Of a stretch of DNA of 64,000 nt, positions 1 through 64,000 are shown piece after piece (within the stretch, counting starts at the first letter, position 1; every line of letters begins with the position of its first letter). The translations under genes were made by a program, and so were the position numbers. Under the pieces are notes generated by a model. It saw only the letters and a list, made by a program, of their open reading frames with translations, was not told the origin of the DNA and did no database searches. Source of the DNA: Xestospongia bergquistia (taxonomy: Eukaryota > Porifera > Demospongiae > Haplosclerida > Petrosiidae); the NCBI GenBank assembly GCA_963965975.1, contig OZ014411.1, forward strand, positions 9,363,501-9,427,500, in the 5' to 3' direction.

Positions 1-247
1 GTCTAAGAAGACACGCCTTCTTTGTTGATGTCATTTCTATAATTTATTAGCAGTCAAAGATTTGGATAGCGTCCTTATGGCAAAGTAAAAATGTTGGATA
101 TTTATTTGTACAGATTTAACAATCCCAAAACATCATTGACCAAATGAATAAAGATATTTTAAGAGAGAAAACATACTGAATAGTTTAACATATATGTGTG
201 TACTTATCTGTTTCAATTACAGAACAATAACAAGACAACTTAGACTG

Positions 248-677
248 GATACAAACTCTAACTGTAGATACCTAATACCAAAAAGCTGTCAGACCTATTC
301 TACATGTATATGTGTTTATAGTTGATGTCCTTAGATACAAACTCTAACTGTAGATACCTAATACCAAAAAGCTGTCAGACCTATTCTACATGTATATGTG
401 TTTATAGTTGATGTCCTTAGATACAAACTCTAACTGTAGATACCTAATACCAAAAAGCTGTCAGACCTATTCTACATGTATATGTGTTTATAGTTGATGT
501 CCTTAGATACAAACTCAAACTGTAGATACCTAATGCCAAAAAGCTGTCAGACCTATTCTACATGTATATGTGTTTATAGTTGATGTCCTTAGATACAAAC
601 TCTAACTGTAGATACCTAATACCAAAAAGCTGTCAGACCTATTCTACATGTATATGTGTTTATAGTTGATGTCCTTA
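248..677. repeat. Five-copy 86-bp tandem repeat
   Basis: Five head-to-tail units start at about 248, 334, 420, 506 and 592, with an exact 86-bp period. Each runs from GATACAAACTC to TTGATGTCCTTA. Copies are nearly identical; the unit at 506 carries two substitutions. No coding potential is seen. It is a minisatellite upstream of the leucine-rich repeat gene. The near identity points to recent amplification or homogenisation. Confidence 0.95.
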
Positions 678-1210
678 TAATGAATGAAGTGTTTGTGCCT
701 GTTGTGCTAATATACAGCTGCCTGACTTTCATATTATTCCAATTACATATATATTAGCCTTTTGTATTTAAAATGTAATATGCCTAATTGAATTAAATAT
801 ATATTATATGTCTACATGTAATGTAGTACTCACTTGTAAGTAAGCACTTGTGTAGTTTATTTATGGTTGTTCCCTGTGAATATACCTCCTTAAATTCTGG
901 GTAAGTGACAAAAATATGTCCCTTAAATTTAACAGCCAATTTTTTCTATCTGAGACCAGTTGAGATGATATTTTCTATAAGTCAGTCTTCAAATGACAAC
1001 TTGCTCTAGATACTACTTATATAGACTAAATAGATTAATTTCACTATGTGTGATATGAGTTTATACATGAATATATTAGACCTTTGTATGTAAAATGTAA
1101 TCTCATTGAGTTACATGGCAAGGAATGTAAGCATTCACACAAACACACACTATATATATATATACATATATATACATATATATATATATATACATACATA
1201 CATACATACA

Positions 1211-1272
<62 letters not shown>

Positions 1273-1875
1273 ACTTGTGAGTTATCTAGTTGCCTATGAA
1301 TGTGCTTCCTTTAATTCTGAGTACAAGACAATAATATTCTGTCTCATACACTTATCAAACAATATTATTTTCAGAGATTAATTGATACTCCTTTATCTAT
1401 ATTGTAATCAATCATTGATGACTTTCTCTAGTTACTAGTAATGCAAACTAGTTTCACTATGTGAGACCTGTACTATAGTTGATATAACCGATAGTAGTGA
1501 ACTTGTTTCAGCATTATTATTTTATTTGTTCAACTTTCTCATGTAATGTTTTCAATTCTAGACAACTTATCAATATAATATTATAATATATATATTTTCA
1601 ATATGTATTATATAATGATGTGGCTAATGTGAAGAGTTTTTGGTAAATTAGTTGAGATTCTTGGAAGCCTCTAGAATGTTTTTAAGTCTTTAGTGTGTTA
1701 TTTGTGTGGTTATTCCTTACTGTTTGTGTTGGTTTCTATATAAGTTGTCAATTTTTGATATAAGTAGTCCTTTATATAGTATTTAATGTATTAATGTTTG
1801 TAACATACATCACTACTCAATCATATAAAATGATACATTTATCTCATATTTATTGCCTTGTATGTTTCTATAGAC
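678..1875. other. AT-rich upstream region of LRMDA
   Basis: There is no convincing gene here. It contains short AT-rich stretches and the microsatellite listed separately. Open frames across 1044-1381 on both strands are products of the TA/TACA repeat. The sequence just before the LRMDA start ends in a pyrimidine-rich TTTCTATAG, which could be the acceptor of a 5' UTR intron. If so, the promoter and a non-coding first exon would lie in this stretch. Confidence 0.5.
1143..1268. repeat. TA / TACA microsatellite
   Basis: This is a run of TATA, then about a dozen TACA units, then TATA again. It is simple-sequence DNA and explains the overlapping Tyr/Ile-rich open frames on both strands. Confidence 0.95.
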
Positions 1876-4714
1876 ATGGCATCAGCTGAAGCCTTGTTTT
1901 CTCGACACAACAGTACTTCACCTAAACTTATAAAGCCATCTTCTGGATATGCACGTAGTGAACATTGTGATGTGAAGGGAGATAATACAGCACCATCATC
2001 TTATACTGTAGAAGGTAAAGAAGCAATTGTTGAAGATGATATGGAGAGTAGAAGCCAGGTATGACTTTATATGTGTTTGTGTGCATGTACATTAAGTGAC
2101 AGATTAATATCTGATTTTTAAGGAGATACTAACATCGCTTTATTATTGTCCTACATTAATGCACTAAACAATATCTATTAACAGTTAATAGTTCAATCAC
2201 ATAGTGACAACTTCATAAGTGCATCACAGTGTAACTAAACATAGTTGACTATGTTATTGGTCTTATATTACAATCCAATATTACTATGTTGTTTGATGTT
2301 ACTGGATTGTTATGTGAATTAGATTGTTACTAAAGCAATCATTGAATCAAACACATAACTTGTTGTATTTGTATTTTATGTTGTGTTTAACACACCTGTC
2401 ATATCAATCAAGATAAACTTGTGCAATTACTTTCTTTGCCTTCATGTGTCATTATGTCATTGTCAATAGAGAATTGTACTCACCTTTTAACTTATATTCA
2501 CAAACTCCATATTACTTGAATATTGAATCTTGATACTATATAAACACAGTTCAGTATGTTGTGTATAGGTATTTGTTTGTCTGCTTCTAATGAAGAGTGT
2601 TATATTTTATTACAGGTGGCATATACTGGTGAGGATGTAGAAACTATACCTTCTCATTTGTGGGAAAAATATGGTCAAACTGCACGTCGACTAGATCTGT
2701 CATATAATAGATTAAGGTAGTTTATTGTGTAGTTGGATAAGAAATGTATGCATGAAGAAACTGTAGATGCTATTATGTAATCGAGCTATTTCCTCAATAA
2801 CCAAATGTGATACATGTATACAGGTTGTAGGCATAATATGAATGAGTGTTCTTTTAAATGTATGGCAATCAATATATAGCCAGAAGCTTATATAATATAT
2901 TTATAGCAATTTGGTTATGTGGTCATAGTGTAGCTACATAAGAGTTAGTACATATAGTACTTGTAATGTAATTTGGAGGTACTGTTACAAGATTTCATTA
3001 TTAAGTTATCAAGTTTCCTTTCAGTTTAAATTTATGACTTTCTATGTATTTATTTTAAGCTATTGGTCTTTGAATAGCCTACCATATTACTTCCACATCG
3101 TATCATAATATATCATATCATAATATAATATGATTGTTTAGTTGGTAACTATCACTGTTTGGAGAACTGCTTGGCATATCAATTCATTATAAGATGTTAT
3201 TGTTCTGAATTAAAATAATTTGTTCATTTTAATATTCTAATTTTGTTATGATCAAAAACACCTATTCAGCTTGTTTTATAACTAAATTCATAGTTTCAGT
3301 ATTGCATCATAGTAACTGAGGTGTGTATGTGTGTGTGAATATAAAGACTCTAATAACTACACAATATATCATAACAATCTTACAACTGTTTTAACTACAT
3401 GTACAATAGTAGTTTATATATTTACTGTTTTCTCATTAATAGATCTTTAAATGGCTTAGAAAATTTTAAAGTATTAGAAGAACTTGTTTTGGATAACAAT
3501 GACTTGACTGACTCTGCCCTCTCATTACCATCATTACCACGCCTTCACACTCTTACACTCAACAAAAATCAGATATCCTTATTTATTATACCTTGTGATT
3601 AGTGGTGGGTGGATAACATAACACTCTGTCAAATGACATTTATAGCCAGTGAATGAATTATTGAGACCTTTATGGACCTGCCATATCACAAGATCATTGT
3701 CTGTAGACAGTCCACTAACTAACTACACAATGATCTGTAATATGTAAATATACACTGAGAGTATATTTAAGGAAAGCTCTATTTGATGTGTAGTTCTTTA
3801 TTTCTTGTGGTATATTCCTTAATTAGTAACTATACATTGTAGATACAGAGGCTCTCTTAGCTACTTTAGAGAAACAATGTCCTTCATTAAAATATTTAAG
3901 TCTACTTGGGAACAGGGCCTGTCCAAATGAGTTATTACAGAGTGGTCATGATGATGAAGATTATCAGCGATACAGGTATGTCAAAATATGAACGCATGTA
4001 ATGTAAATATATATATATATAATATTATATGCAATAATGTAATAATGTGGAATGAGATCTTTATGTTGTAATTGATTATATTTTCTATGCATGTACGTAT
4101 GTAACTATCTTTCTGTTGTTTTGTAGATATTTTGTTCTTCATCGTGTGCCACAGCTAACTTTTTTGGATTCAAGATCTGTCACAGCAGACGAGAGAAAAG
4201 AAGCAAAAAGAGTTGGTGCTTTTATGAGAGTAGTGCGTCCTGCTGACGTAAATGTAAGTTTATTAATACTCTTTAGTATTTATACATATCAGTTACATTA
4301 CTAGTAGATATATCACAACCTACATGATATAAATAATTTAAAATTGAACTTAACAGTGCCATTAACAAATCTGTTTGTTATGTTAGATATTCTTTTTATT
4401 TAACTATTGTATGTATGAATTTTTTACTATTATTTATTCAGGATGATGTTAAAGGAAAGAAATCATCAGATGATGATGTACCAACTGGTTTTAATCCTTT
4501 ACCAGCTTCACGTAGTGTAGTTGGACAACACAGAGGTAAGCAATACAAATAACAGCATTATCTCTCATACTATGTAATCATACTACATTTTACTGACATA
4601 TTTAAATGTAATGTTTTTCTTTCTTTGTTGTTAGGTGTTTATGGTCAGTGCAAATATATCTATTATGGTAAACACTCAGAAGGAAACAGATTTATACGTA
4701 ATCATCATTTGTAA
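1876..4714 (+). CDS. LRMDA: Leucine-rich melanocyte differentiation-associated protein homologue (LRMDA/C10orf11 family)
   Basis: Seven exons: 1876-2058, 2616-2716, 3443-3572, 3836-3975, 4127-4253, 4442-4535, 4635-4714. They join in frame to 855 nt, 284 aa. A variable N-terminal ~60 aa is followed by leucine-rich repeats at about residues 80-165 ([53 protein letters not shown]). Then come the LRR-cap-like [16 protein letters not shown] and a conserved tail ending [11 protein letters not shown]. The tail and the ACPNEL block match vertebrate LRMDA as I know it. The vertebrate protein is linked to melanosome biogenesis; its role here is unknown. Intron 3 (3573-3835) only works with AT-AC ends and has U12-type signals; all other introns are GT-AG. 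I start at 1876 because TTTCTATAG just before it looks like an acceptor; an in-frame ATG exists at 1858. An AATAAA lies at 4984-4989. Confidence 0.88.
3573..3835 (+). other. Predicted U12-type AT-AC intron in LRMDA
   Basis: The upstream exon ends in CAG. The intron starts ATATCCTT, the U12 donor consensus. It contains TTCCTTAAT at 3815-3823 (U12 branch-site consensus TTCCTTAAC), with the presumed branch A at 3822, 13 nt before the terminal AC at 3835. Splicing here gives an in-frame [12 protein letters not shown] junction inside a leucine-rich repeat. The nearest AG-ended alternative (…TTGTAG at 3842) has no matching GT donor that keeps the frame. Confidence 0.85.
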
Positions 4715-5459
4715 TATTTGTTGTTTTATATCATTTTGTTTGATATACTGTGTGTAAAAAAAACCTCACTAGTATTCTGTTATATAAAATGTATTATTAT
4801 TATATACAATGTATTACTCACTGTATACAAAGTATGTAGGTATACTTGTATTGTTATGTAGTGTATGTAATATATGTTTACACCATATCAATCATTAGTA
4901 TTATTATTATTACGCAATTGACTTGATTAATTTTCTTATATTAAATTGTCTTGAGAATGTACAACTTTTTGTTTGGAGATAACAATAAATTTTTGAACTC
5001 ATTCTTTTTTAACGAATACACAATAATTTCAAAATATTAGTGTTAGCCACACCCTCCACCCAGGATCAGGTTAGTATAATGTCAGTATAATTATGAGTCT
5101 ATTGATTTATAAGATACTTAAACGATTTATAGATGGTTAGTCTCATACCAAGTCTCATGGTTGTGACCCATAGTGAATTGACTCTCACTATTGGGTGTGA
5201 CTGGACTGGGATAAGACTAATGTTTGCTTTTGTACCATGTTAATGGTTTAGTTCAAAGGATAGAATTAGTACACAATAACATACAACTTTTTACAAATTG
5301 GTTCAATGTAAAAAGTAGTTTTGTCTCTGTTATTGTTGGAAATGATTAGTTTTATATTTTTATCAGGATTTTATGGTTGTTTCAGTAATAATAGACACAA
5401 CTGAATTGTTTCCATTGTAGTTCTTGATTAATTTTTGTTTTTTTCTCCATTAGACTAAT
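4715..5459. other. LRMDA-DPH1 intergenic region
   Basis: It holds the LRMDA 3' end (AATAAA at 4984-4989) and an imperfect inverted repeat at 5137-5220. It presumably also holds the DPH1 promoter, for which no clear core motif is visible. No gene is seen. Confidence 0.5.
5137..5220. repeat. Imperfect inverted repeat upstream of DPH1
   Basis: TTAGTCTCATACCAAGTC with GACCCATAGTGA on the left pairs with the reverse complement of CTCACTATTGGGTG and GGGATAAGACTAA on the right. The arms are about 35 bp with mismatches. It could be a small foldback element remnant. Confidence 0.55.
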
Positions 5460-6761
5460 ATGGCTACTCAGTCAGCACACATTGTGTCTGCTTCTGAAAC
5501 CACACCAAAACATTTTAGTGGACCAGTCACTCCCCTATCATCAAAACAAGTGAAAACCAAAAAACGTTTAGCAAGTCAAATACCAGAAGAATTACTAGAC
5601 AATGTAAAACTAAACAATGCAATTTCAGTTTTACCTCAAAACTATAATTTTGAAATTCATAAAAGTATATGGCGAATCCAACAATGTTCAGCAAATACTG
5701 TGGCTCTACAAATGCCTGAAGGTCTGCTCCTTTATGCCACTACCATTGCTGACATACTAGAAGAATATACTGGTGCTGAAATGATTATCATGGGTGATGT
5801 AACGTATGGTGCTTGTTGCGTTGATGACTTTACAGCTAAAGCTTTAGGAGCAGACCTCATGATACATTATGGTCATAGTTGTCTTATTCCTATTGCTACA
5901 ACATCTATTAATATGTTGTACGTATTTGTAGATATTCAAATTGACAATCCACATGTTATCGATACAATCAAATACAATTTTCCACCAGGTGCTACCCTAG
6001 CCATGGTTAGTACCATTCAATTTGTTGCAGCTCTTCACAATATTAAGCAAGCATTATCACAAGATTATAATATTATTGTACCTCAATCTAAGCCTCTATC
6101 TCCTGGTGAAATATTGGGATGTACTTCACCTAAGCTTTCATCTGATGCTGGAGTGGAGAATATAGTATACCTAGGAGATGGCCGATTTCATCTTGAGTCT
6201 ATCATGATTGCTAATCCTGACATTCCAGCATACAAGTAAGCTCATATTAAAATAGTGACTGATTTTATTAAATTTTGATCTTGCAACAGGTATGATCCAT
6301 ATAGTAAGAGTTTCACTCGAGAGTATTATGATCATGATCAGATGAGAGCAACAAGGCAAAAATTCATAGGACTAGCTTCTAAAGCTCAATGTTTTGGCTT
6401 AATATTGGGGACTTTAGGAAGACAAGGCAGCATCAAAGTATTAGAACACATAAAGCAACAAATATTTGACTCAGGAAAACAGTATATTATTGTCTTACTC
6501 TCAGAAATATTTCCAGAGAAGCTCAGTTGTTTCAACAATGTTGATGCCTGGGTACAAGTAGCCTGTCCTCGACTATCCATTGATTGGGGGACTGCCTTTG
6601 AGAAGCCTCTCTTAACACCTTATGAGCTAGCAGTTGTGTTAAAAAGTGTCCAGTGGAGTGATCAATATCCAATGGATTATTATGCTAATAATAGTTTAGG
6701 TCCTTGGACTGTCAATAATGAAGAGAACAGACCCAAGCAGACAAGAAATCTTAGAAAATAA
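5460..6761 (+). CDS. DPH1: 2-(3-amino-3-carboxypropyl)histidine synthase subunit 1 (diphthamide biosynthesis protein 1)
   Basis: Two exons, 5460-6235 and 6290-6761, with a 54-bp GT-AG intron splitting a Lys codon; 415 aa. With DPH2 it forms the iron-sulphur enzyme that uses S-adenosylmethionine to put a 3-amino-3-carboxypropyl group on a histidine of elongation factor 2, the first step of diphthamide synthesis, in the cytosol. Family blocks are clear: [15 protein letters not shown] (61-75), [10 protein letters not shown] (81-90), [13 protein letters not shown] (112-124), HYGHSCLIP (136-144), [14 protein letters not shown] (211-224), [23 protein letters not shown] and [20 protein letters not shown] (348-367). 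The three expected cluster cysteines correspond to 119 (or 120), 221 and 351. Length is close to animal DPH1. The GACCVDDF and GCTSP blocks fit DPH1 rather than DPH2. It is convergent with MFSD5. Confidence 0.96.
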
Positions 6762-8018
6762 ATGTCTTAATTATTAATAATATGTATTGTATATCATATA
6801 ATATTAAATAGTTCGTCTTTAAGTGGCTGTCTGACAAATAGGTATAGTGGTAGAATAACATGCTTGACCTGGCCCAATTATATAGAGGGTATGGTCCTTA
6901 TCACATATACTATAAAAGGAATAATACAGAAGTCACGTACTTGTATCTGTTGACCTGAAGCAAAGGTTACCACTCGAGAGTTTTGTCAGAAGTGGTTGGT
7001 TTACATGTAGAGATCTTTTAGCTTCATAAATACATTGATATCACTAATGATGGTTCCTATAAACCAATGAATTGAAATGGTCTATCGATCTCTGCAACAT
7101 ATATTGACGGAGTTTGGTTCTTACAGAAATAATTTAAGTTGTGATGCCAGCATGTATTATGTCATAAAGTATGTCTTTAAGGATCCCACCTCAGTAAATA
7201 ACATTACATCATGCCAAGTACCTCCTGTATGGGAACCAACTGTATCAGTGTGTTAAAATGTAAGGCACTAGCATGCCTACTAGTGTTTACCAACCCACAG
7301 TCCTATTGATTGTGGTGTGTGGTGCCAAAGTGGACATATAAACAAGCAGTAATTGGATCTACTTCAACCTGTGATCTGTGGCATTATCAAGTCCAGCTGG
7401 AGTGAAAACAGTGAATGAATCTTTTTCACATCGAGAGATAAATATTTATTATTTCATTTATTACTTATTTGCAGATGGTTGAGCTTGAACAACTTTATAA
7501 AAAAAGATAAACGTGGGCAAGAATAGTACATTGATGACATTATGTTTTGTCTTGAGAAATGGAGAGAGACTGTAGTATTACTATGATGATATAATGTTGT
7601 CCATCGAGTTGTTATTGCATTGATTTCATAGTTGTGTTGTTTGAAAATGTAAGCTTGTTGATAAAAAAAAAGTTCACAACTTTAAATTGCTTTAATTATC
7701 ACTATAATTGGAATACTTCTATATGATTAGCTAATTATATAAGCTTCATTGCTTAATTAATTAACAGAAAACTTAACTTGACCATAATTGAGCTAAATGC
7801 TTTTGTTGACACATTTATTTCAATAAGGTCCAGATAGTAACTAGCTATAATATTATATAAAACATAATTTTCTTTACTTCTGTCAAACAGTGTAATAATA
7901 TTACATTAGCTGAAGTAACCCTAGTATGAATATTGTATACAAATATTTGAAATGAAAATTTAACTCTTTTAAACAGAACTCTTAATAAAACATAATAAGA
8001 ATCTAACACATTATTTTT
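6762..8018. other. Convergent intergenic region DPH1/MFSD5
   Basis: This stretch contains the 3' ends of both flanking genes. No further gene is supported. 6840-7440 is slightly less AT-rich, but all frames are broken by stops and nothing is recognised. TTTATT (AATAAA on the - strand) occurs at 7811-7816 and could serve MFSD5. Confidence 0.5.
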
Positions 8019-9401
8019 TTAAATATTAATTGTTTCATTCTCAAATGTATTTGATCCAGAAGTTTTAACAAACCTAATTGAACAGAGAAATGCTACCAAC
8101 ATCAGGATTGCACAGAAAAGAAATATTTCAGATATTCCACCTGAAGCATCATGCAGAGACAGAAGAGCAAGAGCTGATAGAAGAGTCAAAGGTACCCTAA
8201 ACCAGTTGATTATAGATAGACGATGTTCCTTAGGAAGAACTTTATCTCTGAGAGTTCGCATTACAGGGAAATAGAAGCCACATGAGAATTCAAATAATTG
8301 TAGACAGATTAATACCAATGATCGAAAGAAAACTGAGGGATTGTTGCGACTGAAGAAAGATGAAAAGAAAAACATTATTGCTGATGCTGCACTGATAGGA
8401 AGTAAAAGGTTAGGAAGTTTGTAATTACCTTTGTGTGTTAAATAATCACATATTATACCACCAAGCAAGAAACAGACCATAAATGAAGCGAATGCAATTC
8501 CTAATGGTATGTCACTCATTAGTAACCCTTGTGCTGATGTTGAGACCACGTCTTCATTATGTTTTAATCTTCCTCCAATGGCTGGTGTCCATATGAACAC
8601 AAATACAAAAAGTGAGCTCTCAAATAAACTTTGTATGGTACCAACAAGAAACACGTCAGGAGTGATAGCTTTTAAACCATCACTACATGACTTCCTGACT
8701 TCAGTAAGATTAAATTCCTCTTCTTGCCCCATATTTTCATTCCAAGTAATCATCACAAGTACTGATACAAGTACCAGAACCGGTAGAGCTATTTGAAAGG
8801 GTGATGCCGGACCAAGGTGTAGCCAACGAGCCAACAAATCAGCCACAATCCCAGCAATAACAGCCATGATTCCATTACCAAATGCAATATGATTGAAAGT
8901 TACTTGGATCCATTCCTTTGGGAAGTCATGTGTGTCTACATGTTCATGCATGTACCAGGCTTCTAGTGATGAGAACAGCAATGAATTTGCCATACCTGCC
9001 AAACATCGACCTGCTATTAAAACAATGTATTTACTTGACAATGTAAAAAGACACGACAGAGCATAAAGAAGTGAAAACACAATCACAGTCTTTCGTCTTC
9101 CAAACTTATTAGCTATGAAGTCTTTAGCGGGAAAAATAGCTGCACTGGAGACTAAACCCAATACATATATGATAGCCACTTGGTTTTCAACGTAGCCATA
9201 ATAATGATACAATCTATATAAGTAAGGGCCTTGTAGCCAGTCTCCTAAAACAGCTAACAAGTATATAGGAATGTATCGTCTTTGAAATTGGATGAAATTT
9301 GGGTTGTTCGCTGATTGGTCTTGTGTGATACGCAGTTTGAAGTAGGCTATTATGCATACTACCGAGAGTATGAGAAGTGAAAGATATACATATGCCAACA
9401 T
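8019..9401 (-). CDS. MFSD5: Major facilitator superfamily domain-containing protein 5 (MFSD5/MOT2-type transporter)
   Basis: A single coding exon on the minus strand, 460 aa. The family includes the molybdate-anion transporters of the MOT2/MFSD5 type; the substrate here is inferred from family only. About 12 hydrophobic segments are visible. Diagnostic blocks are GDWLQGPYLYRLY (53-65), the MFS motif A-like DFIANKFGRRKT (94-105), EAWYMHEHV (147-155) followed by HDFPKEWI, GTIQSLFESSLFVFVF in the second half, and CGFYFPVMRTLRDKVLP then NWFRVPL near the C-terminus. I choose the Met at 9401 over one nine codons upstream (9428). The earlier Met overlaps a pyrimidine-rich TTTTTCCTCAG acceptor, which suggests a 5' UTR intron, and the MLAYVYL start matches the usual family N-terminus. 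It is transcribed away from the receptor array. Confidence 0.95.
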   Translation of the reverse strand: MLAYVYLSLLILSVVCIIAYFKLRITQDQSANNPNFIQFQRRYIPIYLLAVLGDWLQGPYLYRLYHYYGYVENQVAIIYVLGLVSSAAIFPAKDFIANKFGRRKTVIVFSLLYALSCLFTLSSKYIVLIAGRCLAGMANSLLFSSLEAWYMHEHVDTHDFPKEWIQVTFNHIAFGNGIMAVIAGIVADLLARWLHLGPASPFQIALPVLVLVSVLVMITWNENMGQEEEFNLTEVRKSCSDGLKAITPDVFLVGTIQSLFESSLFVFVFIWTPAIGGRLKHNEDVVSTSAQGLLMSDIPLGIAFASFMVCFLLGGIICDYLTHKGNYKLPNLLLPISAASAIMFFFSSFFSRNNPSVFFRSLVLICLQLFEFSCGFYFPVMRTLRDKVLPKEHRLSIINWFRVPLTLLSALALLSLHDASGGISEIFLFCAILMLVAFLCSIRFVKTSGSNTFENETINI

Positions 9402-10280
9402 GATAGAGATCCTGAGGAAAAAGTACAACCAGTTAATAGTATAAATATAGACAGTTGAGGCTAGCTATATTCTAACAGTAATGACATGATGTAAGATTAA
9501 TCTATAGAATATAGGCAGGCTTATATATTAATACAATGTAACAATTATGTATTGATTTCTATTAAAGTATGGCGTCCATTATTAGTAGGTTAACCACTAT
9601 ATTTACATATTAACACATCATGAGATTATCAATTTGACAATGATTATATTTATAGAATATAATAAAAACAGAAATTAGAATATATTAGAGGTGTACAATG
9701 GTAATGCCTCAAATATCTATCTCATATGAAACAAACATCTTGTTATACACTGACCTAACAATTTTAGAAGGTTACACAAAGAGAATGTTGGGAAAATGAT
9801 GATTGGGTTACCTCATGTGACGATAATCAACACTGATAACAAGAATTCAGTCAATGGTTAAAGTTATTGGGTTTGTCACTAATATTTTGGTTCTATCATT
9901 ACAACTAGTATTATATCAAATCTACTATCAAAATATAACGAGACAATTGGTTGACGTACTTACTTCAATATTTACAGAATATGCTTCAAACGAAGAAAAA
10001 GTGGGTGTGGATTGTTATAAAGTAATAAATTAATTAAGTAATTATGAAATCATTACTTAAAGATTATGAATATTAATTACGTGTGCTGTGCTTTCGTCTC
10101 CTATACTTTGCTTATGGAAAGTACAATAAATCTTGTTCTTGTGGGTCCTACATATAAAAAATGACGTCAAAAGAACCGGATGGTCATCAGGAGACCACTT
10201 GACTTTGAAATTTTGAATTTGGTTGAGTTATTAGAAAGTTATGATAATTTTTCTACCAGCACAAATAGACTATATATATA

Positions 10281-10528
10281 TATGTGACATGATTTGCAAT
10301 AAAGGACCACTTCTGTCAAAACATTTGTCACATGATTTGTGATAAGGAACTACTGTTAAAATGCATCCAAATAAATACAGTTACTACATACATATACACA
10401 CAACTATTTATGGTAACTATGTATACAAAACTTTCGTGAGGTGTTTTTGTGACAGTGGTTCCTCTTCACAAATCATGTAACAAATGTTTTGACAGAAGTG
10501 GTCCCTTATTGCAAATCAGGTCACATAT
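10281..10528. mobile_element. Palindromic MITE, copy 1
   Basis: The left end TATGTGACATGATTTGCAAT and the right end ATTGCAAATCAGGTCACATA are near-perfect inverted copies. Complementarity runs about 100 bp inward (GGACCACTTCTGTCAAAAC against GTTTTGACAGAAGTGGTCC), with a short loop. There is no coding capacity. TA-rich flanks hide the exact target duplication. Related copies lie at 12195, 28919, 34971 and 47967. Confidence 0.85.
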
Positions 10529-12194
10529 AGTTAAGGCTTAATTACACTAGATAGTTTAGTCTACTCTTTTACTATTAGCGTTAGTTAGTGACGAAGTGGA
10601 GATATAGCTAGTCATTCTAGTCAGTGGTTCTCCTATAACTTAACCAAAAAGGGATTAGTTTAGTTACACTTAATCATTAATTGTGTAACATTTATAATTA
10701 TTATTAACCTCAATTTATATTACTATTCATATAATTGTAGCATTACGAATTTTTTTGTTCCTCAATTTTTCCTTCTTTATTTTGTGTTCCAAAAGGTTGA
10801 TGATGGAGATCACAATTACACAGCCATCATGTTAATTGGGTTGTCTTTATTTATCATTACATTTGGGAATGACTCTATGATAAACCTAGTTTCCTTCACT
10901 GCTATTTGGATAGGACTTCAATAATAATTTAAAATTTAATTCTAAATAATATTGTAAGACTATTTCTTACACTGCTATATAGATAATACATAACAGAGTT
11001 TACATGAGACAGAAGATGAAAACATAAATATCAAGTTGTGGCATATAATAATAGGCTAGTACTTGAGTGAAATACCTCAATGTAATTATATTATAATTAA
11101 ATTCCTAAAATCAGCCTCAATTATCATAATGTTATGGTTTGACAGACTATAACTTAGATATTTCAATATACAAGTGTACACTAGATAGCACAAGCAAGAA
11201 AATTATGTTAATAACTACAACTAACTAAGTCTGTTCATGTTACCTTTAGTTTCACATGAGTTGGCCTCAATAATATGATTTAAAGGAATGTCAGCAATAA
11301 ACATTAACCCCAGAGCTTACCGCTATCACTTATTTGTTTATGTGCTTGTTTCCAAAGTTTATTTAACCCTTGTCGTTGACTAGAAGACCTCTACTTGTTT
11401 TGTTTACAAAAAAATGATGAATTTAACTTTCTAATCACCATCCTCATATAATGTGTTATATCACTGATTGTAATCGATAATTGATTTATTTATCAAAATA
11501 ATGTTATTTTAAATTTGTTATGCTTTACATCATTATATGCTAAAATTTTGAAAAATTAACTTTTAGAGGAGTTAGTTTATTTCTGAAGTAGCCTGTTTTT
11601 ATTGACATTTATTTTAGCTATAGATTAATATTACCTTTCAAATGATTATTAATATTATAGTATTGAAAATGAAAACATACTTTACTATTAGTTTTGGTTT
11701 CTTGTTTATTCTGCGTAATAGTGATATGACAACACATGGCAGCTGTATCAACATGACAGGTTATTGCTGCTAACTTTGAATAACTTATTATTCATTTGGA
11801 AACATCTGCTTAATTAATACCATAAACATCAAAGGAAGTAATATTACAGAAGTTCACTAGATGTTTTACAGCTTCATAATCTTGAATGCAAATTTTGCTG
11901 AACTATGAATTGATTTATAAATATTAGTTAGAATTATAATAAATTATACATCATCTTTTTAGGTTATGTATATAATTATATTATACTAAACTCTTTAGTA
12001 AAGTACTTTTAATTAAAATATAGTACCAAAAACAACACAAGTCTAAAGTATAATTCATTATTGCTAGCACTGGTTTGATGAATCAGCACTCAGTTCTTAC
12101 TTATCCCAACTATTGAGGTAATCTCATTTCATACATGAACATAACATATACACATGTATACAGATAGACCTTAGTACATGTGGATGTAATATAT

Positions 12195-12427
12195 ATACGT
12201 GACCTGATTTCCAATAAGGGACCACTTCTGTCAAACAATTGTGATGTGATTTATGAAGAAGGATCACTGTTAAAATACTTCAAAGACAGTTTTGTATATG
12301 TAGATGCAGTTCCATGAATAATTGTACACATACATGCAAAACTGTTTTTGAGATGTTTTAAAAGTTGTCCTTTTCATAAATTATGTCACAAATGCTTTAG
12401 TCCCTTATTGCAAATCAGGTCACACAT
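12195..12427. mobile_element. Palindromic MITE, copy 2
   Basis: It has the same ends as the 10281 copy (GTGACCTGATTT on the left, AAATCAGGTCAC on the right) and the GGGACCACTTCTGTCA block, with more divergence in the inner arms. Confidence 0.8.
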
Positions 12428-12684
12428 AATATAGATTGAATAGGAGATTAGAAGTCAGTTGTTGATTCTCTTCTTTAGTGGCAACAGACAGAAAATTTAC
12501 TGAAGGTATTTATTTATCTCCATGAAGGAATGTTGTTAATGTAATGATTAATACTTTACAACTCATTGCAATTAAATGATGTATTATATTGTTATAGTGC
12601 TTCAAAGTAAACACCAATGCCAGTAGCAGTTTATTTCAATCTTTAGAAATTTAAAAAGTGTCTAGATATTAAACAACGAAAAAT

Positions 12685-14234
12685 ATGGAAGTTAGTGAGA
12701 ATGCTGTCCATCTATCCAATTCGAAGTCAACAGTTGAAAAGTTAGAACTTTCCATATCCAAAGAGAAAAGCTCTTTGAGATCAAAGTACAAAGGAAATGC
12801 TGTGAAGATCAAAGGGAAAAGTTTGCTCTCTAGTTCACCTGATCTTGAGAACACTACCTGCTGTTGTTGTAATATTTCTCCCAAAGTTTCAAAATGTTTG
12901 GAAATATCAGCACTTACAATTGGTATAGTGATTGTGCTAATTTTGCTATCTATTCCAATAATAACCCATATTAATCAAGTGAGTAAATCATAATAAGGTA
13001 GTATCATTATCTTCTTATGTCATTAGGACCTAAAGAAAAGACAAACAAACATTAAGAGCACTAATACAACTGTAAGTAAGACATCATGATAATGACAATA
13101 TTGAGATAGACCTAGTAAAAATATCAATATATTGGTAGTCACCCTCATAATAATAGACTACTATAGAATGGATGGTTAATATAGGAGAGATACGTGTCAG
13201 GTCTACTAAGTATTAAATGTGAATTCTGTCTAATATGTCATGTGTATTATATATTTAGTGTTCTGGTTATGGATCAAAGTCTTGTTTACAAGAAGATGTA
13301 TCATGGAGTTTAGTTCCTGCCATTAATAATGACTCAAAATGTCACTCTAAAGTATATTCAGGAAGTGCCTGCTCCTCCTTCCTCTCGAGCTGGCAGACCT
13401 GTGCACTAGGTGGATCAACGTCAGTGTTTATAAATGATTCTTCTTTATTTTCAGAAGTGAAAGTTAAAGACTTAATAACACAATTAGGTAAGACAACAGC
13501 ATAGAAAATAAAATACTTATTTAATTTGTTTGCTTATTTTTAACAGCTCAACTCCCTGACTCTTATTCATCCTGCAAAACAACTGGTGCTTCTTTTCTTT
13601 GTCAATATATTTTCCCTCTTTGTGACTGTGCAACTGGTGATCTATATTTGTCTTCAAGAGAGACTTGTGAAGAAGTTAGCACTGTAACATGTGGGACATT
13701 GTGGTCACTACTAGAAAAACTGATCCAACCACTCAAGTTACCAGATTGTTCAACACTACCCCTTGCTACATACCCATCAGGTATATACATGTACACAATT
13801 ATCTCACATAAAAGTATTGTATATATATAATTTAGATACAAGTGGTTCTGGTAACTCAAATCCTAGTCTTACGACTGGTAACTCATCTTTACAGCAAGAT
13901 ACAGTTTGTGATGACCAATTCATTAAAGTCAATGGAACATGTTATGCTAGATGTGATAGTTTTGAACAGAGTCCACATGATGTCACTGTTGCTCTAGACA
14001 TTGTACAAATTTTTGCTGCTTCTTATGGAATTATTGTTGGAGCTATTGTTCTTATCATTTCAATTGTTCGATGGAAAACAATGTATATTTGTCTATATAA
14101 ATAATCTATTTATTAAATCTCATATATTCCCTATAATTTTAGGTTGTGTTTTCCTTCAATTTTCATTGTTTACATGACAACAGCCTGTTGTATTATAGGT
14201 AAGCTAATACCTTATCTCTCTCTCTTTCAATCTT

Positions 14235-14269
<35 letters not shown>

Positions 14270-15570
14270 GCTGTGTTTATAATCATATCACCAATTAATA
14301 GATCCAGATTATATTGCAGTTCTGATGCTATAACAAAAGAAAGTTTCAATAATCCAACTATATTTTGCACAATATCAGGTCTGTGAATAATTTACTACAT
14401 TGTCAGAACTGAAATTGATTGAATCATTACGTATTTCTCATTAGGAGCAGTGTTCCATTATTTTTTTCCCAACATAACATTGTGGTGGTTCTTCCATGTT
14501 TGTTCTATATTTTATAAAGTTGTATTTCCCTTGAAAAGTAAACAGTATGAGAAGAAAGAAAAATACATTCATGTAGTTTTAGTACTTGCTGGTAAGCAAT
14601 ATAATATTGTTGGTTATCTTTAATTGAAAAAATTATAGTAATTAATGTTCTTGTTGATAGTTGCAGTAATTGCATAGCATGATAACATTATATAATTATG
14701 TCATATTCACTTTTATACTAGGTATCTTCATTCCCATACCTGGTTTATTACTAGCACTCTTGGTTCCAGACTGGGGTTACATAGTTAATCAATATCCTCC
14801 ATTTATATGCTCTCCTCAAAATCCAAATTTTTGGTACTATACAGCAATGTTACCTCTTAATGTTTTATTAGCTATTGGGGCTTCTTTGTTTGTTGTCATG
14901 TTCTGGACAATCCATAAAGTAAGGGAATTTAATAATAGTAAATACCTTTATATATTCCTTGATATTTCTATTACCATTATGTATTTTGTTTATCTAAGTG
15001 CAACTATGATATGTACTGTTTTATGATATCAACACAATGTAAATTATAGTACATAAACTATCACTTTATAGTTATGATGTTGTCTATTGAGGGTTTTGTT
15101 ACATCTTGTAGCATCAAGGTATATTTCCGGATCCTACCAGAAACAAAAGCAGTTTTAGTATCAGTACAGCAGAGAGAAAGATTCTTTTTGTGTTGTGTTA
15201 TTATGTTATATTTGGTGTTGTTATTTTAGCACATTATGGAGTCAATACAGCAAATCAAGATTTATTCAAAGATGCTCTAGTGATGTATTTTCATTGTCAA
15301 GCATTAGGCCATCCTCCAAATCAAACATCACAGTGTGATCAGAAAGAATATCAGCAATATATCTACCCTGAGCTTGCAGCAACCAGTTATTTGATGATGG
15401 GATTGATTCCCTCAGCACATTTAGCTTTTGTTGTCAACTGGAAGACTACATTTGACAAACTCATGTCTTTTGTTCGATATTACTGTCATTTAAAGATTGT
15501 AGGGAAGAAAACTTACTCTTTTAATAATCCAGACAAAAACGAGACTAAATTGTGCGATGTTCCTACATAA
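12685..15570 (+). CDS. Frizzled-like 7TM receptor with N-terminal membrane anchor, copy A
   Basis: Ten exons: 12685-12978, 13027-13071, 13259-13487, 13547-13780, 13836-14082, 14143-14198, 14271-14378, 14445-14591, 14722-14918, 15112-15570; 671 aa. Order: cytosolic basic tail (1-72, Cys cluster 59-62), membrane anchor (about 73-95), linker, cysteine-rich domain (about 114-265: YSGSACSSFLSSWQTCALG, then FLCQYIFPLCDC, TCEEVSTVTC, LPDCSTLPLA), Cys-rich linker (TVCDDQF, CYARCD), then seven helices. Class F landmarks are CFPSIFIVYMT (TM2), PNITLWWFFHVCSIFYK-type TM3, DWGY with FICSPQN (ECL2) and the ALGHPPNQTSQC ECL3. It is the most diverged complete copy: longer CRD start (CSGYGSKSCLQED), longer tail, and WKT at 629-631 after TM7. 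Ligand and signalling are unknown. All introns are GT-AG. Confidence 0.85.
14221..14270. repeat. TC/CA microsatellite forming an acceptor tract
   Basis: A (TC)n then (AC)n run ends in ACACAG exactly at the exon 7 boundary of copy A, so the simple repeat serves as pyrimidine tract and acceptor. Other copies have non-repetitive tracts here. Confidence 0.8.
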
Positions 15571-17173
15571 TAACACTTGTCAATCCATCTATTGACTTTT
15601 TAATGTTATAATAATTAACGAATAGTTGATAAGTACATTGCTCAGCTGTTTCTTCACTACATGTAACTAGTTTTATTATTAGTATATTTGTTTAGACTAA
15701 CATTATAGAGATGTATTGAATGTAATGTGTGTAACATGTACATGCTTAGTAACTTAGTATTGTACTAATTATGTAAGTATTATTTCATTTTCCCATGTGC
15801 ACCTTCTTTAAAATAGTTAAATTGTCAGTAAATTATCCTGTAATCTTATAAGGCCAACTTTTGGCCCACTCATTTTGTCCAGAAGTTAATTAGGTCATAC
15901 CTAAATGTCTGTTGCTTCCTCTTCAAAGGACCTGGCCTTATCGCACGCCATTTGTAACTAAGTAATATCGTTATTGTATACAATATAGCATTATAGTGTA
16001 TATATGTATTTTACTTGTATTGTGTACATTATAATCCAAAACCCTAAAAATGTATGCACTATGTAACATGAAATGCATACATTATATGCTATAATGTATA
16101 CACTAAACGACAATACTTTTGTTACAAACTGTGTGCCATACAAGAAACTAGAAGCTCACAGAAAAACTCAGATCAGGCATTAGGGCGGGTAAATTGCGCC
16201 ACACCTTCGTTTAATTAACTTTTGATGTGATTCCCTTCATCTTCGAATTTGACATTATAAAATCAGTTACTTAACTGTCTGTTATCACTTCCTTTTGTGG
16301 TGCTCGTATAGTTGGTGATAAAAAGCTGGAAATTTCTTTCTTTGATATCGACTATCTTACTACTTTTCAGAAAGTATTAATCGTTCTAGCTCTGCTCACA
16401 TTGTTAGTAAGTGAGATACATTTTACAGACACTACTTAGGAGACTGAACAACGTCAACATTTAATGCATTTAACGTGTTCATTTTAAAGCATTGATAAAT
16501 CTTAAAATATATGGCAAAGTAACCTAGCTGATGTTAAGAAGTCATGATAACTAACCTGCATACAAACGTTTGACACGCTGTATATAACTTCTTAACAGTC
16601 CAGCAACATGTACCAAGTTTTTTTACTCATTTATTAGTTTATGAATCTACTAGGTTATTTAATTTCTGTTGTCTTACCACCTCATGATCAGTTACTGTTT
16701 GTAGCACTAACATCATTTCACTACTATACATTATAATATAATATAATATTTAGTAGTAATATGTGATCTAAGCAACCTCTATAAGTATGTCATAAGTTCA
16801 TAACAGAATCACATATTGAGTGTTTTTATTTATAAGGATTCTACTCTACAAATAGTACAACTATACCTTTGGACTTTACTCTTAGAGTAATGAGTTTACT
16901 TAGCTACAACATATAACTGTAAACAGTTTGTACTGGCAGTAAGTGTCAGTTGTATCGTACAACCCACCATGACTTTGCCTTTGAGATAATGGAAATTACT
17001 TAGATAACTAATGAATGTTTTTACTACTTTGTCTACTACTGTTACAAAAATGAGTATTATTATAACAATACATACCTGTCAGACCAGTTATGGTACAAAT
17101 TTATGGATAAATTTAGATTTTTCCATGTTATTATTATTTCACTTTGACAGCTACACAGTTTTACTAATTAATT
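15571..17173. other. Spacer between copies A and B
   Basis: No gene is seen. 15840-16400 is somewhat less AT-rich, with an imperfect TATAGCATTATAGTG / ATGCTATAATG symmetry near 15985-16105, possibly an old foldback element. The last ~110 bp carries the conserved upstream motif of the receptor family. Confidence 0.5.
17071..17112 (+). promoter_or_regulatory. Conserved upstream motif, copy B
   Basis: CATACCTGTCAGACCAGTTA followed by TGGTACAAATTTAT lies about 65-100 bp before the start codon. Near-identical blocks precede copies D, G and cassette K at a similar distance. This suggests a core promoter or 5' UTR element. Confidence 0.5.
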
Positions 17174-20100
17174 ATGAACGAGAAAGAAGTCAAAGACAAT
17201 TCTAAAACAATTACCTTTGTTTCCAATTCAAGTCCTCCAGTAGAAAAGACAGAGTTCTCTATAACTCAAGATATTACTGCCAAATCTAATGATAAGAAAA
17301 AGAAAATGAAGAGAAAGCTCTCTAGTTCAGAAGATGATACTACTACTTTCTGTTGTTGTAACGTTTCACCTAAAGTTGCAAAATGCATTGAATTTTCAGG
17401 ACTTATTACTGGTGTGGTCATTGTACTGATGTTGTTCTCTATCCCCATAATAAGTCATTATGTCCTAGTACGTGTAAAATAATGTACCAAGAATTATGTA
17501 TCATTAATTGATTATTACATTTTCTTGTTACATTCATAGGAAATGAAGAGTAGCCAGCCACTAAATACAACTGTAAGTAAAACTATACCATTGGCATTTT
17601 AATTTTTTGAAACTCCTCAAAAAGAAAAAAATGTATACATATATTTAGATATATGTATACATATATGTAAATATGTAAAATGATATACCAAGAATTATGT
17701 ATCATTAATTGATTATTACATTTTCTTGTTACATTCATAGGAAATGAATAGTAGCCAGCCACTAAATACAACTGTAAGTAAAACTATACCATTGGCATTT
17801 TAATTTTTTGAAACTCCTCAAAAAAAAAATGTATACATATATTTAGATAAAGAGAAGATACATTTATTAATTTGATTAATCATGACTATAGTGTGATACA
17901 TGTTTTGCTATGCTATTATTCACTATTGTAGCAAATGAAATTGTCAGAGTCCAGGGTTGCATGAATTAGAACATCCATATGTGAAAACACAATTATTCCT
18001 GATGATGTTGACGTTAATTGACAAAACTATAGGTTAAAAACATCCTTGTTGATTTAATTGTAAAGGCTTTATCAGCAATTAAAAGTTGAACAAGAGGTGT
18101 CTAGCGTAGCCTGTTCATTGTCACAAACAATGATAATATCAATAATTAAATTCTCAAAATTTGTCAGTTTGTTTAAGAACAAATAACTTTGATATATATA
18201 TATATGTAGTATGTGTGTATGAGTATAACAATCATTTGATGACCTGCTTCTACTTCTAAAATAATACACTATTAAAATACATTGGTTGTTTTACTGGATT
18301 CATAATCATTTAGGTTGAATTGCATACATGTTTTGTCTTATTTACAAATCAGTATGGAATTAGTATGGAATTGATTGTTTGAATGATGTCTGAAATGATA
18401 AGATACATTATTATTTTTAGCTAATAGCTACATAAACTGTCAATTCCAGTTACATTAGTTATCAATTCAATGTTATGTTTACTACATGCAATCTGTATAA
18501 CCAAGTATTAGTTAGTTCAAAATCAATTTTTACGATTGGTAGCATATTTATGCACTTACATGAATATAGACCAGTTGTATTGTAAAGGAGATTTACTAGC
18601 TATTGAAATTTGTGTTATCAATATATTGTTGTTGTTTTTTTAGGAGAAGTCCACAATTTTCTTTTACCAGGATTTGTGAATTCATTTTATTTCCTTCTTA
18701 TAGAATGGAATGAATAAACTTGCACTTAATTACTAGAATAGATTACTTTGTAGATGAAATGTGGATTTCACCTCCATAACAGCTTTACTTTGTCTGTTCT
18801 CTGATGTTAAATGTAATGAAAGTATGGCCAACCTAGTTAATTTTTATGTCTCAGCTCAGGAATATACTGTGTGTGTTAGTATTAAAATTATATGTGTACA
18901 ATATAGTCATGTAGAATTAATCTACTATGGTATTTGGCAAGTGTATTTCAATTATAGAGAATTAAAATGACACAATTATGACATTTGCACAAAGAAGTTG
19001 AGCACAATAACAGACTGCCTTCTCAATAGATGGGGACAGCAGTATGAGGAAGAGATTACACATGTTTGATGATGATGTTCGTCTTTACACATAGTTAAAT
19101 GTTTTGTTTATTATTTTTTTGCCTAATTTTTGTCAGCTCTGAATCTCCCTCTCTTATATAAGTAACATACTTTGCATAGTCAGTAGTTATTGGTCATTCC
19201 ATAAGCATTCAATCACCTCTTCTTTATGTATCTATCACATTTAATGACCATTCCAAAAATGAATATTAATAAAACATAAGTTGAAATGTAGAAATGGAGA
19301 CATCTATATTTTGCTTTAACTAGACAATTTTTTAAAAAGCTGTTGATGAATGGTAAAGATAGTGTGTTATCAACTCAATATTTTGGAGTGTCCACTTTGT
19401 ATGTAAGTGTATCTGAGGTGTACTCTAAGTAACCAGGCTCTTGTTAGTCTATGTTATGTATGAACACTAGCAACTCTAAAATCATATGTGCAATTCAAAG
19501 TTGTTAAAACTTTATTTCTATACATTGAATAATATTTCTGCTATCACATCCAGCATGTTTTGGAATGAGCGATAAATGCTATATCACTGCTAGTAAATAT
19601 TAGTGTAATAATATTTTAACTTTGTTAGTTGAGTTTCGTGTTTGTCAATAGTTTCCCTTTTCTATGTGATGTCATATAATATGCATATCTTTACATTATC
19701 ACACTGTAAAAATTAAATTATTATTTTAACAATTAGTGGGTTACTATGGAATATAGAATTTATGTGAATTACTCATTGTGTAATTGTTTAGCATGTAAAA
19801 GTACAACATACTGAGAAATTACACAATGAGTAATTCACAAAGTTCGATATATTATGGTAAACCACCAATGTAAACTACAAAGTAATTGTTAAAATAATTT
19901 AATTTTACAGTGCGATCATTATCTGGATTAACTAGCCAGACTACTGACTCCAACTAATTGTTCATTTGACCTACTAACCAACATTCCATGCCTTTTAAAT
20001 TGTCTGCATGCATATAACAGATAGTATAATGTTTGCTAGTACGTATGCACAAGTAGTACATTTGATGGTATTTTCTTATATACTACTTGCTTATGGCTAG

Positions 20101-22883
20101 TATCAGCATGTCATAAGACTATATACATCATACATATACATCAACTCAGTTAACTTAATTATATCTGTTATAAAACAAACACAGGGATACACATACTCTA
20201 TCTTATTACTAGTCCTTTAACATTATAAATCATTACATAGAGAAACTAATGAGTGTCATACTCATACATATTAAATTTATGGTCCAGTGATTGAACTGTC
20301 CCACCTAGTTTCTCTCTTTGTTAAGGCATTATCTTGACTACTTTCTTTTGTCAATCTTAGAAAAGAGGCCTATATAGTCCCTTCATTGTAGCTATATTAC
20401 TATCCACTGATTCAACACTATAAAAACCATCACTGGAATAATTTTACAAATTATATGGTATGAAACCTATGAAGATTTATTGAATATAATCATTTTAAAT
20501 CAATGTAAATATCCCATCTTGTGCATACATATAACCAATTAAAAATGTTTATTTCATCATGCATAGATACTATTATGGCCATAGTTACTATGAGTTAAAT
20601 TGTGATAAGAAACAAACCAACACTATGAACAGTATGATTAAGAGAAAATTGTAATAACTGTAGAGTCTATAACTTTGCCTTTGTTAATAGTTTAATAAAC
20701 AGTCTAAGTATACATTTTTTGCCTTTTTGAAAGACGTTCTAATTACATATTCGTTTGTTCATACTTGTCTTTTGCTTAGGGTTTGTTTTATCAATATTTT
20801 ATTTGTATTTTCAGAATTGCTCACAAAAAGACTTATCATGGAGTGTTGTTCCTAAACTTATTAATGTTTCTAAATGTTGTGCTAATGCATATTCAGGAAG
20901 TGCTTGTTCTTCCTTTCTTTCAAATTGGCAAACATGTGCATTAGGTCAATCAACATCAGTGTTTGTACATAACACTAGTGGGTTATCAGAAGATAGAATA
21001 ACACAAATCATTACAAGCATAGGTAAATTTATAAATAAAGAAATGATTTTGTTAAGTATCTTTTAACTTAACAGCTCAACTCCCTGACACTTTTTCATCC
21101 TGCAAAAGAACTGGTGTACCTTTTCTTTGTCAATATATTTTCCCTCTTTGTGACTGTAAAACTGGAGATCTATATTTACCATCACAAGAGACCTGTGAAG
21201 AAGTTAGCACTGTTACATGTAGGGCACTGTGGCCACGACTGGAACAAGCATTACAACCACTCAAGTCACCAGATTGCTCTACACTACCTATGGCTACATA
21301 CCCACCAGGTATATACATATATATATATATATTTATATGGTATAAATGGATTTCTATACACAGATATAGATATTAGTGGTTCTGGTAACTTAGACATTAG
21401 TCCTACTACTGGTACCTCATCTTTACCTCAAGATACAGTTTGTGCTGATCAATTTATTAAAATCAATGGAATATGTTATGCTCGATGTGATAGTTTTGAA
21501 CAGAGTCCACATGATGTCACTGTTGCTGTACAAAATATACAACTGGTCTCTGCTTGTTATGGATTTATTGTTGGAATTGTTGTTCTTATCTTATCATTTG
21601 TGCGTTGGAAAACAATGTATGTTAATTATGACGTTTTATTTGATTTAACTATTGAATGTTTTTTATATAGGTTGTTTTTTCCTTCAATTTTTTTAGTTTA
21701 CATGACAGCGGGCTATTGTATTGTAGGTAAAGTATTATTATGTGTGTTCATTTCAATCTCTCATTGTCTTACTTTTTCAGTTTTTTTTATTATTCTTGGA
21801 CAAATTGATAGATCCAAATTGTATTGCAATTATGTTGCTATAACAAAAGAAAGTTTGAATGATCCATCTAAATATTGTCTTGTAACAGGTTGGACAATGA
21901 TATTCTCTATGAATAATTAGTCTAGACTCAAACTGATACTCATTATGTCTCTTTTAGGAACAGTATTTCATTATTTTATTCTCAACATGGCATTGTGGTG
22001 GTTCTTTCATGTTTGTTCAATATTCTATAAAATCATGTTCCCCTTGACAGCTAAACAATATGAGAAGAAAGAAAAGTACTTCCATATAGTTTTACTAGTT
22101 ACTGGTATGTTTCACTGTATGAGACAATGTAAATAACATCAATTTATGAATTTAATGAACAAATTACACTGATTGTCTCATTCCAATACTAGGTATCTTC
22201 ATTCCCATACCTGGAGTATTACTAGCACATTTTATTTCTGATTGGGGTTATGTAGTAAATGAGTTTCCTCCATTTTTATGTTCTCCTCAAAATCTAAACC
22301 TTTGGTATTATTCAGCAACTTTACCTCTTAATATTTTATTAGCTATTGGAGTCTCATTGTTTTTTCTAATGTTCTGGAAACTTCATAAAGTAAAGATAAT
22401 AATACTGACTCATTTTAATATTCTTTGTCTACACAGCATGAAGGCATATTTCGCACCAGGAAAAAAAGTAGTCTTGGCATCAGTACAGCAGAGAAAAAGA
22501 TTCTTTTTGTGCTATGTTATTATGTTATATTTGCTGTGATCATGTTGGTGTATTTTGGACTCGTTACAGCAGATACTGATTCATTTATAGAAGCTCTAGA
22601 GACATATTTACGTTGTCAAGCATTAGGACATTTACCAAATCAAACATCACAGTGTGATTCAAAGGAATATCAACAATATATCTACCCAGAGCTTGCTGCA
22701 GCCACCTATTTTTTACTGGGCTTTATTTCCACGGCAAATTTAATGTTTGTCATCAACTGGAGCACTGTCACCAAATTTTGTTCACGATATTATCGAAAGA
22801 AAGCAAAATCATCAAAATTTAATTTTGCTAATCCTCTTTTGCCCGTTGTGTCTGATGTCACAGTTAGCACTCAAATACAATAA
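17174..22883 (+). CDS. Frizzled-like 7TM receptor with N-terminal membrane anchor, copy B
   Basis: Exons: 17174-17467, 17540-17572 (with a near-copy at 17741-17773), 20815-21022, 21075-21308, 21364-21616, 21671-21726, 21781-21888, 21958-22104, 22193-22389, 22437-22883. With one copy of exon 2 the product is 658 aa, with both 669 aa; both are in frame. The N-terminal 98 aa carry a Lys-rich stretch, FCCCNVSPK and a hydrophobic anchor. The cysteine-rich domain spans exons 3-4. Exon 5 carries TM1 and may start at CAG|ATATAG or six bases later. TM2 is FFPSIFLVYMTAGYC, TM3 is LNMALWWFFHVCSIFY, and ICL3 is FRTRKKSSLGISTAEKK. The tail after TM7 reads NWSTVTKFCSRYYRKK. Intron 2 is about 3 kb, the longest except for D's, and holds a foldback element. 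Role: cell-surface receptor by architecture; ligand unknown. Confidence 0.85.
17480..17880 (+). repeat. Tandem 201-bp duplication containing exon 2 of copy B
   Basis: The stretch from ATACCAAGAATTATGTATC through exon 2 and its downstream AAACTCCTCAAAA…ATGTATACATATATT is repeated with a 201-bp offset (17540 to 17741). Both units keep acceptor, 33-bp open exon and GTAAGT donor. One substitution changes Lys to Asn. Confidence 0.9.
17774..20814 (+). other. Intron 2 of copy B
   Basis: This long intron is alignable by eye with intron 2 of C, D and G (for example the GTGAATTCATTTTA…AACTTGCACT block near 18675). It holds a foldback element at 19702-19915. No exon is supported between 17774 and 20814. 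Confidence 0.6.
19702..19915. mobile_element. Foldback MITE in intron 2 of copy B
   Basis: The left arm CACTGTAAAAATTAAATT…TTTTAACAATTA and the right arm TAATTGTTAAAATAATTTAA…TTTTACAGTG are inverted copies. An inner inverted pair GTGAATTACTCATTGTGTAA / TTACACAATGAGTAATTCAC surrounds a short loop. It is non-coding. A diverged fragment with GTAAACCAC…GTTAAAAT is seen near 63199. Confidence 0.8.
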
Positions 22884-23320
22884 TTGAATAATTGTCTTTG
22901 AAGTATTTGATTGTGTTTCATTATTATATATTACTTTTTTAAAAATAGTTTTAAGATAACGTTAGTGTTTTCTTTAAAATGTGATTAAAACTCCATAATT
23001 AAGCACATTGACTGGGAGAGGAAGAAATATGTTATTAGGAAATAACAATACACAGACAACACAAACCACAGTTCTGTTAATTTGAGAATAAAAAGGAAAA
23101 AACACTTCCTACAAGGAGTGTCATGACTCATCCAAAGTTTTGAATAATTACCCTAGATGTTATAGAAAACTATGTGGTATCTATCAAGGACATTGATAAC
23201 TCATACATATAAACATATGCACTCTACCAGTAGATAGATTATCATGTTATTCATTCAATCAAAGGGAATTATTAATATATTGTCAAAGACATATACATTT
23301 CCTCAAGAACGTATTCATGT
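22884..23320. other. Spacer after copy B
   Basis: Non-coding. The block CACAAACCACAGTTCTGT at about 23060 recurs near 33990 and 46920, so this is part of the repeated inter-gene spacer of the array. Confidence 0.5.
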
Positions 23321-23918
23321 TCACCTAAAAATCTAAATCTTTGTTATTATACAATAACTTTACCTAATAACATTTTAGTAGCTATTGGGGTGTCATTGTT
23401 TGTTCTAATTTTCTGGAAACTTCATAAAGTAAGAATATTAATAACTAACCATTTTAATATTTGGTTTCTTTGTCCACATATCATCAAGGCATATTTCACA
23501 TCAAGAAAAAGTGCTATTATCAGTACAGTTGAGAAAAAGATTCTGATTAAAATGTCTTATTTTATATTTACTGTGATCATGTTGGTAGATTTTGGAACTG
23601 TACAGCAAATTCTGTTGCATTCAGAGAAGCTCTAGAGACATATTTCTGTTGTCAAGCATTAGGACATCTACCCAATCAAACATCACAGTGTGATCCAAAG
23701 AATTATCAACAATATATCTATCCAGGATTTGCAGCAACTACTAACCTATTAATGGCATTTTTACTACAGCAAATTTAATCTTTGTCATCAACTGGAGCAC
23801 TATCACCAAATTGTGCTCATGACATCATCATAAAAAGGAAAGATCATCAAATGTTACGTTCCCTAATCCAGATTTACATGTTGTCGTTGATGTCACAGTT
23901 AGCACTCAAATACAATAA
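23321..23918 (+). pseudogene. Receptor pseudogene fragment (exons 9-10)
   Basis: The exon 9 end (CACCTAAAAATCTAAATCTT… to CATAAAGTAAG at about 23430) and most of exon 10 (from about 23487) match the intact copies. Exon 10 is broken by small deletions: the frame is lost near 23610-23640 and again near 23765, where TTTACTACAGC replaces the usual longer sequence. Exons 1-8 are absent. It is a dead copy lying directly behind B. Confidence 0.85.
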
Positions 23919-25435
23919 TTGTATTTGAAGTATTTTTTGATTGTGTTTTATTATTATATATTATTTGTTTAAAAATATTCTTTTAAGATTCCATGAGTGT
24001 TCTTTTAGAATGTGATTTTAATAGGAATCTAATGTGCAGTTTTTAACTATTTTCTAAACTTTTATTGTTAACACTGATTAGTATGTTGTAGCATTTAGTT
24101 ATGGTTAATTTTTAAAATTCTACGTTACTTTATTTATAATTTAGATATTTTTACTCTTTTCCATAAAAGTTATTCTTGATTGTATCATTTGCCTAAGAAA
24201 TTTTCTAGGTGAGATACGTGAAGCATATTAATTGTATCCAAAACAGGACGTGTCTATAAACGTATTTTATGTGAAGAATGCATGCTTGCAATCTAAGTAA
24301 CTATGAATCAGTTAAAACAATGAATCTGTTATAAAATGTTATATAATAATAATTGGTTTGATTCACTTTAAAATTATTGGTTGATTTAACCAATTGCAAG
24401 GTATCACTTACATGATATCATTGACTATGTAAGGATGACCCAGATTTTCAATTAAAATGTATTGGTAGAAAATGATCTCAACTTAAAATTGATCAAAATG
24501 TTTCAATTGTTTTGCAGTATTCCTTTCTATGACAATCCCTTCATAATGAAATAGTGATAAGTTAAGACAAACATAGACGCAATTAGTCCCTAAAACGTTT
24601 AGACACAAAATTCACAGAAGTAATATACTTAATTACTACAAAGTGTTGCCTTTTTAGGCTTGAGCACTTTAGAAGAAAAACATATGATTTTAGTAGTTTA
24701 CTATCAAGAACTACTGTTAAGTTTAATTAAGAGAAATACACAATTTCCTTTTCCCGTATTTGTCAATTCATTTTAGATCCTTATTATAGAGTAGTATGAT
24801 TAACTTGCACTCAATTAACAAGATAGCTTACTTTACAGATTATATGTGCATTTATATTAATTACAAATTGGATACCTATAATAACAAAACGCCTATTTTT
24901 ATCGTTTTTCGTATTCCATATATTTAACCTATAGAACACGTTTACCTAGTCTTGTCTCCAGGCTCCTTGATATTTGATGTTACGGGAGTCTGGTCATATT
25001 TATATTCCATCTCAAGAATATTTACTTTATCACAGCTTTAGAACTCAGTGTGGGAATGTAGTTGAAGAGCCAAAGTGATTGACAAATGCAACTTGATGAC
25101 TCTAATGCTTAGTACTTATTAATGTTTTGAATAGTAAACACAGACAGAGAAGATATTCAACTTAACATGTTGATATGATAAAGAATAATAGCAAATCACA
25201 ATATGATTGTTAAGTAGATGCTACTATATAGTGAAATATCTATAATCAGTATTATATTCATGTCCATGTGTTAATGAATGTTACTTAGAATATTGACCTT
25301 GAAGCTCATCTTTCCTTTAAGCTATATCTATCTTTTTTGCTCTTTCTGTTGTGATCCTTTGTACTTCCAATCAGTTAAGTTAAAACTATCTGTCGAAAAT
25401 CTAGAGACAGACTTCACATCTGCCAACACAGTTCA
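23919..25435. other. Spacer with intron-2-like sequence
   Basis: Non-coding. Blocks matching intron 2 of the receptor genes occur (AAAACAGGACGTGTCTATAA near 24240; GTCAATTCATTTTAGATCC near 24760; a TCAGTGTGGGAATGTAGTTG block near 25045). This indicates the remains of a gene copy whose first exons are lost. Confidence 0.55.
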
Positions 25436-26240
25436 AAAATTGACAGATCAAAATTGAATTACAATTCTGTTGCTATAACAAAAGAAACCTTAAATGATTC
25501 AACTATATTTGTCATGTAACAGGTGGGACAATGATGTTCTATGTACATTATTACAAACTAATACTCATATATGTCTCTTTTAGTAGCAGTATTTCATTAT
25601 TTTGTACTAAATGTTACATTATAGTAGTTCTTTCATGTTTGTTTAATATTATATAAAATCATATTTCCATTGACAGCTAAAAGATATATGGACAATGAAA
25701 AATATTTCCGTTTAGTATTACTGGTAGGTTTCATTGTGTGAAACAATGCCATGACATCAATTTATGAATTCAATCAGCATATTATACCTATCAAACATTT
25801 CTTCATTCATCTTCCTATGTTGTTTAGATGTAGTGCATATTACATTATATACATATAGTGTATTTATATATATGCAGATGTCATTAATTCTTAAAAGTGC
25901 ATGGTATACCTACTAATATTAAATTTTTGCAAACATACTTTTACTGCTATTATTAATATAATTCATGGCACAGCTCAATATCCAACATCTGATGTTATCT
26001 AATTCCAATACTAGGTATCTTCATTCCATTACTGGAGTATTACTAGCACTTGGTTCAATTCCATTCCATTTTTATGTTCACCTTAAAAATCTATATCTTT
26101 GGTATTATACAAAATTTTATCTATTGTTCTAATTTCTAAAAACTTCATCGAGTAATAATAATAATACTTACTCATTTTAATATTCCTTGTCCACACAGCG
26201 TCAAGATGTATTTTGTACCAGGAAAAAAGTTACTTTGATG
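25436..26240 (+). pseudogene. Receptor pseudogene fragment (exons 7-10)
   Basis: Recognisable pieces are exon 7 (about 25440-25520), exon 8 (about 25583-25720, where the conserved TGG-TGG pair reads TAG-TAG), a shortened exon 9 (about 26014-26150, internal deletions and frame loss) and the first ~40 bp of exon 10 (about 26200-26240). The upstream ~1.5 kb resembles receptor intron 2, so this was once a fuller copy. Confidence 0.82.
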
Positions 26241-27234
26241 TGATTTTATACTAGGAATGTAAACATAAAAAAGCCTGTCAATAGGGTAACTTGATAGTAT
26301 TATAACATCAAATGCACAATAGTAAACATTAACAGGTGCAGTTCATTAAATGGCAGGCTCTGTTGGAGTGTATACCTGGAAACGAGATGATTATAGGTAA
26401 TTGTCATAAAGGATGGAGGCATTTGGTCTACATAGCCTATTTAGGCACATTAGGTTGAGTAATATGTTCTTATTGCTTTGAAATTGTAGGAATTGTTAAA
26501 AAATAGTAAAGAGAGGGCTTTTGAAACATTTGAATGTATAGAAAAATTACAAAAGCGAAACAATTATATTCTTCAATCAGGAAATTTGTGAATTTATGAT
26601 TCATTGTAAGTAATCATGACTTACACTGATTGTAATTATGTGAAATCATTCCCTGTCTATTTCTGCACAGTTTTACAGTGTGTTATTTCTGGTACTTTTA
26701 CTAAATAGTTGTGCTTCCAGACTTCCCCTCTCAATCTTTATTTAAAACCTGCCATTCATTGAATAATAACTTCATTTTCAAACACATTGACTCCAGGTGT
26801 CTCTTGTCTGTTCTTCAGATGATCTGTTAATATTTTATTAAGTTTGCCAACAGGAGACAATCCAAAATCATCTTGAGTTAAGATTTTATCCAAATAATAT
26901 CTATTATAAGCCAGCTGTTGCCAGAACTTTTAAAACATGTTTTGTAGCAATGAAGATCAGAAAAAATTAAGATGAATAGATCTAGTTGCTCAGATGGAGT
27001 TCCTGATCATAGTTGTAAGAATGACAAAGAAGGAACAGATTATCTTTATAATTCTTAGAAAAATTTTAACACAGTTTAACACAATAGTGACTTTGATTCA
27101 TTTTTGTTTAAAAATACCACAAGTACCTCATACTAGTACACCTTCCAGTAATTATCCAAAATTGAAAGTACTTAAACAGGTAAGAGTACAAATCTTTAAC
27201 AAAAACCTCTTAAGATAACTTTGCTCTCTCCTAA
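26241..27234. other. Spacer, unassigned
   Basis: No gene is supported. TTCATTAAATGGCAGG at about 26344 and CCTGCCATTCATTGAA at about 26748 are inverted and could be ends of an unrecognised element. A 74-codon open frame at 26994-27218 ends near a good GTAAGAG donor but has no recognisable relatives. Confidence 0.35.
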
Positions 27235-27600
27235 GTGTATAATACCTCAAATTTAAGTAGCATACCTTGAAGTGTCTGATTTATCAAGTCCATTTGCCTG
27301 TAATAAATTTAAAAATGATTGACCAAAAACAATATTTTTTCTAAAACACCTGAGGGTGGAAAATACGTTTACTTCCCAATTATTTGACAACTCATCATCC
27401 AACCTATTCTTAATTTTTTTAAAACCATTGTCAGTTGTTGTTATTCTAGGATTTACCATCCTCTTAAAGACCTAACAAAGTAAACAAACGAAATAATTTG
27501 GAATGCATCAATGCACACTATCAGTCAATAGTCTCTTACGAATTATTCGTAATCGTCTAATGCATTTTATCATCAGTATAATGATGTTCTGTTACAATGT
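27235..27600 (-). repeat. Dispersed ~345-bp repeat with exon-like structure, copy 1
   Basis: On the minus strand there is TTTGTTAG, an open stretch coding VFKRMVNPRITTTDNGFK…WEVNVFSTLR, a 52-bp GTGTTTTA…ATTACAG intron-like piece, then ANGLDKSDTSR and a GTATGC donor. A second, more decayed copy lies at 56130-56475. It looks like two exons of an unrecognised gene or transposon carried in a repeat. I cannot name the protein. Confidence 0.5.
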
Positions 27601-27602
27601 TG

Positions 27603-28228
27603 CACTAAAGTGCTTAACCTCGCTGCGGTCTTATCCAGAGACTTCCTTATCCTCCTCATGCATGTGACTTAATCTTACGTGATGCGCAAGATCTCTTCAA
27701 TCAAAGGGAAAAAAGCTTTGCTGCATCTACTGTGTACTTTGCACTCTAATTGACAAAGATTCCAATACTTTCCAACTTCTTAGTAAAGTTAGTGACTCTC
27801 CAATGACAGCTATGGTGCTAGTATTTTTAGTTCGCGCTCAATGTATCGACAACTGCCAAGAGTTAGTAAAACTGTCATAACTTTCTAAAGAAAGTATTTT
27901 TTTTAAAAATCTCACTTTATAAAGTTGGAAAATGCTATAAGCTGTATGCAGGAGGTTTTTATTGAATTCTCGAGTTTTCACTGAAAGCTGTACTTTTTTT
28001 CAAATGTTTTTCAGACTTTTAAAGGTTTTTGTTCGTTTGACGATCCTTTTGGCAGTATTCTTAAGAAGTACAGAAGTTTTGCTACCGTCCACTATAGTTT
28101 GGTGGCTACCAGTGCCGTGTTTGCCGAGTTAAATCAGTTCAAAGCCATTTGCTCGGGTAACAGACAGACACACACACACTGACAGAGTACAGTAACCCTC
28201 GCTATGCGCCCACGCACAGCGAGGTTAA
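27603..28228 (+). mobile_element. TTAACC-ended non-autonomous DNA element, copy 1
   Basis: The left end is CACTAAAGTGCTTAACCTCG and the right end is CACGCACAGCGAGGTTAA. TTAACCTCGCTG is therefore a terminal inverted repeat. The interior has a shared block TTTTTAGTTCGCGCTCAATG and a CA-rich run near the right end, with no open frame. Compared with 56440-56490, it interrupts the end of the ~345-bp dispersed repeat. Copies: 36000-36616 and 43269-43897 (reverse). Confidence 0.85.
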
Positions 28229-28369
28229 TATTCTGTTACATATGCACTTTATCAGTTGAGAGATGCTCGTGATTGTTATTAGCATCAATAGGAACTATTA
28301 ATAAATTGTCTAAGATAGTTTTCCTCATGAACATAATGATGTTATGTTACAATAGTAGTACTATACAGG

Positions 28370-28415
28370 AGACATAACGATTATGACACCAGTTTATGAA
28401 TAAATTCATTTTATT
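28370..28415 (+). promoter_or_regulatory. Conserved upstream motif, copy C
   Basis: GAGACATAACGATTATGACA followed by CCAGTTTATGAATAAAT, about 35-80 bp before the start. It is a partly diverged form of the block before D and G. The preceding AACATAATGATGTT…TACAATAGTAGTACTATACAGG stretch is also shared with G. Confidence 0.5.
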
Positions 28416-28447
28416 TCTTAAGTAGTCCAGTGTCTTGCTGATAAAAT

Positions 28448-31400
28448 ATGGAGGAGACAGAAGTCAGAGACAACTCTAAAGCAATTACATTTGCATCCAA
28501 TTCATGTCCTGCAATAGAACAGATAGAGATGGCTACAACTAAAGATATTACTACCAAAATAAGTTATAAGAAAAACAAAGTGAAGAGATGGTTCTCTAGT
28601 TCACAAGATGATACCACTACCCGTTGTTGTTGTAATATTTCGCCTAAAATAGCAAAATGCCTTGAATCATCAGGACTTATTACTGGTATAGTCATTGTAC
28701 TCATGTTGTTCATTATTCCCATAATAAGTCATTATGTCCTAGTAAGTGGATAATAAAGCACTAATAATTATCTTTAATTGATTTTTACATTTTCTTGTTA
28801 TATTTAAAGGAAATGAAGAGAACACAGCACAACATTAATATACCAGATACTACTAATACAACTGTAAGTTAAACTATATTATCAACATTTTTAGCGCTTG
28901 AAACCCCACAAAACATATTATGTGATCTGATTTGCAATAATGGACAAGTATGGCATAATATTTGCGACCTGGTTTGTAAAAAGGGACCACTATTAAAACA
29001 TCTCAGAAAAACAGTTTTGTCTAAATACATTTGCTATATATATAAACTTTTATTCATGGTAATTGTGTGTATATCACTTTTCACAAATCAATGTTTTGAC
29101 ATAAATGGTCTCTTATTGTAAATCATGCCACGTAGGTATAGATATATTATAGATAGTAGTTACTGTTATTAAATTGACTGCATTGTTTTTCTAATTCATA
29201 ATCATTTCAATTGCAATTGTCTTTACGTAATTTGTTATGATTACTAATTATTATGGAAATAATAACTTTTAATTTATAGAGAAACATAAGATATCTATTA
29301 AGTGTAATGTATGACATTTAATTTAGCTCTGTGGTTTTCCTGTATGTTAATTTACTTTTAATGTGCTGTACAAATATTGATTTTTGTATAAGTTTGATCA
29401 GTGTGTATAACTGTGAAAGTATCTAAAGTAAAAGGGAACAAGACATAACATTAAGGAAATTGAAAACTAAGATTTATAAACATCTCCATTTTATATCAGT
29501 TGAGAGATGCTTGTGATAGTTATAAGCATCAAAGGGAACTATTAATAAATTGTCTAAGATAATTTTCCTCATGAACATAATGATGTTCTGTTACAATAGT
29601 ATTACTATACATATTAACAAACATTGTCACATATTTCAGTGTGGAATGTAGTTGAAGAGTGAATAGCAAATGAAGCTTGATAATTGTAATGTTTATTACT
29701 TAATAAAATGATATTTGGTAAATACTAAACAATTTCTGTGCAATGTACATAGATAATTTGCCACATATTTAATATTAAAAAAAACATTAAATATAGAAGA
29801 TATAGGGATTGGTATAATAAGTTTGTACTATATACTTGAATAGTATTACTTCAACGTAATATCACTACTGCAACTAATAGCTTGGGGTATAATTATAACA
29901 GATGTAATTAGAAGAATGGTACTAACTATAAAGTCTGTAAATTTGTCTTTTGTTAATAGTTTCATGAAAAGTCTAAATATTACATCTTTTGACTTTTTGA
30001 AAGACATCTAATTACATATTCATCTGTTCATACTTGTCTTTTGCTTAAAGTTTATGTTTTATTAATAATTTTTGTATTTCCAGAATTGTTCATATGAAGA
30101 CTTATCATGGAGTGTTGTTCCTAATGTTATTAATGTTTCTAAATGTTGTGCTAAAGCATATTCAGGAAAAGTTTGTTCTTCCTTTCTTTCAAATTGGCAA
30201 ACCTGTGCATTAGGTCAATCAATATCAGTGTTTGTACATAACACTAGTTGGTTATCAGAAGATCAAGTCATAGAGATCATTAGAATGATAGGTATTTTAG
30301 AAATAATTGATGTGACATTATTTGAGTTCTTTATACTTAACAGATAAACTTCCTGACTTTTTATCATCCTGCAAAAGAACTGGTTTACCTTTTCTTTGTC
30401 AATATGTTTTCCCTCTTTGTGACTGTAAAACTGGAGATTTATTTTTACCATCACAAGAGAAATGTCAAGAAGTTAGCACTGTTACATGTAATTCATTGTG
30501 GCCACACCTTGAACAAGCATTACAACCACTCAAGTTGCCAGATTGCTCTACACTACCTATGGCTACTTACCCACCAGGTATATACATGTGCACAGTTATA
30601 TTGTATAAATGGATTTCTATACACAGATGTAGATATGAGTGGTTCTAGTAACTCGGACATTAGTCCTACTACTGGCAACTCATCTTTGCCTCAAGATACA
30701 GTTTGTGATGATCAATTTGTTAAAGTCAATGGAACATGTCTTGCTCGATGTGATAGTTTTGAACAGAGTCCACATGATGTCACTGTTGCCTTAAAAACTA
30801 TACGACAGTTTGCTGCTTGTTATGGATTTAGTGTTGGAATTGTTGTTCTTATCTTATCATTTGTTCGCAGGAAAACAATGTATGCTAATTATAATGTTTT
30901 ACTTCATTTCAGCTAATACATTGTTTTTATATAGGTTGTTTTTTCCTTCAGTATTTTTAGTTTACATGACAGCAGGCTATTGTATTTTAGGCAAGCAAAT
31001 ACTATCTGTGTTCCTTTTTATCTCTTACTGTCTCTCTCCCTTGCAGCTATTTTTGTGTTTGTTTCACTAATTGATAGATCTAAATTTTATTGTAATTCTC
31101 TTGCTATAACAAAAGAAAACTTCAACGATTCAACTATATTTTGTCATATATCAGGTGCGACATTGATATTCTGCATAGTCTAACTCAAACTGATACTCAT
31201 ATATGTCTCTTTTAGGAGCTGTATTTCATTATTTTGTACTAAACATTACATTGTGGTGGTTCTTTCATGTTTGTTCAATATTTTATAAAATCATGTTCCC
31301 CTTAACAGCTAAACAATACGAGAAGAAAGAAAAGTACTTCCATATAGTTTTACTAGTTACTGGTATGTTTCACTGCATGAGACAATCACAGGACATCAAT

Positions 31401-32311
31401 TTATAAATTCAATGAACATGTTAAACCCGTTAAGCATGTCTTCATTCATAAATTTTCCTACACATATTGTTTACAAGTAGTGTTTATCAGCATGCACACA
31501 TATGTTCATTTAATAGATGTACCTAGTTGATTTATTATAAACATAATAATATAATACTAACACAATTCATAACTGCTATATATTTCATATTTGATGTTGT
31601 CTCATTCCAATGCTAGGTATCTTCGTTCCCTTACCTGGAGTATTACTAGCATTTGTAGTTCCAGATTGGGGTTATGTAGTATATGAATTTCCGCCATTTT
31701 TATGTTCTCCTCAAAACCAAAATCTTTGGTATTATTCAGCAAATTTGCCTCTTAACATTGTAATAGCTATTGGAGTCATATTATTTGTTTTAATGTTCAG
31801 GAAACTTAATAAAGTAAAAAAATAACACTGACTCATTTTAATATTTGTTTTCTTAATTTGACAGCATCAAGGTATATTTCGTACTAAGAAAAAAAGCAGC
31901 CTTGACATCAGTACAGCTGAGAAAAAAATTCTGTTTGTGCTGTGTTATTATGTTATATTTGCTGTGATCATGTTGGTGTATTTTGGATTCTTTACAGCAG
32001 ATACTGATTTATTTATAGAAGCTCTGGAAAAATATTTCCGTTGTCAAGCATTAGGACATCTACCCAATCAAACATCACAGTGTGATCCAAAGGAATATCA
32101 ACAATATATCTACCCAGAGCTTGCAGCAGCCACCTATTTTTTAATGTCATTTATTACCACAGCAAATTTAACCTTTGTCATCAACTGGAGCACTGTTGCC
32201 AAATTCTGCTCACAATATTATGAAAAGAAAAAAAAATCGTCAAATGTTGTGCTCCCTAATTCACCTTTACCAGTTGTGTCTAAAGCCACTGAAAGTTCTC
32301 AATTACAATAA
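28448..32311 (+). CDS. Frizzled-like 7TM receptor with N-terminal membrane anchor, copy C
   Basis: Exons: 28448-28741, 28810-28863, 30084-30291, 30344-30577, 30627-30879, 30935-30990, 31047-31154, 31216-31362, 31617-31813, 31865-32311; 665 aa, no stops. Residues 1-98: basic tail, RCCCNISPK and anchor. 99-116: short linker with an N-T-T sequon. 117-263: cysteine-rich domain (5 Cys in exon 3, 7 in exon 4). 264-320: linker with CDDQF and CLARCD. TM1 about 322-343, TM2 in exon 6, TM3 in exon 8 (LNITLWWFFHVCSIFYK), TM4-5 in exons 8-9, TM6-7 in exon 10. The intron after exon 6 begins GCAAGC rather than GT. Intron 2 carries a palindromic MITE. After TM7 the sequence is NWSTVAKFCSQYY, without the Frizzled KTxxxW motif. 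Ligand and coupling unknown. Confidence 0.86.
28864..30083 (+). other. Intron 2 of copy C
   Basis: A 1.2-kb intron with a palindromic MITE about 56 bp after exon 2. The final ~350 bp (TGTGCAATGTACATAGATG… to the acceptor) is conserved in every copy and is also present at the extreme right edge of the window. Confidence 0.65.
28919..29134. mobile_element. Palindromic MITE in intron 2 of copy C
   Basis: TATGTGATCTGATTTGCAAT on the left and TTGTAAATCATGCCACGTA on the right, with the GGGACCACT…CATCTCAGAAAAACAGTTTTG arm. It is the same family as 10281 and sits at the same place as the copies in D and G. Confidence 0.8.
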
Positions 32312-33267
32312 TTGTATTTGAAGAATTTGTTTCATTACTATACATTATTTTGTTTAAAAAGTTGTTTTAAGATAACATGGGTGTTTTTTAAAACGTGATT
32401 AAAACTGATTTTATAGTTATAGCAAGTTGCTTGGGGCTAATTAAGAAATTATGTTGTGTTCAGAGGAAGTAAACAACAGATAGTCAAGACAAACTGCTGT
32501 TAATAATAAGATGCTCTAACAGTAGAGTATGTATGTAATGTTCCAGCACTTTACTAAGATTATTAACAATGACAGAGGTCAATAATTATTTAATGAACCA
32601 AAAATTTGAACAAATATCAGACTTCAAATAAACAATATATATATATATATCTTGAACAGTTTTTCTGGATATTAGTAAGCTTTGTCGCAATTTCTGAATT
32701 CAAAGTGAAATGTAGTTGAAGACTCAAAGTGAATAACAAATAAAGTTTGATGATTGTTGTGAACTTGTGATATACCAGGTAACTCGATAAACCTTGAACC
32801 TACATGTATAATTATATTATATTCATTATTGTATATTATTACGTCATGTATCGATATAAATACTGCATATTTTTAGTATTTTGTCAGTTGTTGTCATAGT
32901 TGTTATAGTTATTATTATTATTATTACTATTGTCATTGGGTCGGTTGTCAGTTGTACAAATAACCGGTTCTATAATTCTTCTCCAATTAACTTGGTCACT
33001 GCAATTGCAATGTTTATTACTTAATAAAATGATGTTTGGTAAATAATAAATACAGAAGGAGAAGGTACTCAACTCAACATGTTGATAATACAAAAAATAG
33101 TGATAATATAATAACCAACTATAACATGAAAGTTGAGTACATACTACATGGTGAACTCTATAACTGAATAAATCTATGTCCATATCAGTACTATGAACAG
33201 TACTTTGATCTTCTTATCTTGAACTAAATGTTTAATGTGTTGATAAAGTAATGATTAGATTTTATAA

Positions 33268-33340
<73 letters not shown>

Positions 33341-33842
33341 TGTGTGTGTGTGTGCACATATCTATAACAATAATTATTGATTCAACACTGTCAATCCAAT
33401 CAATTGATGGATTATTTTGATTGATAGACAGTAATTGTTAATTTTCAAATCAATAATTTTAAGTAGTTGGAGACAAAATGAATAAAAATATGTCAAAATG
33501 ATATAAGGCAATGTCTGTGCAATTTATATAGATGATTTGTCATATATATAGTATTAACATTAAATGTAGAAGTTAAGATAGAGGGTTTGAAATAATATAT
33601 TATTACTAATAATATAATAATAATAATAATAATATTAATATAATAATATTAAGTATATTAATAATATATTATTATTATACTTGAAAAGTATTACATGAAC
33701 ATAATATCACTACTTCAGCTGATATCTGGCAGTATAAATTAAACAAGAAAGAAATGGAAGAATTGTTATAACTATAAAGTCTGTTTCCTTTCCCTTTAGT
33801 TAATAGTTTCATAATTAGTCTAAATATGCATCTTTTGACTTT
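32312..33842. other. Spacer after copy C
   Basis: Non-coding and AT-rich. Contains an ATT/TAA-rich run near 33596-33680, a long GT microsatellite at 33271-33354 and intron-2-like blocks (TTTATTACTTAATAAAATGA near 33010). Confidence 0.5.
33271..33354. repeat. (TG)n microsatellite
   Basis: About 40 TG units with two TATG interruptions, in the spacer between receptor copies C and D. Confidence 0.95.
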
Positions 33843-33995
33843 AACAATATATATATACCCAGAGCTTGCAGGAACTACCTTTTATATAATACCAATTTTT
33901 GCCACAACAAATTTAACTTTTGTCATTAACTGAAGCACTGTCACTAAATTTACTTGTCATATCTGATATCACAGATGGTTCTCAATTGCATAAAC
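33843..33995 (+). pseudogene. Receptor exon 10 fragment
   Basis: The short stretch from TATATACCCAGAGCTTGCAG to TCACAGATGGTTCTCAATTG matches the end of exon 10 (YPEL-…-NWSTV-…). The conserved Trp codon after ATTAAC is TGA, and a deletion removes the RYY region. No other exon is adjacent. Confidence 0.8.
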
Positions 33996-34408
33996 CACAG
34001 TTCTGTCAATTTGAGAGAAAAATAAACAATTTCTGAATAAATTTTAGCATGATAATTAGAACAAATTACTAACAACAGAAACCAAACTTGAAATATATTA
34101 GTTAGACAATGGGGACGAGGTTTCTACAGGAAACATTTACAGTTTACATCAATTCACACAATTTTGAGCCACAAAGAGTGCAATGATTAGGCCAAATTCT
34201 GAATATTCCTTTTTAATTTTATTGAGAGACATGAGTTATCTATCAAGGAAATTAACAAATGACACATATAAACATCTGCAGACTACCAGTAGATTAGATC
34301 CTCATGTTTCTTATTAACATCAAAGGAATTATTTATAAATTGTCAGTGATAGATTTATTTCCTTATAAAAAATGATGTTCTGTTATAATACCATTACTAT
34401 AACAACAC

Positions 34409-34452
34409 ATACCTGTCAAACCAGTTTATGATACAAGTTTATTAATAAACTC
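34409..34452 (+). promoter_or_regulatory. Conserved upstream motif, copy D
   Basis: ATACCTGTCAAACCAGTTTA followed by TGATACAAGTTTATTAAT, about 45-90 bp before the start codon. It is nearly identical to the blocks before G and B. Confidence 0.55.
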
Positions 34453-34498
34453 AGATTCTAATTACATTTTGCTAGTCACGGTGTTATGCTGATAAATT

Positions 34499-35039
34499 AT
34501 GGAGGAGACAGAAGTCAGAGATCATTCTAAAGTAATTACATTTGTATCCAATTCAAGCCCTCCAGTAGAACAGATAGAGATGTCTGCAACTCAAAGTATT
34601 ACTACCAAAATAAGTTCTATGAAAAACAAAGTGAAGAGATGGCTCTCTGATTCACAAGATGATACCACTACCTGCTGTTGTTCTAATATTTCACCTAAAG
34701 TATTAAAATGCCTTGAATTATCAGGACTTATTACTGGTGTAGTCATTGTACTGATGTTATTCATTATTCCCATAATAAGTCATTATGTCCTAGTAAGTGA
34801 ATATGTAGCACCAATAGTTACCATTAATTGATTATTACATTTTCTTATTGCATTTATAGGAAATGAGGAGCAGACAGCACAACATTAATACACAAGATCT
34901 TACTAATACAACTGTAAGTTAATTAAACCCTATCATCAACATTTTATTACTTCAAACTCCACAAAAAGATAATATGTGACCTGATTTGAAATAAGGAATT
35001 ACTTCAAGCATACATACATGCATACATACATACAGACAT

Positions 35040-35100
<61 letters not shown>

Positions 35101-38100
35101 GTGTGTGTGTGTTCATATATACATTTCAATCCATCATCATATTAATTTTAAAGAAGGTAAATTTATGGTCAATATGATTGCGTTTTTAAACCCATTCATG
35201 AACATTATTTGGCTTTCATATATCCATACAAAATCATCAGTAAAAAAATAAATCATCTTTAGTTCTAACCATTAGTTGCATAAACAATCAATTCCAATTA
35301 TACCAGTAATCAAAACAATGCTATGTTTATTTTTTGCATCAAATAAGTTTGCTATATACAACCTGTATAATCACATATATTAATTAAATCAACCAATCAG
35401 TCTATACATTGAATTAGATTTACTAGTTATAAAAATATATGTCATCTGTAGTTTATTAGAAATAAAAACATTTGTCCTAGTTTTGTGAATTCATTTTAGA
35501 TCCATCTTATAGGATATATATAAGACTGTAATAATTTTATACTCAATTAGCAGGTTAGACTATTATACAAATAATATGTGGATTTGATCTCCACAACAGC
35601 TTTACTTAGTCTTATCCCCAGACTCCCTGACATTGAATGTAATAGGAGTCTAGCCAACAAAGTTTATATTTATGCATGTCCAAGCTCAGAAATGTACTAT
35701 GTTTTGTAAAAAATTGTTTGTATGTAATGGGACATATACAAATTTGAACAAATAGTCTACTACTGTATCTGGTAAGTTTATTTCAATATATCCTATGGTT
35801 GTAACATTTCGATCATTAACATTTTAACATTGGACGTTGAGGAAGTTGTCACACTTTCAGTAGACCAAAAAAATATCTTGAAAGTCTTTTAAATTTCCTC
35901 AAGCAAGCAAACTGTGGAAATGTAGTTAAAGAACCAAACTGAACGGCAAATGAATCTCGATAATTGTAATGTTTATTACTTAATAACATGAAATACACTA
36001 AAGTGTGCTTAACCTCGCTGCGGCTTATCCAGAGACCTGACGTATCTCACGTGATGAGCAAAGATGACTCAGCATTTCTCTTCAATCAAAGGGCAAAAGC
36101 TTTGTCGTTTAGTGCGTCTACTGGGTACTTTGCACTCTAATTGACAAAAGTCCAATACTTTCCAACTTCTTAGTAAAAGTTAGTGATTCTCCAATGACAG
36201 CTATGGTGCTAGTATTTTTAGTTCGCGCTCAATGTATTGACAAAGATAACTGCTAAAAGTTAGTAAAACTGTCATAACTTTCCAAAGAAGTATTTTTGCA
36301 AAAATTCTCACTGTAAAAAGTTAGAAAATGTCATAAGCTGTATGCAGGAGGTTTGTATTGAATTTTTGAGTCTTCACTGAAAGCTGTGCTTTTTCAAAAG
36401 TTTTTCAGACTTTTAAAGCTTTTTGTTCGTTTGACGCTCTTTTTGGCAGTATTTTAAGAAGTACAGAAGTTTTGCTACCATCCACTATAGTTTGGTGGCT
36501 ACCAGTACTGTATTTGCAGAGTTAAAGCAGTTGAAAGCCATTTGCCCGGGTAACAGACACGCACACACGACAAACTATAGTAACCCTCGCTATGCGCCCA
36601 CGCACAGCGAGGTTAATAATTCATGATAAATAGTATATAAACACGTACATATAGAGAATATATTCAACTTAAAATGTTAATTAGATGATGAATATTGAAA
36701 AACACTAAAGTGCATGGTAACGTACTAATAAATACTTATAATAAAATAACCAACAGGATTATAAGATTGTTTGATTGTATGACTCTTTATCCGAACCGAT
36801 GCAGGTGGTATACGTTCTTAAAACTATAAGCGTAGCAAGTGCTATCTCAACCATAATAAGCATGGCAGTGACTATCACAATCAAGTTTTAAAACACTGTT
36901 TCTTTGCTAAATTACTTAAGTTGTAGACTTAGTGTAGCTTTTATAACTCTTACTATATTGGTAGTCTCATGACAGCAACAGCTCCCTCCATATGTATCTA
37001 ATTACCGCTATAACTTTTGACAAAGAAGGCAGTCAAGGTTAGTAAAACTTGTCATAACTTCAAAATGAAACATTTTAACGAAATTCCCACATTAAAATTG
37101 TTGGCAATTTCATTTTTTGTTCACGTAGTTTTATTGAGACAAACACTTGTTCCATCTGTGCTTCTTTTGAAAGGTCTTTCTGACTTTTCAAGCTTTGCTG
37201 TATGAACTATCAAAATCTATTAACAGTTAACAAGCACACACACACACACACACAAACACATACAAACTAAGTCCTGTAATCCTGGCCCACTCAGTGAGTG
37301 ACGATGGATGATTAATTATAATAACCAACTGAAACAATATTATTAAGTATATACTACTACTAAATCGAGAACTGTTTATAATCTGAATGTATCTATCAAT
37401 AAATTAATTTAATACATTGATGAGTTAATGATATATCTAGAACAATTGATTCAGTGATATAAATTGAATGATTTAAACCTACAAAAATTTTAATTGATCA
37501 ATACAAAATTTTAGCCGCAATGCACAAATTTGAGTTGTCATATAACATCTAATGAAAAAGATAGAGAGGATTTGAAATAATAGGCGATTGCTTAGTAGTA
37601 TTTGAATAGTATTATCTCAATATAATATCACTAATACAGCTGACAGTTGGCAGCATACAATATTTAATTAATTAATTAAGTAGAAAATTGAAATAACTGC
37701 ATGTAAAGTCTGTAACCTTGCTTAAGTTAATAGTTTCATAAAGAGTCATAACACACATTTTCTGACTTTTTGAAAGACATCTAATTACATATTCATTTGT
37801 TCGTACTTGTATTTTGCTTAGAGTTTATGTTTTATTAATACATTTTTGTATTTCCAGAATTGTTCATATGAAGACTTATCATGGAGTGTTGTTCCTAATG
37901 TTATGAATGTTTCCAAATGTTGTGCTAAACCATATTCAGGAAATGCTTGTTCTTCCTTTCTTTCAAATTGGAATACCTGTGCATTAGGTCAATCAACATC
38001 AGTGTTTGTACATAACACTAGTTTGTTATCAGAAGATCAAGTCACAGAACTCATTACAAATATAGGTAAATTTGTAAATAAAGAATGTGATTTTGTTAGA

Positions 38101-40075
38101 TTTCTTTTAACTTAACAGCTCAACTCCCTGACTCTTATTCATCCTGCAAAAGAACTGGTATACCTTTTCTTTGTCAATATGTTTTCCCTCTTTGTGACTG
38201 TAAAACTGGATATTCATATTTACCATCACAAGAGACATGTGAAGAAGTTAGCACTGTTACATGTAGGACATTGTGGCCACTACTGGAACAACTGATCCAA
38301 CCACTCAAGTTACCAGATTGCTCTACACTACCTATGGCTACTTACCCACCAGGTATATACATGTATATAGTTATATAAAATAAATGTATTTCTATATACA
38401 CATGTAGATATCAGTGGTTCTGGAAACTCAGACAGTAGTCCTACTACTGGGACCTCATCTTTGCCTCAAGATACAGTTTGTGATGATCAATTTGTTAAAG
38501 TCAATGGGACATGTTATCCCCAATGTGATAGCTTCGAACAAAGTCCACATGATGTTACTGTTATCTTAAAAACTGTACATCTCTTTTGTGCTTGTTATGG
38601 ATTTACTATTGGAATTGTTGTTCTTGTCTTATCATTTGTACGTAGGAAAACAATGTAGGCTAACCATAATGTTTTACTAGTTTTTAACTGGTGTATTGTT
38701 TTTGACATATAGGTTTTATTTTCCTTCAATTTTCATAGTTTACTTAACAGCAGGCTTTTGTATTTTAAGTAAGCAAATACTATATGCATGGGTTCTTTTT
38801 GATCTCTCATTGTCTCTCTTTCTCTCTCTAAGGCTGTTTTATGTTTGCTTCACAAATTGACAGATCTAAATTGTTTTGCAAGTCTATTGCTATAACAAAG
38901 GAAAATTTCAAAGATTCAACTATATTTTGTCATGCAGCAGGTGGGACAATAATATTCTATATAGTAATTAGTCTAGACTCAAACTGATACTCATATATGT
39001 GTCTCTTTTAGGAGCTGTATTTCATTATTTTGTAGTCAACATGACATTGTGGTGGTTCTTTCATGTTTGTTCAATATTCTATAAAATTATATTCCCTTTA
39101 ACAGCTAAACAATATGAGAAGAAAGAAAAGTACATCCATATAATTTTACTAGTTACTGGTAAGTTGAATTATATGAGACAATTAAATGACATCAATTTAT
39201 GAATTCAATCAACAAGTTACACCTATCTAACATGTCTTCATTCACTGATCTTCCTATTCACATTGATTATATGTAGTGTCTATCAGTATGCATAGTTCTT
39301 TTAATACTGATACCTAGTTGATTTGTTGCAAACATTTGTTCAATGTCACGACTAATATAATTCATGTCATTATTGTATCTAGGTATCTTTATTCCCATGC
39401 CTGGAGTGTTACTAGCACTTTCAGTTCCAGATTGGGGTTATGTAGTACATGGATTTCCTCCATTTTTATGTTCTCCTCAAAATCTAAATCTTTGGTATTA
39501 TTCAGCAAATTTACCTCTTAACATTTTATTAGCAATTGGAGTGACATTGTTTGTTCTAATGTTCTGGAAACTTCATAAAGTAAGAGAATAATACTGACTG
39601 ATTTTAATATTTGTTTCTAATTATCCCACAGCATCAAGGTATATTTCGCACCAGGAAAAAAAGCATCCTTGGAATCAATACAGCAGAGAAAAAGATTCTT
39701 TTTGTGCTATTTTATTATGTTATATTTTCCGTGATCATGTTGGTGTATTTTGGATTCTTTACAGCAGATACTGATTTATTTACAGAAGCTCTAGAAAAAT
39801 ATTTCCGTTGTCAAGCATTAGGACATCCACCTAATCAAACATCACAGTGTGATCCAAAGGAATATCAACAATATACCTACCCAGAGCTAGCAGCAATTAC
39901 CTATTTTTTACTGGGATTTCTTACCACAGCAAATTTAACCTTTGTCATCAACTGGAGCACTGTTGCCAAGTTCTGCTCACGTTATTATCACAAGAAAGAA
40001 AAATCATCAAATGTTACGCTCCCTAATCCACTTTTACCATTTGTGTCTGATGTCACAGAAAGCTCTCAATTGTAA
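34499..40075 (+). CDS. Frizzled-like 7TM receptor with N-terminal membrane anchor, copy D
   Basis: Exons: 34499-34792, 34860-34913, 37858-38065, 38119-38352, 38408-38654, 38713-38768, 38833-38940, 39012-39158, 39383-39579, 39632-40075; 662 aa, no stops. The N-terminal cluster reads CCCSN instead of CCCCN. Exon 5 uses the downstream of two nearby acceptors, because the upstream CAG has become CAT. At the exon 6/7 junction, exon 6 ends in A instead of G and exon 7 has a one-base deletion; using AAG|GCTG keeps the frame and gives Ser for Ala. TM2 reads FPSIFIVYLTAGFC. The cysteine-rich domain has KPYSGNACSSFLSNWNTC, then FLCQYVFPLCDC. Intron 2 is about 2.9 kb and hosts a TTAACC element and a relative. 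Assembly across that intron rests on conserved phase and homology. Confidence 0.83.
34971..35010. mobile_element. Truncated palindromic MITE in intron 2 of copy D
   Basis: Only the left end remains (AATATGTGACCTGATTTGAA then ATAAGGAATTACTTC). It is at the same distance from exon 2 as the full copies in C and G, and is followed directly by a CATA/TA microsatellite. Confidence 0.65.
35043..35112. repeat. (TA)n / (TG)n microsatellite
   Basis: A TATATA run of about 55 bp followed by a short TGTGTG run. Open frames across it are repeat artefacts. Confidence 0.95.
36000..36616 (+). mobile_element. TTAACC-ended non-autonomous DNA element, copy 2
   Basis: Same ends as 27603 (ACTAAAGTGTGCTTAACCTC and CACGCACAGCGAGGTTAA) and the same interior (TTTTTAGTTCGCGCTCAATG, TAGTTTGGTGGCTACCAGT). 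It lies in intron 2 of copy D, in the same orientation as the host gene. Confidence 0.88.
36780..37312 (+). mobile_element. Diverged relative of the TTAACC element
   Basis: Shares TTGACAAAG…GTTAGTAAAACT…GTCATAACTT and TTTCTGACTTTTCAAGCTTT with the TTAACC family and has a CA-rich run in the same place. Its ends differ (CCGAACCGATGCAGG on the left, CTCAGTGAGTGACG near the right), so it is a different subfamily or an older copy. Borders are approximate. Confidence 0.5.
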
Positions 40076-41640
40076 TAACTGTATTTGAATTATTTGTGTC
40101 TCATTATTATACATTATTTGTTTAAAATGTAGTTTTAAGATGAAATGGGTGTTCTTCTAAAACGTTATTATAACTGATTTTGTAGTTAATTCCTATATAA
40201 TTGCCTGGTGATAATTAAGAATTTTTGTTGTGTTCAGAGGAAGTAAACAATAGACAGTCAAGACAAACTGCAGTTATTAATAAGATGCTATAGTCTATAA
40301 GTGACTTTCCAGCATTTTACTAGGATTATTAACAATGACAGAGGTCAATTATTATTTGATGAATTGCTGTTTGAAAACTTTGGGATGGGCACAATATGAC
40401 AAAGTTTCTCTTCTCGAAAGTAATGATAAATTAATTTACATACTTTAACATTTTAGCTGTAATGTCATATGGTTCACTTGCTTTTGATGTCTTCAAGGAA
40501 CCTAAGACAAGATAAACTACATTTTCAGTACAACAGAATTCAATCATTAACAATGAATTCTCCTGATACAATTACATTGAAGTCTGGACATGTTCAGATA
40601 AAACATGATATATAAAATGTATTTAGTAAGTTCACATTTACAGGTCCGTCTTTGAAATTGTACCATATGCATCAGTTATTGTAGGTATAGAAGAGTTAAG
40701 TTTGTTAAAAAATATACATTTAAATTATTTCAAATAAACATTTAGAGTCCTTAGGATCTAAACTACAAAATTTTTTTTTTACTATTTGTAATCATTCATT
40801 GTTTTGTTTATCTGCATCTTGTACTTAGAGTAGTCACTAGTACGTTTTCAATAGGAAAAGAAGATACTATATTCCTCATATCTTTAATTAAGGACTTACT
40901 TTAACCACGAAAGATTTGACTTCTTAGAAATGATTATATTAGGAATATATTCAAACATAATATACAAAAATTCATTTTTTCAATTGAGCTAATTGGTTTA
41001 GTGGAAATTGGTTGTTTGGGTTTCTCCTATTGTAGGCCCAGATAAAGATTATTATGAATAGAGCTACATTGAGGTCTTCAAAAAATAAAGTTATATTGAA
41101 TAATGTTCAAAGTGTCCAGTTAGTATAAACATTATCAAAAATATAGATGTAAGAATTAGGAGGACAATCAAAACATTATACACAAAGTTTACTATAATTA
41201 TTAAAATAGAAAGTTTTAAGCATTCAAGGTTGAAGCTAGGAGATAGTGAATCTAAAAACGTTACTAAATAGCTATTTTTTGACAATATATTAACAAACCA
41301 TCACTATGCCTTCAGAAACCTTTAAGCCCAGCGTCCAATTGTTCTTTTGGGTCACCACATTAATGTATCTATGTCTATATCGACATTACAGTATTATGAG
41401 CTTCCTTGAATTAAATATTTAATGAGTCAAGAAGGTTAAACTAGTTATTGCGTTAAAAAGGTAATGATATAATATAGAACAATTGATTCAATGCTAATCG
41501 ATTGTTTTTAACCTGAAAAAATTTAATCAATCAATAGAAATTTTGTGGTTTGTTCACTATAAAAATTGTTTATTTTTCAGATCAATAATATTGAGAGGTC
41601 TGTATACTTGCCTTTTGTTAATACTTTCATACTTTCATGT
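40076..41640. other. Spacer after copy D
   Basis: Non-coding. 40100-40360 repeats the post-gene spacer of copy C (TTGTGTTCAGAGGAAGTAAACAA…GACAGTCAAGACAAACTG). 40380-41600 shows nothing recognisable. Confidence 0.5.
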
Positions 41641-43170
41641 TAATAGCATTACAGTTTTGTCCTACAGCATATTCAGAAAATTCCTTTTCAACCTTTTTTT
41701 TCAAAAGTATATAAGTCACTGAACATCAGTGTTTGTACATAAAACTACAATAGTTGGTTACCAGAAGATAAACTCAGAGATATTATTAAAGAGATAAGTA
41801 AATTTTATAATTAAAAATATGATTTTGTTAGATTTCTTTTAACTTACAGTTCAACTTCCAGCTGCTTGTTCAACTTGCAAAGAAGCCAGTGGACTTTTTT
41901 CTGTCAATATGTTTCCCTCTTTGTGACTGTAAAACAGGAGATTCATATTTACCAGCACAAGAGACATGTCAAGAAGTTAGTTCTGTTACATGTAAGACAT
42001 TATGGCCACAATTAACTGATCCAACCACTCATGTTGCCAGATTGTTCTACACTACCTATGGCTACTTACCCACCAGGTATATATATATATATAGTTATAT
42101 GGAATAGATGGATTTCTATACACAGATGTAGATATCAGTGGTTCCGGTAACTCAGACATTAGTCCTACTAATGACACCTCATCTTTGCCTCAAGATACTG
42201 TATGTGCTGATCAATTTGTTAAAGTCAATTAAACATGTTACCCTCGATGTGATGGCTTCGAACAGAGTCCACATGTCGTCACTGTTGCCTTAAAAATTAC
42301 GCGACTCTTTGCTGCTTGTTATGGACTTATTGCTGGAATTCTTGTTCTTATCTTATCATTTGTGTTTTGGAAAACAATCTTTGCTAATCATAATGATTTA
42401 CTATGAAAGAAAACTTATACATTATTAGTCTAGACTCAAACTGATACTCATATTTAGGAGCAGTATTTCGTTAGTTTATACTAAGTAAGTAATTTTCACC
42501 TTGTAAACAATTATATGACATCAATTTATGATTTAATCAACAAGTTAAGCCTATTAAATATTTTTTCGTTCATTTCTATATTGTTTATATGTATTGTTCA
42601 TCAGTATGTACATTGATGTCCTTTTTAATAGTGACATTTTAGTAGCTACTAGAGTCTCATTGTTTGTTCTCGTGTTGGAAACTTCATGAAGTAAGAATAA
42701 TAACACTGACTCGTTTTAACATTCCTTGTCCACATAGAATCAATGTGTATTTCACATCAGTAAAAAAATCAGTCTTATAATCAGCACAGCAGAGTATAAG
42801 ACTCTTTTTGTGCTATTTTAATATGTTATATTTGGTATGATCATGTTGGTGTGTTTTTGGATTCAATAGACCTAATTCATTTATTCCTAGAGACATATTT
42901 CTATTGTCAAGTTTGGATATCTACACAATCAAACATCACAGTGTGATCTAAAGGAATATCAACAATATATACCCAGAGTTTGAAACAACTACCTATTTTT
43001 TTATAGTATTTATTATCACAGAAACCTTAAACTTATTCATTAACTGGAGCATTGTTGCTAAAGTTTGTTCACATTATTTTTGCAAGAAACAAAGATGAAT
43101 CACACGTTATGTTTCTTAATTCACTTTTAATTGTTGTTAAAGACGTCACAGATAGCAATAATTGTATTTG
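41641..43170 (+). pseudogene. Receptor pseudogene E (exons 3-10, decayed)
   Basis: Eroded exon 3 (about 41660-41800), exon 4 (about 41849-42076, frameshifted), exon 5 (about 42127-42380, with TAA inside the conserved KVNGTC block), then no exon 6 or 7. Tiny remnants of exon 8 (about 42456) and exon 9 (about 42634-42690) and a degraded exon 10 (about 42740-43160) follow. Several stops and deletions. Sequence order still follows the family. Confidence 0.85.
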
Positions 43171-43268
43171 ACGTATTTGTGTTTCATTATTGCACATTGT
43201 TTTGTTTAGACTTTTTAAAGAGAACATGAGTTTTTCTCTTAAAATATAATTATAACAGGACTTTAGTA

Positions 43269-43897
43269 TCCTCACTGTGGGTGGGCGAATAGCGAGTAGT
43301 CTGTCAGTGTGTGTGTCTGTGTCTGTGTTCTGTGCAAATGGCTTTGAACTGCTTTAACTAGGCAAATACAGCACTGGTAGCTACCAAACTATAGCGGAGG
43401 GTAGGAAAACTTCTGCACTTCTTAAGAATACTGCCAAAAGGAGCGTCAAACGAACAAAAAGCTTTAAAAGTCTGAAAAACCTTTGAAAAAAAGCACAATT
43501 TTCAGTGAAGACTCTAGAATTCAATAAAAAACTTCTGCATACAGCTTATAACATAATCCAACTTTTTAAAGTGATAATATTTGCAAAAATACTTCTTTAG
43601 AAAGTTGACAGTTTTACTAACTTTTTTTGTCGATACATTGAGCGCGAACTAAAATAGTAGCACCATATATAGCTGTCATTGGGGAATGACTAACTTTTAC
43701 TAAGAAGTTGGAAAGTATTGGACCTTTTGTCAATTAGAGTGAAAAGTACCCAGTAGACGCACTAAAAGGTAAAGCTTTTCCCCCCCTTTGACTGAAGAGA
43801 AATGTCGAGTTATCAATAATCATCTTGCACATCACGTAAATTACGTCACTTGAGGAGAGCCACCGGATAAGACCACAGCGAGGGTAAGCACTTTAGT
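43269..43897 (-). mobile_element. TTAACC-ended non-autonomous DNA element, copy 3
   Basis: Reverse-oriented copy: CTCACTGTGGGTGGGCG at the left, ACCACAGCGAGGGTAAGCAC at the right, with CATTGAGCGCGAACTAAAA inside. The ends have decayed from the TTAACC consensus. ACTTTAGTAT occurs on both sides (43259 and about 43888); this may be a target duplication or a shared end sequence. Confidence 0.82.
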
Positions 43898-44164
43898 ATA
43901 TTTCAATGAATAGTTATTAACTACTTCTAAAAGACAACCAACAAATGTAATTGTTTCCATTGATAAATAAGTCATAAGATTTAGTTGTTTTCAATTCTTT
44001 TGTTATTTAAGTTCTAATCTAGATATTTTCCACTCTTTTACTGGTGTTAATCAAATATCAACAATATTTTGTAGAAATGTAGAAAACTGTCAGGGCATAT
44101 CTTAAAAATCCATTCGTTACATCTAGAAAGTAAACCCATATTTAAAATTTATATAAGAATAGTG

Positions 44165-45580
44165 AACATCATATATTTACCATCACAAGAGACATATCAG
44201 AAAGTTAGCACTGATACATGTATAACATTGTGGCCACTACTGGAGCAAGCAATACAAGCAATACAACCACTCAAGTTACCAGATTGTTCTGCACTACCTA
44301 TGGCTACTCACACACCAGGTATATACATGTACACAGTTATTATATCAGTGGTTCTGGTAACTCAGACATTAGTCCTATTACTAGCGGCTCGATCTTTCCC
44401 TCAGATACAGTTTGTGTTAATCAATTTATTAAAGTCAATGGAACATATTATCCACATGATGTCACTGTTATCTTAACAATTACACGAATGTTTGCCGCTT
44501 GTTATGGATTATTTATTGGAATTGTTTTTCTTATCTTATCATTTGTGCGTTGGAAAACAATGTATGTTAATTAGAATAATTAACTTGTTTTTATTAGAGT
44601 ATTATTTTTTATATAGGTTGTATTTTCCTTCAATATTTTTAGTTTACATGACAGCAGGCTATTGTATATTTGGTAAGTGAATACTGTGTGTGTTTCTTTC
44701 TATCTTCCACTTTCTCTATCTTTCTCTTTTAGCTATTAATATGATCATTTCAGAAATTGACAGATCCAATTTGTATTGTAATTCTGTTGCTATAACAAAA
44801 GAAACCTTTAATGATTCAACTACATTATGTCATGTAGCAGATTGGACAATGAATTTCTGTATATACAATTAGTCTAGACTCACAGTGATACTTATATATA
44901 TCTTTTAGTAGTATTTCATTATTTTATGCTCAACATTGTATTGTGGTGGTTCTTTCATGTTTGTTCAATATTCTATAAGATCATGTTTCCCTTAACAGTT
45001 AAACAATATAAGAAGAATAAAAAGTATTCCATATAGCTTTACTAATTACTGGTACGTTATATTTATTTAATACAATCTCATGGCGTCATGATCAATTTAT
45101 GAATTCAATTAGCATATTATAACTATCAAACATTTATTTATTTATATTCCTATATTGTTTATATGTTGTGTTCATCAGAATGCATGTAGATGTCATTAAT
45201 TCTTATACCTATTAATTTTAATTTGTTGGAAACATGTGTTCAATGCCATTACCAACACAACTCATAAATGCTATATATTCCACATCTGGTGTTCTCTCAT
45301 TCCAATACTAGGTATCTTCATTCCCATACTTGGAGCATTACTAGCACATTTGGTTCCAGAATGAATTTTGTTGTAAATGATTTTCCTCCATTTTTATGTT
45401 CACCTAAAAATCTGAATCTTTGGTATTATTCAATGAATTTACCTATTAACATTTTAGTAGCTATTGCGGTGTCAATGCTTGTTCTAACTTTCTAGAAACT
45501 ATATAAAGTAAGAATAATAATCCTGACTTATTATAATATTTAATTTTTTTGTCCACATAGCATCAAGGTATATTATACAT
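44165..45580 (+). pseudogene. Receptor pseudogene F (exons 4-10)
   Basis: Truncated exon 4 (44170-44319), exon 5 (about 44344-44562, in-frame loss of the CDSFEQS segment), intact-looking exon 6 (44618-44673), exon 7 (44734-44841, donor GT changed to AT), exon 8 with a small deletion, exon 9 with TGA and TAG stops (about 45310-45497), and exon 10 cut off after its first ~15 bp at about 45575. Exons 1-3 are missing. Less decayed than E, so it died more recently. Confidence 0.87.
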
Positions 45581-46509
45581 TACTTTGTTTTAAAATATTT
45601 TTTCAAAGATTACATGAGTGTTCTTTTAGAATATGATTTAAGATGATATTAATGTACAGTTAGTAACTACTTTCTAACTTTCTAATTTTATTCGTCAACT
45701 TTTATTGTTAGCACTGGTTAGTATGTTGTAGCATTTACTTATTGTTAATTTTTTAAATCTTACATTACTTCATTTATAATCTAGATATTTTAACTCTTTT
45801 CCATGAAGATAATTCTTGGTTGTTTGTATTCATTTGTGAAACACCGAGAAAAAATGCAAATTTTTTTACATGACTGTACATATTTATTGATCTTACTTGA
45901 ATATTAATGATCTCAATTCCCCTAGCTAATATAAACAAAATGTTATTGAACGGACTGTTCATAATAATGACATTTTCTAAAGCAATGTAGAAAAACTGTC
46001 AGACACATATCTTTAGAACCCATTTAATACATGTATTAATCATACATAAACATGCATTAAATAGTAAGAATAGTGAACAGTACATGTACACAGCAGTACA
46101 TTTATGACTGCATGGTTGTTAAAAGATAAAGCTTTCCATATCTCAAGAGGAAAAAAATTTCAAATCCAACTATCTATGAAGTATTGCAAGAGTCAAGAAA
46201 GAGTTCACATTGCAGTTCATCTGATATTACCATTCATTATATGTACCCATTTTAAAGCCATCTCTCCGTTTTTAGATCAATTTAGATGTACCTGGTAATA
46301 CCGCGTTAATTTTCATCCAGTTAGGATTTATATAGTAGGCGGATTTTGTGGTTGATAATCTCATTATTTGTGTGGGTTAAACACAAATTGGAATGTCTAG
46401 ACTTTCTTTATTTGTTTCCTATGTCAAACTTGCTGTAATGTTGATCAAATATGTACCACAGGTACATGTAATGTTAATAACTAGTAATAAACTGTCATTA
46501 TTTGTGTAG
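45581..46509. other. Spacer before the cystinosin fragment
   Basis: The first ~200 bp resembles the 3' flank seen behind the 23.9-kb pseudogene (TTTAGTTATTGTTAATTTTT-type blocks). The rest, 45840-46500, is unassigned and non-coding. Confidence 0.45.
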
Positions 46510-46782
46510 ACGTACGTGAACTTTCGGCGTAAACGTTCTGCTGGGTGGAGCATAGGCAATGTATTATTGGACTGTATTGGTGGAACATTGAGTATATTAC
46601 AAATGTTTCTTATTTCTTGTAACTATGGTAACTATCTGTCAATTTTATTGGTCTATCTATCCATTAATATATTCTATGTGTCTATTCTAATGCTTCTGTT
46701 CAACCATTCAGATGACTGGAAGTCAATTTTTGGAGATCCTACTAAATTTGGTCTCGATGCCTTTTCCATATGTTTTGATACA
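46510..46782 (+). pseudogene. CTNS: Cystinosin C-terminal fragment
   Basis: Two exon pieces, 46510-46627 and 46712-46782, separated by an 84-bp GT-AG intron. Joined, they read [20 protein letters not shown]…[16 protein letters not shown], then [20 protein letters not shown]. This is the last third of cystinosin, the lysosomal cystine/proton symporter (PQ-loop family). A good acceptor (TTTGTGTAG) precedes the first piece and GTGGGT follows the second. The N-terminal part, the first PQ loop, the final helix and the C-terminal lysosomal sorting signal are not in the neighbourhood. It therefore looks like a duplicated gene fragment stranded in the receptor array, with no internal stop. Upstream cystinosin exons were looked for in 44-46.5 kb and not found. 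Confidence 0.85.
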
Positions 46783-47265
46783 GTGGGTCACTAAATACCT
46801 GTCAATTTGTTGCTGCTGTCATGTTATATTAATGTAAAGTTGAAAAATATCTTGAAATATATAGGTAAGTAAGAACACTACTATATTCATAGGATGCAAA
46901 CAACAGATAGACAACACAAACCACAGTTCTGTCAATTTGAGAGGAAACAACAAACATTTTCTACATAAAGTTTAGCATAAAAGTTACTAACAACAAGAAC
47001 TGAACTCAAAATACATTGGGTAGAAAATGGATTGGAAGATTGACCCTATAATGATTTATTTTCTTTAGGCATTTTCAATACACTGTTAGTCCAATCAATT
47101 CAGACAGTTTTAGTCACCAGTGGTGTAATTACCATGCTGATTTCTGAATAATATTTGATATTATAGAGAAACATGAGATATCTATTAAGGAAATTGATCT
47201 CTAAAATTTATTAACATTTTGAACTTTAGCAGTTGAGAGATGCACGTGATTGTTATTAGCATCAT

Positions 47266-47445
47266 AAACTGGTACCATAAACTGGTTTGACAGTTATGTC
47301 TCTTGTATAGTACTACTATTGTTCAATAGGAACTATTAATAAATTGTCTAAGATAGTTTTCCTCATGAACATAATGATGTTGTGTTACAATAGTAGTACT
47401 ATACAGGTGACATAACGGTCAAACCAGTTTATGGTACAAGTTTAT
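47266..47445. repeat. Inverted repeat of promoter-like block upstream of copy G
   Basis: TACCATAAACTGGTTTGACA…CTTGTATAGTACTACTATTG on the left is the reverse complement of CAATAGTAGTACTATACAGG…GTCAAACCAGTTTATGGTAC on the right. Arms are about 55-60 bp, separated by about 65 bp. Confidence 0.85.
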
Positions 47446-47452
47446 GAATAAA
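47405..47452 (+). promoter_or_regulatory. Conserved upstream motif, copy G
   Basis: AGGTGACATAACGGTCAAAC followed by CAGTTTATGGTACAAGTTTAT, about 50-100 bp before the start; shared with D, B and K. Confidence 0.55.
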
Positions 47453-47503
47453 TACAGATTCTAATTTCATTTGCTAATTAGTCCAGTATCTGGCTGATAA
47501 ATT

Positions 47504-50500
47504 ATGGAGGAGACAAAAGTCAGAGACAACTCTAAAGCAATTACATTTGCAACCTATTCAAGTCCTCCAGTAGAAAAGATGGAGCTCTCTACAATTCAAG
47601 ATATTAATGTCAAACCTAGTGCAAAAAAAATGAAGAAATGGTTCTCTAGTTCACAAGATGACACCACAACCTGTTGTTGTTGTAATATTTCACCTAAAGT
47701 AGTAAAATGCCTTGAATTATCAGGACTTATTGCTGTTATTGTCATTGTAGTGATGTTGTTCATTATTCCCATAATAAGTCATTTTGTTCAAGTAAGTGGA
47801 TAATAAGCACCAATAATTATCATTAATTGATTATGACATATTCTTGTTACATTTATAGGAAATGAGGAGAACACAGCACAACATTAATATACCAGATACC
47901 ACTAATACAACTGTAAGTTAAACTATATTATCAACATATTTAGCACTTGAAACCCATAAAAGTGTATTATGTAACCTGATTTGCAATAATGGACCACTCT
48001 GGTATAACATTTGTGACCTGATTTGAGAAAAGGGACCACTGTTAAAACATCTCAGTAAACAGTTTTGTCTAAATAAATTTGTTATAAAAAAACTGTTATT
48101 CATGATAATTGTATGTATATCCCTTTCCACAAATCAGATCACAATATTTTGACATAAGTGGTCTCTTATAGCAAATCATGCCACGTGTGTATACATACAT
48201 TATAGATAGATGTTGTTGTTATTAAATTGACTGCACTGTTTTTCTATTTCATAATCACTTCAGTTGCAAATGTCTTTACATAATTTGTCTTGATTACTAA
48301 TTATTATGGAAATAACTTCTCAGAAGATAGAAGACTGACTACAGTACAATTACACACTTACTTTATTTAATAATCATTAGTAAATAGAGTCTGAAGCCAT
48401 CATTATGTAAAACAGTTAGTCTGCTACTAAATGCCCTTTTCAAGAAGTCACTTGTTGAATTATATGAAATATCAGTTGAATAATAATTGGTAATGAAAAC
48501 AATATGTGTCTTTAAATGTATTTATATGAAGGATGCATACGATCTAAGTGAGTATGAAGTAATCAATCATTTTAACAGTATAATAATAATTGGTCAAATT
48601 GGTAAACATTGTTAAGATTCATTGTTTCATTTAAATATTATATGGTTATACAGGTTATACATATCAAACATATTTGATGCAAAATGATATTTTAAATCTA
48701 TATTTTTTATGAATGCAGACATCCATACAAAATATAAATTAAACAAATATTATTATTAGTTCGAAACATTAGTTACATAGTCAATTTCAAGTAATTAATA
48801 ATCAAAACAGTATCTAGTGTAGTTTTGCATCAAATAGGTTTGCCACATGTTACTTAAATAAATGCTTATTAACTATATCAACCACTCGATCTTTACATTG
48901 TATTAATTGCACTTAGTTTTCATAGTATACTGCATACATGTACATAAAAATAGACCACTTATATTGTAAGGAGGTTTACTAGTTGTTAAAATATGTGGCA
49001 TCAATATGCTGGAGGTTTATTAGGAGAATACATAATTTCTTTGTACTAACTTTGTGAATTCATTTTAGATCCTCTTTATAGAATAGTATGACTAACTTGC
49101 ACTCAATTAGATTGTTATGCAGATAATATGTAGAGTTGACCTCCATAGCAACTTCAATTAGTCTTATCCCCAGATTCCCTGACATAGAATGTAATGGGAG
49201 TCTAATCAACTGACTTAAAATTTATGTTTCAGCTCAGGAATGCATTGTGTATGTTGGTATGAAAATTGTATATGTGTAATGGACATAAACAATGAACATT
49301 TAGTCTGCCACCATATTTGGTATGTTTTGGTAATTATATATATATAAAATAAAAAATGACACGTCACAATTATCACCACTTGGACATCAGGATCAAGGAA
49401 GCTGAGCAAATACCAGACTTTTAGTGGGCTCCCAAAGATATATCTTGAGCAGACTTTTCCCCATAATTATTAAAAAACTTTGTCACAAAATTCAGTGTGG
49501 GAATGTAGTTAAAAAGCCAAAGTGAATGGCAAAGTAAAGTTGATGATAGTAATGTTTTTTTTTACTTAATAAAATTATGTTTGGTAAATTGTAACAGGTT
49601 TTGTGCAACGTACATAGATGACACATATTACATTAACATTAAATGTAGAAGATAGAGAGTTTGGTATAAGTTATTGCTTTGTAGTATTGATAGGTATTAC
49701 TTCAACATAATATCACTACTGCAGCTCATACTTGGGACTAAAATTAAACAAGATGTAATTAGAAGAATGGTATACTAACTATAAAGTCTGTAGTTTTGCC
49801 TTTTGTTAATAGTTTCATAAAAAGTCTAAATATACATCTTTTGACTTTTTAAAAGACATTCTAATTACATATTCGTCTGTTCATACTTGTCTTTTGCTTA
49901 GAGTTTATGTTTCATCAATACTTTTTTGTATATTTCCAGAATTGTTCACAACAAGACTTATCATGGAGTGTTGTTCCTGATGTTATTAATGTTTCTCAAT
50001 GTTGTGCTAAACCATATACGGGAAATGCTTGTTCATCCTTTCTTTCAAATTGGCAAACCTGTGCATTAGGGCAATCAACATCAGTGTTTGTGCATAACAC
50101 TAGTTTGTTATCAGAAGATCAAGTCACAAAACTCATTATAAATATAGGTAAATTTATAAACAAATAACATGGTTTTGTTAAATCTCTTTTAATTTAATTA
50201 ACAGCTCAACATCTTAACTCTTATTCATCCTGCAAAAGAACTGGTTTACCTTTTCTTTGTCAATATGTTTTCCCTCTTTGTGACTGTAAAACTGGAGATT
50301 TATATTTATCATCACAAGAGACATGTGAAGAAGTTAGTACTGTTGCATGTAGGACATTGTGGCCACTACTGGAACAAGCAATACAACCACTCAAGTTGCC
50401 AGATTGCTCTACACTACCTATGGCTACTTACCCACCAGGTATATACATGTATATAGTTATATAAAATAAATGGATATCTATATACACATGTAGATATGAG

Positions 50501-52272
50501 TGGTTCTGGTAACTCAGACATTAGTCCTACTACTGGCACCTCATCTTTGCCTCAAGATACAGTTTGTGATGATCAATTTGTTAAAATCAATGGAACATGT
50601 TATGCTCGATGTGATAGTTTTGAACAGAGTCCACATGATGTCACTGTTACCTTAAAAAGTGTACGACTGTTTGCAGCTTGTTATGGATTTATTGTTGGAA
50701 TTGTTGTTCTTATCTTATCATTTGTGCGTTGGAAAACAATGTATGATAAATATAATGTTTTACTTAATTTCAGCTAATACATTGCTTTTATATAGGTTAA
50801 TTTTTCCTTCAGTTTTTTTAGTTTACATGACAGCAGGCTATTGTATTTTTGGTAATCAAATGCTATGTGTGTTCTTTTCACTGTCTCTCTCCCTTTCAGC
50901 TATTTTTGTGTTTGCTTCACAAATTGACAGATCCAATTTGTATTGTAATTCTGTTGCTATAACAAAAGAAAACTTTAATAATTCAACTATATTTTGTCAT
51001 CTAGCAGGTGGGACAGTTTTTTTCTGTATACATAATTAGTCTAGATTCAAACTGATACTCATATATGTCTCTTTTAGGAGCAGTATTTCATTATTTTGTA
51101 CTAAACATTACATTGTGGTGGTTCTTCCATGTTTGTTCAATATTCTATAAAGTTATGTTCCCATTGACAGCTAAACAGTATGAGAAAAAAGAAAAGTACT
51201 TCCATATAGTTTTATTAGTCACTGGTATGTTTCACTGTATAGAGAATCACATGACATTAATTTATGAATTCAATCAACATGTTACACCTCTCAAACATGT
51301 CTTCATTTATAATTTTCCTACACATATTGTTTACAAGTAGTGTTTATCAGTATGTAAACAGATGTTCATTTAATAGTGATACCTAGTTAAACATGTGATA
51401 ATGCCATTGCTATTATTTTATGATACATATTGCTTATAATTAGTGTTTATTAGTATGCATACAGATGTTCATTTAATAGATGTACCAAGTTGAGTTATTA
51501 TAAACATGTCAATATAATACTAACATAATTCATAACTGCTATATTTTTCACATTTGATGTTATCTCATTCCAATACTAGGTATCTTCATTCCCATACCTG
51601 GAGTATTGCTAGCATTTTTAATTCCAGATTTGGGTTACGTAGTAAATGAATTTCCTCCATTTTTATGTACTCCTCAAAACCAAAATCTTTGGTATTATTC
51701 AGCAAATTTGCCTCTTAACATTTTAATAGCTATTGGAGTCATATATCTTGTTCTAATGTTCAGGAAACTTCATAAAGTAAGAGAATAACACTGGCTCATT
51801 TTAATATTTGTTTATATTTATCCCACAGCATGAAGGTATATTTCGCACCAGGAAAAAAAGTAGCCTTGGCATCAGTACAGCAGAAAAAAAGATTCTTTTC
51901 GTCCTGTGTTATTATGTTATATTTGCTGTGATCATGTTGGTGTATTTTAGATTGGCAACAGCAGGTACTGATTCATCTAAAGAAGCTCTAGAGACATATT
52001 TACGTTGTCAAGCATTAGGACATCTACCTAATCAAACATCACAGTGTGATCCAAAGGAATATCAACAATATATCTACCCAGAGCTTGCTGCAGCTACTTA
52101 TTTTTTAATGGGATTTCTTACCACAGCAAATTTAACCTTTGTTATCAACTGGAGCACTGTTGCCAAATTCTGCTCACGATATTTTTGCAAGCAAAAAAAA
52201 TCATCAAATGTTATGCTACCTAATCCACATTTACCTGGTGGGAATGATGTCACAGATAGCTCTCAATTGTAA
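47504..52272 (+). CDS. Frizzled-like 7TM receptor with N-terminal membrane anchor, copy G
   Basis: Exons: 47504-47791, 47859-47912, 49940-50147, 50205-50438, 50494-50740, 50796-50851, 50900-51007, 51078-51224, 51580-51776, 51829-52272; 660 aa, no stops. Exon 1 is two codons shorter than in C and D; the tail carries TCCCCNISPK before the anchor. The cysteine-rich domain has KPYTGNACSSFLSNWQTC and FLCQYVFPLCDC. TM3 is LNITLWWFFHVCSIFYK. ICL3 is FRTRKKSSLGISTAEKK. ECL3 is RCQALGHLPNQTSQCD. After TM7 comes NWSTVAKFCSRYF. Intron 2 carries a full palindromic MITE. Exons 4, 8 and 10 are extremely close to those of C and D, suggesting recent duplication or gene conversion. Function unknown beyond a class F-like surface receptor. 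Confidence 0.87.
47913..49939 (+). other. Intron 2 of copy G
   Basis: A 2-kb intron, with the MITE at 47967-48187 and then sequence alignable with intron 2 of the other copies. No exon is supported inside. Confidence 0.65.
47967..48187. mobile_element. Palindromic MITE in intron 2 of copy G
   Basis: TTATGTAACCTGATTTGCAA on the left, TAGCAAATCATGCCACGTG on the right, with the GGGACCACTGTTAAAACATC arm. It starts about 55 bp after exon 2, as in C and D. Confidence 0.82.
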
Positions 52273-52930
52273 TAATTGTATTTTAAGCATTTGATTGTGT
52301 TTCATTATTATGCATTGTTTTGTTTAAAATTTTTTAAAGCAAACATGAGTTTTTTAAAAATATAATTATAACTGGACTTTATTGATTAGAGATTGACTAC
52401 ATTCTAAATTACATTCAAAAAATTTTATTGTTAACAATGATTGGTAACTTGTAGCATTTGAAATGACAATTAAAAAAATAATTTCTGGTTTAGGCTGTAA
52501 CTGAGAAGATGGTATTGATTTTAAGGGTGTGGAGGTATTGTGTCTTATTGGTCACATCAAAATATCATCATTAGGGAATAAATCAGAGGAAAATCCTCCA
52601 TAAATTATTGGAATACTACTTAGGAAAGTTGATGAGTTATCATTGAATATTTTATTCTATAAGAGCACAAACAAGCTATCACTTTTTATCAAACAATTAT
52701 TAATGCAACTTACCTACTTATCAGAAGAGCATGTTTGACTTGTCTTTGATTGTGAGACGTTAGCTGTGCTACTGAAGAAGATAGTGGAGGAATAGAGTCA
52801 TCAAGAAGTTGATATTTAAAATCCAAAATATTTTATAATATATAATGATATACAATATTCATCAAACTAACATATACATCAGGTTGGTTAGTCTATGTAC
52901 AGTTTCAGTTGAACACCTATAACTCTTGGA
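52273..52930. other. Spacer after copy G
   Basis: The first ~110 bp is the family 3' flank. The rest is non-coding and unassigned. Confidence 0.5.
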
Positions 52931-53345
52931 ATGGTTTAACCTGCATCAGTAACTCCTTGAAGAAAATATATTCATTTATCATAATGTTTGGTAATGAAGT
53001 GTGGTCCAGTATAGGGTCTTTCTATCTTTCCTTCTGCTCTTTTCCCCTTCTCATATCTTCATCAATACTTTTTCTTCAACTACAAAAGCACTGGGACAAG
53101 CATGCTTTCTATTAAATTTTTAGTTTTGATTGTCTTATGCTTTCTTAATATTGTTTTGAGCTATTTGAAGTTTCTCTAGCCTATGGTTAGTGATTATTTG
53201 ACCAGTTTGAGTGATATCTTTTTCCTTAGACAGTTAGTCTAATAGCTCTTCTGGAGTCTTATTGTTAATTTAATTTCAATGTCAATTGGAAGGAAGGCTT
53301 TGTGCCAAACATAAGTTCAAATAAAGTAAAGGCGATGGACTCATG
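52931..53345 (-). pseudogene. Ty3/gypsy-type integrase C-terminal relic
   Basis: On the minus strand, broken frames read FELMFGTKPS, then TPEELLD, then RLEKLQIAQNNIKKA, FNRKHACPSAFVVEEKVLMK and, after a frameshift, RPYTGPHFITKH. The order (FG-x-x-P, AQ..I.KA helix, F.V.E.VL.K, GP..I) is that of the end of Ty3/gypsy (GIN/KRBA2-like) integrases. Several stops and frameshifts; no other retroelement part and no LTR seen. It is a dead retrotransposon scrap. Confidence 0.6.
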
Positions 53346-53540
53346 AATTGAAGTATTTGTTAAAGTCTTTTAGTAATGATGAATCAAAGAGAGACACAAT
53401 ACATACAAAAATCAGTCAGAATAATATAACAACAAAAGAGAGTCTAGATCTAGCAACCAGAAAATTCTGGAAGAGTCCAAAAAAAAACAATTAACACCTC
53501 TAAATAACATTATGCAACAGTCTAAAGTGTCATGTTCCAA

Positions 53541-53636
53541 TACTATTGTATGCATATGTGCATGCATCCAGAAAGTCATCACAAACATCCTTCTTGTCAA
53601 GGACAAATATAGGTAAATTTATAAATAAAGAATGGG
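53541..53636 (+). repeat. Left arm of a ~95-bp inverted pair around pseudogene H
   Basis: TATTGTATGCATATGTGCAT…CTTGTCAAGGACAAATATAG is found in reverse complement at 56041-56137. The inner end contains the exon 3/intron 3 junction of a receptor copy (AATATAG|GTAAATTTATAAATAAAG). Confidence 0.85.
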
Positions 53637-54460
53637 ATTTCGTTAGATCTCTTTTAACTTAACAACTCAACTCTCTGATACTTATTCATCCTGCAAAAGA
53701 TCTGGTGTACCTTTTCTTTGTCAATATGTGTTACCTAAAACTGGAGATTTATATTTACTATTATCACAAGAGATTGTCAAGAAGTTAGTACTGTTACATG
53801 TAGGACATTGTGGCCACTACTTGAACAAGCGATACAACCACTTAAGTTGCCAGATTGTTCTACACTACCTATGGCTACATTATACACCAGGTATATACAT
53901 GTATACAGATATATAGTATTCACCAGCTGACTGCAGAGAGAGAATTCTGGAGCTTTTCTGTTAGAGTTCTCAGGTATTAGAAACTTTGGAAACCTATCAG
54001 AAATATACTCCAAGGTTAGAACTTGCTATTAGTAAGTCAATCTATTAGTTATTTTTATAACTTCTTTTATAACTATCGTAAACATTGATTTGGATCCATG
54101 TTGAAAAGGAAGCATTGAGTTTTAATCTGCTGACACTATTTGATGAAGTTTCAATAACATCATTGACAACAATAAGGTTAGAATTGTATACTTATAATTA
54201 TTAGTGATATCATTTTCTCTTTGGAATAGGATAAGAAAACTTCAATATACCTCAAGCAATAATCATACTAAAAAAACTCTTTAAAGAAACTTTGTTTATG
54301 TGTCCTGACATGTAATGTAAAATACAAGTAATTTGTATACTACTGGTATTTAAAGAGAAAGATAATTATTTACAATCTTACTTAAACTAGACATTGACTC
54401 CACGTGCAGTCACGTGAAGTCATTCAAAAATAATAATTTATTTTTAAAAAAGAATGGAGA

Positions 54461-55070
54461 CTAGTAATAAAAAAATTTTCTACAAAAATTAAAACATGTA
54501 GGGATGCTGCTATAAAAACTAAGGAAACAAAAGCATGATAGTGATGAAAATAGTAGGTTATCATCACTACATAGCAGCACAGTGAAACAATACCATTGAA
54601 CTAATATAACAAACATAAGTTGGTGACAACATTGATTGTTGGATCTATTTGTAAGTGAATGTGAAAAGTGTGATGAAATTGTTAATCCTGCTTATCAAGA
54701 TCAGCATCTTGCAGTATTGCAACGAAACATTACCAAATTTGGTAGTTTTGTCATATGCAAAACAAATGAAACTACCCACTGGAGTAACTTGAACTATTGA
54801 ACTAGCAATTCTGACATCACTGATCATTGTGTCTATTCATTTAAACTAATGTGAATAATGTGATGAAATTGTCAAACTTAAGACAATAGAATGAAACATT
54901 GTTAAATGTTAACAATGGTTAATTGCTTTAGAAATGATATTGTTTCACTGTGCTGCTATGTAGTGATGATAACCTACTATTGTCATCTCTATCATGTTCT
55001 TGTTTCTTTAGTTTTTATAGCAGCATCCCTACATGTTTTAATTTTTGTAGAAAATTTTTTTATTACTAGT
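54461..55070. mobile_element. Foldback element with ~130-bp inverted termini
   Basis: The left end CTAGTAATAAAAAAATTTTC and right end GAAAATTTTTTTATTACTAG are inverted. The match continues through ACATGTAGGGATGCTGCTAT and TATCATCACTACATAGCAGC. The interior holds a diverged direct repeat (GTGATGAAATTGT…GAAACATT at about 54670-54735 and 54860-54900). No usable reading frame. Confidence 0.88.
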
Positions 55071-55085
55071 AGAATAAATGGATTC

Positions 55086-55867
55086 CAGGGTTGGGGTTAA
55101 TTACATTAGAATGATTATGATTACGATTACACAGTGATTATGCAAGGTGATTACTATTACAATTATAGGGAAAAAAGCATGATTATGATTATGATTATGA
55201 TCACAGAGCCATCATTACAACTATGATTACGATTACAGATTACAGTGTAGCAATGACATCTGCAATATATATGTTACTGTAACATTGTGTATATAGGAAT
55301 TTTGTAAAATCCTTGAAACTTTCAGGGAGTTTGTGAAATCACTTTTTATTTAGGGACTTCATAAATTCATTAAAAACTCTAGTGATTTGCATAACACTAC
55401 ATTAAAAGAAGTGTGAACTGCTCTGAACTATGTTAAATCCTCAGAGTAGTCATCAAATTTATGGTACTATTTCCAGTAATTTCATGAAATTGCTAGAGTT
55501 GTCAGTGAATTTATGAAGTCCCTAAGTTAAAAAGTGACTTCACAGACTCCCTGAAAGTTTCAGGGATTTCGTAAAATCTGTATATACACAATCTTACTGT
55601 AACATATATAGGCTTTTTACAAAAATTGCAAGGAGTAATCAGTCTAACCACATGTTCTTTCATGCATTATTTCATAAATTTACACAAGAAGATGCTAACA
55701 CAGGCAACATGTACTTGTTCCATGTACTACTTGCAAAGGCTACTGTAATTGCTGTAAACACTTGTGATTACTACAATTACTTTGATTACGATTATTATTC
55801 TGATTACACCAAAAAAGCAATTGATTATTATTGATTACGATTACGATTGTAATTGGCCAAAACCCTG
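55086..55867. mobile_element. hAT-type MITE rich in GATTAC
   Basis: Begins CAGGGTTGGGGTTAATTACA and ends TGTAATTGGCCAAAACCCTG. The flanking 8-mers are ATGGATTC (55078-55085) and ATGGATTT (55868-55875), an 8-bp target duplication with one change, as expected for hAT elements. Subterminal regions are GATTAC/GATTATG repeats. It interrupts intron 4 of pseudogene H: the right flank is receptor intron sequence. A second foldback is nested at 55266-55612. Confidence 0.88.
55266..55612. mobile_element. Foldback MITE nested in the hAT-type MITE
   Basis: The left arm TATATATGTTACTGTAACATTG…CTTTCAGGGAGTTTGTGAA and the right arm TCCCTGAAAGTTTCAGGGA…CTTACTGTAACATATATA are inverted over about 150 bp, with a central loop. 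Flanked by TA-rich DNA. Its insertion post-dates the hAT-type MITE. Confidence 0.85.
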
Positions 55868-56040
55868 ATGGATTTTTATATACACATGTAGATATCAGTG
55901 GATCTGGTAACTTAAACATAAGTCCTATCTATTGACACCTCATCTTTACCTCAAGATACAGTTTGTGTTGACAAATTTATTAATATCAATAGAACATGTT
56001 ACCCTCGATGTGATAGTTTTGAGTTAACGAGATCCAACAA

Positions 56041-56137
56041 AATACATTCTTTATTTATGAATTTACCTATATTTGTCCTTGACAAGAAGGATGTGTCTAA
56101 GTTGACTTTCTGGTTACATGCACATATGCATACAATA
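56041..56137 (-). repeat. Right arm of the inverted pair around pseudogene H
   Basis: Reverse complement of 53541-53636, including the receptor exon 3 donor region. Continues directly into the second copy of the ~345-bp dispersed repeat. Confidence 0.85.
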
Positions 56138-56490
56138 CTTCAAATTTAAGTAACATACCTTGAAGGGTCTGATTTATCAAGTCCATTCGTATGTAAAAAA
56201 TTAAAAAAGATTGACCAAAAACTATATTTTTTATAAAACACCTAAGGGTAGAAAATGCTTTTACTTCCCAATTATTTGACAACTTGTTATCTATCTTATT
56301 CTTAAATTATTTACCATTGTCATTTGTTATTATGGAATTACCATCTTCTTAAAGATCTAACAAAGTCAACAAACGAAATAACATGAAATGCATCAATACA
56401 ATCATTCAACAGACCCTTATGAATTATTCATAATTTTTAAATACATTTTATTATTACCATAACGATGTTCTTTTATAATGTTGATTCTTT
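56130..56490 (-). repeat. Dispersed ~345-bp repeat with exon-like structure, copy 2
   Basis: A more decayed copy of 27235-27600: the SNNWEVKAFSTLR block and the WTxLINQTLQG-like end survive on the minus strand, but the first part is frameshifted and the acceptor ATTACAG reads TTTACATAC. The copy continues past the point where the TTAACC element sits in copy 1, giving the uninterrupted site. Confidence 0.6.
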
Positions 56491-56802
56491 TATATATTCC
56501 AGATCATAACTTAGAAGGATATAAAATATATATGTATATTTAATTGAGAACATTCGTTTCTTTTATAGAAAAAGAAAGAGATGATATAATAAATGATACA
56601 TTTTATAATTGCATGTCTTGAGATGACAAAGTTGCTTGTAACATATAAGACAATTGTTAGGGACAGAAACCCAAAGATACAGTAAATAATAATTATGAAA
56701 ACCTAAAGATGAAATACAATAATCAACATTGAAATCATCAACATTAAATCATACTTGATTACTTAAACACAGGATATTAAGTAGCTATTAATATAACTAA
56801 AT
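56491..56802. other. Unassigned AT-rich spacer
   Basis: Nothing recognisable; no open frame or repeat structure supported. Confidence 0.4.
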
Positions 56803-56982
56803 TATTGTAGTATTATACTGATGTTGTTCATTATTGCCATAATAAGTCACTTTGTCCTAGTAAGGGAATAATAAAACACCAATAATTTGTCATTAATTGA
56901 TTTTTACATATTCTTGTCACATATATAGGAAATGAGGTGTAGACAGCCCAACATGAATACATCAGATACTACTAATGCAACT
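56803..56982 (+). pseudogene. Remnant exon 1 end plus exon 2 cassette
   Basis: The last ~55 bp of receptor exon 1 (TGATGTTGTTCATTATTGCC…TTTGTCCTA, donor GTAAGG) and an exon 2 (56929-56982) whose donor GTAAG has become TTAAG. The rest of exon 1 is gone. Dead cassette preceding cassette I. Confidence 0.85.
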
Positions 56983-58069
56983 TTTAAGTTAAATTCTATG
57001 ATCAACATTTTTATTATTTGAAATTCCTAACAAAAATATGTATATATACATCCATTATAGATAAAGAAAAGCTCTTGTTATTAAATGAACACTCATGATT
57101 GCAGTTATTATGTTTTTTCTGATTTACAACCACGTAGGTGTATGCATTATTTATATATTTTGATTATAAATTACTATTATTATATTAAATTACCATGGAT
57201 TTGACTGTTTAAATGAGTTCTTAGAGTGTAGACTGACTCAGTTTACTTAATAATAATTTAATAAATAGAGTCTGAAGCCATCACTAAGTAGAACAGTTAG
57301 TCTGTAACTAAATACTCTTTCTAAGTACTCATTTGTTAATGAAATAACAATTACATAGCAATTGGTAACCAAAGCAGGGTGTGGCTTTAATTGTATTTTA
57401 TATGAATGTATGTAAACTAATTGAGTATGAATCAGTTAATCAATCTTAACAAAGTAATAATAATTGGATAAATTCATTAACACTATTGAAATTGATTGGT
57501 TGATTTAACTAATACATGTTTATACAGGTTCTATGTAGCAAACATAGTTTATTTAGAAAGTAAACAGAACATTATTTTGATTACTAATTATCAAAATTGT
57601 CTATGTAACTATTTCTTTTAACTGCTAATGATTATTTAATTTGGGAAGAAGGATACTTGTCCAGGTCTGTTACTATGAATTTATACATCAATCCATTATT
57701 ATATTAATGTTAAATCATGTAAATTTATGTTTAATATGATGGCAGTTTGAATTATATTGCTGTTATGTTTTTAAACCCTTTTATGACAGAGATAGGCTTG
57801 CAGGAATCGATGTAAACTACAAATCACAAAGTTATTATTAGTAATAACCATTAATTACATAAACAATTAATTCCAGTTAATTAGTAAACAAAACAGTATT
57901 ATATATTTACATTTTGTTACATACAACATGTATAACTATATATTGATAAAATCAATCAATCAGTCTATTCAATGAATTAATTGTAGTTAGTTTTGGCAGC
58001 AAACTCTAAACAAATACAAAAATATAGACCACTTTCATTTTGTTAGTCACAGTGTTTTGCTGATAAATT

Positions 58070-58485
58070 ATGGAGGAGACAGAAGTCAGGGACCACTTTA
58101 AAGCAATTACATTAAATTCCAATTCAAGTCCTGCAGTAGAACTGATAGAGATCTCTACAACTCAAGATATAACTACCAAAATAAGCTCTAAGACAAAGTG
58201 AAGATATGGCTTTCTAATTCACAAGATGATACTACTACCTGCTGTTGTTGTAATATTTCATCTAAAGTAACAAAATGTCTTGAATTATCAGGACTTATTA
58301 CTGGTATAGTCATTGGACTGATGTTGTTCTCTATTCCCATAATAACTTATTATGTCCTAGTAAGTGAATAATAAAGTATCAATAATTATGTATCATTAAG
58401 TGATTTTTATATTGTCTTGTTACATTCATAGGAAATGAGGAGTATACAATCCAACATTAATATACCATATACTACTAATACAACT
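58070..58485 (+). pseudogene. Receptor N-terminal cassette I (exons 1-2), frameshifted
   Basis: Exon 1 (58070-58359) and exon 2 (58432-58485) match the family. A 4-bp deletion relative to cassette J (AAGACAAAG for AAGACAAACAAAG) gives TGA before the Cys cluster. Donors are intact. No CRD or 7TM exons follow before cassette J. Upstream sequence is intron-2-like and lacks the conserved promoter block. Confidence 0.85.
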
Positions 58486-59641
58486 GTAAGTTAAACAATA
58501 TTACCAACTTTTTATTATTTAAAATACCACAAAAGAAAATATGCAAATACATAATTATGGATAAATAGAAGCTGCTGCTATTATTAAATTAGTAGTCATG
58601 ACAACAGTGATAATGTTTTTCTAATTCATAATTACTTTGCCATTGGTTGCATGGAAGAAATGTTTTTGTTTTGATTACTAATTACTATGAAATAGATTGT
58701 TTGAATGACTTCTCATAAAATAGAAGACTGACAACAGTACAACTGCACACTAAGTTTATTTACTAATAATTAGTAAATAGAGACTGAAGCCATCACTATG
58801 AATGAGTACTTAGTCTGTTAGTATGTCCCCTTACTAAGAAGTTGTGTAGGTGAAGTACATGAATGATAGTAATTAGTACTCAAAACAGGATGTGTCTATA
58901 AATGTATTTTATATGAAGGATGCATGCTTGCTATCTAAGGGACTATGCTGGGTTTTATCTACTGGGAGTTGAAGGGGTGGGGGAAGCTTCCCCCCAAACT
59001 CAGTAACTTCCCCCAAAAAAATTTACAGTGATTTAGTTGCATGAAATTAATAAAAACAAGATTGAGATTGGTTGATTTAACTAATACATGTTTATACAGG
59101 TTCTATATAGTAAACATGGTTTATATAGAAAGTAAACACAACATTATTTTGATTACTAATTATCAAATTTGTTTATGTAACTATTTCTTTTAACTGATAA
59201 TGATTATTTAATTTAGGAAGAAGGATACTTGTCCAGGTCTGTTACTATGAATTTATACATCAATCCATTATTATATTAATGTTAAATCATGTAAATTTAT
59301 GTTTAATATGATGGCAGTTTGAATTATATTGCTGTTATGTTTTTAAACCCTTTTATGACAGAGATAGGCTTGCAGGCATCGATATAAACTGCAAATCACA
59401 AAGTATTATTAGTAATAACCATTAATTACATAAACAATTAATTTCAATTAATTAGTAAACAAAACAGTATTATATATTTACTTTTTTGCTATATACAACA
59501 TGTATAACTATATATTGATAAAACCAATCAATCAGTCTATTCAGTGAATTAATTGTAGTTAGTTTTGGCAGCAAACTCTAAACAAATACAAAAATATAGA
59601 CCACTTTCATTTTGTTAGTCACAGTGTTTTGCTGATAAATT

Positions 59642-60061
59642 ATGGAGGAGACAGAAGTCAGGGACCACTTTAAAGCAATTACATTAAATTCCAATTCAAG
59701 TCCTGCAGTAGAACTGATAGAGATCTCTACAACTCAAAATATTACTACCAAAATAAGTTATAAGACAAACAAAGTGAATTGCTGGCTCTCTAATTCACAA
59801 GATGATACTACTACCTGCTGTTGTTGTAATATTTCATCTAAAGTAGCAAAATATCTTAAATTATCAGGACTTATTACTGGTATAGTCATTGGATTGATGT
59901 TGTTCTCTATTCCCATAATAACTTATTATGTCCTAGTAAGTGAATAATAAAGTATCAATAATTATGTATCATTAAGTGATTTTTATATTGTCTTGTTACA
60001 TTCATAGGAAATGAGGAGTATACAATCCAACATTAAGATATCATATACTACTAATACAACT
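59642..60061 (+). CDS. Receptor N-terminal cassette J (exons 1-2), no body
   Basis: Exon 1 (59642-59935, 98 codons, open) and exon 2 (60008-60061) with good donors. Encodes the cytosolic tail with TCCCCNISSK and the membrane anchor. It differs from the family by Cys to Tyr just before the anchor and Lys-Arg to Asn-Cys (VNCW for VKRW). No cysteine-rich or 7TM exons follow in the window. It could be spliced to a body beyond the edge, skipping K, or be a non-functional duplicate. Like I, it lacks the conserved upstream motif, so its own promoter is doubtful. Confidence 0.5.
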
Positions 60062-60608
60062 GTAAGTTAAACAATATTACCAACTTTTTATTATTTAAAA
60101 TACCACAAAAGAAAATATGCAAATACATAATTATGGATAAATAGAAGCTGCTGCTATTATTAAATTAGTAGTCATGACAACAGTGATAATGTTTTTCTAA
60201 TTCATAATTACTTTGCCATTGGTTGCATGGAAGAAATGTTTTTGTTTTGTTTACTAATTACTATGAAATAGATTGTTTGAATGACATCTCATAAAATAGA
60301 AGACTGACAACAGTACAACTGCACACTAAGTTTATTTACTAATAATTAGTAAATAGAGACTGAAGCCATCACTATGAATGAGTACTTAGTCTGTTAGTAT
60401 GTCCCCTTACTAAGAAGTTGTGTAGGTGAAGTACATGAATGATAGTAATTAGTACTCAAAACAGGATGTGTCTATAAATGTATTTTATATGAAGGATGCA
60501 TGCTTGCTATCTAATGGACTATGCTGGGTTTTATCTACTGGGAGTTGAAAGGATGGGGGAAGCTTCCCCCCTAACTCAGTAACTTCCCCCCCAAAAAATT
60601 TACAGTGA
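60062..60608. other. Intron-2-like DNA after cassette J
   Basis: Matches 58486-59035 and, less closely, intron 2 of other copies. Contains a palindromic GGGGGAAGCTTCCCCCC and a C-rich run. Confidence 0.5.
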
Positions 60609-60770
60609 TTTAGTTGCATGAAATTAATAAAAACAAGATTGAGAACTAGGATGGGAGAAGAAACATTAGAACATGCAATGAGAATATTTATTGAAGGACC
60701 TGAACGTTTAACAGATAAAACACAGGAAGAAATTATTGAAAATTACAAAAAGTCAAGAAAAGAAAAATAG
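60609..60770 (+). pseudogene. hAT transposase C-terminal fragment
   Basis: 53 codons to a TAG: FSCMKLIKTRLRTRMGEETL then EHAMRIFIEGPERL. This has the pattern of the hAT dimerisation domain tail of ZNF862-like proteins (IKTxLRxRM, IEGP). TGA lies directly upstream in frame, and no catalytic region is nearby. The first ~40 bp is also present at the end of the previous duplicated unit (59030-59067), so the duplication breakpoint cut this relic. Confidence 0.65.
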
Positions 60771-61569
60771 CATTGTAATGAATAATTACTGTTTATTCTC
60801 TTTAGTTATTCACAACATGTTATTCAATAAAGCTAAAGTGCATTGGAAGTCAACTTCTCCCCCCCCCCCCCCTCCAAAAAAAATCTATATAGAACACTAC
60901 TATGTATTAATTAAAACAATCAATCTGTCTTAACAATATTATATAATAATGACAGGTTTGGTTCACAGTTAAAATTATTTGGTTGACGTAAGCAATTATA
61001 ATATATAGGTACATGATATAAATGACTATGTAGGGATGGTCCAGATTGTCAAATAAAATGTATTGGCAGAAAATGATATCACTCAAATCTGAACAAAATC
61101 TTTCAATTCTTTTGAGTATTTTTTTCTGTGATAATCCTTTCATTATGACTTAGTGATAGGTTAAGCAATGTTTCCAAGTATTATAGACACAATTAGTAAA
61201 ATGTTGAATTTTGTCATCTTTTCTCTGACTCTGCCTTTGTTATACCTCTAAACAATTTAGACACCAAATTCACAGAGGTAACACACTTAACTACAATGTG
61301 TTGCCTTCTTAGGTCTCAGTTTGAGCACTTCACTTTATCATAGCTTTAGTATTAGGAGTGATAATGTAGTTGAAGAGCCAAATATAATATAATATATAAT
61401 AGATGAGTAATATTTATTGGAGAAGGTGTAGCTAATGATGTGTATAAAAGCAAACACATGGGCATTAGACATAATATAGCTACCTTATTGCAATCAATGA
61501 ATGTTATTAAAGTGTACTACAAATATAAACATAAATATTACTATAATAACATGCTGTAATGTAGTACTG
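60771..61569. other. Spacer before cassette K
   Basis: Non-coding. Intron-2-like blocks recur (AAAATTATTTGGTTGACG near 60970, TTTAGACACCAAATTCACAG near 61256). A run of 13 C at about 60859. Confidence 0.5.
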
Positions 61570-61570
61570 T

Positions 61571-61620
61571 ACACATACCTGTCAAGCAAGTTTATGATAC
61601 CAGTTTGGGAATAAATTCAA
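61571..61620 (+). promoter_or_regulatory. Conserved upstream motif, cassette K
   Basis: ACACATACCTGTCAAGCAAG followed by TTTATGATACCAGTTT, about 45-90 bp before the exon 1 start, as in B, D and G. Present here but absent before I and J. Confidence 0.5.
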
Positions 61621-61663
61621 ATTCGAATTCCGTTTTGTTAGTCACAGTGTCTGGCTGATAAAT

Positions 61664-62064
61664 TATGGAGGAAACAGGAAGTCAGAGTCCATATTAAATT
61701 AGAATCCAATTCACGTCCTGCAGTAGAACAGATAGAGATGTCTACAACTCAAGATATTACTACCAAAATAAGTTATAAGAAAAACAAAGTGAAGAGATGG
61801 CTCTCTAATTCACAAGATGATACCACTACCTGCTGTTGTTGTAATATTTCATCTAAAGTAGCAAAATGTCTTGATTTATCAGGACTTGTTACTGTTATAG
61901 TCATTGTACTGATGTTGTTATCTATTCCTATAATAAGTCATTTTGTCCTAGTAAGTGAATAATAAAGCATCAATAAATATCATTAAATGATTTTTTTGTT
62001 ACATTTATAGGAAATGAGGAGTATACAGCACAACATGAACACACCATATACTACTAATACAACA
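61664..62064 (+). CDS. 5' end of a further receptor copy K (exons 1-2), partial at window edge
   Basis: Exon 1 (61664-61950) and exon 2 (62011-62064) have good splice sites. The first codons are frameshifted (a one-base gain and about eight bases lost, giving TAA within 11 codons). A downstream Met at 61738 restores a 71-codon exon 1 that still contains the Lys-rich stretch, TCCCCNISSK and the anchor. The window ends in the conserved block that lies about 100-200 bp before exon 3 in other copies, so a cysteine-rich domain exon is expected just past 64000. Either a shortened N-terminus is used or the copy is dying. Confidence 0.6.
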
Positions 62065-64000
62065 GTAAGTTAAAGATTATTGTCAACTTTTTCATTATTT
62101 AAAACATCACAAAAAGAAAATATGCATACATTGATAATGGATATATAGAAGCTGCTGCTGTTATTAAATTGATTAGTGAAGATAACAGTGATATAGATGT
62201 TTTTCTGATTCATAAATACTTTGACTGCACTCAAGAAATGTTCTGCATTGTTTACTAATTATTATGAATAGATTGTTTGAATGACTTCTCATAAAATAGA
62301 AGACTGACAACAGTACAACTGCACACTAAGTTTATTTACTAATAATTAGTAATTAGAGACTGAAGCCATCATTATGAATGAGTAGTTAGTCTGTATGTAT
62401 GTCCACTTACTAAGTTGCGTAGGTGAAGTACATGAATGATAGTAATTAGTACCCAAAACAGGATATGTCTATAAATGTATTTTATATGAAGGATGCATGC
62501 TTGCTGACTATGTATCAATTAAAACTATCAATCTGTTTTAATAATAGTATATAATAATAATTGGTTTGGTTCACAGTAAAAATTAATTGGTTGATTTAAG
62601 CAATTACGATATATCAGGTAAATGATATAAGTAACTATGTAGGGAAGATCCAGATTGTCAATTATAATGTATTGGGAGAAAATGATCTCACTCAAATCTG
62701 ATCAAAATCTTTCAATTCTTTTGGAGTATTCCTTTGTATGATAATCCCTTCAACAAGTTTTCTAAGCATTATAGACACAATTAATAAAATGTTGGATTTG
62801 GCCATCTTTCCTCTGTCACTGCCTCTGTGGTAACCCTAAACAGTTTAGACACCAAATTCACAGTGGTAACATACTTAACTACAAAGTGTTGCCTTCTTAG
62901 GTGTCAGTTTAAGTGCTTAAGAAGAAAAACCAGGATTTCAACAGTTCGCTATCAACAACTACAATTAGGCTTAATTAAGAGAAATACACAATTTCCTTAT
63001 CCAGTATTTGTGAATTCATTTTAAATCCTTATTATAGAGTAGTATGATTAATTTGCACCAATTAACAAGATAGCTTACTTTACAGGTAATATGTGTATTT
63101 AAACTCCAGAATAACTTTACCTAGTTTTGTCTCCATGCTCCTTAATATTTCATGTTATAGGAGTCTGGTCAATTCTATATTCCATAGTAATCCATCTATG
63201 TAAACCACAAATTAGTTGTTAAAATGAGATATTAATTTCTACAGTGATACAGGAGTCTGGTCAACTGACTTAATACTTACTTTATCACAGCTTTTGAATT
63301 CAGTGTGGAATGTATGTTGAAGAGCCAAAGTGATTGACAAATACAACTTGATGACTGTAATGTTTATAACATATTATTAATAAAATGATGTATGGTGAAT
63401 AGTAAACATAGATAGAGAAGATATTCAAATTAACATGTTGATAAGACAAAGAATAATAGCAAAACACAATATGAATATTAAGTAGATGCTACTATATAGT
63501 GAACTGTCTATAATCAGTATATATCAACACTATGAACAGTGTTTGGATCTTTCTTATCTTTAGCTGTTGTTAATATCTTGATAAAGTAATGATTACATAT
63601 AGAACAATTCATTCAATACTATCAATCCAATCAATTGATTAATTAATCTAAAAAAATCTAATTTATCAGTACAAATTTTTGTAGATTGTTAAGATTGATA
63701 GAAAATATTTGTTAATTTTTAGGTCAATTATGTTAAAGTAGCTTTAGACAAAATAAATATCAATGTGTTAAAATTATATAAGACAATTTCTGTGCAATGT
63801 ACATAGATGATTTGTCATATCTAACATTAAGATTAAATGTAGAAGATAGAGCATTTAGAATGATATAGATTGGTTTGTAGTACTTAAATAGTAATATGTC
63901 ACCATAATATCACTATTGCATTTGACACCTGACAACACAATTATAATCAATATAAGCAATCAAAGATTGCAATAATTTATAAAGTCTGTATTTGTTAACA
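62065..64000 (+). other. Intron 2 of copy K (runs off the window)
   Basis: Alignable with intron 2 of the other copies throughout: GTGAATTCATTTTAAATCC near 63009, TCAGTGTGGAATGTATGTTG near 63300, TGTGCAATGTACATAGATG near 63791 and AAAGTCTGTA…TGTTAACA at the edge. No exon is seen. Confidence 0.65.

Follow-up and report, generated by a model that had tools for sequence, protein, structure and literature searches.

Class F receptors are best known as a few developmental receptors that carry a cysteine-rich domain (CRD) behind a cleaved signal peptide. Such a peptide is the normal start of Frizzled, Smoothened and FSL proteins. The locus described here has genes in which a tail and a hydrophobic stretch stand ahead of a Frizzled-type (Fz-type) CRD and a seven-helix (7TM) region. 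The question is whether these are wrongly modelled genes, ordinary receptors with an unusual start, or receptors with an additional membrane helix.

The window is the whole stretch of 64,000 nucleotides of Xestospongia bergquistia DNA that was analysed, and all coordinates are in its numbering. Judged from the sequence, the array in this window likely encodes a class F-like family of surface receptors with eight membrane helices.

The array genes

There are five complete genes in the window, each of ten exons and all on the plus strand. The first, c1 (12685-15570, 671 aa), has exons at 12685-12978, 13027-13071, 13259-13487, 13547-13780, 13836-14082, 14143-14198, 14271-14378, 14445-14591, 14722-14918 and 15112-15570. 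The others are c2 (17174-22883, 658 aa), c3 (28448-32311, 665 aa), c4 (34499-40075, 662 aa) and c5 (47504-52272, 660 aa). In c2, exon 2 is duplicated (17540 and 17741).

The gene models were rebuilt one exon at a time, which bore out the claim of an earlier note on this DNA that there are five complete ten-exon copies with identical intron phases. Every copy has an uninterrupted frame between ATG and stop, the proteins are 658-671 aa long, and the entry phases 0,0,0,1,1,2,1,1,1,0 are common to all five. GT-AG borders are found at 44 of the 45 introns, including every intron of c1; the exception is intron 6 of c3, which is GC-AG. When c3 was used as query, a spliced aligner recovered exon 2 and exons 4-9 of c1 as rebuilt; its model departs from the rebuilt one where exons 1 and 3 begin and where exon 10 ends.

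The anchor, two-exon CRD and 7TM exons that had been claimed are all present. Each gene consists of an anchor exon, a small exon 2, an Fz-type CRD in two parts, a linker and the seven-helix region, with phases that are splice-compatible. In c1, the anchor helix that illustrates the proposed extra helix (residues 74-94) is at 12904-12966 on the plus strand, and the two CRD exons span 13259-13780. The repeats of the array are not due to chance: family D3, for example, consists of a 300-nt unit found five times at intervals of 7.3-12.2 kb, with 75-100% identity.

The array had been taken to run from 12685 to 64000. It is real, but the complete copies stop at 52272, and what lies beyond is broken or partial. 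Broken pieces, again on the plus strand, also occur earlier: exons 9-10 at 23276-23915 (two frameshifts and one stop in the spliced alignment) and portions of exons 7-9 at about 25438-26125. The spliced alignment of region 40100-47400 contains 4 frameshifts and 4 stops. Here, portions of exons 4, 5, 9 and 10 (41846-43014) and of exons 4-9 (44172-45512) are probably two separate copies.

Past c5 there are portions of exons 4-5 (53660-56022) and then three stacked copies of exons 1-2, all on the plus strand. The copy at 58070-58485 has a broken frame, while that at 59642-60061 is intact. At 61665-62064 the ATG frame stops after 10 codons, and the remainder of exon 1 plus exon 2 is open in another frame. 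These copies stand upstream of a set of exons 3-10 at 64127-66350, just beyond the window, into which the array runs on. It is possible that the 59642 copy is the 5' end of this gene; the spliced aligner favoured an anchor from the 61665 copy. A further array gene, at 88992-93645, lacks an ATG where its start would be expected and is interrupted by one stop close to the end.

Relatives elsewhere in the genome

The reading of these genes as a lineage-specific receptor family is supported, but the family turns out to be far larger than one array. By hand count there are at least 55 exon-10 places in the genome, broken copies included. Group C1 contributes 18 within the array and 3 outside it, and C6, C8, C12 and C6b have 1, 29, 1 and 3. 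Counted were places covering the exon-10 region, from 111 and 125 matches, plus the three C6b copies; this is a lower bound, since the searches scored 67 of 322 and 73 of 370 candidates.

Paralogs on two other contigs, with 55%, 34% and 29% identity to c3, keep both the phases and the order of anchor exon, exon 2 (30-54 nt), CRD and 7TM. The C6 paralog (55%) matches in all ten exons and their phases, and so has the anchor and exon 2. By reading, each of the five C8 genes examined was seen to have a hydrophobic exon ahead of its CRD exon; four of them (L060, L063, L064 and L066) also retain every phase and an exon 2 of 30 nt. L048, of a third subfamily (C6b) and 29% identical to c3, shares the phases too; its exons 4 and 5 are fused into one.

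In L061, L066 and L048, splice sites were placed manually with the C1 pattern as a guide, after which L060, L063 and L064 were found with L066 as query. An alignment of 11 sequences omits L065 (one frameshift, two stops, exon 2 not resolved), L060 and L050 (one frameshift each), L053 (one frameshift, two stops) and the genes at 64127-66350 and 88992-93645.

Because the same layout recurs in these relatives, the anchor-CRD-7TM genes look like an old, expanded receptor family and not like a gene-model error.

A probable extra helix

The hydrophobic stretch of exon 1 is rather likely to be an uncleaved anchor with the N-terminus inside (N-in). Among 12 family sequences its core measures 21-27 residues, preceded by a tail of 12-73 residues. 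By comparison, the signal peptides of four Fz-domain proteins from this genome have cores of 13-18 and tails of 0-6 residues. In C1 and C6 genes the tail is 68-73 residues long and carries 7-14 K/R and a clear cluster of 3-5 Cys near the membrane; this cluster is not seen in L048 or L064 (1 Cys each). The c1 anchor has 21 residues with a mean Kyte-Doolittle value of 2.69, and 5 Cys in the preceding 20 residues.

Alternatively, the stretch could be a signal peptide of unusual length that is removed by cleavage, leaving an ordinary Frizzled-like receptor with seven helices as the mature protein. The (-3,-1) rule permits cleavage at the helix end, after a Pro, in the array copies c1-c5 and g7 (IPIIS|H, or IPIIT|H in c1), and inside the core in C6 and C8 sequences. 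C8 tails are short enough for a signal peptide, at 12-17 residues (23 in L065), and in L063 an Asn interrupts the helix, leaving an uncharged run of 16 and an insertion energy of +1.0. Against this, L048 has no permitted site, and C6 and C8 have none at the helix end. Together with the long, basic, Cys-bearing tails of C1 and C6, the core lengths and the shorter stretches of the comparison proteins, this makes cleavage unlikely. The earlier note had read the stretch as an anchor and not as a cleaved signal peptide; the tail and hydrophobic lengths favour that reading.

We also infer, as that note did, a topology with the N-terminus inside, the CRD outside, then the 7TM region, and the C-terminus inside. 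The family is probably N-in with eight helices.

Sequon density was tried as a topology argument and rejected for the C1 genes. The tail has 1.4-2.7 and the outside 1.9-2.8 N-glycosylation sequons per 100 residues, and with such similar densities the sequons are uninformative on C1 topology. Three C8 models have 0 sequons in the tail and 9-10 outside, as expected for N-in, on a tail of just 17 residues.

Receptor class

Matches to the Frizzled-type families PF01534 (7TM) and PF01392 (CRD) had been proposed as a check; curated cut-offs are 22.3 bits for PF01534, 32.1 for PF01392 and 20.6 for 7tm_2 (PF00002). PF01534 is above cut-off in four of the five window genes (c2 36.6, c3 36.5, c4 37.6 and c5 37.7 bits; E 1.9e-9 to 4.4e-9), and is the best 7TM family for these four. 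PF01392 matches all five, but always under its cut-off, at 25.1-27.9 bits (27.5 for c1). It is below cut-off in C6 (26.9 bits) and C8_L066 (26.6 bits) as well, and passes in L048 (36.7 bits) and the L053 CRD (37.0 bits).

It is possible to imagine that the 7TM region belongs to another GPCR class, adhesion/secretin or cAMP-receptor-like, and gained a CRD. PF01534 was not reported for c1, C6, C8_L066, C6b L048 or the L053 7TM part. Among the window genes c3 alone has a 7tm_2 match, at 18.0 bits and under cut-off, and the 7TM profile by itself gave one chance-level match and no GPCR in the PDB. Set against this are the PF01534 results of c2-c5 and a broader PDB search, in which Smoothened supplied the sole GPCR chains for the 7TM part, with weak E-values of 0.02-0.35. 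In addition, hhalign aligned a ten-sequence 7TM profile with three Frizzled sequences of the same genome (probability 76, E 2.3e-5, 265 columns; MFS control 0.2), from TM2 to TM7 with the register judged by eye. A different class of origin is, on balance, quite unlikely. Measured against adhesion GPCRs, the window genes have 7tm_2 in c3 only, under cut-off, and none of the five has a GPS or GAIN family among its listed matches. An NCBIfam search gave no match.

The presence of an Fz-type CRD and of PF01534 matches, in a genome that has three Wnt loci, might suggest true Wnt receptors: fast-evolving Frizzleds that use Dishevelled. This is improbable. KTxxxW after TM7 is absent from all ten models that reach past TM7 (of 11 models; L063 is cut before the motif), against a presence in three of the four Frizzled loci of the same genome. 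The class F landmarks described in the earlier note are partly there; KTxxxW is missing from every model in which it can be judged.

The CRD also points elsewhere. A profile of the five CRDs matched ROR receptors in the PDB (9fse, ROR2, at E 2e-6, and 7me4 at E 0.023), and a broader search added MuSK 9lgg at E 0.0053, after ROR2. With E up to 10, no chain named Frizzled was among the 4 and 12 sequences reported by these searches. By sequence, the nearest solved domain is that of ROR2, and the human ROR2 CRD is described as having no lipid pocket (PMC11219042). A family of at least 55 copies would also be strangely large for three Wnt loci.

Evidence for the joining of exons 1-2 to exons 3-10

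Exons 1-2 are almost certainly spliced to exons 3-10, as far as genomic DNA can tell. The proposed joint of exons 1-2 to exon 3 is supported by an order, an exon 2 and phases that are conserved on three contigs. Exon 1 appears coding, with dN 0.34-0.36 versus dS 0.85-1.02 in four comparisons with c1; between close copies its constraint is weak (c3-c4 dN 0.11, dS 0.12). The distance from exon 1 to the CRD exon is 148-237 nt in L060, L063, L064 and L048 (148 nt in L048), 656 nt in the C6 gene and 1459 nt in L066.

Separate transcripts, with exons 1-2 forming a small type II membrane protein and exons 3-10 a receptor started downstream, could draw on the 1.2-3.2 kb of intron 2 in c2-c5, on signal-peptide-like ATG stretches with a phase-0 donor inside intron 2 of c2, c4, c5 and g7, and on the stacked exon 1-2 copies, but are very improbable given that intron 2 of c1 is just 187 nt and like that of c3 has no such stretch, that four paralogs have the short distances above, that exons 1, 2 and 3 have phase-0 boundaries even in subfamilies with 29-55% identity to c3, and that the stacked copies stand ahead of an exon 3-10 set.

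A signal-peptide start right before exon 3 was considered and rejected. The frame there is open for 24-30 residues in c2, c5 and g7, and for 0, 5 and 12 codons in c1, c3 and c4; an in-frame Met occurs in two of the six array genes (c5 and g7). The open hydrophobic stretch was taken for the T-rich acceptor tract, with the Met in c5 and g7 as a caveat.

Proposed design

Exon 1 would act as a type II signal anchor that leaves the N-terminus in the cytosol, where the Cys cluster of C1 and C6 genes is probably palmitoylated. The CRD and linker would lie outside the cell, the seven helices would come next, and the C-tail would be cytosolic. This means that the CRD would be held at both ends. A ligand may bind this doubly tethered CRD, which is a reasonable if not strong candidate for the ligand site; a molecule from the environment or a neighbouring cell is more probable than a Wnt. 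Restricted CRD movement and packing of the anchor helix would then be relayed to the seven-helix core.

Since KTxxxW is missing, the core may signal through G proteins instead of Dishevelled, a coupling for which the chances are about even. A role in environmental sensing or recognition is suggested more tentatively. Equally tentative is the overall picture, in which class F-like receptors founded a large family whose ligand-binding CRD is tethered in front by a palmitoylated N-in helix and behind by the seven-helix bundle, as an eight-helix design independent of ADGRG7 that serves lineage-specific sensing of environment or cells apart from Wnt signalling.

Comparison with known receptors

With Frizzled and Smoothened the family shares the Fz-type CRD, a Cys-containing linker and seven helices with PF01534 similarity. 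It differs in having a tail and anchor helix in place of their short signal peptide, in lacking KTxxxW and in a CRD nearer to ROR2. Its genes are ten-exon tandem genes, whereas the four PF01534 matches of the same genome each lie within one open frame. ROR receptor tyrosine kinases, which have the nearest solved CRD, are single-pass type I kinases with no 7TM. Corin and MFRP combine a cytosolic tail, a signal anchor and an Fz-type CRD in one chain, but are single-pass and also have no 7TM.

To our knowledge, there is no earlier eight-helix case in class F. An N-in eight-helix GPCR as such has already been published: ADGRG7/GPR128 has been reported as the first eight-helix GPCR (PMC11039983), and the class F-like family would be a second case. 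As described there, ADGRG7 has an extra N-terminal helix, both termini inside (by tags in COS-7 cells) and an extracellular domain held at both ends, and also a shorter isoform with a signal peptide. The present family, known from its sequence, would share the helix, the inside termini and the doubly held ectodomain. ADGRG7 is however one vertebrate receptor of the adhesion class with a GPS (PMC11039983), and this family is class F-like and expanded.

The Fsl receptors of social amoebae are similar, going by their description, in their class F-like 7TM and lineage-specific amplification; their CRD is often divergent or missing, and in D. discoideum KTxxxW is restricted to FslJ and FslK (PMC10445921). 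The parts of that account used here mention no N-terminal anchor.

If the topology is right, this is a second independent eight-helix GPCR design after ADGRG7, and a natural experiment on how a CRD transfers its signal to seven helices. The family is a candidate for a sensing or recognition repertoire of its lineage. A single genome has three Frizzleds with KTxxxW and three Wnt loci beside at least 55 class F-like copies, broken ones included.

The extra helix could have escaped earlier surveys. One, as described, retains proteins of six to eight helices, which allows for signal peptides (PMC12716839). Surveys based on Pfam miss family members below cut-offs; a demosponge survey is described as starting from Pfam hits and discarding 6 of 9 Frizzled-like sequences as fragments (PMC4302439).

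Other Fz-domain loci are found in the same genome. One is a kringle-CRD-kinase locus, which together with the Wnt and Frizzled genes marks the genome as probably that of an animal. In the two-CRD locus L046, the frame of the first CRD scored 46.1 bits for PF01392 in the genome search, yet hmmscan returned no family for that frame; the second CRD scored 35.9 bits in hmmscan.

Gene models

The five complete genes of the array, c1 to c5, lie on the plus strand at 12685-15570, 17174-22883, 28448-32311, 34499-40075 and 47504-52272 of the window. Reassembled from the raw sequence one exon at a time, they give open frames from ATG to stop of 671, 658, 665, 662 and 660 amino acids. The exon entry phases are all alike (0,0,0,1,1,2,1,1,1,0), and 44 of the 45 introns are GT-AG, the other being GC-AG. 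This confirms the claim of an earlier note on this DNA that there are five complete ten-exon copies with identical intron phases. The repetition seen in the array is not due to chance. The intervals between the genes hold broken gene pieces.

At the right edge of the window (58070-62064) there are three additional copies of exons 1 and 2, one intact and two with broken frames, stacked before one set of exons 3-10. This is a duplication of the 5' ends only, and the stacked ends are possibly alternative first exons or promoters. Two short pieces that resemble exon 10, at 11283-11388 and 33849-33932 (69-71% identity to c1 exon 10), are probably relics.

Domain identity

The earlier note described a cytosolic tail and anchor, followed by a Frizzled-type cysteine-rich domain (CRD) and a seven-helix membrane region (7TM). 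The membrane region holds up: four of the five window genes match PF01534 (Frizzled/Smoothened membrane region) at 36.5-37.7 bits, over the cut-off of 22.3. For the Fz domain, PF01392, all five genes do match (E 3.8e-6 to 2.8e-5), but each stays under the curated cut-off.

Against the PDB, a profile of the five CRDs finds ROR2 (9fse) first, with E 2e-6, and then Ror2 7me4 (E 0.023), which we take to be the fly protein. A broader profile, made of five sequences from contigs C1, C6 and C8, adds MuSK (E 0.0053), together with weak Smoothened matches (E 0.02-0.35) and two chance matches. Searching the PDB with a 7TM-only profile of the five window genes found no receptor. Three Frizzled sequences from this genome align over 265 columns with a 7TM profile of ten sequences (probability 76, E 2.3e-5); the control, one MFS protein, gave 0.2. 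Across 11 models, nine cysteines in the CRD, three in the linker and five in the 7TM region are invariant. The array described in the earlier note is real, and its order of tail, anchor, CRD and 7TM is well supported.

Joining of exons 1-2 to exons 3-10

The joint between exons 1-2 and exons 3-10, the weak spot of the observation, was tested by asking whether distant relatives conserve it. With 55% identity to c3, the C6 gene L061 matches the array genes in all ten exons and in their phases. In each of the five C8 genes fetched, reading of the sequence shows the CRD exon preceded by a hydrophobic one. Four of these (L060, L063, L064 and L066, the last with 34% identity to c3) retain a 30-nt exon 2 and all phases; L065 is the fifth. 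L048, which belongs to a further C6 subfamily and has 29% identity to c3, retains exon 1, the phases and an exon 2 of 42 nt, and has exons 4 and 5 fused. As a caveat, knowledge of the C1 pattern guided the manual placement of splice sites in L061, L066 and L048, and the L066 protein then served as query for aligning L060, L063 and L064.

In L060, L063, L064 and L048 a gap of only 148-237 nt separates exon 1 from the CRD exon, too short to offer much space for another first exon. The distance is 1459 nt in L066 and 656 nt in the C6 gene. The four comparisons with c1 show purifying selection on exon 1 (dN 0.34-0.36 versus dS 0.85-1.02); among close copies there is weak constraint only (c3-c4 dN 0.11, dS 0.12). 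The pooled dN/dS ratio is 0.56 for exon 1 and 0.83 for exon 2.

Anchor or signal peptide

The hydrophobic segment of exon 1 is probably an uncleaved anchor, with the N-terminus inside. In 12 family sequences its core measures 21-27 residues, preceded by 12-73 residues. By the same measure, four Fz-domain proteins of this genome, picked for an N-terminus that can be seen in a single frame, have cores of 13-18 residues with 0-6 residues before them. By another measure the uncharged run of L063 reaches no more than 16, since an Asn lies within the helix. Some observations weigh against an anchor: a site permissive for cleavage lies at the helix end in the C1-array copies, such sites also occur within the core in C6 and C8, and in two array genes an in-frame Met stands immediately ahead of exon 3. 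N-glycosylation sequons give no topology discrimination in the C1 genes.

The tail carries 3-5 cysteines beside the membrane in C1 and C6, 1-3 in C8 and one in L048. Because of the lower counts in the latter two, palmitoylation of the tail is predicted for the C1 and C6 genes only.

Family members across the genome

The window lies at 9.36-9.43 Mb on contig C1 of an assembly of 146.5 Mb. With c3 as query, the genome gives at least 111 matches, and these place family members outside the main array on C1, C6 and C8. The main array runs on to about 9.495 Mb, with a single isolated CRD piece at 9.53 Mb. The 36 kb beyond the window hold one wholly intact gene (68945-74378 in window numbering) and two that are nearly intact. 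A C8 member as query gives at least 125 matches: 121 fall within 2.49-3.15 Mb of C8, the other four on C12. Exon 10 is covered at 18 places in the main array, at 3 others on C1, at 29 on C8, at 1 each on C6 and C12, and at 3 in the further C6 subfamily. Counting only such places by hand, and including broken copies, the copy number is at least 55.

The further C6 subfamily is the third, a compact tandem of L048, L050 and L053 at 381-390 kb, whose CRDs do pass the PF01392 cut-off. Exons 4 and 5 are fused in L050 as in L048, and separate in L053. L048 takes up about 2.4 kb as far as the locus edge.

The genome has four single-frame matches to PF01534, three of them with the KTxxxW motif, and Wnt matches at three places. 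The locus L004 (C13, 5.56 Mb) matches PF01534 at 158.2 bits, is without KTxxxW, and may be Smoothened-like or some other divergent member of class F. L031 (C1, 8.99 Mb) is a rearranged member in which the anchor and CRD exon 3 are close together, and exons 4-5 seem to be missing.

Proposed role

KTxxxW is the Dishevelled contact of Frizzleds. It is missing in all ten family models where its position is visible, which would make G-protein coupling the more likely signal route. The CRD would sit in the loop between anchor and TM1, and so be tethered at both ends; a ligand may be sensed through it and the change relayed to the seven-helix core. The ROR2 CRD is described as having no lipid pocket (PMC11219042). 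Given the resemblance of the family CRD to that of ROR2, a Wnt lipid would not be the obvious ligand; but that paper also describes the related Nrk as holding a fatty acid.

Genes that arise and decay in tandem, leaving many broken copies, are more in keeping with sensing or recognition than with a fixed developmental role. However, among five array genes the CRD differs on average by 0.20 between pairs, compared with 0.17 for the 7TM, 0.33 for the tail and 0.37 for the C-tail. A CRD that differs this little is not hypervariable, which speaks against a classical allorecognition receptor.

Comparison with known systems

The eight-helix layout itself is already known. ADGRG7/GPR128 is an eight-helix GPCR with both ends inside, as shown with tags in COS-7 cells (PMC11039983). 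That protein is an adhesion receptor, so the sponge family, being class F-like, would be a second and independent case. Social amoebae have amplified, class F-like Fsl receptors; in D. discoideum, KTxxxW is limited to FslJ and FslK (PMC10445921). One demosponge survey retained three of the nine Frizzled-like sequences that it found (PMC4302439), and another paper gives three Frizzleds for that same demosponge (PMC3251606). Among the matches listed in the open-licence literature (titles and abstract openings), no Frizzled-like receptor with an N-terminal anchor was found.

Other loci and flanking features

At L046 and L051 (C6, about 407-410 kb, minus strand), two Fz-like CRD frames precede a linker and a stretch resembling TM1, which may make this a double-CRD relative. 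The genome search gives the first of these frames 46.1 bits for PF01392, yet hmmscan lists no family for it. L049 and its neighbours (C14, 2.39-2.41 Mb) form a ROR-like receptor kinase locus, with an Fz CRD, a kringle and the start of a tyrosine kinase; this cluster has five CRD matches.

Two ordinary single genes adjoin the array on the minus strand, by family match a diphthamide synthesis gene (PF01866, 5454-6761) and an MFS transporter (PF05631, 8019-9464). At 162-763 of the window there is an 86-base tandem repeat of about 7 units, the inner ones 99-100% identical.
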